From: Sinomonas sp. ASV322
Lineage (GTDB): Bacteria; Actinomycetota; Actinomycetes; Actinomycetales; Micrococcaceae
NCBI RefSeq assembly: GCF_030908245.1
Contig: NZ_JAVFJJ010000003.1
Span: forward strand, 62,001 to 126,000
Direction: 5' to 3'
DNA: 64,000 nt
The notes under the pieces are model-generated. The model had not been told where the DNA came from. It did not search any database and worked only from the letters and a program-made list of their open reading frames with translations. Each line of letters begins with the position of its first letter. Within the stretch, counting starts at the first letter, position 1. The translations under genes were made by a program, and so were the position numbers. Shown here in pieces: positions 1 to 64,000 of this stretch.

Positions 1-655
1 GCACGATCACTCGCATGGCCTGGGGCAGGATGATCCGCCACATGACCTTCGTCCCGCGCATGCCGAGGGCTTCTGCGGCTTCCATCTGACCCCTGTCCAC
101 GGACTTCAGGCCGGCGCGGAAGATCTCCGCGAGGTATGCGGATTCGTTGAGGCCCAAACCGAGGACAGCAGGTACGAAGCCCTTCGATGGGTCCGAGAGC
201 ACATACGTGAACAGCTCGGGGCCGAACGGGATCCCGAGCGAGATCGCTGGGTACAGGACCATGACGAGGCCCCAGAAGGTGAGCTGGGTGTAGACCGGGG
301 TGCCCCGAAAGAACCACACCCAGAACCACGACGTCCAGCGGAGGATGGGGTTGTCTGACTCGCGCATGAAAGAGAGCACGACCGCGAGGACGATGGCGAG
401 GACCATCGAGAGGACCGTGAGCGCTAGGGTCCACCCTACGCCCTGGATCACGGTGGTATCGCGGATGTACAGCGCGACGGTGCCCCAGCCGAAGCGGGGG
501 TTCGTGGCGAGGCTCTGGATGGCCAGAGCAACGAGGATGAGGATGACGGCGGCCGTCACCCAGCGGCCGGGGTGGCGCACCGGAACAGCCTTGATGAGTT
601 CCGGTGCGCCGCCCTGCTTCGCGGTTTCAGTAGTTTCCGCGCGATGAGTGGTCAT
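1..655 (-). CDS. Polar amino-acid ABC transporter permease (partial, C-terminus outside window)
   Basis: Inner-membrane subunit of a HisM/GlnP-type amino-acid importer. It reads from ATG at 655 to the window edge, so about 218 residues are present and the C-terminus is missing. The N-terminus is a polar stretch followed by a first membrane span (residues about 31-50), then the family-typical start of the BPD_transp_1 domain with the segment RGTPVYTQL. Near the edge it contains the EAA-loop pattern EAAEALGMRGTKVMWRIILPQA, with the conserved E-A-A and G, which contacts the ATPase. It begins 5 nt after the stop of the binding-protein gene, so both are one operon; the ATPase gene is probably beyond position 1. 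Substrate within the polar amino acids cannot be told. Confidence 0.9.
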   Translation of the reverse strand, partial: MTTHRAETTETAKQGGAPELIKAVPVRHPGRWVTAAVILILVALAIQSLATNPRFGWGTVALYIRDTTVIQGVGWTLALTVLSMVLAIVLAVVLSFMRESDNPILRWTSWFWVWFFRGTPVYTQLTFWGLVMVLYPAISLGIPFGPELFTYVLSDPSKGFVPAVLGLGLNESAYLAEIFRAGLKSVDRGQMEAAEALGMRGTKVMWRIILPQAMRVIV

Positions 656-660
656 GACAG

Positions 661-1602
661 TCACGAGGAGACGGACGGGTTGACTTCAGCCTTGGTGACG
701 GCGCCTTCGGAGTTGTTCCACGTGTCGAGGATCTTCTTGTAGCTGCCGTCGGCGATGAGCTTCGTCACCGTCTTCTGGATGAGGTCGGCGAGAGCCGTGT
801 CACCCTTCGCGATCGCGATGCCTTCCGGGGCGACCTCGGTCGTGTCGCCGATCTTCTCGATCCCGCCGTTCGTCTGGGTGATCGCGTAGCCGACCACGGG
901 CGAGTCAGCGGACATGGCGTCGAGGCCGCCGTTGACGAGGCGCGTGTTGAGGTCGGTCTGCTTGTCGAGCGAGACGATGTCGACGGCCTTCTTGCCGGCC
1001 CCGGTGCACTTGTCGCTCAGCGCCTTGACCTCGTCCGCCTCGGTCGTGCCGGTCTGGACACCGATGGACTTGCCGCACACGTCGTCGACCGAGAACTTCT
1101 TCGGGTTGCCCTTCTGGACCGCCCACGAGACGCCCGCGTTGAAGTAGCTCACGAAGTTGACCGCGCCGAGGCGCTCCTTGGTGATCGTGAACGAGCTCAT
1201 GCCCAGGTCGTACTTCGGGCCGAGCGCGGGCAGGATGCCCGTGAACTCCGCCGTCTCGACGTCGACCTTGAGGCCGAGCTTCGCGCCGATCGCCTTCGCG
1301 AGGTCTACGTCGTAGCCCATCGGGGTGTGGTTGTCCGAGCCGCCCAGGAACTCGGCCGGCGCGTACGTCGTATCGGAGCCGACCGTGAGAGTCCCCTTCG
1401 ACTTGAGCGCGGCCGGCACCTGCGAGGCGAGCGAATCGTCCTTCTGGATCGAGCTCGGATCGAAGCTGGTGCCCGCGGAGCCGGAGGCGCTCGGCTTGGC
1501 GCCGCCGCCCGTCTCCGAGGCGTTCGTGCAGGCGGTGAGCGCAAGGGCACCGATCGCGAGGACGGCTGCGCCCTTGGCGGCGAGCTTCGCGGAGAAAGTC
1601 AT
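661..1602 (-). CDS. Amino-acid ABC transporter substrate-binding lipoprotein
   Basis: Extracellular binding protein (SBP_bac_3 family), 313 aa, feeding the adjacent permease. The N-terminus is a lipoprotein signal: a KLAAKGAAVL hydrophobic core ending in the lipobox LTAC, so Cys25 is the likely lipidated residue. The mature domain carries family segments such as TVGSDTTYAPAEF, GYDVDLAKAIGAKLG and the hinge region around SVDDVCGKSIGVQTGTT. The start ATG at 1602 is preceded by AAAGGTAG, an acceptable ribosome site. First gene of an operon with the permease. The fold is certain; the ligand is not. Confidence 0.93.
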   Translation of the reverse strand: MTFSAKLAAKGAAVLAIGALALTACTNASETGGGAKPSASGSAGTSFDPSSIQKDDSLASQVPAALKSKGTLTVGSDTTYAPAEFLGGSDNHTPMGYDVDLAKAIGAKLGLKVDVETAEFTGILPALGPKYDLGMSSFTITKERLGAVNFVSYFNAGVSWAVQKGNPKKFSVDDVCGKSIGVQTGTTEADEVKALSDKCTGAGKKAVDIVSLDKQTDLNTRLVNGGLDAMSADSPVVGYAITQTNGGIEKIGDTTEVAPEGIAIAKGDTALADLIQKTVTKLIADGSYKKILDTWNNSEGAVTKAEVNPSVSS

Positions 1603-1988
1603 ATCTCTACCTTTAACTTGGTGGTGCAGGGTCGGGGATGATAAGCGACGCCCAATCTTACCCTTGCCCCCGCCAGGGTGAGATGTGCATCACAGGCAAC
1701 TTATGTTTCACCATTGGACAACAATGAAGCCTCGGAATCAAGCTCGCTTGGCGATCGAACGTCTGGAATCCCAGACCTCCGGGTGAGGCCCAAGGTGGCC
1801 AGATCCCGCATGAGCGTAGCGAGCAATTGTTTCATCTGTGTCTCAAGATCGTTGAGAGTCACGAATTCTGTGGCTTGGATCACTCCGGGGGTGGTGCGAT
1901 GCCCGCCGCGCTCATGCTCGGCCTGTCGCCGTCTGGCTGGCCGGACCAATCTGGGCCGGTCTGGCGGGTGAGGGTGGATACGGCGTGC
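1603..1988. other. Intergenic region, 386 bp, lower GC
   Basis: Lies between the 3' end of the isochorismate synthase gene and the start of the ABC binding-protein gene, both on the minus strand, so it holds the promoter of the transporter. Its middle (about 1690-1870) is clearly less GC-rich than the neighbours. A minus-strand frame (1701-1949) could code for about 82 aa with a helical segment, but no family is recognisable and no good ribosome site precedes it; I do not call it a gene. Confidence 0.4.
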
Positions 1989-3308
1989 TTAGCGCTCGAC
2001 CCCAAGCGCCTCGAGCATCGGACGGAACTTGGCCCAGGTCTCGGCGAGTTCGGCCTCCGGGGATGACCCGTCCACGATGCCGCAGCCCGCATAGAGGCGC
2101 GCCGCCGTCGTTCCTTCGATCACGCCGCCCCTTAGCGCGATGCCGAATTCCCCGTTCCCTGCGCCGTCGAGCCATCCGACCGGCCCCGCGTACGGGCCGC
2201 GATCGAGCTCCTCGAGCTCGCGGATGAGCTCGCCCGCGACCTGCGTCGGCGTCCCGCAGACGGCGGCCGTGGGGTGGAGCGCGTTGACGAGCGCGAGCGG
2301 CGTGGGCACGTGGCCCTCGATCTCGGCGAGCTCGGCCTTGACGTCCGAGGCGAGATGGAAGACGTTCGGGAGTTCGAGGATGAACGGCTCGTCGTGGGCG
2401 TTGAGCGCCTCGGCGAACGGCTCGAGCGCGGTCGTGAGCGATTCGATCGCGATCTGGTGCTCATGCCGTTGCTTCGCCGATCCGCCGAGGACGCGCTGCG
2501 CGTAGCCGGGTCCCGCTCCGTCGGCGTCACGGCGGTCGAGCGTTCCCGCGAGCACGCGCGCCTGGGCCGTGCGGCCCTCGACCTGGATGAGCATCTCGGG
2601 TGTCGCGCCCACGAGGCCGTCGACCCCGTAGACCCAGCAGTCCCGGTAGGCCGACGCGAGGCGACGCAGCACGAGCGCGCGGGGGATCCCGCCGTCGTCC
2701 TCGACCACGATGTCGCGCGCGAGCACGAGCTTCTCGAGCTCGCCCGCGCGGATGTGCCGTACCCCGGACGCCACCGCAGCCATCCAGTGCTGCTCGCCGA
2801 GTCTCCCGGGCCGCACGGCGAGCCGGGTCCCGTTGGCTGGTGTGGGATCGCCGGGGGCGGAAAGCGGCTCCGTCCAGCGGTCGACGGCGGCGCGCAGGCT
2901 CTCGGGCGTTGGCCGGCTTCCGTCTGCCGTGAGCTGTGAGGCCCACGCGCGCCCCTCCCGGATGCCGACGACGAGCTCGGGCACGACGAGCCGCGATTCG
3001 TAGGCCGATGTCCGCGAGAAGGCGAACGAGCCGAAGGCGAGCGGGCCCGTGCCCGGGTGCCGCACCGCGTCGGTGACCTCGGCGTCGAGCGTGAGCTGCT
3101 TCCACCACGCGTCGGCTTCGATGAAGCGGTCGGGGCCCTTCGCGGTGAACCGGGCGACCTCCCCGAAGCCCAGGTGGCCCTCGCCCCGCCGGATCCAGCA
3201 CAGCGTGTCGGGGTGTTCGAGGGCTCCGGTCAGTCCGACTGAGTTGACTGCGCCGCCCGGATCAACTGGGCCCAGATCGAGGGTGAGGGCGCGCAAACGG
3301 GAGCTCAT
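1989..3308 (-). CDS. menF: Isochorismate synthase
   Basis: Converts chorismate to isochorismate, the first step to menaquinone. 439 aa, the usual length. The N-terminal about 160 residues are the variable domain; the C-terminal two thirds are the chorismate-binding domain with LVLARDIVV, VGATPEMLIQVEG, ARVLAGTLDRR, the KQRHEHQIAIESL segment, LHPTAAVCGTP and RGPYAGPVGW. The absence of a TrpE-type feedback motif and the nearness of menG and prenyl genes favour menaquinone over siderophore synthesis; an EntC-type role cannot be excluded because no isochorismatase is visible. It is divergent from the dehydrogenase gene at 3419. Confidence 0.9.
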   Translation of the reverse strand: MSSRLRALTLDLGPVDPGGAVNSVGLTGALEHPDTLCWIRRGEGHLGFGEVARFTAKGPDRFIEADAWWKQLTLDAEVTDAVRHPGTGPLAFGSFAFSRTSAYESRLVVPELVVGIREGRAWASQLTADGSRPTPESLRAAVDRWTEPLSAPGDPTPANGTRLAVRPGRLGEQHWMAAVASGVRHIRAGELEKLVLARDIVVEDDGGIPRALVLRRLASAYRDCWVYGVDGLVGATPEMLIQVEGRTAQARVLAGTLDRRDADGAGPGYAQRVLGGSAKQRHEHQIAIESLTTALEPFAEALNAHDEPFILELPNVFHLASDVKAELAEIEGHVPTPLALVNALHPTAAVCGTPTQVAGELIRELEELDRGPYAGPVGWLDGAGNGEFGIALRGGVIEGTTAARLYAGCGIVDGSSPEAELAETWAKFRPMLEALGVER

Positions 3309-3418
3309 GATGGATCAAGAGTACGCGCGCGCGGCACCGCATGCTGTTCAGCACTCTGGACACTGTTCAGCGAGAAATGTTTGAATGGATCAACCCCGTT
3401 CTTCAAGGAGGAAGCCCC

Positions 3419-4444
3419 GTGAGCCTCGCCGTCGTCGTCCATGCAGCCGGTGATCTGCGCCTCGATCCCATCGATCCGGGCGAGTCCCGGGAGCTCGGCC
3501 CGCGCGACGCGCTCGTCGCCGTCGAGTACGGCGGTATCTGCGGAAGCGACATCCATTACGCGAAGCACGGGGCCGCCGGCCTGAGCATTCTGCGCGAGCC
3601 CATGGTGCTCGGGCACGAGGTGGCCGGGCGCATCGCGGCCCTCGGGTCCGAGGTCGCGGGCTTCGAGGTGGGCCAGGCCGTCACGATCCACCCCGCGACC
3701 GTGTGCGGCGAGTGCGAGTTCTGCACGTCGGGCCGCCCCAACCTGTGCGGCTCCGTCCGCTACCTCGGCTCGGCCGCCTATCACCCGCACACAGAGGGCG
3801 CGTTCGCGGGCCTCACGGTGATCCCCGCGGGTCAGCTCCGTGCCGTGCCCGATGGCGTGAGCACGCGGCACGCGGCCGTCGCGGAACCGCTCGGCGTCGC
3901 GATCCACGCGGTCAATCGCGCTGGTGACCTCGCGGGCAAGACCGTCCTCGTCAACGGCGCCGGCCCCATCGGCGTGCTCGTGGTCGCCGCCGCCCGCAAG
4001 GCCGGCGCGGCCCACGTCGTCGCGAGCGACCTGGCCGCCGGATCGCTCGACGTCGCCCGCCGCATGGGCGCGCACGACGTCGTCAACCTCGCCGAGGGCG
4101 GCGAGCTGCCCGCGACCGACGTCGTGTTCGAGGCGTCCGGCGCCCCGCCCGCCGTCACGAGCGTCCTGCGCGCCGTCAAGCGCGGCGGCATCGTGGTCCA
4201 GGTGGGCAACCTTCCCGCGGGCAAGCTCGAGGTCTCGCTCGCCGAGCTCGTGTTCCGGGAGATCGACTACCGCGGCACGTTCCGCTTCGTCGACGAGATC
4301 TCTACCGCGCTCGACTACCTCGCCGACGGCCTCGACGTCGAGCCGATCCTCACGCACGAGTTCCCCGTCGAGGAGGCCGTCGAGGCGTTCCGCGTCGCGG
4401 GGGACCGCAGCACGGGCTCGTCGAAGGTGCTCTTGAAGTTCTGA
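3419..4444 (+). CDS. idnD: L-idonate 5-dehydrogenase-like zinc alcohol dehydrogenase
   Basis: Medium-chain zinc dehydrogenase of 341 aa that probably oxidises L-idonate (or a related sugar acid/polyol) to 5-ketogluconate with NAD(P). Catalytic zinc ligands are visible as Cys41 in GGICGSD and His66-Glu67 in LGHEVAG. The structural zinc loop has four Cys in the region CGECEFC...NLC. The cofactor site is [12 protein letters not shown]. The end of the protein ([13 protein letters not shown], then VEEAVEAF) matches the L-idonate branch of the family better than sorbitol or threonine dehydrogenases. The start was set at GTG 3419 because AAGGAGG lies 8 nt upstream; a longer frame from 3341 lacks this. 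It sits alone between isochorismate synthase and menG, away from the sugar-acid cluster at 47-54 kb. Confidence 0.8.
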
Positions 4445-4501
4445 GCCGGTGCGGCGCGAGAGCCTCGAGCGGGCGACGCAAGAAGCGGCGCGGAAGTTTG
4501 G

Positions 4502-4514
4502 CAGAATGGGCAGG
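4502..4514 (+). promoter_or_regulatory. -10 box and presumed transcription start of menG
   Basis: CAGAAT at 4502-4507 is followed by 7 nt and then GTG at 4515, the spacing expected if the transcript begins at the start codon (leaderless). Confidence 0.5.
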
Positions 4515-5282
4515 GTGACCAGCACAGGCAAGAGGGCATCACTCGACAAGCTCCCCGCGGAAGTCGCGAGCATGTTCGACGACGTCGCGCCTCGCTACGA
4601 CGTTGTCAACGACATCCTCTCGCTGGGGCAGACGCGCCGCTGGCGCAAGGTGGTGTTCGACGCCGTCGGCGCGAAGCCCGGCCAGCGCGTGCTCGACCTC
4701 GCGGCAGGAACGGGTACATCCGCGGAGCCCTACGCGGACGCGGGCATCGAGGTCGTCGCCTGCGACTTCTCGCTCGGCATGCTGCGGGTCGGCAAACGGC
4801 GTCGGCCGGACATCGACTTCGTCGCGGGCGACGCGACCAACCTCCCGTTCGCGGACGACGCGTTCGACGCCGCGACGATCTCCTTCGGCCTGCGCAACGT
4901 CGCGGACCCGCACGCCGCGCTCCGCGAGATGCTGCGCGTCACGAAGCCCGGCGGCAAGCTCGTCATCGCCGAGTTCTCGTCGCCGGTGAACCCGCTGTGG
5001 CGAACGATGTACCTCGAGTACCTCATGCGGGCCCTGCCCGAGGTCGCCCGCCGCGCGTCGTCGAACCCCGATGCGTACATCTACCTCGCCGAGTCGATCC
5101 GGGCGTGGCCGGACCAGGACCACCTCGCGGCGTGGATGGGCGGCGCCGGGTGGGACCAGGTCGCCTACCGCAACCTCTCGGGCGGTATCGTCGCCGTCCA
5201 CCGCGCGACCAAGCCCGGCGCGGCGCCCGTTCCCTCGGGCCCCGACGAGAAGATCCGCCGCGCAGGCCGGGCCGCGGGCTGA
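4515..5282 (+). CDS. menG: Demethylmenaquinone methyltransferase
   Basis: SAM-dependent C-methyltransferase for the last step of menaquinone synthesis, 255 aa. The UbiE/MenG signature around [16 protein letters not shown] is at residues 28-44, followed by the SAM loop DLAAGTGT (61-68), the acidic residue in [15 protein letters not shown] and the ISFGLRNV motif. The start is taken at GTG 4515, where homologous N-termini begin and a -10 box sits 7 nt upstream; ATG 4506 with GGAAG ahead is the alternative. It is followed 10 nt later by the reductase gene, in the order menG, reductase, prenyl synthase, typical for this order of bacteria. Confidence 0.93.
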
Positions 5283-5292
5283 CGAAGCCTCG

Positions 5293-6615
5293 ATGGATGT
5301 CCTGATCGTCGGAGCCGGCCCCGCCGGCTCGACTGCGGCACACTACCTCGCGCGGTCCGGTGTGTCCGTGACCGTGCTCGAGAAGACTCGCTTTCCGCGC
5401 GAGAAGGTGTGCGGCGACGGCCTCACGCCGCGTGCCGTCCGCGAAATCCAGCTCCTCGGCCTCCCGCATGCCGAGGCGGACGGCTGGCGTCGCAACCGAG
5501 GCCTCCGCCTCATCGCGGGAGGTCGCACGCTTGAGCTTCCGTGGCCCGCGGGCGGGGAATTTCCCGAGTACGGCCTCATCCGCACGCGGCTCGGCTTCGA
5601 CGAGGCGCTCGCGCGCCACGCTGAGGGCGCCGGGGCGCGGATCCTCGAGGGCCACGGCGTGACGGACGTGCTCACGGACGACGGCGGGCGCGTCGTCGGG
5701 GCCCGCGCCCAGCTTCTCGATCGGGAAGGCAGGAAGACGGGGGAGACCCGCGAGTTTCGCGCCGACGTCGTCCTCGCCGCCGACGGCAACTCGACGCGGG
5801 CCGCGCTGTCGCGCGGCCTCGCGAAGCGCGACGACCGCCCCCTCGGCGTCGCCTACCGCACCTACTTCCGCAGCCCGCGCCACGAGGACGACTGGATGGA
5901 GGGCTGGCTCGAGCTCCCCGGCCGCGACGGCAAGCCGCTGCCCGGGTACGGCTGGGTGTTTGGCGTGGGCGACGGGACCTCGAACGTGGGGCTCGGCATC
6001 CTCAACTCGTCGAAGGAGTTCGGCAAGCTCGACTACCGCCAGGTGCTGCGCGATTGGACCGCCGCGATGCCCGAGGAATGGGGCTTCGCCGAGGCCAACC
6101 AGGTCGGTCCCGTGCGCGGTGCCGCGCTCCCCATGGGGTTCAACCGCACGCCGCACGTCGTGCCGGGGATGGCGCTCCTCGGCGATGCCGGCGGGATGGT
6201 GAGCCCCTTCAATGGCGAGGGGATCAGCTACGCGATGGAGTCCGGGCGCTACGCGGCACAGTTCCTCGTCGACCCCGCAGCGGCCCAGCGCGCGGCGGGT
6301 CGCGCGCGGCCGGCGGACGACGACGTCGACCGTCGCCTGCGTGCCTACGCCGACCACGTGCGGCAGCAGTGGGGGAGCCACTTCACGCTCGGCCGGACGT
6401 TCGCGGCGCTCATCGGGCGCCCCGCCGTCATGCGTCTCGCGCTCCGCACCGGCATGCCGATCCCGGCGCTCATGCGCGTCGTCGTCCGGCTGCTCGCGAA
6501 CCTCACCGAGCCGCGCGGAGGCAGCCTCGAGGACCGCGCCATCCGCGTGCTCGAGTCGCTCACGCCGGCGACGTCCAACACAACCCATCCCCGCCCACCC
6601 CGGGCCGAAAGCTAG
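5293..6615 (+). CDS. Geranylgeranyl reductase family FAD oxidoreductase (MenJ-like)
   Basis: FAD-dependent reductase, 440 aa, that likely saturates one or more isoprene units of the menaquinone side chain, as the mycobacterial MenJ does. The FAD fingerprint VGAGPAGSTAA is at residues 5-15, the second FAD motif GDAGGMVSPFNGEGI near residue 300, and PREKVCGDGLTPRA is the typical active-site loop of the family. The start ATG 5293 begins right at the flavin fold; longer frames upstream overlap menG. Position between menG and the polyprenyl synthase supports the quinone role. Substrate and degree of saturation are inference. Confidence 0.85.
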   Translation: MDVLIVGAGPAGSTAAHYLARSGVSVTVLEKTRFPREKVCGDGLTPRAVREIQLLGLPHAEADGWRRNRGLRLIAGGRTLELPWPAGGEFPEYGLIRTRLGFDEALARHAEGAGARILEGHGVTDVLTDDGGRVVGARAQLLDREGRKTGETREFRADVVLAADGNSTRAALSRGLAKRDDRPLGVAYRTYFRSPRHEDDWMEGWLELPGRDGKPLPGYGWVFGVGDGTSNVGLGILNSSKEFGKLDYRQVLRDWTAAMPEEWGFAEANQVGPVRGAALPMGFNRTPHVVPGMALLGDAGGMVSPFNGEGISYAMESGRYAAQFLVDPAAAQRAAGRARPADDDVDRRLRAYADHVRQQWGSHFTLGRTFAALIGRPAVMRLALRTGMPIPALMRVVVRLLANLTEPRGGSLEDRAIRVLESLTPATSNTTHPRPPRAES

Positions 6616-6624
6616 GCTTGACCC
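6613..6624 (+). promoter_or_regulatory. -10 box of a leaderless transcript for the prenyl synthase
   Basis: TAGGCT at 6613-6618, then 6 nt, then GTG 6625. No ribosome site is present before the GTG. The box overlaps the stop codon of the preceding gene. Confidence 0.5.
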
Positions 6625-7722
6625 GTGACAAACACTGAACACAGCTGGACACGTGCGGGACACGCGAGCGCCGAAGCCGAGCCCGCCCCGACCACGACGG
6701 CCATCGCCGCCGGCATCCAGCTGCCCGCGGGCTTTGCCGCGATCGCAAGCGACCCCGAGCTGGGCCCCGCGATCACGACCAACATGGCCCGCGTCGAGAA
6801 GCGCCTCCGCGAGGCCATCGCGAACTCCGATCCGCTCGCCGACGCGACGAGCAGGCACCTCGTCGAGGCTGGCGGCAAGCGCATCCGGCCGCTCCTCACG
6901 CTCCTGTGCTCGCACCTCGGAGACTGGACGCGGCCCGAAGTCCTGCAGGCCGCAGCCGTCGTCGAGCTCACGCACCTCGCGACCCTCTATCACGACGACG
7001 TGATGGACTCGGCGCCGTACCGCCGCGGCGCCCCGACGGCGCACGAGGTGTGGGGCAACACGGTCGCGATCCTCACGGGCGACCTCATCTTCGCGCGCGC
7101 CTCGATCCTCGTCTCCGAGCTCGGCGGCCGCGCGCTCTCGATCCAGGCCCGCACGTTCGAGCGGCTATGCCTCGGGCAGCTCCACGAGACCGTGGGGCCC
7201 CGCGAGGACGAGGATCCCGTGGAGCACTACCTTTCGGTGCTCGCGGACAAGACCGGCTCGCTCATCGCCGCCTCGGGGCAGATGGGTGCAATCTTCGCGG
7301 GTGCACCGGCGGAGTACGAAGACGTTCTGGTCAAGTACGGCGAGTACGTGGGTGTCGCGTTCCAGCTCGCCGACGACGTGATCGACGTGACGGGCGGCAA
7401 GGTCACGTCCGGCAAGTCCGCCGGGACGGACCTGCGGGAGGGTGTGCCGACCCTGCCCGTGCTGTTGCTCCGGCGCGCGGCCGCTCGCGGCGATGCCTCC
7501 GCCGTCGAAGTTCTCCGGCTCGTCGACGGCGATCTGACGAGCGACGAGGCACTGGCCGAGGCCGTGGCCGCCCTCGCAGCGCACCCCGTCACGGGCGAAT
7601 CGTGGGCCGTTGCCCGCGAGTGGGCCGATGCGGCCAAGTCCGCCCTCGCGCCGCTCCCGGGCGGCGTCGTCAAGGATTCGCTCTCGGCGTTCGCGGACGC
7701 CGTCGTCGACCGCCGCGCGTAG
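6625..7722 (+). CDS. Polyprenyl diphosphate synthase for the menaquinone side chain
   Basis: Trans-isoprenyl diphosphate synthase, 365 aa, elongating allylic diphosphate with IPP to the long chain that MenA attaches. Both Asp-rich motifs are present: DDVMD at 124-128 and DDVID near residue 250, together with GGKRIRP (IPP binding) and the KT.SL segment around 205-215. The residues before the first motif are small and aliphatic, which fits a long-chain (C40-C45) product. About 45 residues at the N-terminus are extra and low in conservation. Last gene of the menG cluster; a hairpin terminator follows at 7801. Confidence 0.9.
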   Translation: MTNTEHSWTRAGHASAEAEPAPTTTAIAAGIQLPAGFAAIASDPELGPAITTNMARVEKRLREAIANSDPLADATSRHLVEAGGKRIRPLLTLLCSHLGDWTRPEVLQAAAVVELTHLATLYHDDVMDSAPYRRGAPTAHEVWGNTVAILTGDLIFARASILVSELGGRALSIQARTFERLCLGQLHETVGPREDEDPVEHYLSVLADKTGSLIAASGQMGAIFAGAPAEYEDVLVKYGEYVGVAFQLADDVIDVTGGKVTSGKSAGTDLREGVPTLPVLLLRRAAARGDASAVEVLRLVDGDLTSDEALAEAVAALAAHPVTGESWAVAREWADAAKSALAPLPGGVVKDSLSAFADAVVDRRA

Positions 7723-7800
7723 TCGGGGAGGCGCGGCAGCCAGCTCCAGCTGCATTGGCCACCGCGCTATCCACCTCGCATTGCCCCTGCTTAAACGGCT

Positions 7801-7835
7801 GGGCCCTGGTTTGCGGATTCCGCTCCCCAGGGCCC
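7801..7835 (+). terminator. Hairpin terminator of the menG-prenyl synthase operon
   Basis: GGGCCCTGG at 7801-7809 pairs perfectly with CCAGGGCCC at 7827-7835 and is followed by TCTTCC. It lies 79 nt after the stop codon of the prenyl synthase gene. Confidence 0.5.
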
Positions 7836-7999
7836 TCTTCCGTTCGCACCCGGATCCACTGGAGGCTGAAGTGGATCCGTCAACAAGCATATGACAAATC
7901 TGTCACATGTCCAGCAATTGCCGTCAACTTTTTTTCGGGAATCTGTTAGACATGTCCAATCTGGGCGACTGGAGCGCGAAACCCGCCAGCAGCAAAGGA

Positions 8000-8060
8000 A
8001 AGTCCCCTTGTCCTTCGGGAAGTTCGCTTGAAGGGGACTTCCCGAAGGACAAGGGGACTT
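8000..8060. repeat. Perfect 24-bp inverted repeat with AAGTCCCCTT words
   Basis: Arms 8000-8023 and 8037-8060 are exact reverse complements with a 13-nt loop. Inside each arm the word AAGT recurs at a 20-bp spacing. It sits between two convergent genes and resembles the repeats at 39792 and 54795. Confidence 0.85.
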
Positions 8061-8101
8061 CAACAGTCGCTCAGGTGACGTGGCGCCGTGCGGCCGAGGG
8101 C

Positions 8102-8530
8102 CTAGACGTGCTCTTCGTCCTCCGAGAAGACCCAGTCGAACATGTCGAACGTGAACTCGGAGAACGTGCCGTCCTCCGAGACCCACTCGCCGCGCGCGTT
8201 GTTCTTGCGGTAGACGATCGGGTCCGGGACGCGGAGGTCGCCTGAGCGGATGCCCCACGTGAACTGCTCTTCTTCGTCTTCGAGGAACATGAGGAAGCCC
8301 TCGTCGTCGACCTCGAGCTCTTCGGGGTCCCAGAAGTAGTGGTATGCCTCCATAAGTTCCGAGCCGCCAAGGGCAAGGTAGAACTCGCGCAGCGCGAGGG
8401 GGATCGTGAACGCGTGCTCTTCGAGTGCCTCGTCGAGCTCCTTCTCGGAGATCCCGTCTCCCGGCTGCCAGGATTCGCCAAGGTACTTGGGGACAAGCGC
8501 GCGGAACTTCTCCAAGAATATTTCGCTCAC
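8102..8530 (-). CDS. SMI1/KNR4-like (SUKH) domain protein
   Basis: 142-aa acidic cytoplasmic protein. Features of the SUKH fold are visible: the early segment SEKELDEALEEHAFTIP, then LREFYLALGG and the aromatic/acidic core YHYFWDPEELEVDDEGF followed by WGI. The C-terminus is very acidic. SUKH proteins are often immunity proteins, but no toxin gene lies beside it here, so a housekeeping or unknown role is as likely. It appears to be a single gene with its own leaderless promoter (TAGGAT at 8537-8542 on the minus strand, 6 nt before GTG 8530). Function unknown. Confidence 0.6.
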   Translation of the reverse strand: MSEIFLEKFRALVPKYLGESWQPGDGISEKELDEALEEHAFTIPLALREFYLALGGSELMEAYHYFWDPEELEVDDEGFLMFLEDEEEQFTWGIRSGDLRVPDPIVYRKNNARGEWVSEDGTFSEFTFDMFDWVFSEDEEHV

Positions 8531-8536
8531 ACGATT

Positions 8537-8542
8537 ATCCTA
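8537..8542 (-). promoter_or_regulatory. -10 box of the SUKH gene
   Basis: TAGGAT on the minus strand, 6 nt ahead of GTG at 8530, the leaderless spacing. Confidence 0.5.
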
Positions 8543-8576
8543 GCCAATCGGCACGGCACGGGATCCCCGCCGCCGG

Positions 8577-8588
8577 TAGGCTCCGACT
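8577..8588 (+). promoter_or_regulatory. -10 box of the sirohydrochlorin chelatase gene
   Basis: TAGGCT at 8577-8582, then 6 nt, then ATG 8589. Leaderless spacing; no ribosome site is seen. Confidence 0.5.
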
Positions 8589-9275
8589 ATGACCCAGCCG
8601 ATCCTCGTCGCGTGCGCCCACGGAACCAGCAACTCCGAGGGCAAGGCCGCCATCCTGCGCGTCGTCGACGGGCTTCGCGTGGCCCGCCCCGAGGTGACCG
8701 TGCTCGACGCCTACGTCGACGTCCACGGCCCCGAGCTGCCCAACGTCGTCGGCGGCCTGCCCGCGGGGGCGCCCGCCGTCGTCGTCCCTTTGCTCCTGAG
8801 CGTCGGGTACCACGTCAAGGTAGACATCGGCAGGGCGGTCAAGTCCCGCGAGCGAACGACGGCGGCCGCTCCCCTCGGCCCCGATCCCCGCCTCGCGCGC
8901 GTGCTCGCCGAGCGCCTTGCGCAGGCGGGCCTCGCCGCGGAGGACGCGGTTGTGCTCGCCGCGGCGGGCTCCTCGAACCCGGCGGCGGCGGAAGACGTCG
9001 AGCGCCTCGCCGACATGCTGCGGCATCTCGTTCCCAACCGCATCCTGGCTGCGTACGGCGCGAGCGCCGAGCCGAGCGTTCCGGACGCGGTCGCCGAGCT
9101 CCGGGCCGAAGAAGTCGGCCGGGTTGTGGTCGCGAGCTATCTCCTCGCGCCCGGCTACTTCCACGATCAGCTCGCGAAGGCTGGCGCGGACGTCGTCGCC
9201 GCGCCGCTGCTTCCGGCCGCCGAGGTAGCCGAGATCGCGCTCGAGAGGTTCGACGAGGCCCTCGCCCGCCTCTGA
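8589..9275 (+). CDS. Sirohydrochlorin chelatase (CbiX/SirB family)
   Basis: Inserts Fe2+ into sirohydrochlorin to finish siroheme, the cofactor of the sulfite reductase encoded next. 228 aa, a two-lobed CbiX of full length. The catalytic His is in ACAHGTSN at the N-terminus (His11), and the second repeat carries the matching LLAPGYFHDQL segment with its His; the middle has VVVPLLLSVGYHVKVDI with the second active His. Located 116 nt upstream of the sulfite reductase gene, with the methyltransferase/dehydrogenase partner (17734) at the far end of the sulfur cluster. Cobalt use for B12 is unlikely as no cob genes are near. Confidence 0.85.
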   Translation: MTQPILVACAHGTSNSEGKAAILRVVDGLRVARPEVTVLDAYVDVHGPELPNVVGGLPAGAPAVVVPLLLSVGYHVKVDIGRAVKSRERTTAAAPLGPDPRLARVLAERLAQAGLAAEDAVVLAAAGSSNPAAAEDVERLADMLRHLVPNRILAAYGASAEPSVPDAVAELRAEEVGRVVVASYLLAPGYFHDQLAKAGADVVAAPLLPAAEVAEIALERFDEALARL

Positions 9276-9278
9276 GGG

Positions 9279-9315
9279 GCGTCACGCGCCACGCATTCCC
9301 CGTGACGCGAATGCG
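9279..9315. promoter_or_regulatory. Overlapping inverted repeats upstream of sulfite reductase
   Basis: GCGTCACG (9279-9286) pairs with CGTGACGC (9301-9308), and CGCATTC (9292-9298) with GAATGCG (9309-9315). They lie directly after the chelatase stop and about 75 nt before the sulfite reductase promoter. They may form a terminator or be a regulator site; the two hairpins are mutually interleaved. Confidence 0.4.
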
Positions 9316-9379
9316 AAGAAATGTTTCCCCCGGTGACATCCCGTTGCACTCACTCTGGGGACACGCCGATGGCTGTCCG

Positions 9380-9391
9380 TACCCTCGAAAC
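9380..9391 (+). promoter_or_regulatory. -10 box of the sulfite reductase operon
   Basis: TACCCT at 9380-9385, then 6 nt, then ATG 9392. Leaderless spacing for the first gene of the sir-cysH-cysD-cysN operon. Confidence 0.5.
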
Positions 9392-11164
9392 ATGACTGAC
9401 GCCACCCTCGCGCGCCCCGAACGCGGTGCAACCAAGCCGGCGCGCCCGCGCTCGTCGAAGCCCAACGGGCAGTGGAAGATCGACGGCACGGAGCCGCTCA
9501 ACGGCAATGAGGCGTGGAAGCAGGAGGACGGCGGGCTCAGTGTTCGCGAGCGGATCGAGACGATCTACGCGAAGGGCGGATTCGACTCGATCGACCCTAC
9601 CGACCTCCACGGGCGCTTCCGCTGGTGGGGCCTCTACACGCAGCGCAAGCCGGGGATTGACGGCGGCAAGACCGCGACGCTTGAGCCGGAGGAGCTTGAG
9701 GACCGCTACTTCATGATGCGCGTGCGCATCGACGGTGGCGCGCTCACGACCGAGCAGCTCCGAGTGATCGGCGGGATTTCGCGCGACTTCGCGCGCGGCA
9801 CCGCAGACATCACGGACCGCCAGAACATCCAGCTGCACTGGGTCGAGGTCGAGGACGTGCCGGAGATCTGGCGCCGTCTCGAGGCCGTCGGGCTGCACAC
9901 GACCGAGGCATGCGGCGACGTCCCGCGCGTCATCCTCGGCTCGCCCGTGGCCGGCATCTCCGCGGACGAGATCATCGACCCGACGCCGCAGATCCGCGAG
10001 ATCGCCGAGCGTTACATCGGCGACGAGAGCTTCGCGAACCTCCCGCGCAAGTTCAAGTCGGCGATCACAGGCCATCCGAGCCAGGACGTGGTCCACGAGA
10101 TCAACGACATCGCCCTCGTGGGCGTCGTCCACCCCGAGCTCGGCCCGGGCTACGACCTGTGGGTCGGCGGCGGGCTGTCGACGTCGGCGCATCTCGCCGT
10201 GCGCCTCGGCACGTTCGTGGAGCCCTCGCGCGCCGCCGAAGTGTGGGCGGGCGTCACGAGCATCTTTCGCGACTACGGCTACCGCCGCCTGCGCAACCGC
10301 GCGCGCCTCAAGTACCTCGTGCAGGACTGGGGCGCCGAGAAGTTCCGGCAAGTGCTGGAGACTGAGTACCTTTCGTCTCCGCTGCCTGACGGACCCGCGC
10401 CAGAGAAGCCGACGACGCCGGGCGACCACGTGGGCGTGCACGCCCAGAAGGATGGCCGCTTCTACGTCGGCGCGACGCCGACCGTCGGCCGCGTGTCCGG
10501 CGACGTGCTCCTCAAGCTCGCCGACCTCATCGAGGCGCACGGCTCGCAGCGGCTCCGCACGACGCCGCACCAGAAGATCGTGGTCCTCGACGTCGAGCAG
10601 GAGCGTGTCGAGTCGCTCGTGGCCGGACTCGAGGAGATCGGCCTGTACGCGAACCCGAGCCCGTGGCGGCGATCGACGATCGCGTGCACGGGCATCGAGT
10701 ACTGCAAGCTCGCGATCGTCGACACGAAGGACACCGCGACCGCGGCCGTGGCAGAGCTCGAGAAGCGCTTCGCACCCGAGAGCAGCGCGGGCACGGGTGC
10801 TGAGCAAGGTGCTGAGAACAACAGCGCGAACGCGCTCCTCAAACCCTTGACTCTTCACGTCAACGGCTGCCCGAACTCGTGCGCGCGCATCCAGACGGCG
10901 GACATTGGCCTCAAGGGCCAGCTCCTGCCCGACGGCAACGGTGGCCAGACCCCTGGCTTCCAGGTGCACCTCGGCGGCGGCCTCGCGTCCGACATTCGCT
11001 CGGAGGCCGGTACCGGGCGCACCGTCCGCGGCCTCAAGGTCACGACGGAGGACCTTCCCGACTACGTCGAGCGGGTCACGCGCAGCTACCTCGCGGGCCG
11101 CGCCGACGAGAACCAGAGCTTTGCCGAATGGGCCCTCGCGGCCGAGGAGGAGGCACTCCAATGA
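9392..11164 (+). CDS. sir: Ferredoxin-type sulfite reductase (siroheme, 4Fe-4S)
   Basis: Reduces sulfite to sulfide with six electrons. 590 aa with the duplicated NIR_SIR ferredoxin-like half and siroheme halves. The 4Fe-4S/siroheme ligands are seen as C-x5-C in ACTGIEYCKL and C-x3-C in NGCPNSCAR. The segment TDRQNIQLHW and the Arg/Lys residues of the siroheme pocket are present. There is no flavoprotein partner (CysJ) gene, so electrons probably come from ferredoxin; the FprA gene at 19087 could supply it. The Sir/nitrite reductase distinction rests on context: cysH, cysD and cysN follow in one operon with 4-nt overlaps. The start ATG 9392 lies 6 nt after a -10 box. Confidence 0.92.
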   Translation: MTDATLARPERGATKPARPRSSKPNGQWKIDGTEPLNGNEAWKQEDGGLSVRERIETIYAKGGFDSIDPTDLHGRFRWWGLYTQRKPGIDGGKTATLEPEELEDRYFMMRVRIDGGALTTEQLRVIGGISRDFARGTADITDRQNIQLHWVEVEDVPEIWRRLEAVGLHTTEACGDVPRVILGSPVAGISADEIIDPTPQIREIAERYIGDESFANLPRKFKSAITGHPSQDVVHEINDIALVGVVHPELGPGYDLWVGGGLSTSAHLAVRLGTFVEPSRAAEVWAGVTSIFRDYGYRRLRNRARLKYLVQDWGAEKFRQVLETEYLSSPLPDGPAPEKPTTPGDHVGVHAQKDGRFYVGATPTVGRVSGDVLLKLADLIEAHGSQRLRTTPHQKIVVLDVEQERVESLVAGLEEIGLYANPSPWRRSTIACTGIEYCKLAIVDTKDTATAAVAELEKRFAPESSAGTGAEQGAENNSANALLKPLTLHVNGCPNSCARIQTADIGLKGQLLPDGNGGQTPGFQVHLGGGLASDIRSEAGTGRTVRGLKVTTEDLPDYVERVTRSYLAGRADENQSFAEWALAAEEEALQ

Positions 11165-11898
11165 GCAGCACCCCGACCGACGTCCAGATCAAGCCAGCCA
11201 AGCGCTCGGCGGACGAGCTCCGCGCCCTCGCCGAGGCCGGCGCCGCCGAACTCGGCTGGGACGCGTCCGCCGAGGAGGTCATCGCCTGGGTGGCGAGGAA
11301 CTTCGCGACGGAGGCCGCCGCCGTCGCCTGTTCGATGGCCGACGCCGTGCTGCCCGCGCTCGTCGCGGACCAGCTGCCCGGCGTCGACGTGCTGTTTCTC
11401 GACACGGGGTACCACTTCCCCGAGACGTACCAGACGCGGAACGAGGTCGCGGAGAACCTGCGCGTCAACATCGTGGACGTGCTTCCGAAGCAGACCGTCG
11501 CCGAGCAGGACGCCGCCGAGGGCAAGGATCTCTTCTCCCGCGACCCGGCCCGCTGCTGCGCGCTCCGCAAGGTCGAGCCGCTGCACCGCGTGCTTGCCGG
11601 CTACGAGCTGTGGTTCACGGGCGTGCGCCGGGACGAGGCGCCGACCCGGACGAACACGCCGCTCGTGACGTTCGACGAGAAGAACGGCCTCGTCAAGGTC
11701 AACCCGGTCGCGGCATGGTCCTTCGACGAGCTCGTGCAGTACTCCGAAGACAACATCCTGCCCGTCAACCCCCTCCTGGCTCAGGGGTTCCTCTCGATCG
11801 GCTGCGCGCCGTGTACCCGCGCGGTGGCCCCAGGAGAAGACCCCAGAGCCGGCCGATGGTCCGGAACCGACAAGACAGAATGCGGACTTCACGTATGA
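11161..11898 (+). CDS. cysH: APS/PAPS reductase, iron-sulfur type
   Basis: Thioredoxin-dependent reductase that makes sulfite from adenylyl sulfate. 245 aa, PP-loop fold with DTGYHFPET. The pattern RCCALRK plus GCAPC marks the 4Fe-4S cluster of APS reductases, and the catalytic Cys is in the C-terminal ECGLH. The cluster pattern and the absence of an APS kinase gene in the operon indicate APS rather than PAPS as substrate. ATG 11161 overlaps the stop of the sulfite reductase gene by 4 nt (ATGA), so translation is coupled. Confidence 0.93.
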   Translation: MSSTPTDVQIKPAKRSADELRALAEAGAAELGWDASAEEVIAWVARNFATEAAAVACSMADAVLPALVADQLPGVDVLFLDTGYHFPETYQTRNEVAENLRVNIVDVLPKQTVAEQDAAEGKDLFSRDPARCCALRKVEPLHRVLAGYELWFTGVRRDEAPTRTNTPLVTFDEKNGLVKVNPVAAWSFDELVQYSEDNILPVNPLLAQGFLSIGCAPCTRAVAPGEDPRAGRWSGTDKTECGLHV

Positions 11899-12995
11899 GC
11901 ACCTACACCAAAGAGAGCCTCGGCGCGGTCGAGGAGCTGAGCGAGGCTGACGTGACCACCGAGGCTGGAGCGGGCAATGCCGCCCCGGGAGTGGCATCGG
12001 GCCTTAACGAGCCGCGCGCTGGGCTGATCGCAGATCAGCCGCGCGGCGAAGGGGCGGGGGCGGCATTGCCCGCGGAAGCCGGAGCCGCGCCGGACGCCGC
12101 AGGGCACCTGGGACTCCTCGACGCGCTCGAGGCCGAGTCCATTCACATCATCCGCGAGGTTGTCGCCGAGTTCGAGCGTCCCGCGATGCTGTTCTCCGGC
12201 GGCAAGGACTCCGTGGTCATGCTGCACCTCGCGGCCAAGGCGTTCTGGCCCGGGAAGGTCCCGTTTCCCGTGCTGCACGTGGATACTGGCCACAACTTCC
12301 CTGAGGTCCTCGACTTCCGCGACCGCACGGTCGCGCGGCTCGGGCTCAAGCTCGTGGTGGGCTCGGTTCAGGAGTACATCGACCGCGGCGAGCTCCAGGA
12401 GCGTGCCGACGGGACGCGCAACCCGCTCCAGACCGTGCCGCTGCTCGACACGATCACGGCGAACAAGTTCGACGCCGTGTTCGGCGGCGGCCGCCGAGAC
12501 GAGGACAAGGCCCGCGCCAAGGAGCGCATCCTCTCGCTGCGCGACGAGTTCGGCCAGTGGGACCCGCGCAACCAGCGGCCCGAACTGTGGAACCTGTACA
12601 ACGGCCGCCACACCGTAGGCCAGCATGTGCGCGCGTTCCCCATCAGCAACTGGACCGAGCTCGACATCTGGCGCTACATCGAGCGCGAGGGCATCGAGCT
12701 GCCGAGCATCTACTACGCCCACGACCGCGAGGTGTTCCAGCGCGACGGCATGTGGCGCGCTGTCGGCGAGGCGAGCCTCCCGCGCGAGGACGAGGACGTC
12801 GTCGTGCGCACGGTGCGGTACCGCACGGTGGGCGACATGTCCTGCACGGGCGCCGTGCTCTCGGACGCCTTCACGGTGGCCGATGTGGTGCGCGAGGTCG
12901 CGGCCTCGACCCTCACGGAGCGCGGGGCGACCCGCGCCGACGACCGGATCTCCGAGGCGGCGATGGAAGACCGCAAGAAGGACGGGTACTTCTGA
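11895..12995 (+). CDS. cysD: Sulfate adenylyltransferase subunit 2, with a palindrome-encoded N-terminal insert
   Basis: ATP sulfurylase small subunit; with CysN makes adenylyl sulfate from sulfate and ATP. The conserved protein starts near residue 75 (LDALEAESIHIIREV) and has the PP-loop FSGGKDSVVML and the CysD segments RRDEDKARAKER and SNWTELDIWRYI. The 366-aa length is about 60 more than usual: residues about 26-60 are coded by a 104-bp palindrome (11970-12073), rich in Gly, Ala, Pro and Arg, with no match to the family. The reading frame continues through it. Start ATG 11895 overlaps cysH by 4 nt; a later start would still need to fall before residue 75 and no good ribosome site is seen there. 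Confidence 0.92.
   Translation: MSTYTKESLGAVEELSEADVTTEAGAGNAAPGVASGLNEPRAGLIADQPRGEGAGAALPAEAGAAPDAAGHLGLLDALEAESIHIIREVVAEFERPAMLFSGGKDSVVMLHLAAKAFWPGKVPFPVLHVDTGHNFPEVLDFRDRTVARLGLKLVVGSVQEYIDRGELQERADGTRNPLQTVPLLDTITANKFDAVFGGGRRDEDKARAKERILSLRDEFGQWDPRNQRPELWNLYNGRHTVGQHVRAFPISNWTELDIWRYIEREGIELPSIYYAHDREVFQRDGMWRAVGEASLPREDEDVVVRTVRYRTVGDMSCTGAVLSDAFTVADVVREVAASTLTERGATRADDRISEAAMEDRKKDGYF
11970..12073. repeat. In-frame palindromic element inside cysD
   Basis: Outer arms 11970-11986 and 12057-12073 are a perfect 17-bp inverted repeat. A second stem lies inside: CCGCGCG (12012-12018) with CGCGCGG (12040-12046), then GCTGATC (12023-12029) with GATCAGC (12033-12039) around a GCA loop. The element keeps the cysD frame open and encodes an insert absent from the enzyme family. 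Confidence 0.8.
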
Positions 12996-14371
12996 TGACT
13001 GCTTCTCTGGACGCTTCGCTCGACCTGCCGACGCTCGAGCAGGGCACGCTCTTCCGCTTCGCGACCGCGGGCTCGGTCGACGACGGAAAGTCGACCCTCG
13101 TGGGCCGTCTTCTGCACGACTCGAAGGCGATCCTCGCCGACCAGCTCGACGCCGTGGCCCGCACGTCCGAGGCGCGTGGCTTCGGCGGCGAGAAGGGCGG
13201 GCTCGACCTCGCGCTGCTCACCGACGGCCTGCGCGCCGAGCGCGAGCAGGGCATCACGATCGACGTCGCGTACCGCTACTTCGCGACCGACCGCCGCACG
13301 TTCATCCTCGCCGACTGCCCCGGTCACGTGCAGTACACGAAGAACACGGTGACGGGCGCGTCCACGGCCGACGCCGTCGTGCTCCTCATCGACGCCCGCA
13401 AGGGCGTGCTCGAGCAGACCCGCCGGCACCTCTCCGTCGCGGCGCTGCTCCGCGTGCCGCACGTCGTCGTCGCCGTCAACAAGATCGACCTCGTCGACTT
13501 CTCGGAGGCTGTCTTTTCAACCATTTCCGCGGATGTCGCGCGGGTTGCGGGGGAGCTGGGCCTGCGCGAGGCTGTCGCCGTGCCGGTGTCCGCGCTCGAC
13601 GGCGACAACGTTGTGGACCGCTCCGACCGCACTCCGTGGTACGAGGGGCCGACGATGCTCGAGCTCCTTGAGACGCTTCCGAACACCGACGAGCTCGATG
13701 ACGCCCAGGAGGCATTCCGCTTCCCGGTCCAGACCGTGCTCCGCCCGCAGGGCGCGCTCGCGCCGGGCCTCGACGAGGACGAGTTCCGCGACTACCGCGC
13801 GTACGCGGGCCAGATCACCGAGGGCATCGTCCGCGTGGGCGACCGCGTCACCGTCGTGACCCCGGGCCAGACCGCGCGGGAGACGATCGTGGCGGGCATC
13901 GACGTCGCCGGTCGTTCGCTGCGGGAGGCCGCGGCGCCGCTGTCCGTTGCGCTGCGGCTCGCGGACGAGTTCGACGTCGCCCGCGGGGACACGATCGCGG
14001 CCGCCGGGACGCTCCCCGAGAGCACTGCGGACCTTTACGGATCGCTGTGCTGGCTCTCGACCAAGCCCCTGCGCGAGGGCGCGAAGGTCCTCGTGAAGCA
14101 CGGGACATCGACGGTTCGGGCCCTCGTGCGCTCGGTCTCCGGCCGCCTTGATCTGGACACCTTCCAGGTCACGCCCGCCTCCGGCCTCGAGCTCAACGAC
14201 ATCGGCGAGGCGCAACTCCGGCTCGCCGCGCCGCTCCCGCTCGAGCCCTACGCGGCGCACCGCCGCACGGGTGCGTTCCTCGTGATCGACCCGCAGGACG
14301 GCGCTACGCTCGCCGCCGGCATGGTCCGCGAGCATCCCGGCGACTCCGAGGACGAGCGGTACTGGATCTAA
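12995..14371 (+). CDS. cysN: Sulfate adenylyltransferase subunit 1 (GTPase)
   Basis: GTP-driven regulatory subunit of ATP sulfurylase, 458 aa. GTPase motifs are clear: G1 in SVDDGKSTL, the G2 region EQGITIDVAYR, G3 DCPGH, G4 NKID and G5 near VPVSALDG, followed by EF-Tu-like beta-barrel domains 2 and 3. The length shows there is no fused CysC kinase domain, in line with the APS-reductase route. The ATG overlaps the cysD stop (TGATG). Last gene of the operon; hairpin at 14412 follows. Confidence 0.93.
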   Translation: MTASLDASLDLPTLEQGTLFRFATAGSVDDGKSTLVGRLLHDSKAILADQLDAVARTSEARGFGGEKGGLDLALLTDGLRAEREQGITIDVAYRYFATDRRTFILADCPGHVQYTKNTVTGASTADAVVLLIDARKGVLEQTRRHLSVAALLRVPHVVVAVNKIDLVDFSEAVFSTISADVARVAGELGLREAVAVPVSALDGDNVVDRSDRTPWYEGPTMLELLETLPNTDELDDAQEAFRFPVQTVLRPQGALAPGLDEDEFRDYRAYAGQITEGIVRVGDRVTVVTPGQTARETIVAGIDVAGRSLREAAAPLSVALRLADEFDVARGDTIAAAGTLPESTADLYGSLCWLSTKPLREGAKVLVKHGTSTVRALVRSVSGRLDLDTFQVTPASGLELNDIGEAQLRLAAPLPLEPYAAHRRTGAFLVIDPQDGATLAAGMVREHPGDSEDERYWI

Positions 14372-14411
14372 GGTCGCCCTCGCTGGGCTCGCCTTCGAGG
14401 CGAACGACGAC

Positions 14412-14442
14412 GGCGCCCGTCACCTTCGCGGTGGCGGGCGCC
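14412..14442 (+). terminator. Terminator after cysN
   Basis: GGCGCCCGTCACC (14412-14424) pairs with GGTGGCGGGCGCC (14430-14442) with one wobble and a 5-nt loop, 41 nt after the cysN stop. No clear T-run follows. Confidence 0.6.
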
Positions 14443-14474
14443 GCCGCGTTCCTGCCCGTTGTTCGGGGCGGCCC

Positions 14475-14676
14475 GACGCCGGTTCACCGCATTGACGCCG
14501 GTTCGCTGCATCGACGGGGGTTGCACCCGGCGAGTGGGCGGAGAGTCGGCGCTGCCGCAGCTATCCGGCGGAACTGCGGCCAACCGGCTCGTCCCGCGAA
14601 GCGCCGTCCTCCTGTGTGACGCCGTCGTCCTGTGTGGCGCCGTCTTGTGTGACGCCGTCTTGTGTGACGCCGCGTG
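14475..14676. repeat. Degenerate tandem repeats between cysN and the sulfonate operon
   Basis: GACGCCGGTT words recur near 14475-14510. From 14614 the word GTGTGACGCCGTC recurs at 14614, 14632, 14647 and 14662 (periods 18, 15, 15). No open frame uses them. The rest of 14372-14705 shows nothing else. Confidence 0.55.
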
Positions 14677-14705
14677 ACGCACCGTGACTGACCGTGACCG
14701 GGACC

Positions 14706-14741
14706 TTGGGGCGCCCGAAGGCCGTCCTTACGCTGGAATGC
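14706..14741 (+). promoter_or_regulatory. Promoter of the cysteine leader peptide and sulfonate operon
   Basis: TTGGGG (14706-14711), 17-nt spacer, TACGCT (14729-14734), then 7 nt to ATG 14742. Both the spacing of the boxes and the gap to the ATG fit a leaderless transcript. Confidence 0.55.
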
Positions 14742-14804
14742 ATGTCCCGCAGAACCATGACCCGCGCCATGGGGCGAATGCCCCGATGTCGGGCCTGTCG
14801 CTAG
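14742..14804 (+). CDS. Leader peptide with C-terminal cysteines (putative attenuator)
   Basis: A 20-codon frame, MSRRTMTRAMGRMPRCRACR, too short for ordinary gene calling. Its ATG is 7 nt after a -10 box, so it would be read directly at the transcript 5' end. Two Cys codons (16 and 19) stand next to the stop. In mycobacteria, leaderless short frames with cysteine runs act as cysteine-responsive attenuators of sulfur operons; place and design here match that. Potential hairpins: GGGGC (14771-14775) with GCCCC (14780-14784), and GGGCC (14791-14795) with GGCCC (14804-14808); GGGGC could also pair with GCCCC at 14805-14809. Function is inference. Confidence 0.55.
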   Translation: MSRRTMTRAMGRMPRCRACR

Positions 14805-14856
14805 GCCCCTACAAGACCTTCGACCCTTCGCTGCGAGAACCCCGAGGACTCACCCG

Positions 14857-16062
14857 ATGAGCAAGAGCCCTGCCCCCGACACCGAGACTGAGAGTCAGTC
14901 CAAGACCGTCCGCATCACCGCCGATTCCGGCTCGACCCGCACGAAGCGGGGGCGGGGCCTGTGGATCGGACTTGGTGCGGCCGTCGTCGTCCTTCTTGCC
15001 GCGGTCGCGGCGTTGGCGACGGCGACCGCGAACCAGACCGCGAGCAAGCCGAGCCAGTCCGCGGCCGCCCAGAACGGGACACCCGCGGCCCAGCTCAAGC
15101 TCGGATATTTCGGCAACGTCACGCACGCGCCGGCGCTCATCGGCGTGGGGCAGGGCCTAATCGCCGACGCGCTCAAAGCCGCCGGTACGAACAGCCTCAC
15201 GACCCAGGTCTTCAACGCCGGCCCGGCCGCGATCGAGGCGCTCAACGCGGGCGCGATCGACGCCGCCTACCTCGGCCCGAACCCCGCGATCAACTCGTTC
15301 GTGCAGAGTCACGGCGAGTCGATCTCAGTGATCGCGGGCGCGGCGGCGGGCGGGGCCCAGCTCGTCGTCAAGCCCGGCATCAACTCGGCCGCGGACCTCA
15401 AGGGCAAGAAGCTCGCGAGCCCGCAGCTCGGCGGCACCCAGGATGTCGCGCTGCGCGCTTGGCTCGCACACCAGGGCCTCAAGACCACGCCGAACGGCAC
15501 GGGGGACGTCACGATCAACCCGACGGACAACGCCCAGACCCTCAAGCTGTTCCAGAACGGCCAGCTCGACGGCGCGTGGCTGCCCGAGCCGTGGGCGTCC
15601 CGCCTGGTCCTGCAGGCCGGCGGGAAGGTCCTCGTGGACGAGAAGACGCTCTGGGACGGGTCCCAGACCGGCAAGCCAGGCCTCTTCCCGACCACGATCC
15701 TCATCGTGAGCAAGAAGTTCGCCGCCGACCACCCGCAGACCGTCGAGGCGCTCCTGAAGGGCGACGTCGCCGCCATCACCTGGCTCAACAAGGCGACCCC
15801 GGCGGACAAGGCTCAGGCCGTCAACGCAGGCCTCAAGGCGGCTGCGGGCCAGGAGCTGCCCGCGGATGTCATCAACCGCGCGCTCGAGAACATCACGTTC
15901 ACCGTGGACCCGCTTGCGGGCGCGTACCCGAAGCTGCTCCAGGACGGGGTCGCGGCGGGCGTCACGAAGACCGCCGACCTCAACGGCCTCTTCGATCTGA
16001 CCGCGCTCAACCGGGTCTCGGGCCAGCCCAAGGTCAGCGCCGCAGGACTGGGACAGGACTAG
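14857..16062 (+). CDS. Sulfonate/sulfur-compound ABC transporter substrate-binding protein (SsuA-like)
   Basis: 401-aa binding protein of the NMT1/SsuA type. Unlike the usual lipoprotein it has a charged N-terminus and one hydrophobic span (about residues 34-58) with no lipobox, so it is either membrane-anchored or cleaved after TATA. The mature part has LKLGYFGNVTHAPALIGVGQG, IDAAYLGPNPAI, GKKLASPQLGGTQD and the LPEPWASRL motif typical of this family. Start ATG 14857 has GAGGA 12 nt upstream. First gene of a set with ATPase and permease; the operon lies after a cysteine leader peptide and inside sulfur genes, which points to sulfonates or sulfate esters as substrates. Confidence 0.85.
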   Translation: MSKSPAPDTETESQSKTVRITADSGSTRTKRGRGLWIGLGAAVVVLLAAVAALATATANQTASKPSQSAAAQNGTPAAQLKLGYFGNVTHAPALIGVGQGLIADALKAAGTNSLTTQVFNAGPAAIEALNAGAIDAAYLGPNPAINSFVQSHGESISVIAGAAAGGAQLVVKPGINSAADLKGKKLASPQLGGTQDVALRAWLAHQGLKTTPNGTGDVTINPTDNAQTLKLFQNGQLDGAWLPEPWASRLVLQAGGKVLVDEKTLWDGSQTGKPGLFPTTILIVSKKFAADHPQTVEALLKGDVAAITWLNKATPADKAQAVNAGLKAAAGQELPADVINRALENITFTVDPLAGAYPKLLQDGVAAGVTKTADLNGLFDLTALNRVSGQPKVSAAGLGQD

Positions 16063-16071
16063 GAGCCACGT

Positions 16072-16797
16072 ATGACCGTACTGCTCGAGAACCTCGGCAA
16101 GCGCTTCGGCGACGGCGCGCCCGTGCTCGACGGCGTGAACGCCACCATCCACACGGGCGAGTTCGTGGCCCTTCTGGGCGCGTCCGGCTGCGGCAAGTCG
16201 ACGCTGCTCAACATCATCGCGGGTCTCGAGCGGCCATCGGCTGGCGCACTTGAGGTGCCCGCGGACGGCGCCGCGTTCATGTTCCAGGACGCCGCGCTCT
16301 ATCCGTGGCTCACGGCCCGGGGCAACGTCGAGCTTGCGCTCAAGCTGCGCGGCGTCGACAAGGCGGAGCGGCGCTCCCGCGCGACCGAACTCCTCGACCT
16401 CGTCCACCTGGGCGAGGCCGCGGACAAGCGCCCCCACGAGCTCTCGGGCGGCATGCGCCAGCGCGTCGCCCTGGCCCGCGCGCTGAGCCAGGACCGCGAG
16501 GTCCTCCTCATGGACGAGCCGTTCGCAGCGCTCGACGCCATCACACGCGACCTCCTGCACGAAGAGCTCACGCGCATCTGGCGCGAGACAGGCCGCACCA
16601 TTATTTTTGTCACCCACAATGTGCGCGAGGCCGTGCGCCTCGGGCAGCGCGTCCTCCTGCTCTCGTCCCGCCCGGGACGCGTTGTGAGCGAGTGGGATGT
16701 GCCCGACGTCGTCAAGGACGACGCCGCAGCTGTCGCCGCCCTGACGGCGGACATCACGACCCGCCTGCGCGAGGAGATCCGACGCCATGGCAAGTAA
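16072..16797 (+). CDS. ABC transporter ATP-binding protein (SsuB-like)
   Basis: Cytoplasmic ATPase of the sulfonate-type importer, 241 aa. Walker A is GASGCGKST, the Q-loop MFQD, signature LSGGMRQRVALARAL, Walker B LLMDEPFAALD and the switch His in FVTHN. 9 nt separate it from the binding-protein gene and its end overlaps the permease gene by 11 nt. Confidence 0.92.
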   Translation: MTVLLENLGKRFGDGAPVLDGVNATIHTGEFVALLGASGCGKSTLLNIIAGLERPSAGALEVPADGAAFMFQDAALYPWLTARGNVELALKLRGVDKAERRSRATELLDLVHLGEAADKRPHELSGGMRQRVALARALSQDREVLLMDEPFAALDAITRDLLHEELTRIWRETGRTIIFVTHNVREAVRLGQRVLLLSSRPGRVVSEWDVPDVVKDDAAAVAALTADITTRLREEIRRHGK

Positions 16798-17737
16798 TGT
16801 GACCGAACTCGACCGTCCGCAGCGGGCGGCGGGAATAGACGGTGCCCCCGCGCCCGAGGAGGTGGCCGTGCCGATCGAGGCATCCGCCGACGAGCTCCGC
16901 GCCCTCGAGGCCGGCCTCGACGAGCTTCAGTCCGAACGCTCCCTCCGCCAGCGTGACTGGAGCCGCGTCCTGCTCCCGGTGGGCGCCGTCGTCGTCCTCG
17001 CGCTCGTCTGGCAGATCGTCGCGTCCCTCGGCCTCAAGCGGCATGACCTCGTGCCGGGCCCCCTCGATGTCGCGGCGGCTCTCGGCCAGCTGTGGAACGA
17101 GGGTCAGGTGCAGCAGGCCATCGCCACCTCGCTCGGCCGCGGCCTCCTCGGCTTCGTCGTCTCGGTGCTCGTCGGCACGCCGCTCGGCCTCCTGCTCGCG
17201 CAGGTCCGGCCCCTCCGCCGTGCGTTCGGCCCGCTCGTCTCCGGCCTCCAGGTCCTGCCGTCTGTCGCGTGGGTCCCCGCCGCGATCATCTGGTTCGGGC
17301 TCACGGACGCGACTGTGTACTTCGTGGTGCTCATGGGCGCCATCCCGTCGATCGTGAACGGCCTCATCGCCGGGGTGGACCAGATTCCGCCGCATTACCG
17401 CTCGGTCGCGAAGGTCCTCGGTGCCTCACGGCTCGAGCTCGCGCTCCAGGTGATCCTCCCGGCGTCGTTGCCCGGCTACGTCGCGGGCCTCAAGCAGGGC
17501 TGGGCGTTCTCGTGGCGCTCGCTCATGGCGGCGGAGATCATCGCCGTCGGCGGCTCGCTCGGCTTCGGGCTCGGCTCGCTCCTCGACCAGGGGCGTACGT
17601 TGAGCGACATGGGCATCGTCATGGGCGCGATCCTCGCGATCCTCGCCGTCGGGATCCTCGTCGAGCTGCTCGTGTTCGGTCCGGTCGAGCGCAGGCTGTT
17701 GGCCCGGCGTGGACTTCTTGCGGGAGGCTCGCGATGA
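16787..17737 (+). CDS. ABC transporter permease (SsuC-like)
   Basis: 316-aa membrane subunit with a polar N-terminal extension of about 60 residues followed by six predicted spans. The EAA-type loop AKVLGASRLELALQVILPASLPGYVAGL is clear around residues 205-230, and the loop HYRSVAKVLGAS precedes it. It overlaps both neighbours (ATPase gene by 11 nt, siroheme gene by 4 nt), showing tight coupling of uptake and siroheme genes. Confidence 0.9.
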   Translation: MASNVTELDRPQRAAGIDGAPAPEEVAVPIEASADELRALEAGLDELQSERSLRQRDWSRVLLPVGAVVVLALVWQIVASLGLKRHDLVPGPLDVAAALGQLWNEGQVQQAIATSLGRGLLGFVVSVLVGTPLGLLLAQVRPLRRAFGPLVSGLQVLPSVAWVPAAIIWFGLTDATVYFVVLMGAIPSIVNGLIAGVDQIPPHYRSVAKVLGASRLELALQVILPASLPGYVAGLKQGWAFSWRSLMAAEIIAVGGSLGFGLGSLLDQGRTLSDMGIVMGAILAILAVGILVELLVFGPVERRLLARRGLLAGGSR

Positions 17738-18996
17738 GCGGCCGCGATCTCTTCCCGACCTCGCTCCGGCTCCTCGGGAAGCCGGTCGTCGTCGTCGGCG
17801 CGGGCCGTGTGGCGGGCCGACGCGTGCGCGCGCTCCTCGACGCGGGCGCCGTCGTCACCGTCGTCGCACCGGAGGCGGGCGACGACGTCGCTCGGCTCGC
17901 CGCAGCCGGCCTCCTCACGTGGGTGCGCCGGGGTTACGAGAGCTCGGACCTCGACGGCGCATGGTTCGCGCAGACGGCGACGGGCGTGCCCGAGGTCGAC
18001 GCGCGGGTCGCGGCGGATGCCGAGGCGCGCCGCGTGTGGTGCGTCAACGCCTCGGACCACGAGACCTCGACGGCATGGACTCCCGCGTCGGCGCGCGTCG
18101 ACGACGTCACGATCGCCGTCAACGCCGGGGGAGACCCGCGCCGGGCCAAGGCGCTCAAGGACGCGATCGTGCTTGCGCTCAAAACCGGGCTGCTCCCGCT
18201 GCGCCGGCACCGGCGCGGCCCGCACTACGGCCCAGGCCGCGTCGCGCTCGTCGGGGGTGGGCCGGGGGATCCCGGGCTCATCACCGTTCGCGGCCGGCAG
18301 CTGCTCGCGGAGGCGGACGTCGTCGTCGCCGACCGGCTCGGGCCGCGCGGGCTGCTCGAGGAACTCGGGCAGGGCGTGCGAGTCATCGAGGTTGGCAAGG
18401 CCCCGGGCGCGCATACCGCCACTCAGGAGGAGATCAACCGCATCCTCGTCGACGAGGCGCTTGCCGGGAACGTCGTCGTGCGGCTCAAGGGCGGCGACCC
18501 GTACGTCCTGGGCCGCGGTGGCGAGGAGGCCGAGTTCTGCCGTGAGCACGGCGTCGACGTCGAGGTGGTCCCCGGGGTCACGAGCGCGATCTCGGTACCG
18601 GCCGCCGCCGGGATTCCCGTCACGCACCGCGGCTTGGCGACGGGATTCAGCGTCGTGACCGGGCACGAGGAACTCGCTGAGCTGCCCGCGCGGCCCGACC
18701 ACACGATCGTGCTCCTCATGGGAGTGCGGCGTCTCGAGCATTCCGTCAAGCAGCTGCGCCATCGCGGGCTCTCTGCCGAGACCCCCGTCGCGATCGTCGA
18801 GAGGGGCTGGACGCCGCAGCAGCGTGTCACGATTGGCACGCTCGGAGGAATCGCGGACCAAGCGGCCCGCGTGGGCGTGGCCAACCCGGCCGTGATCGTG
18901 ATCGGCGACGTCGTGCGCGTGAGTCCGTTCGCGCCGGCGCATTTTCGTCTAACCCACCCCGCCGCCCTAACCCACCCCGCCGCCCATATCCTCTAA
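17734..18996 (+). CDS. cysG: Siroheme synthase fusion: precorrin-2 dehydrogenase plus uroporphyrinogen-III methyltransferase
   Basis: 420 aa. The N-terminal about 165 residues are the NAD-dependent dehydrogenase ([20 protein letters not shown], with [14 protein letters not shown]); the C-terminal half is the SAM methyltransferase ([61 protein letters not shown]). It converts uroporphyrinogen III to sirohydrochlorin; the chelatase at 8589 completes siroheme. In enterobacterial CysG the N-terminal part also chelates iron; the separate chelatase suggests that activity is not needed here. The last 14 residues hold the repeat LTHPAA twice, from an 18-bp DNA repeat that runs through the stop region. 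Confidence 0.9.
18949..18984. repeat. 18-bp direct repeat in the 3' end of the siroheme synthase gene
   Basis: CTAACCCACCCCGCCGCC occurs at 18949 and 18967 and encodes the C-terminal LTHPAA twice; no such tail is expected in the family. Confidence 0.75.
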
Positions 18997-19009
18997 CACC
19001 CCCCCCGCG

Positions 19010-19062
19010 ATTGTCGGGTTGTGCAGGGTGTCGAGCCCCGCAACCCTGCACAACCCGACAAT
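19010..19062. repeat. Perfect 20-bp inverted repeat between siroheme synthase and fprA1
   Basis: Arms 19010-19029 and 19043-19062 with a 13-nt loop; a C-run precedes. It ends 24 nt before the fprA1 GTG. It may terminate the upstream operon or control fprA1 translation. Confidence 0.8.
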
Positions 19063-19086
19063 TGCCGAGATCGAAGGAACACCGCA

Positions 19087-20622
19087 GTGTCGAACACCAA
19101 CCCCGCCCCCGCCCGAGGCACGGCCGAGCGCGGTTCCGTGCAACGCGGTTCTTCGCAGCGCGGTTCTGTGCAACGCGGTTCTGTGCAGCGTCCGCTGCGA
19201 ATCGCCGTCGTCGGCTCCGGCCCGGCCGGCGTCTACGCCGCGGACCTGCTGACCAAGAGCGCGCCCGTCGCGTCCGGCGAGCTCACGCTCAGCATCGACC
19301 TCTTCGACCGCTACCCGGCGCCGTACGGCCTCATCCGCTACGGCGTCGCACCGGACCACCCGCGCATCAAGGGCATCGTCAACGCCCTGCACAAGGTCCT
19401 GGACCGCGGCGATATCCGGTTCTTCGGCAACGTCGACTACGGCACGGACCTCTCGCTCGAGGACTTCCGCCGCCACTACGATGCCGTCATCTTCGCGACC
19501 GGCGCGATCAAGGACGCGGACCTCAACATTCCTGGCATCGAGCTCGAGGGCTCGTTCGGCGCTGCGGACTTCGTTTCGTGGTACGACGGCCACCCCGACG
19601 TCTCGCGCGAGTGGCCCCTCGACGCGAAGGAGATCGCGGTGATCGGCAACGGCAACGTGGCCCTTGACGTCGCACGCGTGCTCTCGAAGCACGCCGACGA
19701 GCTCCTCGTGACCGAGATCCCCGACAACGTCTACCGGATCCTCAAGGAGTCCCCGGTCACGGACGTGCACGTCTTCGGCCGCCGCGGGCCCGCGCAGGTC
19801 AAGTTCACGCCGCTCGAGCTCCGCGAGCTCTCCCACTCGCATGACGTCGACATCGTGCTCTACCCCGAGGACTTCGAGTTCGACGAGGCCTCCGACCGCG
19901 AGATCCAGACGAACAACCAGGTCAAGACCATGGTCGGCACGCTGACCAACTGGATCGCCGAGCAGCCCGAGGAGCCTTCGGAGCTCACGGCGTCGCGCCG
20001 CCTGCACCTGCACTTCCTGCACAGCCCGGTCGAGATCGTGGACTCCGCCGAAACGCCGGGCCGCGTGGCAGGGATCCGCTTCGAGCGGACCGAGCTCGAC
20101 GGCACGGGCAATGTGCGCGGCACGGGGGAGACCCAAGAGTACCCGGTCCAGGCCGTGTACCGCGCGATCGGCTACTTTGGCTCGACTCTTCCCGACGTCG
20201 AGTTCGACCACCGCCGAGGGGTCATCCCGAACGACGGCGGGCGTGTGCTCGACGCCGACGGCGCCTTCGTGCCGGGCGTCTACGCGACGGGCTGGATCAA
20301 GCGCGGTCCCGTAGGCCTCATCGGCCACACGAAGGGCGACGCGCTTGAGACCATCGGCCACCTCCTCGACGTTCGCGAGGAGCTGCCTGCCGCCATCGAG
20401 CCGGCGGAGGACGCCGTCGTCGCGCTCCTCGCCGGCCGTGGAGTCGACTACACGACGTGGGAGGGCTGGCTCGCCCTCGACGCACACGAGAAGGCGCTCG
20501 GCGCCGCCGCCGAGCCCGCCCCGACCCACAAGGGGTCCGTCGCGCGCGAACGCGTCAAGGTCGTCTCGCGCGAGGAGATGGTCGCGATCTCGAACGAGGG
20601 CGCGGCCGTCACGGCGGGCTGA
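19087..20622 (+). CDS. fprA: FprA-type ferredoxin-NADP reductase, copy 1
   Basis: Adrenodoxin-reductase-like flavoprotein, 511 aa. FAD site VGSGPAGVYAADLL, the signature YPAPYGLIRYGVAPDHPRIK, the NADP site VIGNGNVALDVARV and GRRGPAQVKFTPLELRE, and the late ATGWIKRGPVGLIGHTK are all present. GTG 19087 has GAAGGA 10 nt upstream. Residues about 15-34 are an in-frame 5-residue repeat (RGSVQ-like, four times) that copy 2 lacks. Its place next to the sulfite reductase operon suggests it reduces the ferredoxin used by that enzyme. Copy 2 is at 35506. Confidence 0.9.
   Translation: MSNTNPAPARGTAERGSVQRGSSQRGSVQRGSVQRPLRIAVVGSGPAGVYAADLLTKSAPVASGELTLSIDLFDRYPAPYGLIRYGVAPDHPRIKGIVNALHKVLDRGDIRFFGNVDYGTDLSLEDFRRHYDAVIFATGAIKDADLNIPGIELEGSFGAADFVSWYDGHPDVSREWPLDAKEIAVIGNGNVALDVARVLSKHADELLVTEIPDNVYRILKESPVTDVHVFGRRGPAQVKFTPLELRELSHSHDVDIVLYPEDFEFDEASDREIQTNNQVKTMVGTLTNWIAEQPEEPSELTASRRLHLHFLHSPVEIVDSAETPGRVAGIRFERTELDGTGNVRGTGETQEYPVQAVYRAIGYFGSTLPDVEFDHRRGVIPNDGGRVLDADGAFVPGVYATGWIKRGPVGLIGHTKGDALETIGHLLDVREELPAAIEPAEDAVVALLAGRGVDYTTWEGWLALDAHEKALGAAAEPAPTHKGSVARERVKVVSREEMVAISNEGAAVTAG
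19129..19188. repeat. 15-bp in-frame tandem repeat in fprA1
   Basis: CGCGGTTCTGTGCAA-like unit starting at 19129, 19144, 19159 and 19174, exactly 15 bp apart, encoding an RGSVQ repeat in the protein N-terminus. Confidence 0.85.
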
Positions 20623-20650
20623 CGCCCGTTCGTTCGGGGCGCTGCCCCTC

Positions 20651-20767
20651 CGTTCAGGGGTCACCTCTTGTGGGTGTTTTCCCGTCCAAGGGTCACGTTC
20701 CGTCGGTTCAACCCGCAGGACGTGACCCTTGGACGTTGGTGCACCCGCAGGAGGTGACCCCTGAACG
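20651..20767. repeat. Nested 117-bp inverted array with 32-bp period (GGTCACC family)
   Basis: Four 26-bp units: 20651-20676 and 20683-20708 on the left, 20710-20735 and 20742-20767 on the right, with 6-bp spacers and one central base. The outer pair matches at 24 of 26 and the inner at 22 of 26; the outer arm has the word CGTTCAGGGG and the inner CGTCCAAGGG, each matched by its own partner. It lies exactly between two convergent genes. Confidence 0.9.
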
Positions 20768-20773
20768 CGGGGG

Positions 20774-21475
20774 CTACGCCGCCGAGCCGCCAAGGTACGC
20801 GCGATGCAGGAGCTCGGAGTCGTCCCGAAGCGCCGAGGCAGGACCGTGATAGCCCACCTTGCCGCCGGCCACGACGAGCGCCTCCCGGGCGATGCCGAGC
20901 GCGAGGTGCGTGAACTGCTCGACGAGCAGGACTCCGGCGCCCGACTGGGCAAGCTCCTCGACGTACGGCAGGAGGCGCATGAACACGACGGGGGCGAGGC
21001 CGAGCGACATCTCGTCGATGAGCAGGAACCTCGGCTTTGCAGCGAAGGCACGGGCGAGCACGACCATCTGCTGCTCGCCGCCCGAGAGGAGCGCGGCGGG
21101 CGAGTTGATCCGCTTCTCAAGCTCGGGGAAGCGCCCGATCGCGGCATCCATGTCCGCACCCGTCCGCGCGGTGAGCGAGAGGTTCTCGCGGACCGTGAGG
21201 GAGGGGAATACCGCCCGGCCCTGTTCGATGTGCAGGAGGCCGCGCTTGACCCGGGCCACGCGTGAGAGCTTCTCGATCGGGTCTCCGTCGAGGACGATGC
21301 GCCCGCCGGAGACCCCGACGACGCCCGAGATCCCGTCGAGCAGGCTCGTCTTGCCAGCCCCGTTGGGGCCCACGAGGGCGGTCACCTCGCCGGGCGTGAC
21401 GGTCAGCGAGACGTTGGCGATGACGGGGCCGGCCCCGCGGCTCACCGTGACGTTGTCGACGACGAGAGAACTCAC
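20774..21475 (-). CDS. livF: Branched-chain-type ABC transporter ATP-binding protein LivF
   Basis: 233-aa ATPase. Walker A GPNGAGKTS, signature LLSGGEQQMVVLARAF, Walker B RFLLIDEMSLGLAP. The start is GTG 21475, which overlaps the end of the fused permease/ATPase gene by 4 nt (GTGA). Last gene of the liv operon; the 32-bp repeat array lies 7 nt past its stop. Confidence 0.9.
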   Translation of the reverse strand: MSSLVVDNVTVSRGAGPVIANVSLTVTPGEVTALVGPNGAGKTSLLDGISGVVGVSGGRIVLDGDPIEKLSRVARVKRGLLHIEQGRAVFPSLTVRENLSLTARTGADMDAAIGRFPELEKRINSPAALLSGGEQQMVVLARAFAAKPRFLLIDEMSLGLAPVVFMRLLPYVEELAQSGAGVLLVEQFTHLALGIAREALVVAGGKVGYHGPASALRDDSELLHRAYLGGSAA

Positions 21476-23307
21476 AGCATCTCCGTTTCGCCCATGTAGG
21501 CCTTGATGACGGCGGGATTGGCGAGGACCTCGTCCTGCGGGCCGCTCGCGAGCACCTTGCCGAAGTCGAGCACGGTCAGCTGGCTGCACACGGCGCGGAC
21601 AAGGTCGAGGTCGTGTTCGATGAGCACGACGGACATTCCGTAGGTCGAGGGCAGCGTCCGCAGCCGCTCCCCGAGGGCCACGTGCTCCTCATGTGAGAGG
21701 CCGGCGGCCGGCTCGTCGAGAACGAGCACGCTCGGCTTCGCGGCGACGTTGGCGGCGACTTCGATCAGCCGACGCGTCCCGATGTCCGCGGTCGAGAGTC
21801 GGGTCCCCGCCGAAGGGCAGCCGAAGAAGCCGAGGACGTCGGCGAGCTCGGCATCGCTCACATGCCGGCGCGCGACAAAACGCACGTACGCCCCGACCGT
21901 GAGCGACGGCGGCACACGGTCCTGCTGGAACGTGCGCCGCAGGCCGAGGCGCGCCCGGTGGGTGGGGGAGAGACCCTTGAGGGGCGTTCCGCCGAGGCTC
22001 ATCGTGCCAGTCGCCTGGGGCAGGAACCCGGAGATCGCGTCGACGAACGTCGACTTGCCCGCACCGTTCGGGCCGATGAGGCCCATGACGGTGCCCGCGG
22101 GCACCTCGACGTTGACGTCGTCGAGCGCTTTGAGGGCGCCGAACTGGACGGTGAGATGGTCGACGGCGAGCGCGAGCCCGTGCGCCGGACGTCCGCTCCC
22201 CGCGGTGCCCGCAGCCAAGGGCGACGACGGCGACGGCGCAGCGGCGGGCGACGACCCGCCGTCGTGCGTGCCCCCGCGATCATCGAGGCCCCGGGCGCCG
22301 GGACCCGCGGAGGCGGGCGCGGCCTCGACCGGTGCCGTCGTGCCGCTGCGGGGGGCGACCCGGCCGCGGCGCTTCCACCACGCGTTGCGGATCTCCTCGC
22401 CGAGGTTGGTGCCGCTCGTGAGCGCCTGGACGCCGAGCGCGCCGAAGATCACGAACCCCCAGTCCTGCGGGATGCCGAAGCGCTTGAGGAGCTCGGGCAC
22501 GAGAACCCACATGATGCCGCCGAAGACCGCCATGTCGATGAGCTGGGTGCCGCTCATCACGGCGAGCACGTACAGCGCGAGCGACTGGATCGGCGTGAAG
22601 CTCGAGGGGAACGGAAGCTGCACCTGCCCGGCAAGGAGGCCGCCGGAGACGCCGCCGAGCGCCGCGGAGACCGCGAACGCGGTGAGCTTGGCCGTACGGA
22701 CACTCTGCCCGACGGCGGCGGTCCCGCGCTCGGAGAACGCGACGGACTTCCAGCTCGCGCCCCAGCGGCTGCGCTGGAGCCAGAAGACGCCAAGCGCGCA
22801 CACCACGAGCACGATGACGCTGAAGAAGAAGAACTGACGGTCGTCCGAGAAGGCGTCGGGGCGTTCGACGGGGATCCCGTCCTTCGAGCCGGGGAACTGG
22901 ATCTGCTGGAGGGTCACGTCGGCCGCCGCGGCGAAGCCGAGCGTGACGACGGCGAGGTTGACGCCGCGCAGGCGCAGCGCGGGCAGGCCGACGAGAATCC
23001 CCGCGGCTCCCGCCGCGATCCCGCCCGCGACGAGCCACACGATGAAGCCGCCCGGCGCCTCCATCACATTGAGAAGCGAGACGACCCACGCGCCGACGGC
23101 GGCGAACGTGAGCTGGCACAGGGCGATCATGCCGGCCGAGCCGGTCACGATGCCGAGGCCGAGGAGGGCGATCGCGGCCGTGACGGCCGAGACGGCGAAG
23201 AAGACGAAATAGCCCGAGAGCGAGATGCTCAGGACATACCCCACGACGAGGGCGGCGACGGCGGCCAGCAGGGGCCAGCCGCGGACGAGGCTGGTATTAG
23301 CGCGCAG
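21472..23307 (-). CDS. Fused LivM permease and LivG ATPase
   Basis: About 611 aa: residues 1-310 are a LivM-type permease with about eight spans (LTFAAVGAW..., GLPALRLRGVNLAVVTLGFA), then a Pro/Ala/Gly/Ser linker of about 65 residues, then a LivG-type ATPase (about 380-611). Walker A GPNGAGKST and Walker B VLVLDEPAAGLSHEE are intact. The signature region reads LSTADIGTRRLIEVA, not the canonical LS-GQ form. Start choice: no ATG/GTG fits; CTG at 23307 has AAAGGAGG 9 nt ahead and gives MRANTSLVRGWPLL, overlapping the end of livH by 11 nt. Fusion of these subunits is seen in other actinobacteria. Confidence 0.85.
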   Translation of the reverse strand: MRANTSLVRGWPLLAAVAALVVGYVLSISLSGYFVFFAVSAVTAAIALLGLGIVTGSAGMIALCQLTFAAVGAWVVSLLNVMEAPGGFIVWLVAGGIAAGAAGILVGLPALRLRGVNLAVVTLGFAAAADVTLQQIQFPGSKDGIPVERPDAFSDDRQFFFFSVIVLVVCALGVFWLQRSRWGASWKSVAFSERGTAAVGQSVRTAKLTAFAVSAALGGVSGGLLAGQVQLPFPSSFTPIQSLALYVLAVMSGTQLIDMAVFGGIMWVLVPELLKRFGIPQDWGFVIFGALGVQALTSGTNLGEEIRNAWWKRRGRVAPRSGTTAPVEAAPASAGPGARGLDDRGGTHDGGSSPAAAPSPSSPLAAGTAGSGRPAHGLALAVDHLTVQFGALKALDDVNVEVPAGTVMGLIGPNGAGKSTFVDAISGFLPQATGTMSLGGTPLKGLSPTHRARLGLRRTFQQDRVPPSLTVGAYVRFVARRHVSDAELADVLGFFGCPSAGTRLSTADIGTRRLIEVAANVAAKPSVLVLDEPAAGLSHEEHVALGERLRTLPSTYGMSVVLIEHDLDLVRAVCSQLTVLDFGKVLASGPQDEVLANPAVIKAYMGETEML

Positions 23308-24157
23308 AGTCCCACACCTCCTTTCGCTGCGTCCAGAGCAGCAGCACGACGATGAACAGGAAGGGGAGGAAGTTGCGGATGAGCGCGACCTCCTCGATCT
23401 GGGCGACGAGACCCGAGAGCACCCCGAGCGCAAGTCCGCCGACGACGGCGAGGCCCGGCCGCGTGAAGCCGCCGAGGAGCGCCGCGGCCGAGGCGGGGAC
23501 GATGAGCATCGCGAGGCTCGTCGCGTCGTTCGACTGCGAGGGGGCCACGATGACGATCGCGATCGCACTGATCACGCCGGTGGCGGCCCACACGGCGATC
23601 GAGAGGGGCTTGGACGGGATGCCGAGCAGTTCGGCCGTGGTCGGCCGCTCGGAGAGGGCGCGCAGCTGCGTTCCGACGGCCGTCTTCGTGAGGATGAGCT
23701 GCACCGCGACGGCGACGACGACCGCGAGCAGGACCATGACCACGGTCACCTGGCTCACGACGACGCCCCCGAATTCGAAGGCGGGGCCCCCGAGGATCGG
23801 GCTGAACGGCTGCGGCTTGTTCCCGAAGAGGATGAAGGAGAGCGAGATGAGCAGCAGGAGAGGCCCGACGGTCATCGCCGAGCGCGCCGTCGTGCTCGCT
23901 TCGGAGAGCCACGTCGCGGCGATCCAGCCGATCGCCGCGGAGAGCGCACCCGCGAGGAGGATCCCGAGCACGGAGCCCAGCCAGATCGGGAGGCCCGCGG
24001 CCGTGACAAGCCAGACGGCGACGAACGCACCGAACATGCCCGTCGCGGCCTGCGAGAAATTCACGACCCGCACGAGCCGGGACATGAGCGTGAGGCACAC
24101 GGCGAGCGCGGCGTAGAGTCCCCCGGCGGCGAGGCCGGCGAGCGCGCCTTGCAGCAT
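23297..24157 (-). CDS. livH: Branched-chain-type ABC transporter permease LivH
   Basis: 286-aa polytopic permease, about eight spans, beginning MLQGALAGLAAGGLYAALAV, the usual LivH start. VVNFSQAATGMFGAF is the conserved motif of the family, and the segment LRALSERPTTAELLGIP matches the cytoplasmic loop that contacts the ATPase. AGAAGGAAAG lies before the ATG. Second gene of the operon after the binding protein. Confidence 0.92.
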   Translation of the reverse strand: MLQGALAGLAAGGLYAALAVCLTLMSRLVRVVNFSQAATGMFGAFVAVWLVTAAGLPIWLGSVLGILLAGALSAAIGWIAATWLSEASTTARSAMTVGPLLLLISLSFILFGNKPQPFSPILGGPAFEFGGVVVSQVTVVMVLLAVVVAVAVQLILTKTAVGTQLRALSERPTTAELLGIPSKPLSIAVWAATGVISAIAIVIVAPSQSNDATSLAMLIVPASAAALLGGFTRPGLAVVGGLALGVLSGLVAQIEEVALIRNFLPFLFIVVLLLWTQRKEVWDSAR

Positions 24158-24257
24158 GGACTTTCCTTCTTTCGATTCAGGAACGGCGAACGGTGAAGCG
24201 TGAGGGGCGAGCCGTCGTCGAACGTCGGCCCACCCCCCACGGCGCTGTGCTGTGCTG

Positions 24258-25439
24258 TTATTGGGGCAGCTTGATCCAGTCGGATCCGCTCGACTGCCAC
24301 GCGTTCGTGCCGCTCGCGAGCTTGATCGGCCAGGCGGCCGTGTTGTTCGCGTGGGTCGAGGCGGTGCCGAACGTGTACGGCGTGCCGACCATCGGGTTCT
24401 GGATGGGCTGCAGCTCGTGGAGGGCCTTCGTCACGGATTCACGGGTGACGTCGCCCTTGATGCCCTGGAGGGCCTGGATGAGGTACTTCGCGGAGAGGAA
24501 CCCACCCTGGCTGAACGAGGTCAGCGGGATGTTGTTCTTCGTCATGAGGTCGCGCCATTCCTTGTTGATCTGGTTGGACGCATCCGTGAACGGGTAGAAC
24601 TCGGCCGGCACGTAGATGCCCGATCCGGCGTTCGAGACGGCCTTCGCAAAGTTGTCGCTGTAGACGCTCGTCAGGTAGAGCCACGTCACGTCGTTCCAGC
24701 CCTGCGCGTTGGCGGCCTTGACCTGGGCGACGGCGTCGGGCTCGATCGCGTTGATTGCGACGGACTTGCAGCCCGCGTTCTTGGCCTTGACGATGTACGG
24801 CGTGAAGTCGGACGCCCCGACCTGGACCGTGTCGTCGATGTAGAACGGCTTCTTGCCGGTGGCCTTCGACCAGGTGTCGATCGCGCCTTGGTACGCGGGG
24901 CGGGTCGATCCGGCGATTTCGAGGAGCACGCAGATCTTGTCGAGGTTCAGCTTCTCGGAACCGTAGAAGAGCGTGAGCGCCATGTCGTTGTACGGGCCGA
25001 GGTTGGCGGGGGAGATATTCGGGCTGTTGAAGCATCCTGGGTCGACCCCGATGCCGGGAATCGAGAGGATCTTCTGCTGCTCGTAGTACTTCTGGTTGAC
25101 CTGGCACTCGAGGAGGCTGGCCGAGCCGGCGAGCGCGACCGCGTTGTCGCTGCCCACCAGTTCGCGGGCGCTCGCTGAGGCGGTCGCGGGGTCGCCCTTG
25201 TCGTCGAACGTCTTGTAGTCGATCTTCCGGCCGTTGAGTCCGCCGGCCTGGTTGAACGCGTCGAAGACCGCGGCGGCGGCCTGGCTCGCCTCGGGGAACG
25301 TTGCCGGACCGCTGCGGGTGTTGATCGAGCCCACGACGATGGGGGAGTTCGAGGAGCTGCTGCTGCTCGCTCCGCCGCAGCCGCTCAGCACCAGGGCTGC
25401 CGCGGCGAGAGCCGCGACGCCGATCACGCGTCGATTCAT
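24258..25439 (-). CDS. livK: LIV-type ABC transporter substrate-binding lipoprotein
   Basis: 393-aa periplasmic-binding-protein family 6 protein with lipobox LSGC (Cys21) after a short hydrophobic signal. IVVGSINTRSGPATFPEASQAAAAVFDAFNQAGG is the typical first strand-helix; the hinge and second lobe follow. First gene of livK-livH-livMG-livF. The adjacent PucR regulator and GABA catabolic genes make GABA or related amines possible ligands besides branched-chain amino acids; the sequence alone does not decide. Confidence 0.9.
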   Translation of the reverse strand: MNRRVIGVAALAAAALVLSGCGGASSSSSSNSPIVVGSINTRSGPATFPEASQAAAAVFDAFNQAGGLNGRKIDYKTFDDKGDPATASASARELVGSDNAVALAGSASLLECQVNQKYYEQQKILSIPGIGVDPGCFNSPNISPANLGPYNDMALTLFYGSEKLNLDKICVLLEIAGSTRPAYQGAIDTWSKATGKKPFYIDDTVQVGASDFTPYIVKAKNAGCKSVAINAIEPDAVAQVKAANAQGWNDVTWLYLTSVYSDNFAKAVSNAGSGIYVPAEFYPFTDASNQINKEWRDLMTKNNIPLTSFSQGGFLSAKYLIQALQGIKGDVTRESVTKALHELQPIQNPMVGTPYTFGTASTHANNTAAWPIKLASGTNAWQSSGSDWIKLPQ

Positions 25440-25615
25440 CGAATATCTGCCTCTCGATTGCCGCTTTTCAGGGGGATGCGGCGTCGTTCGTCACCCGCTC
25501 TTGCAGGGTGCCGTTGATGCGATGTGATGCAGTTTCCATCGCACGGGAGGCGGGGGACATGTCGTTGAGTGCATGACGCTTGTCTGTCCGGGCACGCATG
25601 TGTCGCGGGTCACCG

Positions 25616-25698
25616 GCGGAAGGTGACCCCTGGGTGGAGCGGAACCCGCGGAAGGTGACCCCTGGGTGGAGCGGAACCCGCGGAAGGTGACCCCTGGA
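25616..25698. repeat. 32-bp tandem repeat (GGTGACC family), three units
   Basis: Units begin with GCGGAAGGTGACCCCTGG at 25616, 25648 and 25680: period exactly 32 bp. Read on the minus strand it starts at the stop codon of the PucR gene with GGGGTCACCT, as in the arrays at 20651 and 36947. Opposite-strand arms are mostly missing here. Confidence 0.9.
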
Positions 25699-27132
25699 TT
25701 AGGATTTCGCGACGCGCCGGACCGCGATGGCCAGGAACAGCTGGACCCTGTCGGCAGTCACGGCCGGATCGTAGCCCGTGAGCTCGGCGATCTGCGCGAG
25801 CCGGTACCGCACGGTGTTCCGGTGCAGGTTCAGCTCGTCGGCAACCGCCGCGACCGATCCGTTGAGGTTGAGGTACGCCTCGAGCGTGTGGACGAGCTCG
25901 GAGCCGTGCTGTTTGTCGAAGCGGACGAGCGGCCCGATGGCCTCCCCGGCCATGTCCGCGAGCGGGACGTCCTCGCTCGAGAGGAGGAGCGAGGTCAGGC
26001 TCAGGCGCTCGGGTTCGTTGACCTCAAGCCCCCGTGCGGCAGCCTCCTTGGCCTCGAAGTAGCTCCAGCGGAGCCCGTTGGGCTTCGTGTAGCTGCCGCC
26101 GATCCCGATCGTCGCGTGGATGCCAGCCTCGACCAGATGGTCCGCCAGGTTCCGTGCGAGCTTGGGGGCGCGGCCGCCGTCGTCCTCGATGACGACCACC
26201 AGGTCGTGGTCCACGATCGCGCTCACGGCGCCGTCGATCGCTGCGGGCAGCGTCGTGCCGCGGAGATTCTTGTGGTGCGCCGCCGATTCGGCGAGCAGCA
26301 CGACGTTGCGCTTCGTCGAATTGACGCCCACCCCAGCGAGGCGGCGGGACGCCTCGTCGGTGTCCAGGGCGCCGCGGACGACGTCGGCCATCACCTGCCC
26401 TGCGAGCGCTCGCTGGGCCTGACGCTGCTTCGTGAGGTTGTTGAGCTCGATGCTGATGAGGTTCTGGGCGTAGCCGACGATCCCCGAATCGTCGAACGGC
26501 TTCTTGGCCCACAAGGTGCACGCGTCGCGGCGGCCGGTCGGCACGGGGAACGGGACCCAGCGGTCCATCGTCGGGGCTCCGGCGTCCTTGCTGCTCGAGT
26601 ACAGCTCAGCGGTGAACTGCGTGAGGACGAGCTCGGTGCCGAGCATTTCCCCGAGGTGCTTGAGCAGCTCGGGGAGGCCGCCGCCAGTGAGAAGGGATCG
26701 GGCCAGGACCTGGTGGTCGGCGATGAGCTTCTCGAGCTTCGCGAAGTGGTCCGCCGAGTGGGAGTCCGCCACGAGCTTCCCGAGCGCGATGAAGGGCGTC
26801 TGATACGGGACCTCGATGACGGGCAGCCCCCAGCGGTTGGCCTCCGCTACGAGTGCGGGAGGGACGACCTCGTGCCCGAGCCCCACACCGAAGCCGATCC
26901 CGACGGCGCCCGACCGCTGCAGGATGCGGACGAACCGCCGCTGCTCCTCCGCAGTCCGCTGGCGCACGCCGGTCGTAAGGACGAGCTCGCCGCCGCTGAG
27001 GAACGTCGCAGGGTTTTCCTGTTCGGTGACCGCGACCCACGCGATCTCGCGGCCGAGTGTCGAGGTCGCGGAGCCCGCGAGAGAGAGCCCGAGGCCAGGG
27101 GCATTGAGCAGCGCGGAGAGGGTGAGAGCCAT
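25699..27132 (-). CDS. PucR family transcriptional regulator
   Basis: 477 aa. N-terminal PucR ligand domain (WVAVTEQENPATFLSGGELVLTTG), a middle GGDEF-like/CdaR part and a C-terminal helix-turn-helix (ELNLHRNTVRYRLAQIAELTGYDP), the PucR C-terminal signature. Divergent from the GABA aldehyde dehydrogenase and gabT genes, which it probably activates. The start ATG 27132 has a perfect TATAAT 6 nt upstream, so it is likely leaderless. The stop codon lies within a 32-bp repeat. Confidence 0.88.
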   Translation of the reverse strand: MALTLSALLNAPGLGLSLAGSATSTLGREIAWVAVTEQENPATFLSGGELVLTTGVRQRTAEEQRRFVRILQRSGAVGIGFGVGLGHEVVPPALVAEANRWGLPVIEVPYQTPFIALGKLVADSHSADHFAKLEKLIADHQVLARSLLTGGGLPELLKHLGEMLGTELVLTQFTAELYSSSKDAGAPTMDRWVPFPVPTGRRDACTLWAKKPFDDSGIVGYAQNLISIELNNLTKQRQAQRALAGQVMADVVRGALDTDEASRRLAGVGVNSTKRNVVLLAESAAHHKNLRGTTLPAAIDGAVSAIVDHDLVVVIEDDGGRAPKLARNLADHLVEAGIHATIGIGGSYTKPNGLRWSYFEAKEAAARGLEVNEPERLSLTSLLLSSEDVPLADMAGEAIGPLVRFDKQHGSELVHTLEAYLNLNGSVAAVADELNLHRNTVRYRLAQIAELTGYDPAVTADRVQLFLAIAVRRVAKS

Positions 27133-27138
27133 GCGTGG

Positions 27139-27144
27139 ATTATA
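27139..27144 (-). promoter_or_regulatory. -10 box of the PucR gene
   Basis: TATAAT on the minus strand, 6 nt ahead of ATG 27132. The palindrome AACGCGTT (27150-27157) just upstream is a possible operator. Confidence 0.6.
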
Positions 27145-27289
27145 GATTGAACGCGTTAGTCGATCGCACGATAAGTCATTCCTGGCCCAGTGCATTCGGC
27201 CATACTGGTTGTGGCGTGGGTCGCCTAGTCTCGTGGAGGGCCGAATGGCCGGACAGACTAGCTCACCCAGCCAACAAGGAAATGACACC

Positions 27290-28720
27290 GTGGTCCAGAC
27301 CCTGCAGAACTTCATCGACGGCGAGTTCGTGACCCCCGTCGGTGCCGAGGTCCTCGACGTCGTCAACCCGACGAACGGCGAGGTCGTCGCGAAGGCACCG
27401 ATCTCCGTGCTCGACGACGTCGACGCCGCGATGGCCGCCGCCGAATCCGCCTTCGCGACGTGGAAGCACGTGACGCCGGGCGAGCGGCAGCGCCTCCTCC
27501 TCAAGCTCGCGGACGCGATCGAGGCGGCAAGCGACGAGCTCGTCGAGGCTCAGCACCGCAACACGGGCCAGGTCCGCTCGCTCATCGCCTCTGAGGAAGT
27601 CGCGGCCGGCGCCGACCAGCTCCGTTTCTTCGCGGGCGCCGCGCGCCTGCTCGAGGGGAAGTCGGCCGGCGAGTACTTCGAGGGCCACACGTCGTTCGTG
27701 CGCCGCGAGCCGATCGGCGTCGTCGCGCAGGTCGCCCCGTGGAACTACCCGTTCCTCATGGCGATCTGGAAGATCGGCCCCGCGCTCGCGGCCGGCAACA
27801 CGGTTGTCCTCAAGCCTTCGGACACGACGCCCGAATCGACCCTCGTCCTCGCCCGCCTCATCAAGGACATCTTCCCGGCCGGCGTCGTCAACGTCGTCCT
27901 CGGGAACGCAGTGACGGGCTCGCTCATGGTCGGGCATCCGATTCCGGGCCTCGTCTCGATCACGGGCTCGGTCCGCGCCGGCATCGCCGTCGCGACCGGC
28001 GCCGCGAAGGGCCTCAAGCGCTCGCACCTCGAGCTCGGCGGCAAGGCCCCCGCCGTCGTCTTCGCAGACGCCGACCTCAAGAAGTCCGCCGCGGCGATCG
28101 CGGAGTTCGCGTTCTTCAACGCGGGCCAGGACTGCACGGCGATCACGCGCGTCCTCGTGGAGGAGCAGGCCCACGACGAGTTCGTCCGCCTCATGGTCGA
28201 GCACACGAAGACGCTCGAGACCGGCCACGCGAACGACGAAGAGAACTACTTCGGCCCGCTCAACAACGTGAACCACTTCAACGCCGTCAACCACGTGATC
28301 GAGTCGCTCCCGCAGTACGCGACCGTCGAAACCGGCGGACACCGCGCGGGGGAGAAGGGCTTCTTCTTCGAGCCCACGATCATCACGGGCGTCCACCAGG
28401 ACGACGACGTCGTCCAGAAGGAGACGTTCGGGCCCGTCGCCACGGTCCAGAAGTTCGCAACCGAGGCCGAGGCCGTCCAGCTCGCGAACGACGTTGAGTA
28501 CGCGCTCGCCTCGAGCGTGTGGACGTCGAACCACGGCCGTGCGATGCGGCTCGCCCGCGACCTCGACTTCGGGGCCGTCTGGATCAACACCCACATCCTG
28601 CTCACCGCGGAGATGCCGCACGGAGGCTTCAAGCAGTCCGGCTACGGCAAGGACCTCTCGATGTATTCGGTCGAGGACTACACGCGCGTCAAGCACGTCA
28701 TGAGCAACCTCGACGCGTGA
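27290..28720 (+). CDS. Gamma-aminobutyraldehyde dehydrogenase-like aldehyde dehydrogenase
   Basis: NAD(P)-dependent aldehyde dehydrogenase, 476 aa. The catalytic Cys is in FFNAGQDCTA and the general-base Glu in LELGGKAPAVVF; PWNYPFLMAIWKIGPALAAGNTVVLKPSD is the cofactor region. Length and sequence fit the PuuC/PatD branch that forms GABA from putrescine-derived aldehyde. Start GTG 27290 has AAGGA 9 nt upstream; ATG 27245 upstream is possible. Followed by gabT after 73 nt, so the pair would turn aminobutyraldehyde into GABA and then succinic semialdehyde. Confidence 0.85.
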   Translation: MVQTLQNFIDGEFVTPVGAEVLDVVNPTNGEVVAKAPISVLDDVDAAMAAAESAFATWKHVTPGERQRLLLKLADAIEAASDELVEAQHRNTGQVRSLIASEEVAAGADQLRFFAGAARLLEGKSAGEYFEGHTSFVRREPIGVVAQVAPWNYPFLMAIWKIGPALAAGNTVVLKPSDTTPESTLVLARLIKDIFPAGVVNVVLGNAVTGSLMVGHPIPGLVSITGSVRAGIAVATGAAKGLKRSHLELGGKAPAVVFADADLKKSAAAIAEFAFFNAGQDCTAITRVLVEEQAHDEFVRLMVEHTKTLETGHANDEENYFGPLNNVNHFNAVNHVIESLPQYATVETGGHRAGEKGFFFEPTIITGVHQDDDVVQKETFGPVATVQKFATEAEAVQLANDVEYALASSVWTSNHGRAMRLARDLDFGAVWINTHILLTAEMPHGGFKQSGYGKDLSMYSVEDYTRVKHVMSNLDA

Positions 28721-28793
28721 GCTCGAGCCCCTCCGGCACACGCGCAGCGCCGGGCACACGCCTTTGGCGCCCTAGAAAGGAGAACCAACACCC

Positions 28794-30152
28794 ATGGACA
28801 TCACGTACCGCCTCGAGCAGAAGCGCCAGGTCCTCAAGGACTTCCCCGGCCCCAAGTCTCTCGAGCTCGCCGCCCGCCGCGCCGCGAGCGTCGCGAAGGG
28901 CGTCGCCTCGACCGTTCCGGTCTACGTCGCGGACGCCGACGGCGGCGTCATCCACGACGTCGACGGCAACTCGTTCATCGACTTCGGCTCGGGCATCGCG
29001 GTGACGACCGTGGGCGCCTCGGACGCAGCCGTCGTCGGCGCCGTCAAGGAGCAGGTCGAGCACTTCACGCACACGTGCTTCATGGTCTCCCCGTACGAGG
29101 GCTACGTCGCCGTCGCCGAGAAGCTCAACCAGCTCACGCCGGGCGAGCACGAGAAGCGCACCGTCCTGTTCAACTCGGGCGCCGAGGCGGTCGAGAACGC
29201 GGTCAAGATCGCGCGCGTCGCGACGGGCCGCAACGCCGTCGTCGCGTTCGACCACGCCTACCATGGCCGCACGAACCTCACGATGGGCCTCACTGCGAAG
29301 GCCATGCCGTACAAGTACGGCTTCGGCCCGTTCGCGAGCGAGATCTACCGCGTGCCGATGAGCTACCCGTTCCGCGAGGAGAACGCCCAGATCACGGGCA
29401 AGGAGGCCGCCGAGCGCGCGATCCTGGCGATCCAGAAGCAGATCGGATCCGACCAGGTCGCGGCGATCATCATCGAGCCGGTGCAGGGCGAGGGCGGCTT
29501 CATCGTCCCGGCCGACGGCTTCCTTCCGCGCATCGCCGAGTTCGCGAAGGAGAACGGGATCGTCTTCATCGCCGACGAGATCCAGTCCGGCTTCTGCCGC
29601 ACGGGCGAGTGGTTCGCGGTCCAGCACGAGGGCGTCGTTCCGGACCTCATCACGACGGCGAAGGGCATCGCGGGCGGCCTGCCGCTCTCCGCGGTCACGG
29701 GACGCGCGGAGCTGCTCGACGCCGTCCACGGCGGCGGCCTCGGCGGCACGTACGGCGGAAACCCGGTCGCGTGCGCAGCGGCCATCGCCGCGATCGAGAC
29801 GATGGAGACGCAGGACCTCCGCGGCCGCGCCCGCGAGATCGAGGCGATCGTCAAGGGCCGCCTCGGCGCGCTCCGCGACGAGCTCGGCGACGGCATCATC
29901 GGCGACATCCGCGGCCGCGGCGGCATGCTCGCGATCGAGTTCGTCAAGGCCGGCAGCGCGACGACGACGAAGCAGCCGGACGCCGAGGTCACGAAGAAGA
30001 TCGCCGACTACTGCCTCAAGGAGGGCGTCATCATCCTCACGTGTGGCACGTACGGCAACGTGATCCGGCTGCTCCCGCCGCTCGTGATCGGCGACGAGCT
30101 CCTGGCCGACGGTCTCGACGTCCTCGAGGCAGCTATCCGCGCCAACTCCTGA
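28794..30152 (+). CDS. gabT: 4-aminobutyrate--2-oxoglutarate transaminase
   Basis: PLP class-III aminotransferase, 452 aa. VLFNSGAEAVENAVKIAR is the phosphate-binding region, FDHAYHGRTNLTM is typical for GabT, the PLP Asp lies in FIADEIQSGFCRTG and the PLP Lys in TTAKGIAGGLPLSAV. AAAGGAGAAC stands before the ATG. It makes succinic semialdehyde and glutamate from GABA. No succinate-semialdehyde dehydrogenase other than the preceding gene is near. A strong hairpin terminator follows. Confidence 0.93.
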   Translation: MDITYRLEQKRQVLKDFPGPKSLELAARRAASVAKGVASTVPVYVADADGGVIHDVDGNSFIDFGSGIAVTTVGASDAAVVGAVKEQVEHFTHTCFMVSPYEGYVAVAEKLNQLTPGEHEKRTVLFNSGAEAVENAVKIARVATGRNAVVAFDHAYHGRTNLTMGLTAKAMPYKYGFGPFASEIYRVPMSYPFREENAQITGKEAAERAILAIQKQIGSDQVAAIIIEPVQGEGGFIVPADGFLPRIAEFAKENGIVFIADEIQSGFCRTGEWFAVQHEGVVPDLITTAKGIAGGLPLSAVTGRAELLDAVHGGGLGGTYGGNPVACAAAIAAIETMETQDLRGRAREIEAIVKGRLGALRDELGDGIIGDIRGRGGMLAIEFVKAGSATTTKQPDAEVTKKIADYCLKEGVIILTCGTYGNVIRLLPPLVIGDELLADGLDVLEAAIRANS

Positions 30153-30169
30153 CGTCCGCGCACGGACCC

Positions 30170-30206
30170 GACACCGGCGCGCCCTCACCAAGGGCGCGCC
30201 GGTGTC
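30170..30206 (+). terminator. Terminator after gabT
   Basis: Perfect 16-bp stem (30170-30185 with 30191-30206) and a 5-nt loop. The next gene's -10 box starts 2 nt after the stem. Confidence 0.8.
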
Positions 30207-30207
30207 G

Positions 30208-30219
30208 TAGAGTCTGCAC
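30208..30219 (+). promoter_or_regulatory. -10 box of the universal stress protein gene
   Basis: TAGAGT at 30208-30213, 6 nt, ATG 30220; no ribosome site. The terminator stem ends 1 nt before. Confidence 0.55.
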
Positions 30220-31092
30220 ATGCGGTACGTCGTGGGCTACCAGCCAGATGAGCGCGGCGCGGACGCCGTCGCCCTTGGCATCGCGATCGCCCGAGCCCAG
30301 GGCGCCAAGCTCGAACTCATGCTCGTGCTCGGCGAGAACGCCCCGTACGTCGCGGCGAACCCAGAAGGGGCCCGTGTCAACGCGGAGGAACAGCAGGTCC
30401 TCACGGCCCAGCGGACGGCGCTCGGCATGGTCCCGCACGATGTCTCGGCCGAATTCCATGTGCGCCAGGGCAGCTCGTTCGCGGCGGTCCTTATCGAAGC
30501 CGCCGTCGAGTTCGAGGCCGCCCTCATCATCGTCGGGGCCGCGAGCAATGGACTCTTCAAGCGCTACACCGTGGGAAGCGTTGCGAATTCGCTCCTGCAC
30601 GCGTCGCCGATTCCCGTCGCCCTCGCCCCCCGCGGCTATCACCGCACCGCGCCCATCGAGCGGCTCACGGCCTTCATCGGCCGCCGCCCCGGCGCGGACG
30701 CCGCCGTCGACGTCGCCCTTGTCGCGGCGAGCCGACGCAATGTGCCGCTTCGCTTCGTCTCCCTCGTCGAACTGGACGAACGCGGCGAGCACGGCGAGAA
30801 CATCAACGCGGCGCACCGGCACGCGAACACTGTCCTCGAAAGCGCGGCGCACCGCCTGCCGCGCGGGCATGAGGCGAGCGTCGCCGTCGCGCACGGCCGG
30901 ACCCTCGAGGCCGCCGTCGACAGCCTCGACTGGCGCGACGGCGAGCTCGTGATCATCGGCTCGAGCCGGCTTGCGCAGAAGCGTCGAATCTTCATCGGCT
31001 CGACGGCCAACAAGATCCTGCGCGCGTTGCCCGTTCCGCTCGTCGTGGTCCCGCTCGAATACGAGGGCGCCGAGTCCCGTCCGCTCGGCTGA
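30220..31092 (+). CDS. Tandem-domain universal stress protein
   Basis: 290 aa with two UspA domains. Each domain has the nucleotide-binding G-x2-G-x9-G(S/T) end: GAASNGLFKRYTVGS near residue 107 and GSSRLAQKRRIFIGS near 247. A leaderless start is expected. It is likely an ATP-binding stress/dormancy protein; the actual function is unknown. Confidence 0.88.
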   Translation: MRYVVGYQPDERGADAVALGIAIARAQGAKLELMLVLGENAPYVAANPEGARVNAEEQQVLTAQRTALGMVPHDVSAEFHVRQGSSFAAVLIEAAVEFEAALIIVGAASNGLFKRYTVGSVANSLLHASPIPVALAPRGYHRTAPIERLTAFIGRRPGADAAVDVALVAASRRNVPLRFVSLVELDERGEHGENINAAHRHANTVLESAAHRLPRGHEASVAVAHGRTLEAAVDSLDWRDGELVIIGSSRLAQKRRIFIGSTANKILRALPVPLVVVPLEYEGAESRPLG

Positions 31093-31105
31093 GGCGGGCC
31101 CGCTC

Positions 31106-31249
31106 ATGGGGGAGACCCAGGATCTGGGCAAGCTCCGCATAGAGCAGCATCATGGTCGCATGGATTTCGCGTACGTCCCGCGGAGTGGCGCGCTGGGCGA
31201 GTTCGCCGTGGTCGCAGAGCGGACGACGACGGCTGGCGGCTCCGCGTGA
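31106..31249 (+). CDS. Small hypothetical protein, coupled to the next gene
   Basis: A 47-codon frame starting MGETQDLGKLRIEQHH and ending with a 4-nt overlap (GTGA) on the following membrane protein gene. No domain is recognisable and the ribosome site is weak (GGCGGG). Its existence rests on the overlap and coding-like third positions; it may instead be untranslated leader. Confidence 0.3.
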   Translation: MGETQDLGKLRIEQHHGRMDFAYVPRSGALGEFAVVAERTTTAGGSA

Positions 31250-32019
31250 GCGCCGAGTTTCACGCGCTGCCGCCTCGGGCGTTCCCCGACGACGCTGCGC
31301 GGGCGGAAGGCGTGGCTGAGGCGCCCCCGGACGGCCGGGGGGTGGGCGAAGCGGATGGACCGCCCCCGCGCGGCGCGCCGCCCGCCGTCGTCGTCCAAAT
31401 TCTCGCGACCGAACATTGGAGCCTCCTCGCGACGCGCAGCATGCTGTGGAACGAGCTCATGAGCCGCATCTCGATCCACCTCACCATCTCGTCGGCCGCG
31501 CTCGTGGTGCTCGCCCTCGTCGGGCAGGCCACCGGCTTCGGACCGGGGTTCTGGGTCATGGCGGTGGGGCTCTCCTCGGCGCTGCTCATCCTCGGAACGC
31601 TCACGCTGCTCCGCGTTGCCCTCGGAAGCTTCGAGGATTTTCGGCTCGTCGTCGGGATGAATCGCCTGCGGGGCGCGTACGCCGAAATTGAGCCGGCCGT
31701 CCTCGATCACTTCGTCACGTCCGCGCGCGACGACTTTCCGGGAGTTTCGGCGACCTACACGCTCGGAATGCGGCGCCCGACGTTCGTGCAGGCCTATTCG
31801 AGCACAGTGTTCTTCCTCGCCTGTTTCAACGCGATCGTGGCTGGGACCCTTGCGGCGGTCGTCGCCTTCGTGGCTGGGGGGCCGACGGCCCTTGTCGCGA
31901 CGCTTGGCTCTGCGGTTCTCGTGGCCTACCTCGCCGTGCACCGGTGGCTCACGCGCCGGATCTTCAAGGGTATGGGGGCGGCCTTCTTTCACGGCGCGTA
32001 CGGGAGTGACGGTTCGTGA
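31246..32019 (+). CDS. Hypothetical integral membrane protein
   Basis: 257 aa. About 60 polar, Pro-rich residues precede two hydrophobic pairs: residues about 83-102 and 107-128, and again about 190-212 and 215-232. The loop between them is soluble and charged (GSFEDFRLVVGMNRLRGAYAEIEPAV). No family is recognised. Start GTG 31246 overlaps the small frame upstream. The stop codon lies at the edge of a 19-bp repeat array. Confidence 0.65.
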   Translation: MSAEFHALPPRAFPDDAARAEGVAEAPPDGRGVGEADGPPPRGAPPAVVVQILATEHWSLLATRSMLWNELMSRISIHLTISSAALVVLALVGQATGFGPGFWVMAVGLSSALLILGTLTLLRVALGSFEDFRLVVGMNRLRGAYAEIEPAVLDHFVTSARDDFPGVSATYTLGMRRPTFVQAYSSTVFFLACFNAIVAGTLAAVVAFVAGGPTALVATLGSAVLVAYLAVHRWLTRRIFKGMGAAFFHGAYGSDGS

Positions 32020-32023
32020 GCGG

Positions 32024-32141
32024 CATAGCCGTCCCCTCCGCCGCATGACCGTCTGTGCGCGGCATGACCGTCGGTGCGCGGCATAACCGTCCCTTATTTC
32101 GCGACGCAAGGGACGGTTATGGCGCTCAGAGACGGTTATCC
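32024..32141. repeat. 19-bp repeat array with mirrored arms (CATAACCGTCC family), copy 1
   Basis: CAT(A/G)(A/G)CCGTC words at 32024, 32044, 32063 and 32082 (periods 20, 19, 19), then the reverse complement GACGGTTAT ending at 32121 and 32140. The central arms pair at 17 of 18. The same design is found at 33240, on the other side of the next gene. Confidence 0.88.
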
Positions 32142-32235
32142 CGGCGGAGGCGGGTTGCCCCGCGAGAGCGCATGCGTGTGGCCCCTCCGGACGTTATCCA
32201 CATAGCGCCGTTGGGCCGCGCATGGAGAGCATCTG

Positions 32236-33255
32236 ATGGGCGAGACTGCGCTCATGGCATCCCACGAGCTCACGACATTGCTTGACACACGATGGCCCGC
32301 GCTTCGAGTGGCCTCCTCGGAACAGCTCAGAGTCGCCGGCCTCGACAGCCGCGCGCTGGCCGCGGCCGTGCGGGACCGGATCCTGGTCCGCATCCGGCGG
32401 GGTGTCTACGTTCGCCGGCCTCTTTGGCAATCGCTGGCCCCGTGGGAGCGCGACCAGTTGCGCGTCGAGGCGCATTGGCTCGCGACAGGCGGCTCGTCCG
32501 TCTACAGCCACGTCTCGGCGGCGCGGCTGCTGGGGTGCTCAACGTGGGAGAGCGGTCCGGCGATCCATGTCACCGTGCCGTATTCGGTGTCCCGCGCGAG
32601 CCACGGCGGAGACGTGGCTCCCCATCGGTTCGCTGTGGGGGACGACGACGTCGTCGAGGTCCCGCTCGGATGGGGGCAGATCGCCCGGGCCACGTCCCTC
32701 GACCGCACGGTGGCAGACTGCGCGAGGTCGCTCGACATCGAGCGGGCGGCGGTCGTGGGCGATCACGCGCTACGGCTCGGAGCGAGCCTCGACGGCATCC
32801 GCGCCGCGGCTGACCGTACCGGCGCCATCCGAGGCGCCCGCCGCGTCGAGCGGCTCGTTGGCCTGCTCGACGGTCGGTCGGAGTCGCCCGGAGAAACCCG
32901 CACCCGGTTGGCACTCCTGGCCGCGGGCCTCCCCGCGCCTGAACTTCAGTTCGAGATTTCCACCGGGGAGGGCCGCTTCCGGGCCGACTTCGCCTGGCCC
33001 GATGTGCTCGTGATCCTCGAGTTCGACGGCGAGGCCAAATACTTCGACTATCGCCCGACCGATGTTGCACTTCGGGCAGAGCGGAGGCGGGAGAATGCGA
33101 TCGTCGACGAGGGCTGGACCCTCGTCCGCGCCAGGTGGGCCGATCTATCGATTCCCGGCGCGATCCCGGCCAAGGTTCTCGCCGCGTTCGAACGGGCCCG
33201 GCGGCTCGCTGGCTCCCGTCCTCCCGGCCTCCGTGGCAGCATGACCGTCGGATAA
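32236..33255 (+). CDS. AbiEi/DUF559-type protein (winged helix plus endonuclease-like C-terminus)
   Basis: 339 aa. The N-terminus looks like an AbiEi_4 winged-helix antitoxin domain (SSEQLRVAGLDSRALAAAVRDRILVRIRRGVYV), the C-terminal part like DUF559 with a restriction-like active site: E in SPGETRTRL, D in FRADFAWPD, and E-x-D-x-E-x-K in ILEFDGEAKYF. Such proteins are common in actinobacteria and no AbiEii toxin is present. GGAGAG lies 6 nt before ATG 32236. The last four residues (MTVG) come from the 19-bp repeat that follows. Flanking by the same repeat in the same orientation is noteworthy. Role unknown. Confidence 0.7.
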   Translation: MGETALMASHELTTLLDTRWPALRVASSEQLRVAGLDSRALAAAVRDRILVRIRRGVYVRRPLWQSLAPWERDQLRVEAHWLATGGSSVYSHVSAARLLGCSTWESGPAIHVTVPYSVSRASHGGDVAPHRFAVGDDDVVEVPLGWGQIARATSLDRTVADCARSLDIERAAVVGDHALRLGASLDGIRAAADRTGAIRGARRVERLVGLLDGRSESPGETRTRLALLAAGLPAPELQFEISTGEGRFRADFAWPDVLVILEFDGEAKYFDYRPTDVALRAERRRENAIVDEGWTLVRARWADLSIPGAIPAKVLAAFERARRLAGSRPPGLRGSMTVG

Positions 33256-33336
33256 GGCCATAACCGTCGGTTGGCGGCATAACCGTCCCCTGGTCCGCGG
33301 CGCAAGGGACGGTTATGCCGCTCAGGGACGGCTGTG
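33240..33336. repeat. 19-bp repeat array with mirrored arms (CATAACCGTCC family), copy 2
   Basis: CATGACCGTC/CATAACCGTC words at 33240, 33259 and 33278 (period 19), then reverse complements ending at 33317 and 33336. The central arms GCGGCATAACCGTCCC and GGGACGGTTATGCCGC pair perfectly. The array provides the stop codon of the preceding gene. Confidence 0.9.
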
Positions 33337-33380
33337 CCGCTTGCCCGTGGCCGAACCGCGAGGCGGTCATGTGGCGCGAG

Positions 33381-33479
33381 GCGGAGAAGCGGCTGCGCGA
33401 GGCCCGCAGGAAGGAGCACGAGCGGTTGCGGGATGCGCGCGGGAAGGAGCGCGAGCGGTTGCGGGACGCGCGCGGGAAG
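33381..33479. repeat. Three 33-bp tandem units, coiled-coil coding on the plus strand
   Basis: Units 33381-33413, 33414-33446 and 33447-33479. On the plus strand they read as 11-residue repeats of the type E-x-E-R-L-R-D-A-R-G-K in a frame of uncertain status (33315 onwards). On the minus strand this is downstream of the RarD gene. No gene is called. Confidence 0.75.
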
Positions 33480-33512
33480 CCGGCCAAGGCCAACCGCCGA
33501 ACGGGGCCCACG

Positions 33513-33612
33513 CTGCCGTGGCCCTCGCGCCCGCGCCCACGCCGCCGCGGCCCTCGCGCCCGCGCCTACACGCCCGCGCTGCCGTGGCTCTCGCGCCGTG
33601 GCCCTCGCGCCT
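33513..33612. repeat. Degenerate GTGGCCCTCGCGCC repeats
   Basis: Four near copies of GTGGCCCTCGCGCC at about 33517, 33547, 33582 and 33598, with intervening GCGCC(T/C)AC words, ending at the stop codon of the RarD gene. Nothing else is seen in 33337-33616. Confidence 0.6.
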
Positions 33613-33616
33613 GGGC

Positions 33617-34630
33617 CTACGCCGCGGCGGAAGCCGCCTCGGCGCGCGCCTGCGCCGCGCGGAGGGCCGTGCGGCGGCGGCTCGTTGCGAGCAGCATGTC
33701 CGCCGTGAGCACGACGAGCGCGAGCCACACGATCCCGAAGCCGACCCACCGCTCGGGGCCCATGTGCTCGCCGAGCACGGTCGTCGCGAGGATGAACTGG
33801 AGCAGCGGCGCCATGTACTGCAGCAGGCCGATCGTCGTCATCGGCAGGCGCCGGGCTGCCGCGCCGAAGAAGAGCAGCGGAACGGCCGTGACGACGCCGC
33901 TCGCCGCGAGCAGTCCGAAATGGCCCGCGCCGTGGCCGAACAGCGTGAGGGATCCCGCGGCCGCGAGCCAGCCGATCGCCGCGAGGGCGACCGGCGCGAG
34001 CACGACGGTCTCGACCGTGAGGCTCGTGACCGCCGTGACCGTCGCCCCGACGCGGTTCTTGACGAGCCCGTAGAAGCCGAAGCTGAACGCGAGGATGAGG
34101 GCGATCCACGGCATCCGGCCGTACGCGAGCGCGAGTACGAGGACGGCGACGAAGCCGATCGCGACGGCCGCCCATTGGAGCGGCCGGAGGCGTTCCTTCA
34201 GCACGAGCACGCCGAGAAGCACGCTCACGAGCGGGTTGATGAAGTACCCCAGCGAGGCCTCGATGGCCTGCCCGCTCAGGACGCCATACGTGTACGTGAG
34301 CCAGTTGACGGCAATGAGGGCGGCCGCGAGCGAGAGGGCGCCGAACGTCCGGCCCGAGCGGAGAGCCGCCCCGAGCGCGCCCCACGAGCGTGTCGCGGCG
34401 ATGAGCACGAGGCACACGACGACGGAGAACACGACCCGGTCCGAAACGATCTCCACCGGTCCTGCCGGCACGAGCGTCATGAAGTACAGCGGAAGCAGCC
34501 CCCACAGCCCATAGGCCCCGATCCCGTAGAGCAGGCCGGCGGTCGCCGACGAGGCCGCGCGGTTCGGCCCCTCGGCGCTCGGGCCGGCTGGTGGGGCCGT
34601 TGTCGGATCGGAGGGGGCGTCGGGCTTCAC
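33617..34630 (-). CDS. rarD: RarD-type EamA transporter
   Basis: 337-aa drug/metabolite superfamily permease with ten predicted spans. The RarD mark GIGAYGLWGLLPLYFMTL is at the first span, then VEIVSDRVVFS, SLGYFINPLVSVLLGVLVLKERLRPLQW and the second EamA half ending in LQYMAPLLQFILA. Likely exports a small hydrophilic compound; RarD was first tied to chloramphenicol sensitivity but its substrate is unknown. Start taken at GTG 34630, 7 nt after TACGGT; GTG 34636 is the alternative. The Ala-rich C-terminus abuts a repeat region. Confidence 0.85.
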   Translation of the reverse strand: MKPDAPSDPTTAPPAGPSAEGPNRAASSATAGLLYGIGAYGLWGLLPLYFMTLVPAGPVEIVSDRVVFSVVVCLVLIAATRSWGALGAALRSGRTFGALSLAAALIAVNWLTYTYGVLSGQAIEASLGYFINPLVSVLLGVLVLKERLRPLQWAAVAIGFVAVLVLALAYGRMPWIALILAFSFGFYGLVKNRVGATVTAVTSLTVETVVLAPVALAAIGWLAAAGSLTLFGHGAGHFGLLAASGVVTAVPLLFFGAAARRLPMTTIGLLQYMAPLLQFILATTVLGEHMGPERWVGFGIVWLALVVLTADMLLATSRRRTALRAAQARAEAASAAA

Positions 34631-34637
34631 GGTCACG

Positions 34638-34643
34638 ACCGTA
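34638..34643 (-). promoter_or_regulatory. -10 box of the RarD gene
   Basis: TACGGT on the minus strand, 7 nt ahead of GTG 34630. Confidence 0.4.
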
Positions 34644-34693
34644 CAACGGGAATGCCCCTGTCAGGTATTCCAGGGCCCTCGTCTTCCAGAAGC

Positions 34694-35443
34694 TCAGGCG
34701 GTCCGGTGGGCCCAGCGCCCGGACGCGCACAGGCGGAGCGCGACGGCTGCCGCGATCGCCGAGACCGCGACGAGCGAGACGAGCACGACGAGCTGGACGA
34801 TCGCGGCGTCGACCGGGCTCGCCCCGCCGAGCACCATCCCTACGAAGGCACCCGGCAGGGTGACCGTTCCGACCGTGCGCGTCTGGTCCAGGGAGGGGAT
34901 GAGCGCCTCGCGTGCCGTGTGGCGTGCCACGAGGAGGCGAGCGGGACGCCATTCGAAGCCGAGGGCGACGGCGGCCTCGACCTCGCCGCGCCGCAGCTCG
35001 AGCTCGGCGAGGACGCGACGGGCGGCGAGGCTCGTCGTCGTCATCGCTCCGCCGACCTGCTGGCCGATGAGCGCGATGAGCGCGAGCCCGTCGAACGGCA
35101 GGACGCCCGTCGCGAGCAGGATGAGCACGGCCGGCGCGACCCCCGCCGCGATCGGTGCGGCGGCCCACCACCAGCGCGTGCGGTCGGCGCGGCGACCCGC
35201 CGTGACGACGGCGACGGCGAACATCGCGAGCGTGAACAGGAGTGCGAGCCACGGGCTTTTCCCGAGCTGGGAGACGAGGAGGGCGACGACGGCGAGCTGG
35301 CCCACGGCGCGAAGGCTCGCCGTGACGGGCGGCCGCCACCCGCCGTCGAGCGCCCCGCGGTGGACGGCGGCGGCGAGCGCGGTCAGGAGGACGACGGCGA
35401 CGACGACGCCGGGCCCGAGTCCCAAGAGCGTCGAACTCTGCAC
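34694..35443 (-). CDS. FetB-like ABC permease (UPF0014, metal-related)
   Basis: 249-aa membrane protein of the FetB/YbbM family with about seven spans. Family motifs are RAVGQLAVVALLVSQL near the N-terminus, the metal/ATPase interface region GQQVGGAMTTTSLAARR, and PSLDQTRTVGTVTLPGAFVGMVLGGASPVDAA. FetAB in E. coli is reported to export iron; the ATPase partner FetA is not in the window next to it, so function is uncertain. GTG 35443 is 7 nt after TATTGT and probably leaderless; the promoter overlaps that of fprA2. Confidence 0.8.
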   Translation of the reverse strand: MQSSTLLGLGPGVVVAVVLLTALAAAVHRGALDGGWRPPVTASLRAVGQLAVVALLVSQLGKSPWLALLFTLAMFAVAVVTAGRRADRTRWWWAAAPIAAGVAPAVLILLATGVLPFDGLALIALIGQQVGGAMTTTSLAARRVLAELELRRGEVEAAVALGFEWRPARLLVARHTAREALIPSLDQTRTVGTVTLPGAFVGMVLGGASPVDAAIVQLVVLVSLVAVSAIAAAVALRLCASGRWAHRTA

Positions 35444-35449
35444 GCGAAC

Positions 35450-35456
35450 TACAATA
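35450..35456. promoter_or_regulatory. Shared bidirectional -10 element of the FetB-like and fprA2 genes
   Basis: TACAATA: read on plus it gives TACAAT (35450-35455) for fprA2, on minus TATTGT (35456-35451) for the FetB-like gene, with the leaderless 7-nt gap to GTG 35443. Confidence 0.5.
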
Positions 35457-35505
35457 TGAGGTTGCGTGCTGATTCAGCGCGCGGAGCTGCCGGAAGGATC
35501 ATCCC

Positions 35506-36939
35506 GTGACCAACGCCCCTGCTGCACGACCGCTGCGCGTCGCCATCATCGGCGCCGGGCCCGCCGGGGTCTACGCGGCAGACATCCTGACCAAGTCGAA
35601 CGAGGTCAAGGACGGAGATTTCGAGGTCAGCATCGACCTCTTCGACCAGTACCCCGCGCCGTACGGGCTCATCCGCTACGGGGTGGCCCCGGATCACCCA
35701 CGCATCAAGGGCATCGTCAACGCGCTCCACAAGGTGCTCGACCGCGGCGACATCCGCTTCATCGGCAACGTCACGTATGGGCGCGACGTCACGCTGAGCG
35801 ACTTCCGCCACTTCTACGACGCCGTCATTTTCGCGACGGGCGCGATCAAGGACGCGAAGCTCGACATCCCGGGTTCAGACCTCGAGGGCTCGTTCGGCGG
35901 CGCGGACTTCGTGTCGTGGTACGACGGCCACCCGGACGTCGCGCGCGACTGGCCGCTCGACGCGAAGGAAGTCGCGGTCATCGGCAACGGCAACGTCGCC
36001 CTCGACGTCGCCCGGATGCTGTCCAAGCACGCCGACGACCTTCTCGTCACCGAGATCCCCGACAACGTGTACCGCGTCCTCAAGGGCAGCCCGGTCACGG
36101 ACGTCCACGTCTTCGGGCGCCGCGGCCCCGCACAGGTGAAGTTCACGCCGCTCGAGCTCCGCGAGCTCTCGCACTCGCGCGACGTCGACATCGTGCTGTA
36201 CCCCGAGGACTTCGAGTTCGACGAGGCCTCGGATGAGGCGATCCGAACGAACAACCAGGTCAAGACGATGGTCAACACGCTCGCGAACTGGATCGCGGAG
36301 GACCAGGACACGGGCGCGTCCCGCCGTCTGCACCTGCACTTCCTGCACAGCCCCGTCGAGATCTACGACGCCCCGGAGGCCCGGGGCAAGGTTGCCGGCA
36401 TCCGCTTCGAGCGCATGGAGCTCGACGGCACGGGCAACGTGCGCGGCACCGGCGAGTTCGAGGACTACCCCGTCCAGGCCGTCTACCGCGCGATCGGCTA
36501 CCACGGTTCCGAGCTCGCCGAGCTCGAGTTCGACGCGCACCGCGGCGTCATCCCGAACGACGGCGGCCGCGTCCTCGACGAGGAAGGCGCGCCCGTGCCG
36601 GGCGTCTACACGACGGGTTGGATCAAGCGTGGCCCCGTGGGCCTCATCGGCCACACCAAGGGTGACGCGCTCGAGACGATCGGGTGCCTCCTCGAAGACC
36701 GCGACACGCTCCCGCCGGCCCAGAACCCCGACGAGCACGCGATCATGAGGCTCCTCGAGGAGCGCGGGGTCGAGTTCACGACGTGGGAGGGCTGGAACGA
36801 GCTCGACGCCCACGAGAAGTCGCTCGGCGAGAAGTTCACGGCGGAATCCGCGGAACAGGGCGCGCCCGTCGAGCGCGAGCGGGTCAAGGTCGTGCCGCGC
36901 GACGAAATGGTGCGTATCTCCCGCAAGCACAAGCGCTGA
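35506..36939 (+). CDS. fprA: FprA-type ferredoxin-NADP reductase, copy 2
   Basis: 477-aa paralogue of the protein at 19087, very close over most of its length. FAD motif IGAGPAGVYAADIL, YPAPYGLIRYGVAPDHPRIK, NADP motif VIGNGNVALDVARM and TTGWIKRGPVGLIGHTK. GTG 35506 has GGAAGGA 8 nt ahead. It lacks the N-terminal 15-bp repeat peptide of copy 1. It stands divergent from a FetB-like permease rather than by sulfur genes, so the two copies may serve different ferredoxins. Like copy 1 it is followed by a 32-bp GGTCACC array. Confidence 0.92.
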   Translation: MTNAPAARPLRVAIIGAGPAGVYAADILTKSNEVKDGDFEVSIDLFDQYPAPYGLIRYGVAPDHPRIKGIVNALHKVLDRGDIRFIGNVTYGRDVTLSDFRHFYDAVIFATGAIKDAKLDIPGSDLEGSFGGADFVSWYDGHPDVARDWPLDAKEVAVIGNGNVALDVARMLSKHADDLLVTEIPDNVYRVLKGSPVTDVHVFGRRGPAQVKFTPLELRELSHSRDVDIVLYPEDFEFDEASDEAIRTNNQVKTMVNTLANWIAEDQDTGASRRLHLHFLHSPVEIYDAPEARGKVAGIRFERMELDGTGNVRGTGEFEDYPVQAVYRAIGYHGSELAELEFDAHRGVIPNDGGRVLDEEGAPVPGVYTTGWIKRGPVGLIGHTKGDALETIGCLLEDRDTLPPAQNPDEHAIMRLLEERGVEFTTWEGWNELDAHEKSLGEKFTAESAEQGAPVERERVKVVPRDEMVRISRKHKR

Positions 36940-36946
36940 GCCCCAC

Positions 36947-37159
36947 CGTTTGGGGGTCACCTACGGTGGGTGGCGCGTCGTTTGGGGGTCACCTACGGTG
37001 GGTGCGGGGTCGTTTGGGGGTCACCTACGGTGGGTGCGGGGTCGTTTGGGGGTCACCTACGGTGGGTGCGGGGTCGTTTGGGGGTCACCTCCCGTGGGTT
37101 GAACCCGCGGGAGGTGACCTCTGAACGGGCGAGGACCTGCGGGAGGTGACCTCTGAACG
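36947..37159. repeat. 32-bp tandem array with mirrored arms (GGTCACC family)
   Basis: CGTTTGGGGGTCACCT at 36947, 36979, 37011, 37043 and 37075: five units, period exactly 32; units 2-4 are identical. A central G (37101) is followed by two reverse-complement units (37102-37127 and 37134-37159). Central arms 37083-37100 and 37102-37119 match at 17 of 18. It fills the gap between convergent fprA2 and the GGDEF-like gene. Confidence 0.92.
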
Positions 37160-37168
37160 GGCGAGGTT

Positions 37169-37942
37169 CTAGCGGCGGAGGCTCTCGAGCAGGAGCGCGA
37201 CCCCGTCGGCGGTCGCAGGCAGTGGCTCGACGTCGAGTCGGCAGCCGTGGCCCTTCTCGGGGTGGAAGAGCCGATCGAGGCGTGCCGCGGCGTCGTGCAG
37301 CCGTGAGAACGCGCCTTTCGCACGGGGCATGAGCGACGCGATCGTTGCGCCCGTGTGGCTCAGGACCGCTGCCGATCCGGCGAACGCATCGAGGACCTCG
37401 CGCCCGAGCGTCACCTGCACCTCCCACGGGAGCGATGCGACGCTTGCCGTCCCCTCGGGGAGTCGCAGGACGGCGACGAGTCGCGCGCACGCGGCATCGC
37501 CGTCGTCCTCCGTCCCCTTTTCTGAATAAAGTTCGTAGATGCGGGCGCGGAAGTGGGCCCACGTCGAGAGGCCCGTGGCGGGATCAACGCATGAGATGCC
37601 GGGACCGCAGCCGTCCGCGAACTCGGCCCACGTCTCGGCGAACGCCGCGACGAGCTGCGCTGGCGCGGCCATGCCAAGCGCGCCGAAGAACGCGAAGAGG
37701 TCCATGACGGCCTCAGCAGGGCCAACGCCGTGCTCCGCGCGGGCCCGCCCGAGGGCCCGCACAGAAGGCTCGAGGCACGCCGACGACGTCGACCGGGACG
37801 CGGAGCGGACCAGATCGAGCACCTCGGGACACAGCCAGTCGCTCGCAACGCGCCACGAACCAGAGAGCGCGTCGTGACGCCAAGAACGGAGGAGCTGGTC
37901 GTGTCCCTTCGGCCGACTCCCCGGTGTCACAAGGTGGGTCAT
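37169..37942 (-). CDS. Hypothetical protein with degenerate GGDEF-like segment
   Basis: 257 aa. The segment DPATGLSTWAHFRARIYELY resembles the start of a GGDEF domain (DxLTGLxNR-x-F), but the metal-binding GGDEF loop itself is absent, so it should not make cyclic di-GMP. The N-terminal half is Ala-rich and helical. Divergent from the fused sigma factor gene at 38063, the two sharing a promoter region with an 11-bp inverted repeat; a regulatory link is plausible. The start is taken at ATG 37942; an upstream ATG at 37969 is possible. Confidence 0.55.
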   Translation of the reverse strand: MTHLVTPGSRPKGHDQLLRSWRHDALSGSWRVASDWLCPEVLDLVRSASRSTSSACLEPSVRALGRARAEHGVGPAEAVMDLFAFFGALGMAAPAQLVAAFAETWAEFADGCGPGISCVDPATGLSTWAHFRARIYELYSEKGTEDDGDAACARLVAVLRLPEGTASVASLPWEVQVTLGREVLDAFAGSAAVLSHTGATIASLMPRAKGAFSRLHDAAARLDRLFHPEKGHGCRLDVEPLPATADGVALLLESLRR

Positions 37943-37969
37943 ATGTGCTGAGAGGCGGGAACCTTGCAC

Positions 37970-38006
37970 CTATGACGCGATATTCGTTCGGAAACTCGCG
38001 TCATAG
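37970..38006. promoter_or_regulatory. 11-bp inverted repeat between divergent GGDEF-like and sigma factor genes
   Basis: CTATGACGCGA (37970-37980) pairs with TCGCGTCATAG (37996-38006). Each arm ends in a TAG... -10-like word facing outwards (TAGAAT 38004-38009 on plus; TAGGTG on minus), so both promoters may share one operator. Confidence 0.55.
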
Positions 38007-38062
38007 AATCGATGCCTGGGACTCACGTAAGCGTGACCGTCAACAGCGGGAAGGAACAATCC

Positions 38063-39739
38063 ATGACCGCAAGTGCCGATCCCGCAACCGCGGCACCTGC
38101 TGCCCCGAGCGACGCCCAGCTGATCGCTGAGGTCCGCGCCGGGGACACCGAAGCCTACGCGCGCCTCTTCGAGCGCCACCACTCCGCCGCCGTCGGCCTC
38201 GCGCGCCGCTACGCGCGCAATGCGAGCGACGCCGAGGACCTCGCCGCCGAGGGGTTCGCGAACGTCCTCACGGCCCTCCGGAGCGGCTCAGGCCCGGACG
38301 CCTTCTTCCGGGCCTACCTCTTCACGTCCATTTCGCGCCTCGCCGCGCGGGGGAACATCAAGGCCAACCGCCAGACCCTCAGCGACGAGATGGAGCGCTA
38401 CGAGGGCGAGCAGCCGTACGACGACCCCGTGCTCGCCGGCTTCGAGTCGGATACCGTGGCCTCCGCCTTCCGATCGCTCCCCGAACGCTGGCAGGCCGTG
38501 CTCTGGTATACCGAGGTGGACGGCATGCAGCCCGCCGCGGTCGCGCCGCTCCTCGGGCTCTCGCCCAATGCGGTCTCGGCGCTCGCCCTTCGCGCTCGCG
38601 AGGGCCTCCGGCAGGCGTACCTCCAGGCCCACGTCTCCGCGTCCGCGGTCGACGAGGCGTGCACCGCGTTCGTGGACAAGCTCGGCGCCTACGCCCGCAA
38701 GGGCTTGAGCCCGCGCAACGAAGCCAAGGTGAGCGAGCACCTGCACGACTGCCCGCGGTGCACGGCCGCGCTGCTCCAGCTCCAAGACGTGGGCCACGGC
38801 ATGCGTGGCATCGTCTTCCCGCTCGTCACGGCGCTTCCGTTCGTTGTGCCCGCGGCTGGGAAGCTCGTGGGCGGCGGCCTGTTCGTGGGCTTCCTCGCGT
38901 GGCTCCGGCAGATTTTCGACAAGCTCGGGCCGCGGAACGTCGCCATCGCCGGGGCGGTCGCCGCTGCGGCCGTGATCGGTGGGATCGCCTTCGCCACCGT
39001 GATGTCGACGACGCCGGAGCCCCCTCCCGCTGCCCCCTCGGCGGTCGCGGCGGCTCCCGACACCGGTTCCTCCGCGTCGGGTGGGGGAGCGGGCTCGGCC
39101 GCGGCACCTGCGCCTGCGCCTGCGCCCGCTCCGGCTCCGGCTCCGGCTCCGGTGGAGGAGCCCGCGCCCGCGCCGGAACCCGCCCCCGCGCCCGTCCCAG
39201 AGCCCGCGCCTGCGCCGGCTCCCGTGGCGGCTGCACCGGCTCCCGCGCCAGCCGCGGCTCCCGCCCCGGCACCTGCGCCTGCGCCTGCTCCCTCGGCGCC
39301 GCCGTCGACCACCCCCAGCCCGACGCCGACGTCGCAGTACCCGTACAGCCTCGCACTCGTCTCGTGGAGTCAGACGCCGGAGTCGCTGCTGTTTCTTGAG
39401 TCGTTCCAGACCGACATCCTCAACCTCGCGGCGACCCCGACCGGGACCTCGACGCCGCCTTCGTCCTCGGTGAACGTGACCATCACGTATCCCTCGTCGC
39501 CCGGAACGCTGTCGTCCAGCTCGCCGGCATGGAACTGCAGCGGTCCGACCGGCTCGGGGCCTGTAACCGTCTCGTGCAAGCTGAATCACTATTCCGGCGG
39601 GAGCATTCCGGAGCTCAAGCTGGTGTGGACCGTTCTCCTCCCACTTGGCTCGACCATGACGGTGACTCCCGGCAGCGGAACCGCCGTGATCATGCACGGC
39701 AGCGCTCCGGTCTCGAACAAGGCCACGTTCGCGAGCTAG
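38063..39739 (+). CDS. ECF sigma factor fused to zinc finger, membrane spans and extracellular domain
   Basis: 558 aa. Sigma-2 region about 31-100 (ARLFERHHSAAVGLARRYARN, DAEDLAAEGFANV), sigma-4 about 132-190 (SLPERWQAVLWYTEVDGM... LLGLSPNAVSALALRAREGL). Then an anti-sigma-like zinc motif, H226-x3-C230-x2-C233, two hydrophobic spans (about 250-280 and 293-314), a Pro-Ala repeat linker (about 317-430), and a beta-rich outer domain with a Cys pair (WNCS, VSCKL). The order fits the ECF52-type actinobacterial sigma factors that carry sensor and regulator in one chain. ATG 38063 has GGGAAGGA ahead. Outer ligand unknown. Confidence 0.85.
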   Translation: MTASADPATAAPAAPSDAQLIAEVRAGDTEAYARLFERHHSAAVGLARRYARNASDAEDLAAEGFANVLTALRSGSGPDAFFRAYLFTSISRLAARGNIKANRQTLSDEMERYEGEQPYDDPVLAGFESDTVASAFRSLPERWQAVLWYTEVDGMQPAAVAPLLGLSPNAVSALALRAREGLRQAYLQAHVSASAVDEACTAFVDKLGAYARKGLSPRNEAKVSEHLHDCPRCTAALLQLQDVGHGMRGIVFPLVTALPFVVPAAGKLVGGGLFVGFLAWLRQIFDKLGPRNVAIAGAVAAAAVIGGIAFATVMSTTPEPPPAAPSAVAAAPDTGSSASGGGAGSAAAPAPAPAPAPAPAPAPVEEPAPAPEPAPAPVPEPAPAPAPVAAAPAPAPAAAPAPAPAPAPAPSAPPSTTPSPTPTSQYPYSLALVSWSQTPESLLFLESFQTDILNLAATPTGTSTPPSSSVNVTITYPSSPGTLSSSSPAWNCSGPTGSGPVTVSCKLNHYSGGSIPELKLVWTVLLPLGSTMTVTPGSGTAVIMHGSAPVSNKATFAS

Positions 39740-39791
39740 CGGCAGGCAGCGAGCCGCCGCTGGGCGAAGTCCGCCCTTGTTGCTTACCCAG

Positions 39792-39879
39792 GTCCCCTTA
39801 TCGCTCGTGAAGTCACCTTCACGGTGACTTCACGAGCGATAAGGGGACTACTACCTGCGGGAAGGTGACATCCCGCAGG
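39792..39879. repeat. Perfect 26-bp inverted repeat plus second hairpin
   Basis: Arms 39792-39817 and 39823-39848 pair without mismatch around a 5-nt loop; GTCCCCTT and GTCACCTT recur 20 bp apart. A second stem follows, CCTGCGGGA (39854-39862) with TCCCGCAGG (39871-39879). Located between the sigma factor and permease genes; likely a terminator. Confidence 0.88.
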
Positions 39880-40009
39880 GCCCCGCGGGTCCGACTGTCC
39901 GCATAGCGAGACGATTTGAGCGTCCCATGTGGTGGACACCTAAGGTTAACGGGTTTGTCCTGGCCGACGGGTTTCTGGCCCTTGGCCGTCCCCGACCCTC
40001 AGGTAGACG

Positions 40010-41542
40010 ATGAAGATCCTCCGCACCAAGCCCATCGAGCAGTCGCTCGCCGACTCGAACGAGCCCGGCAGGCGCCTCAAGCGCTCCCTCAGCACGTGGG
40101 ACCTCATGATCATGGGCATCGCGGTCGCCGTCGGCGCCGGCATCTTCTCGGTCGGCGCCAAGGCGGCGGCGAACTTCGCGGGGCCCGCCGTGACGGTCTC
40201 GTTCGCGGTCGCCGCGATCGCATGCGCGCTCGCGATCATGTGCTACGCGGAATTCGCGACGGCGATCCCTGTCGCCGGCTCGGCCTACGTCTTCACGTAC
40301 GCCACGATGGGCGAACTGCTCGCGTGGATCATCGGCTGGAACCTCATCCTCGAGCTCTTCACGGCGGCCGCGGTCGTCGCGAAGTACTGGGGCCTCTACC
40401 TCAGCAAGGTCTTCTCCCTCGTGGGCCTCACCATCCCGCCGAGCATCCACCTCGGCGGACTCGAGCTCGTGTGGGGGCCGTTCCTCATCGTTTCGATCTT
40501 CACCGTTCTGCTCGTCCTCGGCACGAAGCTCTCCGCGCGGGTCGGCAACTTTTTCACGATCATCAAGATCGCCGTCGTCCTCTTCGTCATCGTCGTGGGC
40601 TTCATGTACCTCAAGGCGGAGAACTACGCGCCGTTCATCCCGGCGGAGGTCCCCTCGCACGCCGCGGACGCCACCGCCGTCCTCAAGCAGTCCCTCTTCG
40701 CGTTCGCGACCGGTGCCGCCCCGGCCCAGTATGGGCTCTTCGGCGTCTTCGCGGGCGCAGCGCTCGTGTTCTTCGCGTTCATCGGCTTCGACGTCGTCGC
40801 GACGAGCGCGGAGGAGGTCAAGAACCCCCAGAAGACGCTCCCGCGCGGCATCTTCGCGGGCCTCGGCGCCGTGACGATCCTCTACATCCTCGTCTCGCTC
40901 GCGCTCACGGGCATGGTCCCGTACACGACGCTAGCGGCCGCCGAGCAGCCTACCCTCACGACCGCGTTCGAGGCCGTAGGCAACACGGATGCGGCGAAGG
41001 TCATCGCGTTCGGCTCGCTCGTGGGCCTCACGACGGTCATCATGGTCCTGCTTATGGGCTTCGCGCGCGTCGTGCTCGCGATGAGCCGCGATGGCCTCCT
41101 GCCCCGCGCGCTCTCGGTCACCTCGGACAAGCGGTCGACGCCGGCCCGCCTCCAGATCCTGTGCGGCGTCCTTGTCGCCTTGGTGGCTGGCCTCACTCAG
41201 GTGGACGTGCTCGAGGAGATGATCAACATCGGCACTCTCTCGGCGTTCGTCGTCGTGAGCCTCGGCGTGATCGTGCTGCGCCGCCGTCGTCCGGATCTCA
41301 AGCCCTCATTCCGTGTCCCGTTCGGGAAAGTGCTCCCGATCGTCTCGGCGCTCCTGTGCCTCTACCTCATGACGAATCTGGCGGTCGAGACGTGGATCTA
41401 CTTCGCCGGTTGGCTTGTTGTGGGCCTCGTGATTTATTTTGCATATGGACAGCGGAATTCCCGCCTCAACGATCGTTTCGCGGAAGCTCGCGCTGCCGTG
41501 GCCGCGAACGATCCAGTGAGCGTCGCGAGCCGCGAATCCTGA
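40010..41542 (+). CDS. APC family amino-acid permease (cationic amino-acid transporter type)
   Basis: 510 aa with about 12 spans. The first span holds the substrate motif GIAVAVGAGIFSVGAKAA, and later segments SGSAYVFTY-like (VAGSAYVFTYATMGE) and FFAFIGFDVVATSAEEVKNPQKTLPRGI are typical for the CAT/YfnA branch. Ligand likely a neutral or cationic amino acid. A TetR gene follows 86 nt later on the same strand and may control it. The ribosome site (CAGGTAG) is weak. Confidence 0.88.
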   Translation: MKILRTKPIEQSLADSNEPGRRLKRSLSTWDLMIMGIAVAVGAGIFSVGAKAAANFAGPAVTVSFAVAAIACALAIMCYAEFATAIPVAGSAYVFTYATMGELLAWIIGWNLILELFTAAAVVAKYWGLYLSKVFSLVGLTIPPSIHLGGLELVWGPFLIVSIFTVLLVLGTKLSARVGNFFTIIKIAVVLFVIVVGFMYLKAENYAPFIPAEVPSHAADATAVLKQSLFAFATGAAPAQYGLFGVFAGAALVFFAFIGFDVVATSAEEVKNPQKTLPRGIFAGLGAVTILYILVSLALTGMVPYTTLAAAEQPTLTTAFEAVGNTDAAKVIAFGSLVGLTTVIMVLLMGFARVVLAMSRDGLLPRALSVTSDKRSTPARLQILCGVLVALVAGLTQVDVLEEMINIGTLSAFVVVSLGVIVLRRRRPDLKPSFRVPFGKVLPIVSALLCLYLMTNLAVETWIYFAGWLVVGLVIYFAYGQRNSRLNDRFAEARAAVAANDPVSVASRES

Positions 41543-41627
41543 ACCGCCCTGTAGGATCACAGGCGGGGAATGTGAGGCACTACACGGCCAATCACGCGGG
41601 TGACGGTCGAAGCGAGGACATCGGTTT

Positions 41628-42221
41628 ATGGCTAGACCGCCACGGCCTGAGCGCAAGTCGGAGCTGCTCGAGCAGATTCTGGACTTCCTCTTGGACAAGA
41701 CGCTTGCGGACCTCACCTTCCGCAGCCTCGCCGATGGTCTCGGCATCAGCAGCTACGTTCTCGTGTACCACTTCGGGAACCGCGAAGCGCTCGTCTCCGA
41801 GATCATCCGCGGGATCGAGTCTCGTTTCGACCCGTATGGGCCCGGGGCGGATCGTCTTTCGGTAGACGGGCTCATCCTGTGGGCGCGCGCCGTGTTCGAG
41901 CATTCGCTCGACCACCGGGGACGCCATCTCCAGCGCCTCGAGTTCGAGGCCGCCGTGCAGGACGTCGTGGCTCCGCAGCCGCGCGGGAACAGCGCGACAG
42001 GCTATCTCGCGTGGTGCCGCTTCCTCACGGTCTGGCTTGAGCACGAGGGCGTCCCCGCCGACGAAGCCGCGGTGCTGGGGCGGACGTTCGTCGCAGCGCT
42101 CACCGGGGTTCTCTACGACTACGTGATCTTTGGCGACCGTCCGGCCGTGACGGCTTCGTTCGAGAAGCTCGTCGATGCATTCATCCGCGAGCTGTCGGCA
42201 AGCCGAGCGCCGCTCGGCTGA
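41628..42221 (+). CDS. TetR family regulator
   Basis: 197 aa with an N-terminal TetR helix-turn-helix (LLEQILDFLLDKTLADLTFRSLADGLGISSYVLVYHFGNREALVSEII) and a variable ligand domain (TVWLEHEGVPADEAAVLGRTFVAALTGVLYDYVIFGD). GAGGACATC precedes the ATG. Likely regulates the preceding permease gene. Confidence 0.88.
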   Translation: MARPPRPERKSELLEQILDFLLDKTLADLTFRSLADGLGISSYVLVYHFGNREALVSEIIRGIESRFDPYGPGADRLSVDGLILWARAVFEHSLDHRGRHLQRLEFEAAVQDVVAPQPRGNSATGYLAWCRFLTVWLEHEGVPADEAAVLGRTFVAALTGVLYDYVIFGDRPAVTASFEKLVDAFIRELSASRAPLG

Positions 42222-42242
42222 TCCTCGCCGCGTGGCCCGCGG

Positions 42243-42605
42243 TCAACGCGACGTGGGCCGGGCCTCGAGGATTTCTCGGATGTGCTGAGCCTCGAGCGGC
42301 AGCCGGTTGGCGAGGGCGTTCCAGAGGATGTCGCAGTCCACTTGGTCGTGGTTGTGCGCAACGAGATTCCGGGTTGCCTTCATGGCCCGCCACGAGACGT
42401 GGGGGTTGGCCAGGATGAATTCCCCGGGCAGCCGAGCGACGGCTTCCCCGATCTTGTGAAGGATCGACTCGGCTGCGAGACGCAGGGCGATGTCGGCGTC
42501 GTACGCCTCCTTTCCCCGTGCGACGATGGCGTTGGCCGCCGTGTCACTCAACCGCAGAAGGTCGCGGAGGCTGCCGTCGATGCGTGACCGATCGAGACCC
42601 GTCAT
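42243..42605 (-). CDS. hepT: HepT-like (DUF86) RNase toxin, without the modifiable Tyr
   Basis: 120 aa, full length, helical. The catalytic R-x4-H motif is present: Arg79 and His84 in RNLVAHNH. The position that is Tyr in the family motif (R-x4-6-H-x-Y), the residue modified by the MntA antitoxin, is His86 here. The partner gene on its 5' side is only a C-terminal fragment (42602-42748), joined by a 4-nt ATGA overlap. So this is an orphan toxin of the MntA/HepT type. It may be inactive or expressed too weakly to harm. Codon use resembles the neighbours. Confidence 0.8.
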   Translation of the reverse strand: MTGLDRSRIDGSLRDLLRLSDTAANAIVARGKEAYDADIALRLAAESILHKIGEAVARLPGEFILANPHVSWRAMKATRNLVAHNHDQVDCDILWNALANRLPLEAQHIREILEARPTSR

Positions 42606-42748
42606 AGGGCAATCGCTTCGTCGCGGATGGGGTTGGGACCGGGCCGCAGCCCGCCCTCGGACACGACGTCAACGTGCAGGCCGGTGACGTCCTCGAGGGC
42701 AGTCGTGAGATCGGCGAGATCGAACATCGTTGCGTCAGGTGCCAGCCG
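42602..42748 (-). pseudogene. Truncated MntA nucleotidyltransferase antitoxin
   Basis: Only about 48 C-terminal residues remain, with the MntA-typical ending DLADLTTALEDVTGLHVDVVSEGG...IRDEAIAL. The catalytic GS-x10-D-x-D half is missing: the frame reads into unrelated sequence at about 42750, exactly where the nitronate monooxygenase promoter begins. Probably removed by a recombination event. Confidence 0.75.
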
Positions 42749-42751
42749 TGA

Positions 42752-42763
42752 CACAATGCGGCG
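42752..42763 (+). promoter_or_regulatory. -10 box of the nitronate monooxygenase remnant
   Basis: CACAAT at 42752-42757, 6 nt, GTG 42764: leaderless spacing kept although the gene is broken. Confidence 0.4.
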
Positions 42764-43493
42764 GTGAGAACTCCGTTCACCGACCTCGTCGGCTGCAAAC
42801 TGCCCCTGCAGCTGGCGGCCCTCGGTGGCGTCGGAACCGCGGATCTGGCACAGGCGGTCGCGGGCGCAGGCGGTCTCGGCATGCTGCCGATGGGGCTCGG
42901 CCTGCCGTCTCATCCGGCGGGCGCACTGGGCATGGGGTTCCTGCTTCCCTACCTTCCGACGTTCGAGGGCATAGCCCTGCAGGCACGCGGGGCACGGGTA
43001 GTCGAATTCTTCTGGGGCGAGCCCGCGGCGGTGGCCGTGTCAGCCGGCCACGACGCCGGGGCGCTCGTCTCGTGGCAGGTCGGTTCCGCCGCGGAGGCCG
43101 CTCTGGCGGAGCAGGCGGGGTGCGATCTCGTGGCGGGTTCGTGACCTGATCGACGCGGGCGCGCACGCGGTGCGCATCGGCACGCGATTCCTCGCCGCGC
43201 GGGAGGCGGGGGTGCATCCCGAATACTTGGCGGCGCTGATCGCCGGAAGTGCCCGCGACACCGTGCTCACCGATCACTTCGATGACGACGGCGACTGGCC
43301 CGCAACCGTGCGCGTCATCAGGACCTCACTCGAGGGCGCTCGGTCCGTCGGCAACCGAAGCACCATGCCGGCGGCCAGGGGCTCCGACCACCCCGGGGCG
43401 ATGCCGTGGTACGCGGGTCTTTCGATCGACCATGTGCACAGGTCTCAGCCCGCGGCCGAGATCGTCGCCGAGCTGACGTCGCTGCTGGCCTGA
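42764..43493 (+). pseudogene. Nitronate monooxygenase with internal deletion and frameshift
   Basis: The first part (42764-43138) reads TPFTDLVGCKLPLQLAALGGVGT... up to AGCDLVAG, an FMN-binding nitronate monooxygenase N-terminus. It then stops at TGA 43142. In another frame from 43140 the protein resumes as RDLIDAGAHAVRIGTRFLAA...HPEYLAALIAGSARDTVLTD to a normal C-terminus. The central GTEAGGH and AAGGIG-type motifs of the family, about 40 residues, are missing, so the enzyme cannot be active. Confidence 0.8.
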
Positions 43494-43554
43494 GGTCCGG
43501 CAGGCTGGCGACTAGAGTCCTGTCTGTCATGAGGGCGCGGCCGCAGGCCGGCCC

Positions 43555-43899
43555 TTAGCTGGCGTGCCGGTGCTTGGCGAGGAGGAGGTGGATGGCCTCG
43601 CGCACGAGTTCGCTCTGGGAGCGCCCTGTTTCCCTGCGCAGGTGCTCGAACTGCTCGAACTCGCCCCGGGGGATCGCGCCACGCACGACGGGGGACTTCT
43701 CGCCCTTCTCGGCCCCGACGTGGGGTCGGCCCATCCGGATGGCCTTCTGGATGGCGCGCTCGCTGCCGTATTCGGCCAGCAGGAACGCGAGGCCGTCGGC
43801 TGCGGCCTCCGCCCCGATCTTGACGCGGCCAGCGGACTTCACCGGCATGGACTCGTCGGTCAGGCGGGCGGCGAGGTCTTCGTAGTACTGATCGCTCAT
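43555..43899 (-). CDS. Ribbon-helix-helix antitoxin-like protein
   Basis: 114 aa. The C-terminus has a CopG/RHH pattern (RGEFEQFEHLRRETGRSQSELVREAIHLLL). The N-terminus is acidic. It overlaps the preceding toxin-like gene by 4 nt (ATGA). Likely the DNA-binding antitoxin of the pair. Confidence 0.7.
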   Translation of the reverse strand: MSDQYYEDLAARLTDESMPVKSAGRVKIGAEAAADGLAFLLAEYGSERAIQKAIRMGRPHVGAEKGEKSPVVRGAIPRGEFEQFEHLRRETGRSQSELVREAIHLLLAKHRHAS

Positions 43900-44168
43900 T
43901 GCGGGTTCTCCTCTCGGTATCTGCGGTATTTAGGTCCGAGTTCCATTACGTGGAACACGATCGCCTCGCGGCCGTCGTCGAAGTGCTGGACCAGGATCTC
44001 GAGTTCGCGGCGGCTCTGCGGGTGAGGGCGGCCGATGTACAGCTTGATGTACCCCTCGGGCGTTGCGTCGTCCAGGGCGTCGGTGTAGCTCGCGTTCAGG
44101 ATTGCGCTGATCGCCTCTGCGCGGGGGATGCCGTGCTTATCCGTCGACGGTTTCCAGATTGGGGCCAC
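43896..44168 (-). CDS. Toxin-like protein paired with an RHH antitoxin (BrnT-like)
   Basis: 90 aa. The order toxin first, RHH antitoxin second, size, and the C-terminal pattern EAIVFHVMELGPKYRRYR resemble BrnT/RelE-like RNases, but the match is loose. An N-terminal segment HGIPRAEAISAILNA is helical. GTG 44168 is 6 nt after TAGTGT (leaderless). Function inferred from the pair. Confidence 0.6.
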   Translation of the reverse strand: MAPIWKPSTDKHGIPRAEAISAILNASYTDALDDATPEGYIKLYIGRPHPQSRRELEILVQHFDDGREAIVFHVMELGPKYRRYREENPQ

Positions 44169-44174
44169 GTGACC

Positions 44175-44180
44175 ACACTA
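44175..44180 (-). promoter_or_regulatory. -10 box of the toxin/RHH operon
   Basis: TAGTGT on the minus strand, 6 nt before GTG 44168. Confidence 0.5.
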
Positions 44181-44421
44181 GTTAAGGAAGGCGCTAAAGT
44201 ATAGCCGTTTAGGTTGGCTCCCCTGGCGCGCCCCGATCGCGCAGGCGAACCAGTCATCGTGATGCGCATTTCGGAATCGGGAGAGAGAGACCGTGCCGTG
44301 CGCTACGATCTTGGGTGCTCGGCCGACGCCGCGGCCAATGAGTCGAATTGCCGAGTCGTCTGGCGCGCCCCTTCGTTGCGGAGCAAGGGGCGCCGGGTCA
44401 CATGACAGGCCGTCGGAACTC

Positions 44422-44452
44422 TTGACAATGCGTTTAGCACTTGCTTCGTAAT
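44422..44452 (+). promoter_or_regulatory. Promoter of the PH-like membrane protein gene
   Basis: Perfect -35 TTGACA (44422-44427), 19-nt spacer, CGTAAT (44447-44452). Confidence 0.45.
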
Positions 44453-44492
44453 CTGGGTGGCGGTGCCTGCCGCTCGGGAGTTGGGGGATGCA

Positions 44493-45089
44493 ATGGGCGC
44501 GAATGGCCAGCGCAAGGTGCTGCGAGCACAGTCCAGCCGCAGTTCCGCGAGCTTTGTCTGGGTGGCGTGCTGTGCTTTTGTCGGTGTCTCGATCGTCTCG
44601 GGCGGCGACAGTCGACTGCTGCGGTTCGGGCACTGGGTGGGCCTGGCTGCGTGGGCCGCGTTTGCGGTCCTGTGGCGGCCTTGCATCATCGTGGACGCCG
44701 ATGACCTGACGATGATCAATGTTCTGAAGACACACCGGATCCCCTTTGCCCGAATCACCGATCTGAAAGTGGGCATGACAGTGTCGGTAGAGGCAGGTGG
44801 CAGACGATACTCGAGCTGGGGCGCCCCCATGCCCCGGAGCGCCTACAGCGCGGGGCTGGATCTCGGGGAGCGGAGCCAGATCCAAGTCATGACACCGACC
44901 AATGAAAGGCTGAGGGCCACAAGCGCTGCCGACCCCGCCCGAGACTCGATCCGCCGGGCATGGGAGGATGCGAAGCGTAGCCCGTCGACCCACGACGACG
45001 AATCCCTGACATCATCGACATGGAATGCCGCGAGCCTTGTCGTCGGCGCCGTCTGCCTGCTGCTGATCGGGGTCACCACGGTCCTCTGA
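44493..45089 (+). CDS. Membrane protein with a bacterial PH-like domain
   Basis: 198 aa. Two N-terminal spans (about 23-60), then a small beta-rich domain (CIIVDADDLTMINVLKTHRIPFARITDLKVGMTVSVEAGGRRYSSWGAP) of the bPH_6 type, then a charged stretch and a C-terminal span. GGGGGATG lies ahead of ATG 44493. Common in Micrococcaceae; function unknown. Confidence 0.65.
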   Translation: MGANGQRKVLRAQSSRSSASFVWVACCAFVGVSIVSGGDSRLLRFGHWVGLAAWAAFAVLWRPCIIVDADDLTMINVLKTHRIPFARITDLKVGMTVSVEAGGRRYSSWGAPMPRSAYSAGLDLGERSQIQVMTPTNERLRATSAADPARDSIRRAWEDAKRSPSTHDDESLTSSTWNAASLVVGAVCLLLIGVTTVL

Positions 45090-45148
45090 GAGATCGGCTA
45101 TTCGGACAGGGGAGGCGAGCGGTCTCGCCTTTCTGGGGGCGCCGCGGC

Positions 45149-45331
45149 TCACAGCTTCGTGAGATCGGGTCAATGCTCGCTGCCTTCGCCTCGTGTGGCT
45201 TCGACGTTGAACAAATCGTCGAGCCCGATCCGCTCCCCTCCATGGCGGAAATCGACCCCCAAAGCTACACGCAGCTCACCCGCTGCCCCGCGTTCATCCT
45301 CTTCTCACTGAAGAAGCGCCAGGGCGCCTAA
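45149..45331 (+). pseudogene. C-terminal remnant of a class I methyltransferase
   Basis: About 60 residues ending in MLAAFASCGFDVEQIVEPDPL...IDPQSYTQLTRCPAFILFSL, the usual last part of a SAM-dependent methyltransferase. No start or SAM-binding region remains; the preceding 50 nt belong to the membrane protein gene's 3' flank. Nothing recognisable lies between here and 45456. Confidence 0.65.
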
Positions 45332-45455
45332 AGCAGCCGGTCCGCCAAAGAAGCGGCGACCGATCCCAGCCCTAGACCGCAGTCCGCTTCGCCGACCACG
45401 CCGCATTGCGGATCCGCTTGCGGACGCGACGCCTACGAGGTCGCGGTCTCTCCTT

Positions 45456-45845
45456 CTAGACGTCGACGCGATAGTTCAGCGCGAGGTCGGCAGCGTTTTG
45501 GCCACGGATGCCCCAATTGAGCTTTGGCGTCTCGGTGATGGTGATCTCTAGGCTGTGGGGGCTGACGCCGGCCTTTGCCTCAACCCGAGCGAAGAGCTCG
45601 GCGATGAGAGCCCGTTTGGCCGCGTCAGTTCGACCTTCGAACATCGAGATTTCGATGATCGTGTACTCCTCGCCCCTGTCATCCGGGTAGATGAAATCGA
45701 ACGCATCCAGGGCGATGAAGCGCTGGAATTTCTTCTCGGGCGGGTATTCCAGCGCGACCATGATCGCCTCGTGGATCGCCTCGGACAAAGCTAAACGGCG
45801 CTGCTCGAGCGAGCCGCGCCTCCCGTACACGACAACCTGAGCCAC
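45456..45845 (-). CDS. Tautomerase-family protein
   Basis: 129 aa, beginning with the mutase-type MAQVVVYGRRGSLEQRRLALSEAIHEA. The fold repeats twice in this subgroup; the usual N-terminal catalytic Pro is replaced by Ala2, so it may not be a classical 4-oxalocrotonate tautomerase. EITITETPKLNWGIRG is the second half-site. GTG 45845 is 6 nt after TAGTCT. Single gene. Confidence 0.75.
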   Translation of the reverse strand: MAQVVVYGRRGSLEQRRLALSEAIHEAIMVALEYPPEKKFQRFIALDAFDFIYPDDRGEEYTIIEISMFEGRTDAAKRALIAELFARVEAKAGVSPHSLEITITETPKLNWGIRGQNAADLALNYRVDV

Positions 45846-45851
45846 GCAGCC

Positions 45852-45857
45852 AGACTA
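45852..45857 (-). promoter_or_regulatory. -10 box of the tautomerase gene
   Basis: TAGTCT on the minus strand, 6 nt before GTG 45845. Confidence 0.5.
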
Positions 45858-45977
45858 CCGGCGCACATGCGTCGAGCTCGAGCCGGCAAGCTCGCCGTCC
45901 ACGGCGCCGCCCGCCTGGGCGGGGCGGACATCACCGCTCACAGAGCGCCGCCACGGGACGATCACATCCCTACAAGC

Positions 45978-46018
45978 AGCGAAAGGGCCCGACCGGGAAC
46001 CGGTCGAGCCCTTTCGCT
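45978..46018 (-). terminator. Terminator of the kdgK-iclR-ridA operon
   Basis: 19-bp stem (45978-45996 with 46000-46018), one mismatch, GAA loop. It lies 50 nt past the ridA stop on the minus strand. Confidence 0.75.
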
Positions 46019-46067
46019 GGTGAGCGCGGCGACCGCGCTCAGTGCGCAGGAACGTCGTCGAGCGCGA

Positions 46068-46469
46068 TTACTCCGTCACGGCGAGCGCGTCGATCTCGAC
46101 GAGCATGACCTCGTGCGGGAGGTCGACGAAGACGGTCGTGCGGCTCGGGAGCTGCCCGCTCGGGACGTTCTCGGCGATGAACTCGGCGTAGACCTCGTTC
46201 ATCGCGGGGAAGTCATCGCGCTTCGTGAGGTACACGCGGAACATCATGACGTCCTCGACCGAGGAGCCGCCCGCCTCCAGGATCGCCTTGACGTTCTCGA
46301 GTGTGCGGCGAGTCTGGACCTTGACGTCGCCCTCGCCGATGTACTGGTTCGTCGCGGGATCCATGGGGCCCTGGCCCGAGACCTGGAACAGGCCCCCCTT
46401 CTTGACGCCCTGCGAGAAGGTGTGTGCGGGGGCCGGGGCGTTCTCGGTGAGGACGATTGACTTGCTCAT
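46068..46469 (-). CDS. ridA: RidA family imine deaminase
   Basis: 133 aa with the RidA core: FSQGVKKGGLFQVSGQ, TRRTLENVKAILEAGGSSVEDV, and SRTTVFVDLP with the key Arg. It hydrolyses enamines/imines released by PLP enzymes. It overlaps iclR by 4 nt and lies in the operon divergent from a PLP deaminase gene (48408), whose imine product it would clear. Confidence 0.88.
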   Translation of the reverse strand: MSKSIVLTENAPAPAHTFSQGVKKGGLFQVSGQGPMDPATNQYIGEGDVKVQTRRTLENVKAILEAGGSSVEDVMMFRVYLTKRDDFPAMNEVYAEFIAENVPSGQLPSRTTVFVDLPHEVMLVEIDALAVTE

Positions 46470-47227
46470 GATGGGTTCCTTTCGGGGTTGATCCAGCCGA
46501 GGTCCTGTGAGATGGCCTCGGTGCAGGCGGTCAGCGGGGGGACGAGGGCGAGGAGGCCCTCGTGGTCAAGGAGGACCATGGGAACGGAGCACGACGCCGC
46601 CGCGACGACGTGGCCGCTCGCGTCACGGATGGGCGCCGCGACGCAGTGCACGAATTCCTCGTGCTCGGAGTCGTCGATGGCCCATCCTTGCGCGGCCACG
46701 CGGTCGAGCTCGGCGAGGAGGGCGTCGGGCGTCATGATCGTGCGTTCGGTGAACTTCCGGTAGTCGATCGATGCGGCGATGGCCTCGCGCCTCGCGGGCG
46801 GCAGGTCGGCGAGGAGGACCTTCGACACGGCCGCCGCGTTGAGCGCCGCCGTGAGCCCGATCCGCGAGTACATGCGCACCGGCTGCCGCGATTCGAGCTT
46901 GTCGATGTATGTCACGTCCGAGCCCTCGAAGGCCGCAAGGTGGATCGTGTGGCCCGTGAGCTCGTTGAGCTTGGCGAGGTGCGGCCGCGCCGCGGCGCGG
47001 ACGTCGCGCTGTTCGAGGGCGAGCGAGGAGAGCTCGAAGAGCTTGGGCCCGAGGCGGTAGCGCTGCTGCGCGTCGCGGACCACGAAGCGCTTCTCCTCGA
47101 GGCTGTGCAGGAGGCGCATGACGGTCGTCTTGTGGACGGTCGCGCGGGACGCGAGCTCGTCGAGGCTCGCGGGCCCGGCTGCGAGTTCGCCCAGGAGGTC
47201 GAGCGCGCGGAGGAGGCTCTGGCTCAT
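46466..47227 (-). CDS. IclR family regulator
   Basis: 253 aa. Winged helix at the N-terminus (LDLLGELAAGPASLDELASRATVHKTTVMRLLHSLEEKRFV) and the IclR effector domain (GHTIHLAAFEGSDVTYIDKLES, AALNAAAVSKVLLADLP, WAIDDSEHEEFVHCVAAPI). It sits in the kdgK-iclR-ridA operon; TTGCAA-type half-sites in the divergent promoter (48357-48384) are the likely operator. Effector probably a sugar acid or KDG. Confidence 0.9.
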   Translation of the reverse strand: MSQSLLRALDLLGELAAGPASLDELASRATVHKTTVMRLLHSLEEKRFVVRDAQQRYRLGPKLFELSSLALEQRDVRAAARPHLAKLNELTGHTIHLAAFEGSDVTYIDKLESRQPVRMYSRIGLTAALNAAAVSKVLLADLPPARREAIAASIDYRKFTERTIMTPDALLAELDRVAAQGWAIDDSEHEEFVHCVAAPIRDASGHVVAAASCSVPMVLLDHEGLLALVPPLTACTEAISQDLGWINPERNPS

Positions 47228-47235
47228 AGCGGCAC

Positions 47236-48267
47236 CTAGCCGTCGTGCCGAGCGCCCTGAGCCGCACCCTGCCGCGCGCCGCCGATGGCAAAGCCCGCCC
47301 GGGAGACCGTCGTCGTCGCCCATTCGTCCTCGGAGCAGCCCAGGACGCGCTCGAGCGTCGCTGCGTCGGGGAGCGGCCCACGATCCCCGCCCACGGTGAG
47401 GGTGCATGCGGCGGCAACGTGGCCGCGGCGGAGGCTTTCCCGCTGTCCGAGCCCGAACAGGACGCCGCTCAAGTACCCCGCGGCGAAGGAATCCCCCGCG
47501 CCGACGGGCTCGACGACGTCGACCGCGAGGGCCGGGACTTCCGCGCGTCGCCCGCCGCGCTCGAGCGCGATCGCGCTTGTGGCCTCGTTCTTGACGACGA
47601 CGACGTCGGGTCCCGGGAGGAGCCGCCGCAGCTCGGCCTCGTCCCCGGTCCCGAACGCGTGCTCGGCCTCGTCCCGGCCGACGAGCACGATGTCCGCGAG
47701 GTTCGCGAGGCGCCGCAGGGCGCCCGAGTCCCGCCCGGCCCACAGGGGGGCCCGCCAGTTGACGTCGAAGCTCACGCGAGCTGAGCTTCGGGGCCGGGTG
47801 AGGAGCGCTTCGAGGAGCGCGAGGCAATCGTCGGAGAGAGCGGCCGTGATGCCGCTCACGTGAATGAGCGACGCGCGGTCGAGCAGCTCGGCGACGCGAG
47901 GATCCGCGAGCAGTTCGGGACCCATCGCCGAGGCGGCGGATCCCCGGCGGTAGTAGATGACGGAGGCGGGAGCCTCGTCGGTCGCCGGGACCTTGACATA
48001 GAGGCCCGTGGGCCGCGACGCGTCGACTTCGACGCCCGCGACCCCGACACCGTGCTCCGAGAGCTCCGCGAGGATGCGGCTGCCGAATCCGTCCCGGCCG
48101 ACTCGGCTGATCCACTGCACGTCAAGGCCCATCGCGGCGAGGCCCAGGGCGACGTTGGATTCGGCGCCGCCATTGCTGAGCCGAAGGCTCTCGGCGCGCT
48201 CGAGGGACGTGCCGGCTTCGGGGGTCAGCATGGCCATGGTCTCGCCTATGCACACGGCTGTCAGCAT
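47236..48267 (-). CDS. kdgK: 2-keto-3-deoxygluconate kinase-type PfkB sugar kinase
   Basis: 343 aa. PfkB signatures: GGAESNVALGLAAMG near the N-terminus and EPVGAGDSFAAGYLSGVLFG with the catalytic Asp. IYYRRGSAASAM is typical of KDG kinases. The KDPG aldolase gene in the divergent operon uses its product, supporting the assignment. First gene of the minus-strand operon. Confidence 0.85.
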   Translation of the reverse strand: MLTAVCIGETMAMLTPEAGTSLERAESLRLSNGGAESNVALGLAAMGLDVQWISRVGRDGFGSRILAELSEHGVGVAGVEVDASRPTGLYVKVPATDEAPASVIYYRRGSAASAMGPELLADPRVAELLDRASLIHVSGITAALSDDCLALLEALLTRPRSSARVSFDVNWRAPLWAGRDSGALRRLANLADIVLVGRDEAEHAFGTGDEAELRRLLPGPDVVVVKNEATSAIALERGGRRAEVPALAVDVVEPVGAGDSFAAGYLSGVLFGLGQRESLRRGHVAAACTLTVGGDRGPLPDAATLERVLGCSEDEWATTTVSRAGFAIGGARQGAAQGARHDG

Positions 48268-48313
48268 CCGGACTCTGCGCTCCTCGTCGGCTCGATGGGG
48301 GAACAGCGCAACC

Positions 48314-48343
48314 TTGACGCCGATTCCGATCCGATGCTAAACA
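48314..48343 (+). promoter_or_regulatory. Candidate promoter of the deaminase operon
   Basis: TTGACG (48314-48319), 18-nt spacer, TAAACA (48338-48343). The IclR-type sites at 48357 would lie just downstream of the transcription start. Confidence 0.45.
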
Positions 48344-48356
48344 AGATAGCGCGCCC

Positions 48357-48384
48357 TTTGCAACTATGATTGCAAATTATGCAA
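48357..48384. promoter_or_regulatory. IclR-type operator with three TTGCAA half-sites
   Basis: TTTGCAA (48357-48363) and TTGCAAA (48370-48376) form an inverted pair with a 6-bp gap; TTGCA (48370-48374) also pairs with TGCAA (48380-48384) over 5 bp. This AT-rich block is the only one in the divergent region. Confidence 0.65.
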
Positions 48385-48407
48385 CGATGCTGACGGAAGG
48401 ATCCAGC

Positions 48408-49859
48408 GTGACGACGTCCCCCACGACCGCCGGCCCCACGGCGAGCGGCCCCACACCGATCGACGCCCGTGCGGTCGCGGCCCTCGGCTCCGAGGTGCTC
48501 GACTGGCGGCACAAGTCCGTTCCCGCAGCCTTCCACGGCCAGACGGCCGCCGCATTCGCGGCGTCACGCGAGCCCCTTGGGGCGCTCCAGACGCCCCTCC
48601 TCACTCTCGACTCCTCGGCCCTCGAGGGCAACCTCGCGCGCTTCGCGAGGTGGTGCCGCGAGCACGGCGTGCTCGTGGCCCCGCACGGCAAGACCACGAT
48701 GTCGCCCCAGCTCTGGGCGCGTCAGCTCGAGCTCGGCGCGTGGGGCATCACGCTAGCCAACGCGGCGCAACTCCGCGTCGCGCGCCACTTCGGCGTCCAG
48801 CGCCTCATGCTCGCCAACAGCCTGACCGACCCGCAAGCCATCCGCTGGGCCGCGGGCGAGGTCCGCGCTGGAGCCGAGATCATCTCGTGGGTCGACTCGA
48901 CGCGCACGGTCGAGCTCCTCGAATCCGTGCTCGCAGACGCAAGCCCAGCGGCACGAACAGTTCTCGACGTCGTCGTCGAACTCGGCGGAGCCAGCGGGCG
49001 CACGGGCGCGCGCACGGCCGAGGAAGCGCTCGACGTCGCCCGCGCGGCCGCCGCGGCGCCGCATCTGCGCGTCGTGGGCGTGGGCGGCTACGAGGGCGCG
49101 CTCGCCCACACCGCGGACGACGCCGGCCTTGCCGCCGTCCGCGCCTACCTCGCCTCCGTGCGGTCCCTCCATGAGAAGCTCCTCGCCGAGGGACTGTACG
49201 GCTCGGACTCGGTCATCGTGACGGCGGGCGGCAGCGCCTACTTCGACGACGTCGTCGAGATCCTCGCGCCGTGCAGCACCGCGGGCGACGGCGGTGCGGG
49301 CGACGGCGGGGCGCACCACCGGGCGGCGCCGCGCGTGGACGTGGCCGATTCCCTCGCGACCGATGGCGGGGCGCACCACCGGGCGGCGCCGCGCGTAGAT
49401 GTTGTGCTTCGCAGCGGCGCCTACCTCATCCATGACGACGGCTTCTACCGCGGCATCTCGCCGTTCTCGCGCACCGATCCGGACGCCGAGACGGCGTTCC
49501 ACTCGGCCATGCACGCGTGGGCGCGCGTCGTCTCCCAGCCGGAGCCGGGCCTCGCGATCCTCGACGCCGGCAAGCGCGATCTGTCCGTCGATGAGGGACT
49601 CCCTGTTCCCCAGCTCATCGGCGCCGGCCTCGGCACAGCGATGCGGACGCTCGACGGCGCGTGGATCACCGCCGTCAACGACCAGCACGCGTTCATGTCC
49701 TTCGATCCCGCCGAGTCGGTCCGCCCCGGCGACGTCGTGCGGCTCGGCCTGTCGCATCCGTGCACGGCGCTCGACAAGTGGACCCTCATCCCCGTCATCG
49801 ACTCGGCCGCCTCGCCGCAGGACGCCGTCGTCGTGGGTACCGTCCGGACCTTCTTCTAA
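48408..49859 (+). CDS. PLP- and zinc-dependent D-serine-dehydratase-like deaminase (D-glucosaminate type)
   Basis: 483 aa, alanine-racemase fold type III. The PLP Lys is Lys95 in APHGKTTMSPQ, and the C-terminal metal motif H450-x-C452 in LSHPCTALDKW is that of zinc-dependent D-serine dehydratases, so elimination of ammonia rather than aldol cleavage is likely. With a deacylase, KDG kinase and KDPG aldolase around it, D-glucosaminate or a similar 2-amino-sugar acid is the best guess for the substrate, giving 2-keto-3-deoxygluconate. Residues about 299-332 are a 60-bp in-frame repeat insert (DGGAHHRAAPRVDV twice). GTG 48408 has GGAAGGA 6 nt ahead. Confidence 0.75.
   Translation: MTTSPTTAGPTASGPTPIDARAVAALGSEVLDWRHKSVPAAFHGQTAAAFAASREPLGALQTPLLTLDSSALEGNLARFARWCREHGVLVAPHGKTTMSPQLWARQLELGAWGITLANAAQLRVARHFGVQRLMLANSLTDPQAIRWAAGEVRAGAEIISWVDSTRTVELLESVLADASPAARTVLDVVVELGGASGRTGARTAEEALDVARAAAAAPHLRVVGVGGYEGALAHTADDAGLAAVRAYLASVRSLHEKLLAEGLYGSDSVIVTAGGSAYFDDVVEILAPCSTAGDGGAGDGGAHHRAAPRVDVADSLATDGGAHHRAAPRVDVVLRSGAYLIHDDGFYRGISPFSRTDPDAETAFHSAMHAWARVVSQPEPGLAILDAGKRDLSVDEGLPVPQLIGAGLGTAMRTLDGAWITAVNDQHAFMSFDPAESVRPGDVVRLGLSHPCTALDKWTLIPVIDSAASPQDAVVVGTVRTFF
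49302..49403. repeat. 60-bp-period in-frame repeat in the deaminase gene
   Basis: About 42 bp (49302-49343) return at 49362-49403 with only a few, mostly silent, changes; period 60 bp = 20 codons. The insert lies just before the conserved strand VDVVLRSGAYLIHDD. Confidence 0.85.
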
Positions 49860-49869
49860 AGGCACTCCC

Positions 49870-51582
49870 ATGCAGACCCTCATTGCGAACGCGACCGTCG
49901 TCGACGGCTCCGGCGCGCCGCGATATCGCGCGGACGTCCTGATCGACGGCGCCGTCATCGCCGCGATCGCGGAGCCGGGAACGCTCCCCGCGGCCGGCGA
50001 CGTCGTCGACCGGGTCATCGAGGCCGAGGGCCTCGTGCTCAGCCCCGGCTTCATCGACATGCACGCCCACTCGGACCTGCAACTCCTTCTCAACCCGGGC
50101 CATTTCGCGAAGCTCAGCCAGGGCGTCACCACCGAACTGCTCGGCCAGGACGGGCTCTCCTACGCGCCCGTCGACGACGCGACGCTCGCCGCCGTCCGCG
50201 TCAAGATCGCGGGCTGGAACGACAATCCCGAGGACTTCGACTGGGACTGGCGCACCGTGGGCGAGTACCTCGACCGGCTCGACCGCGCGGAAGGCCGCGG
50301 GGCCGAAGGCGAAAGCGGGGCCGAGAGCGGGACCGGGGGCGAAAGCGGCGCAGGGCCCGACGGCGGTGCCGCTCGCATCGCCGTCAACGCCGCGTATCTC
50401 GTGCCACAGGGCACCGTGCGCGCCCTCGTCATGGGCTTCGAGGACCGTGCCGCGAGCGCCGAGGACGTCGCCCGCATGCAGGAGGTCGTCCGCACCGCGA
50501 TGGAGGAAGGCGCCGTCGGCATGTCCTCGGGCCTGACCTACACACCCGGCATGTACGCGACGACGGAAGAGCTCGCAGCGCTGTGCCGCACGGTCGGGGA
50601 GCTCGGCGGGTTCTACGCGCCGCACCACCGCTCGTACGGCAAGAACGCGCTCGGCGCCTACGCCGAGATGATCGGCCTGAGCCGCGAGGCGGGCTGCCCC
50701 CTGCACCTTTCGCACGCGACCATGAACTTCCCCGAGAACAAAGGCCGCGCGGGCGAGCTCCTCGCGCTCATCGACGAGGCGCTCGACGCCGATGCCGACA
50801 TCACGCTCGACACCTATCCCTACCTCCCCGGCTCGACGACGCTCTCGGCGATCCTCCCAAGCTGGGCCTCCTCGGGCGGGACGGACGCGACCCTCGCCCG
50901 GCTCGAAGACCCTGAGACCCGCGCCCTCATCCGCGAGACCGTCGAGGTGTACGGCTCCGACGGCTGCCACGGCGTCGTCGCGGACTGGAACACGATCGAG
51001 GTCAGCGGCGTCCAGAACGCCGCGCTCGCGGGCTACATCGGACGGACGGTCGAGGCGATCGCCGCGGACGAGGGGCGTGAGCCGTTCGACGTCTTCGCCG
51101 GGATCCTCGTCGCGGACCGCTGCGGGACGGGCATCATCCAGCACGTCGGGCACGAGGAGAACGTTCGCGCGATCATGGTGCACCGCGCCCACACGGGCGG
51201 AAGCGACGGGCTGCTCGTCGGCGGCAAGCCGCACCCGCGGGCGTGGGGCACGTTCCCGCGCTACCTGGGCCATTACTGCCGCGAGCTCGGGCTCATGAGC
51301 CTCGAGGAGACCGTCCACCACCTGACCGGCCGGCCCGCCGCACGGCTCAAGCTCGTGCGCCGAGGTCTCGTCCGGGAGGGATTCGCCGCCGACCTCGTCC
51401 TCTTCGACCCCGCGACCGTCGCGGACCGCGCGACGTTCGAGGAGCCGCGCCGGCCCGCCGTCGGCATCCACCACGTCTTTGTCAACGGAACCGCCGCGAT
51501 CAGCGACGGCCAGCCCACCGGAGCGCGCGCAGGCCGCGCCCTCCGGCGTACCCCGGAAGGAACGGAACCCTCCCATGACTGA
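49870..51582 (+). CDS. N-acyl-D-amino acid deacylase family amidohydrolase
   Basis: 570 aa, D-aminoacylase family. Metal ligands are seen in FIDMHAHSDL (His-x-His), in the loop GLTYTPGMYA, HLSHATMN, DTYPYLPGSTTL and TGIIQHVGHEENVR. It removes an acyl group from N-acyl-D-amino acids or, given the pathway, N-acetyl-glucosaminate. Residues about 140-165 form a Gly/Glu/Ser-rich low-complexity insert. It starts 10 nt after the deaminase stop and overlaps the aldolase gene by 8 nt. Confidence 0.82.
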   Translation: MQTLIANATVVDGSGAPRYRADVLIDGAVIAAIAEPGTLPAAGDVVDRVIEAEGLVLSPGFIDMHAHSDLQLLLNPGHFAKLSQGVTTELLGQDGLSYAPVDDATLAAVRVKIAGWNDNPEDFDWDWRTVGEYLDRLDRAEGRGAEGESGAESGTGGESGAGPDGGAARIAVNAAYLVPQGTVRALVMGFEDRAASAEDVARMQEVVRTAMEEGAVGMSSGLTYTPGMYATTEELAALCRTVGELGGFYAPHHRSYGKNALGAYAEMIGLSREAGCPLHLSHATMNFPENKGRAGELLALIDEALDADADITLDTYPYLPGSTTLSAILPSWASSGGTDATLARLEDPETRALIRETVEVYGSDGCHGVVADWNTIEVSGVQNAALAGYIGRTVEAIAADEGREPFDVFAGILVADRCGTGIIQHVGHEENVRAIMVHRAHTGGSDGLLVGGKPHPRAWGTFPRYLGHYCRELGLMSLEETVHHLTGRPAARLKLVRRGLVREGFAADLVLFDPATVADRATFEEPRRPAVGIHHVFVNGTAAISDGQPTGARAGRALRRTPEGTEPSHD

Positions 51583-52237
51583 CGAAGAGCTCATCGCGCT
51601 TCTCGCCGCGGACCGCACCCTCGCCGTCGTCCGCGCCAACTCGATCCCCGACGTCGCCGGGCTCGCGGGCGCGCTCGCCTCGGGCGGCATCCGCGGGCTC
51701 GAGCTGACATTCACGACGCCGGACGTCCTCACCCACGTACGACGCGCCGTCGAGACCGCGGGCGAGCACGGCGCCGCCGTGGGCGTCGGCACGGTCCTGA
51801 CCGGCGATCAGGCGCGCGCGGCGATCGACGCCGGGGCCCAGTTCCTCGTGACGCCCGGCATCCGCCCCGACGTCGCGCGGGTTGCGACCGAGGCCGGGGT
51901 TCCCGTGACGCTCGGCGCCATGACGCCGTCGGAGGTCGCGCAGGCGCTCGACCTGGGATCCTCGATTGTCAAGATCTTCCCCGCGCGCCAGGTCGGGCCT
52001 GCATTCCTCAAGGACCTCCAGGGCCCCTACCCGGGTGTGAAGCTCCTGCCCTCGGGCGGGATCGACGCCTCGAACGCCCGGAGCTACCTCGACGCGGGCG
52101 CGCTCGCGGTGTGCTGCGGGACGTCGGTGGTCCCGCCGTCCGCCGTCGAGGCCGGCGCCTGGGACGACATCGCGGCCCGCGCCGCGGCCTTCACTGCCGC
52201 GCTCTCCTCCACCCCTACCACCACCGGAGACAACTGA
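51575..52237 (+). CDS. eda: KDPG/KHG aldolase
   Basis: 220 aa, class I aldolase (2-keto-3-deoxy-6-phosphogluconate to pyruvate and glyceraldehyde-3-phosphate). Glu in GIRGLELTFT, the catalytic Lys in SIVKIFPARQ and the phosphate loop LPSGGI are present. ATG 51575 has GGAAGGAACGGAA ahead. Completes the path from the deaminase and kinase products. Confidence 0.9.
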   Translation: MTDEELIALLAADRTLAVVRANSIPDVAGLAGALASGGIRGLELTFTTPDVLTHVRRAVETAGEHGAAVGVGTVLTGDQARAAIDAGAQFLVTPGIRPDVARVATEAGVPVTLGAMTPSEVAQALDLGSSIVKIFPARQVGPAFLKDLQGPYPGVKLLPSGGIDASNARSYLDAGALAVCCGTSVVPPSAVEAGAWDDIAARAAAFTAALSSTPTTTGDN

Positions 52238-53628
52238 TGGATGCGTTCCTCGCCTGGCTGCGGCATGACACCGCCGGCCTTCTCCTTCTAGCGGCCGTGG
52301 GCATAGCCCTCCTCCTATTCCTCATCATCAAGGTCAAGGTCGAGCCGTTCATCGCGCTCGTGGGCACCGGCGTCCTCGTCGCCCTCGTCGGCGGCGTGAG
52401 CGTCAGCGCTCTCGTCGGTTCGGCGTCTGCGAGCAGCGATGCCCTTATTGAGAAGGGCTTCGCCGGGATCCTCGGCCACATCACCCTCATCATCGGCCTC
52501 GGGACGGTGCTCGGGGCGATCCTCGAACGCTCGGGTGGCGCGGAAGTGCTGCTCGGCAGGCTCGTGAAGGTCTTCGGCGAGAAGGGCACTCCGCTCGCGA
52601 TGGGCATCACAGGCTTCGTGCTCGGCATCCCGGTCTTCTTCGACATCGGCATCTTCGTGCTCGCGCCGCTCGTCTATGTCGCCGCCGTGCGCGGCCGGCG
52701 CTCCCTCGCGCTCTATGCCCTTCCGCTCCTCGCGGGCCTCTCCGTGACGCATGCCTTCCTGCCCCCGCACCCGGGCCCCGTCGCTGCGGCCGGCCTCTTC
52801 CACGTTGACCTCGGTTGGATCATCCTCATGGGCCTCGCGTGTGGGATCCCCGCGTGGTTCGCGTCCGGCATCCTCTGGGGCCGGTGGATCGGCCAGCGGG
52901 TCCCCGTCGAGGTTCCCGAGGATCGGGTCATCCCCGAGGCCGAGGAGGCCAAGGGCCACGAGCCGCGCATGGCGGTCGTCTCGCTCGCGATCGGTCTGCC
53001 GATGCTCCTCATCCTCGGCGGCACGTTCGGCAACGTCTTCGTTCCCGCCGGTGTGTTCCGCGACACGCTCGTGTTCTTCGGCAACCCGGCGATCGCGCTC
53101 AGCGTCGCCGTGCTCCTCTCGATGTGGCTGCTCGGGATCCGCCGCGGCATGACGGCGCGGGAGCTCTCGGAGCTCAGCTCGGCCTCGCTCAAGCCCGTCG
53201 GCATGATCATCCTCGTGGTCGGCGCCGGGGCGTTCTTCGGGGCCGTCCTCGCGGCGACCGGCGTCGGCAAGGCCGTCGCGGATTCGCTCGCGGCGGCGGG
53301 CCTGCCCATCATCGTCTCTGCCTACGTGATCGCCTGCGGAATGCGCATCGCCCAGGGCTCGGCGACCGTTGCCATCGTCACGACGGGCGGCATCCTCGCC
53401 CCGAGCCTCACCGCGGGCCACTACTCTCAGCCCCAGCTCGCTCTCATCGTCATGGCGATCTCCTCGGGCTCGATCATCGCGAGCCACGTCAACGACGGCG
53501 GCTTCTGGATCATCCAGAGATACTTCAACATGTCGGTCAAGGACACGCTCAAGACGTGGACCGTGCTCGAGACCGTGCTCTCGGTGGTCGGCTTCGGCGT
53601 GGCAAGCCTGATCTACGCGTTCGTGTGA
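52237..53628 (+). CDS. GntP family sugar-acid permease
   Basis: 463 aa, about 12-13 spans, GntP type: ALVGGVS near the second span, GIPVFFDIGIFVLAPLV and ALPLLAGLSVTHAFLPPHPGPVAAA are the family motifs. It imports gluconate-like acids by proton symport. The ATG overlaps the aldolase stop (TGATG). The likely carrier for the cluster's substrate. Confidence 0.9.
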   Translation: MDAFLAWLRHDTAGLLLLAAVGIALLLFLIIKVKVEPFIALVGTGVLVALVGGVSVSALVGSASASSDALIEKGFAGILGHITLIIGLGTVLGAILERSGGAEVLLGRLVKVFGEKGTPLAMGITGFVLGIPVFFDIGIFVLAPLVYVAAVRGRRSLALYALPLLAGLSVTHAFLPPHPGPVAAAGLFHVDLGWIILMGLACGIPAWFASGILWGRWIGQRVPVEVPEDRVIPEAEEAKGHEPRMAVVSLAIGLPMLLILGGTFGNVFVPAGVFRDTLVFFGNPAIALSVAVLLSMWLLGIRRGMTARELSELSSASLKPVGMIILVVGAGAFFGAVLAATGVGKAVADSLAAAGLPIIVSAYVIACGMRIAQGSATVAIVTTGGILAPSLTAGHYSQPQLALIVMAISSGSIIASHVNDGGFWIIQRYFNMSVKDTLKTWTVLETVLSVVGFGVASLIYAFV

Positions 53629-53673
53629 CCCTGCGGCGCGGCCGCGTCGCTCCCGTGTGTCAGGAGGTTTCGC

Positions 53674-54744
53674 ATGACCCCGCTCCGCACCGCTCTCATT
53701 GGGGCTGGGGCGATAGGCGCCGTCCATGCCCAGCGCATCCGTGCGAGCCGCGACGCCGAGCTGGTCGGCGTCGCCGACCCGTCTCCCGCCTCGCGGGCCC
53801 TGGCCGACGATGCCGGGTGCGCGTGGTCGCCGGACTACGTCGAGCTGCTTGAGTCCCACCGGCCCGAGGCGGCGATCATCGCAGTCCCGAACGCGCTGCA
53901 CGAGGATGTGGCTCGCGAGTGCATCGGGCGCGGGATTCCCGTGCTGCTCGAGAAGCCGATCGCGGACTCGATCGAGGCCGCCGCGCGCATTGCGGAGGCC
54001 TCGGAGGCCACAGGGGTGCCCGTGCTCGTCGGGCACCACCGGCGCCACAGCCCGGACATGCTCACGGCCCGCAGGGTCGTCGCCGAAGGCGAGCTCGGAC
54101 GCCCGGTCACTGCCAACGGAATGTGGATGGCCAAGAAGCCGGACGATTACTTCGAGGCCGCATGGCGGCGCGAGCCAGGCGGCGGTCTCTTCCTCATCAA
54201 CCTGATCCACGAGATCGACTGCCTCCGGTACGTCTTCGGAAACGTGGCCACGGTGCAGGCCATGGCCTCGAACTCCGTGCGCGGCTTCGATGTCGAGGAC
54301 ACGCTCGCGCTCGTGCTGTCCTTCGAGAACGGCGCGCTCGCCACGCTCGTGATGACGGACTCGACGCCGGCTTCGTGGTTCTGGGATGTCGCGTCAGGGC
54401 AGGGGATGGCCTTCCCGTATGAAGCGGGGAACAGCTTCTGGTTCGGCGGCACGAAGGCCTCCCTCGCGGTTCCGTCCATGGAGCTGCGCTGGCACGGACC
54501 GGGGGAGGACTGGCGGGATCCTGTGCTGCGCAAGACCGTGCCTATCGAGCGCAGCGATTGCTATGCGAACCAGCTCCGGCAGTTCATCGCGGTGGCCCGG
54601 GACGGGGCGGAGCCCCTGTGCACGGCGCGCGAAGGGCTGCTCACGCTCGCGACGACGATCGCGGCCCGCGAGGCCGCCGAGACTGGGGCAGGGGTCGACG
54701 TCCGACAACTCCTCGCGACCGTCCCCGGGAAGCCCGCCGTCTAG
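53674..54744 (+). CDS. Gfo/Idh/MocA family oxidoreductase
   Basis: 356 aa. NAD-binding GAGAIGAVHAQRI at the N-terminus, EKPIA motif (VLLEKPIADS) and the C-terminal GFO_IDH fold with the catalytic-type His in LINLIHEIDCLRY. CAGGAGG before ATG 53674. 45 nt after the permease gene, so last in the operon. It may oxidise or epimerise the imported sugar acid. Substrate unknown. Confidence 0.85.
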   Translation: MTPLRTALIGAGAIGAVHAQRIRASRDAELVGVADPSPASRALADDAGCAWSPDYVELLESHRPEAAIIAVPNALHEDVARECIGRGIPVLLEKPIADSIEAAARIAEASEATGVPVLVGHHRRHSPDMLTARRVVAEGELGRPVTANGMWMAKKPDDYFEAAWRREPGGGLFLINLIHEIDCLRYVFGNVATVQAMASNSVRGFDVEDTLALVLSFENGALATLVMTDSTPASWFWDVASGQGMAFPYEAGNSFWFGGTKASLAVPSMELRWHGPGEDWRDPVLRKTVPIERSDCYANQLRQFIAVARDGAEPLCTAREGLLTLATTIAAREAAETGAGVDVRQLLATVPGKPAV

Positions 54745-54794
54745 GCCGGGTTCGGGCTGATAGCCAGAGGCCATGACCGCCGCCTCAGGCGACG

Positions 54795-54863
54795 GAAGTC
54801 CTCTTGTGTCCAAGAAGTCCTCTTGAGGGGGACTCACGGACGAGGAAGGGGACTTCCCTCGTC
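54795..54863. repeat. AAGTCCCCTT-type repeat between convergent genes
   Basis: GAAGTCC at 54795 and 54814 (19 bp), then reverse words GGACT and GGGGACTTC 21 bp apart, ending in a short hairpin GACGAGG...CCTCGTC. It overlaps the last codons of the Fur gene (54834). Confidence 0.7.
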
Positions 54864-55316
54864 AGCGGCGGAATGCCCGAGGGCCTGCTTGGCCGCGCAG
54901 TCCGAGCAGATCCCGAGGTAGGTCACGTCCGCGATCATGATCGTCATCCCGTGGGTGTCGCTCGGCGTGAGGCAGGGCGCGTGGCCGACGGCGCATTCCA
55001 CGTCCTCGACGCGCCCGCAGCTCGAGCAGATGGCGTGATGATGGTTGTCCCCGACGCGCGTCTCGTACAGCGCGGGGGAGTGCGGCGGCTCGAAGCGGCG
55101 CAGCATGCCGAGGTCCGTGAGGTCGCCGAGCACAACGTACACCGACTGCGGCGTGAGCTCGGGGAGCCCCTCCCGCGCGTGGGCGAGGACCACATCGGCC
55201 GGGGAGTGCGGGTGGCGTTCGACGGCGTCGAGCACCGCGAGCCGCTGGCGAGTCACCCGTCGCCCGTGCTCACGCAGGGCCGCGGACCAGTCCTCGATCC
55301 CGTGCATCGGTTCCAT
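54834..55316 (-). CDS. Fur/PerR family metal-responsive regulator
   Basis: 160 aa. Winged helix (RVTRQRLAVLDAVERHPHSPADVVLAHAREG...SVYVVLGDLTDLGML), metal site NHHHAICSSCGRVEDVEC, and the C-terminal CSDC pair. The type with this length is usually FurA/CatR, controlling peroxide or iron genes; no catalase is near. Its own promoter has an inverted repeat (55331-55357). The last about 9 residues derive from the 54795 repeat. Confidence 0.88.
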   Translation of the reverse strand: MEPMHGIEDWSAALREHGRRVTRQRLAVLDAVERHPHSPADVVLAHAREGLPELTPQSVYVVLGDLTDLGMLRRFEPPHSPALYETRVGDNHHHAICSSCGRVEDVECAVGHAPCLTPSDTHGMTIMIADVTYLGICSDCAAKQALGHSAADEGSPLPRP

Positions 55317-55330
55317 GACCCCATTGAAGC

Positions 55331-55357
55331 ACTTATTTTGACCGAGTCACAATAAGT
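55331..55357. promoter_or_regulatory. Fur-type operator upstream of the regulator gene
   Basis: ACTTATT (55331-55337) and AATAAGT (55351-55357), perfect inverted arms with a 13-bp spacer, 15 nt before the regulator's start codon. Suits autoregulation. Confidence 0.6.
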
Positions 55358-55482
55358 TGACCCCCTCTGGGGGTGCGGGGCGTGTGACAGGCGGCGCACA
55401 GGAGCGCTCGCTACGCTGTGCGCCGGGGGGGCCGCGAGTCCCTGCAACGGGGCTGAGCCCCTCTGCGTGGAAGGAGCTCTTC

Positions 55483-56250
55483 ATGGACGCTGTGGTGCGC
55501 ATGACGGCGACGCCGCCCAACGCGCTCGCCGTCGCCGGCGGCATCGCGTGCGACGCCTGGTACGCGCTGGCGCGACACGCCGCCGCGCTGGGCGCCCCGC
55601 GGATGCCCGGCGCCCCGGCCAACATGACGGGGGCCAGCACGACGGCGGGCGACCCCGCGCGCGCGACGGCCCCCGCCGTCGTCCTCATTCCGGGGATCTA
55701 TGAACCCGCGGAGTTCATGTCGCCCCTGCGCCGCCAGCTCGAAGCCCGCGGGCACCGCGTCATCGTGCTCCCCGAGCTCGGCTACAACCGCCGCACCATC
55801 CCCGACTCCGCGGCCGCCGTCGCCAACCGGCTCCGGGCGCTCGGAGTGCGCGGCGCCGTCGTCGTCGCCCACAGCAAGGGCGGCCTCATCGGGAAGCTGC
55901 TCATGACCGCCTATGCGGACGAAGGCCTCGTCACGCGCATGCTCGCGGTCTCCACGCCGTTCGAGGGGGCCCGCTATTCGCGCTACGCTCCCACCCGGCC
56001 GCTGCGCTCGTTCCACGCGGGGCACCCGGTCATGGGTTCGCTCGCGAAGAATCTCGAGGCGAATGCGCGGATCGTCTCGGTCGGCGCCGTCGTCGACCCG
56101 CTCATCGGACGCACGACGAGGCTCGACGGCGGGCGCAACATCGTGCTGCCCGTCGTCGGGCACTTCCGCATCCTCGCGGACCCCGGCCTCCTTGGGATCG
56201 TCGACGACTTCCTCGCAGATGCGGGGGATTCCGGGGAGCAAGCTGGCTGA
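55483..56250 (+). CDS. Lipase/esterase-like alpha/beta hydrolase
   Basis: 255 aa. The nucleophile elbow is AHSKGG (Ser in GxSxGG-like context) and the oxyanion region VVLIPGIYEPAEFMSPLRR; His near GHFRIL. Similar to EstA-type lipases. No signal peptide is convincing. GGAAGGAGC lies ahead of ATG 55483. 30 nt upstream of htpX. Confidence 0.78.
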   Translation: MDAVVRMTATPPNALAVAGGIACDAWYALARHAAALGAPRMPGAPANMTGASTTAGDPARATAPAVVLIPGIYEPAEFMSPLRRQLEARGHRVIVLPELGYNRRTIPDSAAAVANRLRALGVRGAVVVAHSKGGLIGKLLMTAYADEGLVTRMLAVSTPFEGARYSRYAPTRPLRSFHAGHPVMGSLAKNLEANARIVSVGAVVDPLIGRTTRLDGGRNIVLPVVGHFRILADPGLLGIVDDFLADAGDSGEQAG

Positions 56251-56280
56251 TTCGTTCGTTGAGGGAGCAGGAGGTTCACT

Positions 56281-57162
56281 GTGCACAACCATCACAACGG
56301 ACTCAAGACGGCCGCCTTGTTCGGCGTCCTCTGGGCCGTGCTCCTCGGTATCGGAGCGCTCATCGGCGCAGGCACGCGCAGTGCCGCGCCCATCTGGATC
56401 TTCGCCGTGATCGGCCTTGCGACGACGGCGTACAGCTACTGGAACAGTGACAGGATCGCGCTCCGGTCCATGCAGGCATACCCCGTCACGGAGGAACAGG
56501 CCCCGGGCCTGTACCAGATCGTCCGCGAGCTCTCGCAGCGAGCGAACCAGCCCATGCCGCGCATCTACATCTCGCCGACGCAGGCGCCCAATGCGTTCGC
56601 GACCGGGCGCAATCCCCAGCACGCGGCTGTGTGCTGCACGGAGGGGATTCTCCAGATGCTTGACGCGCGCGAGCTCCGCGGCGTGCTCGGGCACGAGCTC
56701 ATGCACGTCTACAACCGCGACATCCTCACGTCCTCGATTGCGGCGGCCGTCGCGGGCGTCATCACGTCGATCGCCCAGTTCGCGATGTTCTTCGGAGGCG
56801 GCGACAGCCGGGACAATCGCAACGCGAACCCGATCGCGCTGCTCATCCTCGCGCTCTTCGCACCGTTCGCCGCGAGCCTCATCCAGCTCGCCATCTCCCG
56901 GACCCGCGAGTACGACGCCGACGAGGACGGCTCCCGCCTCACCGGCGACCCGCTCGCCTTGGCCTCCGCGCTCAACAAGATCGACGGTGGGGTGCGGCAG
57001 TACCCGCTCCCGCAGGATCAGTCGCTCGTCAACACGTCCCACCTCATGATCGCGAACCCGTTCAAGCGCGGGGGCGGCCTCGCGAACATGTTCTCGACGC
57101 ATCCGCCCATGGACCAGCGCATAGCGCGGCTCGAGGCGTTGGCCGGCCAGGCTGGGCGCTGA
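56281..57162 (+). CDS. htpX: HtpX-type membrane metalloprotease
   Basis: 293 aa. N-terminal spans (about 10-30 and 37-52), then the zinc site HELMH at 138-142 and Glu in REYDADE, further spans 150-190. Degrades misfolded membrane proteins. GTG 56281 follows the lipase gene by 30 nt with GGAGCAGGAGG ahead. Confidence 0.92.
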   Translation: MHNHHNGLKTAALFGVLWAVLLGIGALIGAGTRSAAPIWIFAVIGLATTAYSYWNSDRIALRSMQAYPVTEEQAPGLYQIVRELSQRANQPMPRIYISPTQAPNAFATGRNPQHAAVCCTEGILQMLDARELRGVLGHELMHVYNRDILTSSIAAAVAGVITSIAQFAMFFGGGDSRDNRNANPIALLILALFAPFAASLIQLAISRTREYDADEDGSRLTGDPLALASALNKIDGGVRQYPLPQDQSLVNTSHLMIANPFKRGGGLANMFSTHPPMDQRIARLEALAGQAGR

Positions 57163-57182
57163 CCCCTTCTGGCACGCCCGGG

Positions 57183-57194
57183 TAGTCTGTCCCG
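57183..57194 (+). promoter_or_regulatory. -10 box of the EntS-like exporter gene
   Basis: TAGTCT at 57183-57188, 6 nt, GTG 57195; no ribosome site. Confidence 0.55.
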
Positions 57195-58466
57195 GTGCGA
57201 AGTCTGCTGGCCGATATCTCCCCGCTTCAAGAGAGCCCGGACTTCCGTCGCCTCTGGTCTGGCCAGCTGCTGAGCATCCTCGGCGGCCAGCTCACGCTCA
57301 CCGCCGTGAGCCTTCAGGTCTACGACCTCACGCACTCCAGCTTCAACGTCGGACTTCTGGGCCTCGTCGCGCTCGTGCCGCTCATTGTGGCCGGCCTGTA
57401 TGGCGGTGCCGTGGTCGACGCCTACGACAGGCGCCTTGTCGCGATCGCGTCGTCCTTGCTCCTGTGGGGAACGAGCGCGCTCATCGCCCTACAGGCGTGG
57501 CTCCGGCTCGACAACGTGCCGCTCATCTACGCCCTCGTGGCGTTGCAGGCGCTGGGATCGGGCATCAACCTGCCCGCGCGGAGCGCGATTGTCCCGCGGC
57601 TCATTCGGCCCGAGCTCCTCGCAGCGGCGAACTCCCTCAACATGATCACGTTCGGCCTCGGCGGGGCCGCTGGGCCGCTCCTTGCGGGGGCCCTCGTGGC
57701 GAGCGTGGGGTATGGGTGGACCTACACCCTCGATGTCCTGGGCTTCACGGTGGCCATGTGGGCGCTCTTCCGGCTGCCGCCGCTCCCGCCCGAGGGCCTC
57801 GTGCGGCGCGCGGGCCTCCGCTCGGTCGGCGAAGGGTTCCGATTCCTCGGCACACGCCCCAACATCCGCATGACGTTCCTCATCGACCTCTGTGCGATGG
57901 TGTTCGCGATGCCGCGCTCCCTCCTTCCCGCCGTCGCGGCGCTCTCGCTCGGAGGGGGAGCGGCCGTGGCGGGAGCTCTCCTCGGGGCGATCGCAGCGGG
58001 GACGTTCCTCGGCGGGCTGTTCTCGGGGCCCGTCGGGCGCGTGCGGTGGCAGGGCCGGGGCGTCCAGATCGCCGTCGTGGCGTGGGGCGCGAGCATCCTC
58101 GCGTTCGGCCTCGTTGTGCTCGGCGCCGGGCGTTCTTCGCCGGGCGGTGCGACGTGGTGGGTCGTGCCCGCGCTCGCGTGCATGATCCTCGCGGGGGCCG
58201 CCGATTCCGTGAGTGCCGCCCTCCGCTCGACGATCCTGCAGGCCGCCACGCCTGATGCGATGCGCGGCCGCCTTCAGGGCGTATTCACGGTGGTCGTGGC
58301 CGGCGGGCCGCGCCTCGGCGATGTGTTCTCGGGCGGCCTGGCGGGGCTGCTCGGCGAGGGGACCGCCGTCGTCGTCGGCGCCCTCGTGTGCGTCGTGCTG
58401 GTCGGCGTCCTGCGGCTAGCCCAGCCGCGCTTCGCCCGCTACGACGCGCTGCACCCGGCACCGTAG
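57195..58466 (+). CDS. Major facilitator superfamily exporter (EntS/MFS_3-like)
   Basis: 423 aa with 11-12 spans. The start RSLLADISPLQESPDFRRLWSGQLLSILGGQLTLTAVSLQVYDLTHSS is that of the MFS_3/EntS group, and motif A-like LYGGAVVDAYDRR follows. Group members export siderophores or drugs. Single gene, leaderless, with terminator 58522. Confidence 0.85.
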   Translation: MRSLLADISPLQESPDFRRLWSGQLLSILGGQLTLTAVSLQVYDLTHSSFNVGLLGLVALVPLIVAGLYGGAVVDAYDRRLVAIASSLLLWGTSALIALQAWLRLDNVPLIYALVALQALGSGINLPARSAIVPRLIRPELLAAANSLNMITFGLGGAAGPLLAGALVASVGYGWTYTLDVLGFTVAMWALFRLPPLPPEGLVRRAGLRSVGEGFRFLGTRPNIRMTFLIDLCAMVFAMPRSLLPAVAALSLGGGAAVAGALLGAIAAGTFLGGLFSGPVGRVRWQGRGVQIAVVAWGASILAFGLVVLGAGRSSPGGATWWVVPALACMILAGAADSVSAALRSTILQAATPDAMRGRLQGVFTVVVAGGPRLGDVFSGGLAGLLGEGTAVVVGALVCVVLVGVLRLAQPRFARYDALHPAP

Positions 58467-58521
58467 GGATGGGGTGACGGGGTGGCGATCCCGATCGGGT
58501 GCTGCCTGTTCCGCTATGGCA

Positions 58522-58559
58522 GAGGACCGCGGCCCCCCAGACGGGCGGCCGCGGTCCTC
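58522..58559. terminator. Bidirectional terminator between convergent genes
   Basis: Perfect 13-bp stem (58522-58534 with 58547-58559), 12-nt loop, between the exporter and yajQ genes. Confidence 0.75.
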
Positions 58560-58585
58560 AGGCTGGTTGGCTCTGAGGCCGATTG

Positions 58586-59071
58586 TCAGCGGAAGTTGAC
58601 GAACTGAAGGTCGGCCTCGTCGAAGCCCTTGAGGAGGGCGATCGTGGTCTGCAGGTCGTCGCGCGACTTCGAGGAGACGCGGAGTTCGTCGCCCTGGATC
58701 TGGGCCTTGACGCTCTTGGGGCCCTCGTCGCGGATGAGCTTCGTGATCTTCTTCGCGTGCTCCTGCGAGATGCCTTCCTTGATGGAGGCCTCGATGCGGT
58801 ACTCCTTGCCCGAGGCGAACGGGTCGCCTGCGTCGAGCGACTTGAGCGAGATGCCACGCTTGACGAGCTTCGACTGGAAGACGTCGAGAACCGCCTTGAC
58901 GCGCTCCTCCGAGTTCGCCTTCATGAGGATCTTCTCGCCGCTGAAATCGATCTCGGCGCCGACTCCCTTGAAGTCGTACCGCTGCGCGACTTCCTTCTGC
59001 GACTGGTTGAGAGCGTTGGCGACCTCTTGCTTGTCGACCTTGCTCACGACGTCGAACGTCGAATCAGCCAT
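58586..59071 (-). CDS. YajQ family nucleotide-binding protein
   Basis: 161 aa, full length. Start [45 protein letters not shown] and [15 protein letters not shown] are family marks. Homologues bind nucleotides including cyclic di-GMP. GGAGGCAGC lies ahead of ATG 59071; a longer frame to 59134 is unlikely. Confidence 0.92.
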
Positions 59072-59254
59072 TGCTGCCTCCTGCCATGCCGCGCGCTTGA
59101 ATCCGGCGGCGCTCGCGATTTTGTCTGGGCCCAAGCCTAGTGCGTTACGGCGCAGCTCCGCTCTGGATCACAGTTCACTCATAGCCGAAGCCCAGCGGGA
59201 GCGCATGGAACGGAGAGAGCGTTGTAGCGGACGGAAGCTCTCGAAGGAGGAACG

Positions 59255-59569
59255 GTGGCGAGACGTCACGGCTCAAGGTCCCAAGGGTCGGCGACCCCGG
59301 GCGACGGCGCACGGCGTGCGCGGGCGACGGCGCGGGCGGTGGTCGGCGGGGTCGCGGCGGCCGCCGGTGGGGTCGTCGCCGCGACGTTCGCGGCGGGCAT
59401 CGTCATGACCCCGGCCCAGGCCCCGACGGCTAGGCTCGGCGCGATCCACGACGACCTCCAGCGCGCCGTCTCTCTGCGTCAGATCACGCCCGAACAGGCC
59501 GCGATGTTCGAGGCCAAGCTCGAGCGTGAGATCTTCGGTTCGGGCTCGGACTCGTCCTCTCAGGCGTAA
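59255..59569 (+). CDS. Small hypothetical protein with one membrane span
   Basis: 104 aa. Basic N-terminus, one Ala/Gly/Val-rich hydrophobic stretch (about 26-51) and a charged helical C-terminus (DDLQRAVSLRQITPEQAAMFEAKLERE). GAAGGAGGAACG before GTG 59255. No family recognised. Confidence 0.6.
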   Translation: MARRHGSRSQGSATPGDGARRARATARAVVGGVAAAAGGVVAATFAAGIVMTPAQAPTARLGAIHDDLQRAVSLRQITPEQAAMFEAKLEREIFGSGSDSSSQA

Positions 59570-59591
59570 CAGTGGAGCGCGTCGGCTTCGA

Positions 59592-59621
59592 TTCGACTGG
59601 TGGCCCGATGTTCTGTAAGGT
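59592..59621 (+). promoter_or_regulatory. Promoter of tRNA-Tyr
   Basis: TTCGAC (59592-59597), 18-nt spacer, TAAGGT (59616-59621), 53 nt before the tRNA. Confidence 0.45.
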
Positions 59622-59674
59622 TGTCTTGCTCGCCCAGCGGAACGAGGCTCAGGCCCGGCCCGTTGTGTGTGCTC

Positions 59675-59756
59675 GGCAGATTACCCGAGCGGCCAAAGGG
59701 GGCTGACTGTAAATCAGCTGGCATTGCCTACGGGGGTTCGAATCCCTCATCTGCCA
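59675..59756 (+). tRNA. tRNA-Tyr (anticodon GTA)
   Basis: 82 nt, class II with a long variable arm. Acceptor GGCAGAT (59675-59681) pairs with ATCTGCC (59749-59755), discriminator A59756. Anticodon GTA at 59709-59711 in a CTGTAAATC loop; GGTTCGAATC is the T loop. No CCA is encoded. Confidence 0.97.
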
Positions 59757-59778
59757 CTTTGTGAAACTGCACCACGGG

Positions 59779-59808
59779 AACACCCCCGGTCTTCTGGCCG
59801 GGGGTGTT
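59779..59808 (+). terminator. Terminator of tRNA-Tyr
   Basis: AACACCCCCGG (59779-59789) pairs perfectly with CCGGGGGTGTT (59798-59808), 23 nt after the tRNA. Confidence 0.75.
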
Positions 59809-59824
59809 CTGCGTCCCCGCACTG

Positions 59825-59900
59825 GTGCCGCGTCCCCCCAGCTGTGCCGCGGACCCGCAACTGTGCCGCGGACCCGCACTGGTGCCGCGGACCCGCGGCC
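59825..59900. repeat. 19-bp tandem repeat after tRNA-Tyr
   Basis: GTGCCGCGGACCCGCAACT-like units at 59825, 59844, 59863 and 59882, period exactly 19. No mirrored arms. Confidence 0.85.
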
Positions 59901-59970
59901 CAATTGCGAGGAAGGGCGCCCGATGCGCTTCCCGCTCCGCCTAATCCCCCGTGATCTCCCTCTCATCAGA

Positions 59971-60005
59971 TTGAACTTAGGCACCCTAACATTTAGGATT
60001 CCTAA
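59971..60005 (+). promoter_or_regulatory. MarR promoter with twin operators
   Basis: TTGAAC (59971-59976), 17-nt spacer, TAGGAT (59994-59999). Two perfect palindromes TTAGG-N3-CCTAA at 59977-59989 (between the boxes) and 59993-60005 (over the -10 box and start), 16 bp centre to centre. Strongly suggests autorepression. Confidence 0.8.
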
Positions 60006-60007
60006 GT

Positions 60008-60469
60008 ATGAACGACCAGGAGCTCGCTGACCTCGCGGAACGCTATCGCCGCACGCTCCGTCTCGCCGTCTTCGTGTCCCGTCGCTTCGACGCCGCCACG
60101 GGGCTCAGCACCACGCAGACCACGATCCTCAACATGCTCGCGGACGAGGGCCTCCGGATGGGCGCGATCGCCGAGAACCTCGGAGTCCGCGTCCCGTCCG
60201 CCACCGAGCAGGTGGGCCGCCTCGAGCGGGCCGGGCTCGTCGAACGGCGCGCCGACCCCACGGACGCACGCGCCGTCGTCGTCCATCGGACCGCGGCCGG
60301 GGACGATGCCGCCGCCGACGCCAACCGCCGCCGCACGGCCCGCATGGTCGCCGCCTTCAGCGGCCTCGACCCCGACGAGCTCGAGGCCCTCCGCGCCGCG
60401 CTGCCCGTCATGGACAAGATCAACGAGCGCCTCCACACGCTCTCGAACCTCAAGGAGAACATCGTATGA
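60008..60469 (+). CDS. MarR family regulator
   Basis: 153 aa. Winged helix with NMLADEGLRMGAIAENLGVRVPSATEQVGRLERAGLVERRADPTDARAVVVHRT. ATG 60008 lies 8 nt after the -10 box, so mRNA is probably leaderless. Overlaps the exporter gene by 4 nt. Its operators control both genes. Confidence 0.92.
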   Translation: MNDQELADLAERYRRTLRLAVFVSRRFDAATGLSTTQTTILNMLADEGLRMGAIAENLGVRVPSATEQVGRLERAGLVERRADPTDARAVVVHRTAAGDDAAADANRRRTARMVAAFSGLDPDELEALRAALPVMDKINERLHTLSNLKENIV

Positions 60470-61680
60470 CTGCCGAGACCGCAGTCCACACCACCCTCGA
60501 GGCCGAAAAGGCCTCCTTCTTCCGCCAGCCGAAGGCCGTCTGGGCGACGGCGGCAGCCGCTGTCTTCGCGTTCATGGGCATCGGCCTCGTCGACCCGATC
60601 CTCCCCGCGATCGCGGCCAACCTCAAGGCGACGCCGAGCGAGGTCTCGCTCCTCTTCACGAGCTACTTCCTCGTGACGGCGATCGCGATGCTCGTCACGG
60701 GCTTCGTCTCGTCCCGCATCGGCGGCAAGAAGACGCTCCTGGCCGGGCTCGCCCTCATCGTCGTGTTCGCATCGCTCTCGGGCACGAGCAACTCCGTGTG
60801 GCAGCTCGTGGACTTCCGCGCGGGCTGGGGCCTCGGCAACGCGCTCTTTGTCGCGACGGCGCTTGCGGTGATTGTGGGCGTCGCGTCGGGCGGAACGTCG
60901 ACGGCGATCATCCTCTACGAGGCCGCGCTCGGCCTCGGCATCTCGCTCGGCCCGCTCCTCGGCGCCCTCCTCGGCGGCTGGCAGTGGCGGGCGCCGTTCT
61001 TCGGCACGGCCACGCTCATGGCTGTCGCGTTCATCGCGCTCATCACGATGCTCCCCAAGACCCCCGCCCCCGCGCAGAAGACCAAGCTCAGCGCCCCGAT
61101 CCGCGCGCTCGGCCACGCGGGCCTGCGGACGACGGCGGGAAGCGCCTTCTTCTACAACTTCGGCTTCTTCACGGTGCTCGCCTTCACGCCGTTCATCCTC
61201 GGCATGAACGCCTACGGCATCGGCGCCGTCTTCTTCGGCTGGGGCGTCGCCCTCGCGCTCACGTCCGTGTTCGTCGCCCCGCCGCTCCAGGCCCGCTTCG
61301 GCGACGTCAAGGTCCTCGCGGCCATGCTCACACTCCTCGCCCTCGACCTTGTGGGCCTCGGCATCGCCGCCGCCGCGCACTCGGTGCCTGCCGTCGTCGT
61401 CCTCGTGATCGCGGCCGGCGCGTTCCTGGGCGTCAACAACACCGTGTACACGGAGCTCGCGATGGGCGTCTCCGACTCGCCGCGGCCCGTGGCGAGCGCG
61501 GGGTACAACTTCGTGCGCTGGATGGGCGGCGCGCTCGCACCGTACATTGCGGCGAAGCTCGGCGAGGATTTCGGTGCGCCGGTGCCGTTCTTCGTCGCGG
61601 CCGTCGCGCTCGTCGTGGCGCTCGTGATCGCCGTCGCCGGCAGGGTCTACCTCACGGAGCACGAGCCCGCAGCGGTCTGA
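60466..61680 (+). CDS. Major facilitator exporter, MarR-controlled
   Basis: 404 aa, 12 spans. GIGLVDPILPAIAANLKATPSEVSLLFTSYFLV is the DHA1-type first span, then GFVSSRIGGKKTLLAGL (motif A) and GWQWRAPFFGTATLMAVAFI (motif C-like). Drug or metabolite efflux. Translationally coupled to marR (ATGA). Confidence 0.9.
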   Translation: MTAETAVHTTLEAEKASFFRQPKAVWATAAAAVFAFMGIGLVDPILPAIAANLKATPSEVSLLFTSYFLVTAIAMLVTGFVSSRIGGKKTLLAGLALIVVFASLSGTSNSVWQLVDFRAGWGLGNALFVATALAVIVGVASGGTSTAIILYEAALGLGISLGPLLGALLGGWQWRAPFFGTATLMAVAFIALITMLPKTPAPAQKTKLSAPIRALGHAGLRTTAGSAFFYNFGFFTVLAFTPFILGMNAYGIGAVFFGWGVALALTSVFVAPPLQARFGDVKVLAAMLTLLALDLVGLGIAAAAHSVPAVVVLVIAAGAFLGVNNTVYTELAMGVSDSPRPVASAGYNFVRWMGGALAPYIAAKLGEDFGAPVPFFVAAVALVVALVIAVAGRVYLTEHEPAAV

Positions 61681-61716
61681 CCTCGCAGCCGCCCGGGAAT
61701 GAACCCCGGGCCGAGG
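61681..61716 (+). terminator. Terminator of the MarR-exporter operon
   Basis: CCTCG (61681-61685) with CGAGG (61712-61716), and GCCCGGG (61691-61697) with CCCGGGC (61705-61711), starting at the exporter stop. Confidence 0.55.
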
Positions 61717-61759
61717 CCGTTGACCATATGACCGGTTGCTAGACCCGAGGAGTTCGTTC

Positions 61760-62134
61760 ATGGCTACCAGGAACATCACCGGCGAGCAGTTCGCCGAGAC
61801 CATCGAGGACAACGACATCGTCCTTGTCGACTTCTGGGCTTCGTGGTGCGGCCCGTGTCGCCAGTTCGCCCCGACGTACGAGGCCTCGTCCGAGAAGCAC
61901 CCGGACGTCGTCTTCGCGAAGGTCGACACGGAGGCCGAGCAGGTGCTCGCCGCCCAGGCGAACATCACGTCGATCCCGACGCTCATGGCGTTCCGCGAGA
62001 AGGTTCTCGTCTTCTCGCAGCCCGGTGCCCTTCCGCCCGCGGCGCTCGAACAGGTGATCACCGCGGTCAAGGGCCTCGACATGGAGGACGTCCACCGCAA
62101 GGTCGCCGAGGCCCAGGCCTCGCGCGAGAGCTGA
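61760..62134 (+). CDS. trxA: Thioredoxin
   Basis: 124 aa with the active site WCGPC (Cys30, Cys33) and the cis-Pro in TSIPTLMAF. Ends with an extra 15-residue helical tail. GAGGAG lies ahead of ATG 61760. A disulfide reductase for APS reductase and others. Confidence 0.92.
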   Translation: MATRNITGEQFAETIEDNDIVLVDFWASWCGPCRQFAPTYEASSEKHPDVVFAKVDTEAEQVLAAQANITSIPTLMAFREKVLVFSQPGALPPAALEQVITAVKGLDMEDVHRKVAEAQASRES

Positions 62135-62146
62135 CCGAAGCACGTT

Positions 62147-62183
62147 CGACGGCGCCGCCCCCCGTCCGGGAGCGGCGCCGTCG
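62147..62183 (+). terminator. Terminator of the thioredoxin gene
   Basis: Perfect 12-bp stem CGACGGCGCCGC (62147-62158) with GCGGCGCCGTCG (62172-62183), 12 nt after the stop. Confidence 0.75.
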
Positions 62184-62259
62184 TCGTCTACGGGTTCCCT
62201 GCCTCGCGCCCCGTTGCTAGCCTGCTGCCACATGTGATCGACGAGGATCGGGAGGGCCC

Positions 62260-63951
<1,692 letters not shown>

Positions 63952-64000
63952 GGGCGCGGCGCGACGTTCTGGTCCGTTTCTTGGGCCGCTCGCGCAGTGT

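Follow-up and report, generated by a model that had tools for sequence, protein, structure and literature searches.

Short units carrying the GGTCACC motif are repeated beside stop codons at three loci of the window, which is the whole 64,000-nucleotide stretch of Sinomonas DNA analysed here. The units are arranged in arms of opposite orientation. What kind of element forms these arrays, and what shapes their arms, was explored in the window, in the source genome and in related genomes.

The three arrays and their neighbouring genes

The arrays of the window were read as follows, and their edges are accurate to 1–2 bp.

20651..20707, plus strand: locus 1 left arm, two units (20651–20675 and 20683–20707)
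20711..20767, minus strand: locus 1 right arm, two units (20711–20735 and 20743–20767)
25612..25700, minus strand: locus 2, three units (25612–25636, 25644–25668 and 25676–25700)
25600..25624, plus strand: locus 2 inverted partner in degenerate form, GGGTCACCGGCGG, which overlaps the innermost minus-strand unit
36947..37099, plus strand: locus 3 left arm, five units
37103..37159, minus strand: locus 3 right arm, two units
37075..37127, no strand: locus 3 central hairpin, 25-bp arms with a 3-nt loop

The spacing within the arms was 32 bp at loci 1, 2 and 3 on direct reading, as the earlier note had described, and the five plus-strand and two minus-strand units at 36947 bore out the tandem growth claimed there. 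Tandem Repeats Finder gave a period of 32 at loci 2 and 3 with 95–98% matches, and locus 1 was absent from its output for the window. The window contained 23 copies of the GGTCACC motif where 10.9 were expected, and a count of 23 was reached in 0 of 100 shuffles. The repeats at the three loci are confirmed and are not a product of chance.

All three arrays adjoined or overlapped a stop codon, which agreed with the earlier description. The left edge of locus 1 was 28 bp past the stop (20622) of an oxidoreductase gene, and its right edge was about 5 bp from the stop (20774) of a minus-strand ABC-transporter ATPase gene. At locus 2, the outermost minus-strand unit overlapped the stop codon at 25699 with which the minus-strand PucR gene ends. 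The left edge of locus 3 was 7 bp past the stop (36939) of an oxidoreductase paralogue, and its right edge was about 8 bp from the stop (37169) of a minus-strand open reading frame (ORF), for which no protein family was found. The identity of the PucR gene was confirmed by Pfam. The name fprA, given earlier to the genes at loci 1 and 3, did not hold, since both proteins matched Pyr_redox_2 in Pfam and none of their NCBIfam matches reached the cut-off of its model.

A genome-wide family at gene ends

The exact 18-bp motif GGGTCACCTnnnGnGGGT was found 155 times in the genome, and its reversed control was found 0 times. Among the spacings between same-arm neighbours (n = 152), 127 were 32 bp, 8 were 31 bp and 2 were 33 bp; the genome search suggested by the earlier note thus gave non-random spacing in other copies as well. 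Inward-facing mirrors made up 29 of the 38 arrays, two of them doubtful (window 25599, with a degenerate partner, and L038, with a spurious inner unit). The centre spacing was 30–31 bp, corresponding to a loop of 3–4 nt, in 16 of these 29, and a partner arm was missing from four plus-only and three minus-only arrays among the 38. Units within one arm had an identity of 0.916 compared with 0.791 for random units, which supports the tandem growth of the arms. In units next to an exact one, deviations affected 3.6–4.8% of cells in the 8-bp core and 28–29% in the 5′ flank; the conservation of the core is partly ascertained, because the units were located via the core itself. The coding-region sequence GGGTCACCT (L062:2721) was included in the spacing, identity and keto statistics and excluded from the placement and array-orientation counts.

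Of the 35 arrays away from contig ends, 34 were positioned between called genes and 1 in an ORF. Copies inside ORFs numbered two (L068 and L088), the other placed arrays being extragenic. Convergent gene pairs flanked 18 of the 34 placed arrays, compared with 21 of 148 random pairs (p 1e-7). In co-directional gaps, 13 of 15 arrays were closer to the stop codon, and the median distance from array edge to stop was 7 bp (n = 51). The repeats are a genome-wide, structured gene-end family in a Sinomonas species.

A terminator role for the arrays is possible, and the earlier note had called it the simpler option. The corresponding alternative is that the arrays are bidirectional terminators or mRNA 3′-end stabilisers without a U-tract, with the transcript of each converging gene able to form the hairpin; we regard it as a conceivable but rather unlikely account. 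The position directly after stop codons, the enrichment between convergent genes and the strong RNA hairpins fit this reading: a stable hairpin was present soon after the stop codon, except at the seven single-orientation arrays, where the missing partner arm counts against it. The U-tract part failed, because at least 4 T in the next 8 nt followed 0 of 116 hairpin or array ends, whereas the intergenic background was 3.6%. According to passages of one study, poly-U is not required in hairpin terminators (PMC8355165), and that study describes hairpins tens of bases from the stop codon that are often clustered, a likeness to the present arrays. The Sinomonas arrays differ from such terminators in their conserved core, their same-orientation tandems and their strand-dependent loss of pairing. 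The conservation of the core goes beyond what pairing alone would involve.

The same alternative, at the same low weight, would have tandem copies raise the efficiency and would place different hairpin families at the same ends in different species. In its favour, 15 of 49 orthologous ends in G006 and G009 together held tandem repeats, whatever their sequence, compared with 5 of 137 random own ends (p 2e-6). In the sister stretches themselves, 6 of 31 further gene ends carried tandem repeats, not significantly different from the 15 of 49 (p 0.31), and G007 carried a tandem array at 1 of 25 orthologous ends; both results weigh against it. The Rfam search yielded tRNA only for the window and no gathering-score match for 6 array loci. 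An rRNA or structured-RNA terminator at L068 and L088 was rejected, since no Rfam match was obtained and both are inside ORFs. RNA-level selection on the transcript of the neighbouring gene was disfavoured, on few cases.

Arm pairing and replication strand

The earlier note held that each unit matches its own partner better than its neighbour, and concluded that pairing keeps the arms. The observation was correct at 20651, where mirror identity was 44/50 and within-arm identity 40/50. Elsewhere it failed: among the 18 arrays whose arms each have at least two units, this was the only one in which mirror identity exceeded within-arm identity. The inner arms within one array had an identity of 0.731 compared with 0.764 for shuffled pairs, and 99.8% of the shuffles were higher. 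This is a deficit rather than an excess of arm-to-arm covariation; with cross-arm identity under the shuffled level, compensatory changes between the arms were not found, and the maintenance of the arms by pairing was rejected. Compensatory changes between REPIN arms are reported in passages of PMC3116915, whereas the Sinomonas arms drift apart by strand.

The central hairpins were nevertheless stable, with z < −3.5 against shuffles in 19 of 21 folded; the hairpin-folding and core-deviation counts did not include L057, an array of opposite polarity to the others on its contig. Most differences between the arms read as G.U on one strand and as A.C on its complement. In the central hairpin of locus 3, all four differences were G.U on the plus strand and A.C on the minus strand. 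Fixed left-end and right-end types were disfavoured because L068 is a symmetric, perfect palindrome copy and the non-conserved spacers had the same strand skew.

The direction of the drift was related to replication. The keto fraction at variable positions was 0.74 in 15 leading arms and 0.26 in 16 lagging arms (p 7e-5), and that of background intergenic DNA was 0.507; leading and lagging were assigned on four contigs from the 4-fold sites of genes. Variation thus tended towards keto (G/T) in units read on the leading strand and towards amino (A/C) in units read on the lagging strand. L057 was omitted from the keto counts and scored as a miss in the mapping to the G009 origin. That origin fitted 15 of 17 strongly polar arrays, whereas 6 of 24 mapped arrays, two of them strongly polar (L041 and L035), went against the replication rule. 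The dnaA gene in G009 was at 2.3–3.7 kb; a G009 origin at 0.397–0.519 Mb, predicted beforehand from the weak array L035, was rejected because dnaA was absent from 398–518 kb. The 4-fold-site signal was absent on contig C23 (z 0.2), and on C2 and C4 it ran opposite to the arrays (z −2.0 for both).

In Sinomonas sp. R1AF57, with dnaA mapped, A followed the motif G in 0/22 compared with 8/19 units (p 0.0008); this count superseded the one with position 0 as the origin (1/25 compared with 7/16). At a second position, T at the first N, a difference was present among 90 near-motif units (p 0.006, with 2 of 26 positions below 0.01) but not among the 41 exact units (14/22 compared with 7/19, p 0.12). 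Hence, the arm differences tend to track the replication strand, with exceptions. The strand drift in the arms was also much stronger than that in neighbouring DNA. The simplest explanation for it would be strand-specific substitution (C to T, A to G) on arms freed from pairing.

The loss of pairing on one strand of the arms also counts against the terminator account. In the co-directional arrays L038, L055, L062 and L065, which have their genes on the lagging strand, the wobble-paired strand was the leading strand and not the transcript; L035, with one unit per arm, showed the opposite.

Probable mobility, relatives and known repeat systems

The L048 array had a clean, empty orthologous site in 3 of 3 sister species. 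A perfect palindrome was located in-frame inside lhr, and the matched stretch was 57 bp shorter in G006, G007 and G009, with linkers too diverged to locate the insertion ends. In R1AF57, an in-frame copy was present between both domains of a proline dehydrogenase/aldehyde dehydrogenase ORF. Judged from sequence comparison, the repeats look like mobile elements that were expanded into arrays. A miniature element (MITE) of an ordinary cut-and-paste transposon, with the arms as multiplied terminal binding sites, would account for the inverted ends, the several direct repeats per end and the empty site. At L048, the sole clean site, a target-site duplication was not visible, and the perfect-palindrome copy, which has no interior, argues against this origin, which we consider highly improbable.

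The exact motif was carried by 8 of 14 other Sinomonas genomes, with 1–41 matches each, and by none of the remaining 6. Among 297 sampled members of the order, more than two exact matches were found in the source genome only. The motif was repeated every 14, 21 or 28 bp in other Sinomonas, and the 32-bp period was seen in the source genome and its sister G006; the period is, on the genomes compared, lineage-specific. The equal helical phase emphasised in the earlier note thus did not generalise, and a helical-phase array as a general design was rejected, since the genus has one core at 14, 21, 28 and 32 bp. It was considered improbable that the arrays are binding sites for a DNA-binding protein of a nucleoid, gyrase-like or roadblock type, the 32 bp then amounting to three turns of the helix. 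The quasi-palindromic core is conserved, and further repeat families in the genus also have a period of about 31–32 bp, but the identical core is found at other periods in relatives, 31- and 33-bp steps occur within the source-genome arrays, and the empty site and the in-frame copies would be left unexplained. Variants were present at 8 of 24 orthologous gene ends in G006 and 7 of 25 in G009, indicating that many sites are older than the species split, which also fits a retained function.

Taken together, the earlier interpretation is partly supported. The repeats are probably a Sinomonas-specific family of REPIN-like mobile palindromes that insert near gene ends without the usual RAYT. The basic unit would be about 54–57 bp, with two inverted 25-bp arms, a 3–4 nt loop and GGGTCACCTnnnGnGGGT in each arm. 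The element is inserted near gene ends, and once in-frame inside lhr, and its arms are multiplied by tandem duplication with a lineage-specific period. A protein whose gene lies elsewhere may recognise the conserved motif and mobilise or amplify the element, probably through a hairpin formed in exposed single-stranded DNA of the lagging-strand template. Insertion may be least harmful at gene ends, and some copies may persist as bidirectional 3′-end (termination or mRNA-end) elements. A more specific model is a replication-coupled palindrome without an HUH transposase, in which a candidate enzyme would copy and insert lagging-template hairpins; the arms would be driven to G.T wobble there, and the hairpin would be kept on the exposed strand and lost on the other. 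This model is unlikely at present.

Small palindromic repeats are common in bacteria, and the known replicating ones are tied to RAYT enzymes. The present family resembles REPIN/BIME of Pseudomonas and enterobacteria in its short, mostly extragenic inverted hairpin pairs, which are many per genome and form tandem clusters. It differs in that single arms rather than whole doublets are multiplied, the arrays adjoin stop codons, and no RAYT/Y1 transposase (PF01797) was found at E 0.001 in any of the 15 Sinomonas genomes. That enzyme search was confined to RAYT/Y1, and the model matched in 5 of 14 control genomes; a RAYT-driven REPIN was rejected on this result. A tetranucleotide guide 5′ of the hairpin foot is described as a REP/REPIN feature (PMC6006769), and Arthrobacter livingstonensis is among the entries for which a paper on REP prediction tabulates REP counts (PMC12306157). 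For SBW25, PMC3116915 reports forward tandem REP arrays around 2 Mbp and reverse ones around 4 Mbp, a pattern that we read as replichore-dependent orientation. The in-frame palindromes within coding genes are similar to the Rickettsia palindromic elements (RPEs) outlined in the review PMC10969869. The latter have a length of about 150 bp and often occur in genes, whereas in-ORF copies in Sinomonas were rare, with two seen. Streptococcus pneumoniae belongs to a different phylum from Sinomonas. Its SPRITE, BOX and RUP repeats are alike by description, being terminator-like or mobile intergenic repeats in the same part of that source (PMC10969869). Searches of an open PMC library listed no paper on the Sinomonas gene-end repeat.

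The family is dense and RAYT was undetected in 15 Sinomonas genomes; therefore, its mover can be sought. Moreover, the imprint of replication direction is far stronger in the arms than in the surrounding DNA (keto 0.74/0.26 compared with 0.507), which makes the arrays a natural test bed for leading- and lagging-strand hairpin mutation. Furthermore, several unrelated families occupy gene ends, which raises the question of whether the gene ends of these high-GC bacteria need such repeats or merely tolerate them.

Arrays at gene ends

The arrays of the window adjoined stop codons, with arm units of 25 bp repeated at 32 bp, in one common form CGTTCAG GGGTCACCT nnn G n GGGT.

20651-20767, first array
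25612-25700, second array, with a partner at 25600-25624
36947-37159, third array

The motif GGGTCACCTNNNGNGGGT had 155 exact copies in the genome of strain ASV322, and its reversed control pattern had no matches there. Arrays were surveyed in the window and at 34 further sites, each with approximately 4-7.5 kb of surrounding DNA. These sites were chosen from 100 of the 155 matches listed and from later-contig sites reached separately; lone later-contig copies were missing, and one coding-region match was dropped from the array count. The 38 arrays in the surveyed stretches comprised 29 inward mirrors, four arrays of plus units only, three of minus units only and two mixed ones; two of the mirrors were doubtful, namely the window array at 25599 (degenerate partner) and L038 (spurious inner unit). 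The 32-bp spacing that the earlier note had described for the window recurred genome-wide, being found for 127 of 152 same-arm neighbours, with 31 bp in 8 and 33 bp in 2. The mirror centre was a loop of 3-4 nt in 16/29 mirrors. One array (L051, 2972-3123) alternated as -+-+-, as if the whole hairpin had been duplicated. The arrays L084, L085 and L104 faced outward, with minus units on the left and plus units on the right, the reverse of the usual inward order.

L036 and L041 each start a contig and have spacers in common, so these two single-orientation arrays are possibly a single one that the assembly divided. Long arrays were observed at the start of contigs C4, C10 and C14. Since arrays probably break the assembly, as the three contigs beginning in arrays indicate, the copy number is likely underestimated.

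Gene calls were made by a simple composition-based finder rather than an annotation pipeline, and placed 34 of the 38 arrays between genes (the flanking genes converged in 18 cases, were co-directional in 15 and diverged in 1); three lay at contig ends and one inside an ORF. The convergent share (18/34) exceeded that of random gene pairs from the same genome (21/148, p = 1e-7). In co-directional gaps, the array was closer to the stop than to the next start in 13/15 cases. The median distance from array edge to stop codon was 7 bp, with 29/51 edges within 10 bp. This position and the hairpin fit a possible role as terminators that end transcripts, which the earlier note called the simpler option; however, a U-tract was found at 0/116 ends.

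The name fprA, given earlier to the genes at 19183-20622 and 35506-36939, was not confirmed, as their proteins matched general Pyr_redox_2 models only and no NCBIfam model above the cut-off. A protein beside the third window array had a match of 86% identity in Sinomonas atrocyanea, followed mostly by Arthrobacter and other Micrococcaceae. Long inverted repeats were seen after a related oxidoreductase gene in Pseudarthrobacter and Arthrobacter relatives (L138, L156 and L180).

Relatives, empty site and in-frame copies

Exact motifs occurred in 8/14 other Sinomonas genomes (41, 22, 9, 7, 4, 3, 2 and 1 copies) and in none of the other 6. The 32-bp period, read earlier as about three turns of B-DNA, was not conserved: the core period was 32 bp in the sister genome G006, 14 bp (some 28) in R1AF57, G002, G003 and G005, 14 or 28 bp in G013 and 21 bp in G014. 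What stayed constant was the motif itself, with a gap that varies. In an evenly drawn sample of the order, the motif matched in 35/297 genomes, ASV322 counted, and the reversed control in 11; outside ASV322, there were at most two matches per genome. Tandem arrays without GTCAC in the printed sequence had a period of 31-32 bp in 10/44 cases, although the 44 may include coding repeats that escaped recognition; two of these ten (L197 and L266) are probably diverged members of the main family.

Orthologues in the sister genomes G006, G009 and G007 were found for 25/28 tested gene ends. Strict units of the main family were present at 6, 2 and 0 of the 25 ends, respectively. A looser motif, GTCAC[CG]T-N5-[ACG]GGT, was found at 8/24, 7/25 and 0/25 ends, compared with 2/137 random ASV322 ends and 4/31 other ends in the sister stretches. 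Because G006 and G009 use variants of their own (e.g., GTCACCTCCCGACGGT and CGCCGTCACCTCCGCAGGGT, respectively), concerted evolution of the family within each genome is suggested. Tandem arrays of any sequence occupied 15/49 ends in G006 and G009 together and 1/25 in G007. The former value exceeded that of random ASV322 ends (5/137, p = 2e-6), a control not matched for convergent context, and did not differ significantly from other sister ends (6/31, p = 0.31), some of which may be partner ends to the arrays already counted. Unrelated repeat families occupied the orthologues of the L045 and L064 ends.

Mobility was evaluated at individual sites. The array L048 sits between a GAG codon and a GTG-TGA end, whereas in G006, G009 and G007 GTG-TGA directly follows GAG and the site is empty. 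The ASV322 gene therefore ends in CCC GCC TGA, with the old end beyond the array. No target-site duplication was evident at L048, the one clean site. In lhr (Pfam WH_Lhr, Helicase_C and DEAD), a perfect palindrome (L068) is read in-frame, and the matched stretch was 1200 bp in ASV322 versus 1143 bp in G006, G007 and G009. The linker was strongly variable among species, some of which carried another palindrome-like sequence, GGTTGAGCGnAGnCGAAACC. Its length and sequence differed among most of 15 Sinomonas (L211-L226), with palindrome-like inserts of different families, and it is possibly an insertion hot spot. R1AF57 likewise had an in-frame copy (L088) in a 1200-residue ORF, between the Pro_dh and Aldedh domains.

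Further repeat families were present in the window.

about 32020-32157 and 33236-33342, second family (GGCATAACCGTC), designed as the main family, with 19-bp tandem units followed by inverted units
59816-59896, 19-bp tandem repeat of the CCCGCACTGTGCCGCGGA type, following a tRNA gene and a hairpin

The second family had 30 exact copies of GGCATRACCGTC in ASV322, several of them inverted pairs 32 bp apart, and its control pattern had no matches there. A gene-end family CGTTTCGGGTACR (L206, L245 and L246) was repeated every 31 bp in R1AF57, G006 and G009 (as CGTCTCGGGTACA); it was mirrored in L245 and stood at the end orthologous to the ASV322 L045 array in G006 and G009. Another R1AF57 family, GCCGAAGTCACCCCGTGTG, had a 21-bp period in intergenic DNA (L202, L206 and L207).

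Arm matching and strand-dependent drift

The arms grew in tandem, as had been noted for 36947: identity was 0.916 between within-arm neighbours, 0.791 between random units and 0.759 between the two arms of one array. The earlier note had also proposed that pairing keeps the arms matched, each unit being closer to its mirror partner than to its neighbour. Of 18 arrays with two or more units per arm, only the one at 20651 had mirror partners that were closer than within-arm neighbours. Moreover, inner pairs fell below shuffled pairs (0.731 versus 0.764; 99.8% of shuffles were higher), and the pairing claim was abandoned. Arm differences were mostly transitions of one sign per array, giving G.U pairs on one strand and A.C mismatches on the other; the sum of |GU-AC| was 84, compared with 63.4 (sd 7.6) after shuffling (p = 0.003), and transversions did not differ from shuffled arms. 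Predicted RNA hairpins were on average 4.8 kcal/mol more stable in the leading-strand sense (14/21, p = 0.008); the 21 exclude L057 and those mirrors whose centres were long or whose contig had no strand assigned, 8/29 in all.

Arm drift was strand-dependent, with exceptions. Arm polarity was largely constant along a contig (concordance p = 0.012). The leading strand was inferred from fourfold gene sites on C12, C25, C28 and C29 (|z| 3.8-5.5, a self-chosen cut-off). On these contigs, keto bases made up 0.74 of the variable positions in leading arms (n = 15) versus 0.26 in lagging arms (n = 16; p = 7e-5), and array-specific spacers had 0.67 in 12 leading versus 0.25 in 9 lagging arms (p = 0.0003); the value for intergenic DNA outside arrays was 0.507. 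C8 (z 3.5, one arm), excluded from this test, agreed with the strand rule; C23, with eight arrays, had no fourfold-site signal (z 0.2), and the signals of C2 and C4 were opposite to their own arrays (z -2.0 each). The per-position strand table is an illustration and not a test, its wider contig assignment being partly based on arrays.

For R1AF57 (NZ_CP022463.1), dnaA was located at 3.70 Mb, and the terminus was assumed to lie across the chromosome from it. The base that follows the motif G was A in 0/22 leading-oriented versus 8/19 lagging-oriented units (p = 0.0008); these were all 41 listed exact units, with the eight A units at separate places. Among 26 positions in 90 near-motif units, two had p < 0.01, namely this base and the first N (keto 0.59 versus 0.29). 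When only the 41 exact units were counted, T stood at the first N in 14/22 versus 7/19 (p = 0.12), which was not significant.

The arrays were also mapped onto G009 (dnaA at 2.3-3.7 kb), assuming collinearity of the two genomes. The replication rule agreed with 15/17 strongly polar arrays (p = 0.002) and 18/24 of all arrays (p = 0.02), the 24 coming from 28 tested ends minus three without an orthologue and one with zero polarity. For the third window array, two near-equal G009 paralogues existed, and the one used was that at the distance from PucR seen in the window, 11 kb. L041 was strongly contrary to the rule, L035 (one unit per arm) and four weak arrays also disagreed with it, and the G009 origin position predicted beforehand from the weak array L035 was not borne out. 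Co-directional arrays with lagging-strand genes were few: L038, L055, L062 and L065 followed replication, and L035 followed the genes.

Units lying 31-33 bp from an exact unit were located by position, 159 in total, and core conservation was evaluated in the 126 of them that had a strand assignment. Deviating cells made up 3.6% of the 8-bp core in leading units and 4.8% in lagging units, compared with 28-29% of the 7-bp 5' flank. Homogenisation by recent duplication also contributes to core conservation.

Proposed movement and comparison with REPINs

A trans-acting protein would recognise the motif, and the element would move via a hairpin on the lagging-strand template. This route is suggested because HUH transposases act on that template, according to the available part of PMC6006769; none was found in the 15 Sinomonas genomes with the one model used. 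In-frame insertion is common to the Sinomonas family and RPEs, as the available text of PMC10969869 describes them. The closest in form to the Sinomonas palindromes were REPINs, as portrayed in the accessible portion of PMC3116915. Unlike REPINs in that portion, the Sinomonas family had neither a RAYT partner (0/15 Sinomonas genomes) nor compensation between arms, and hence it was not classed as a REPIN. The family may well work like one.
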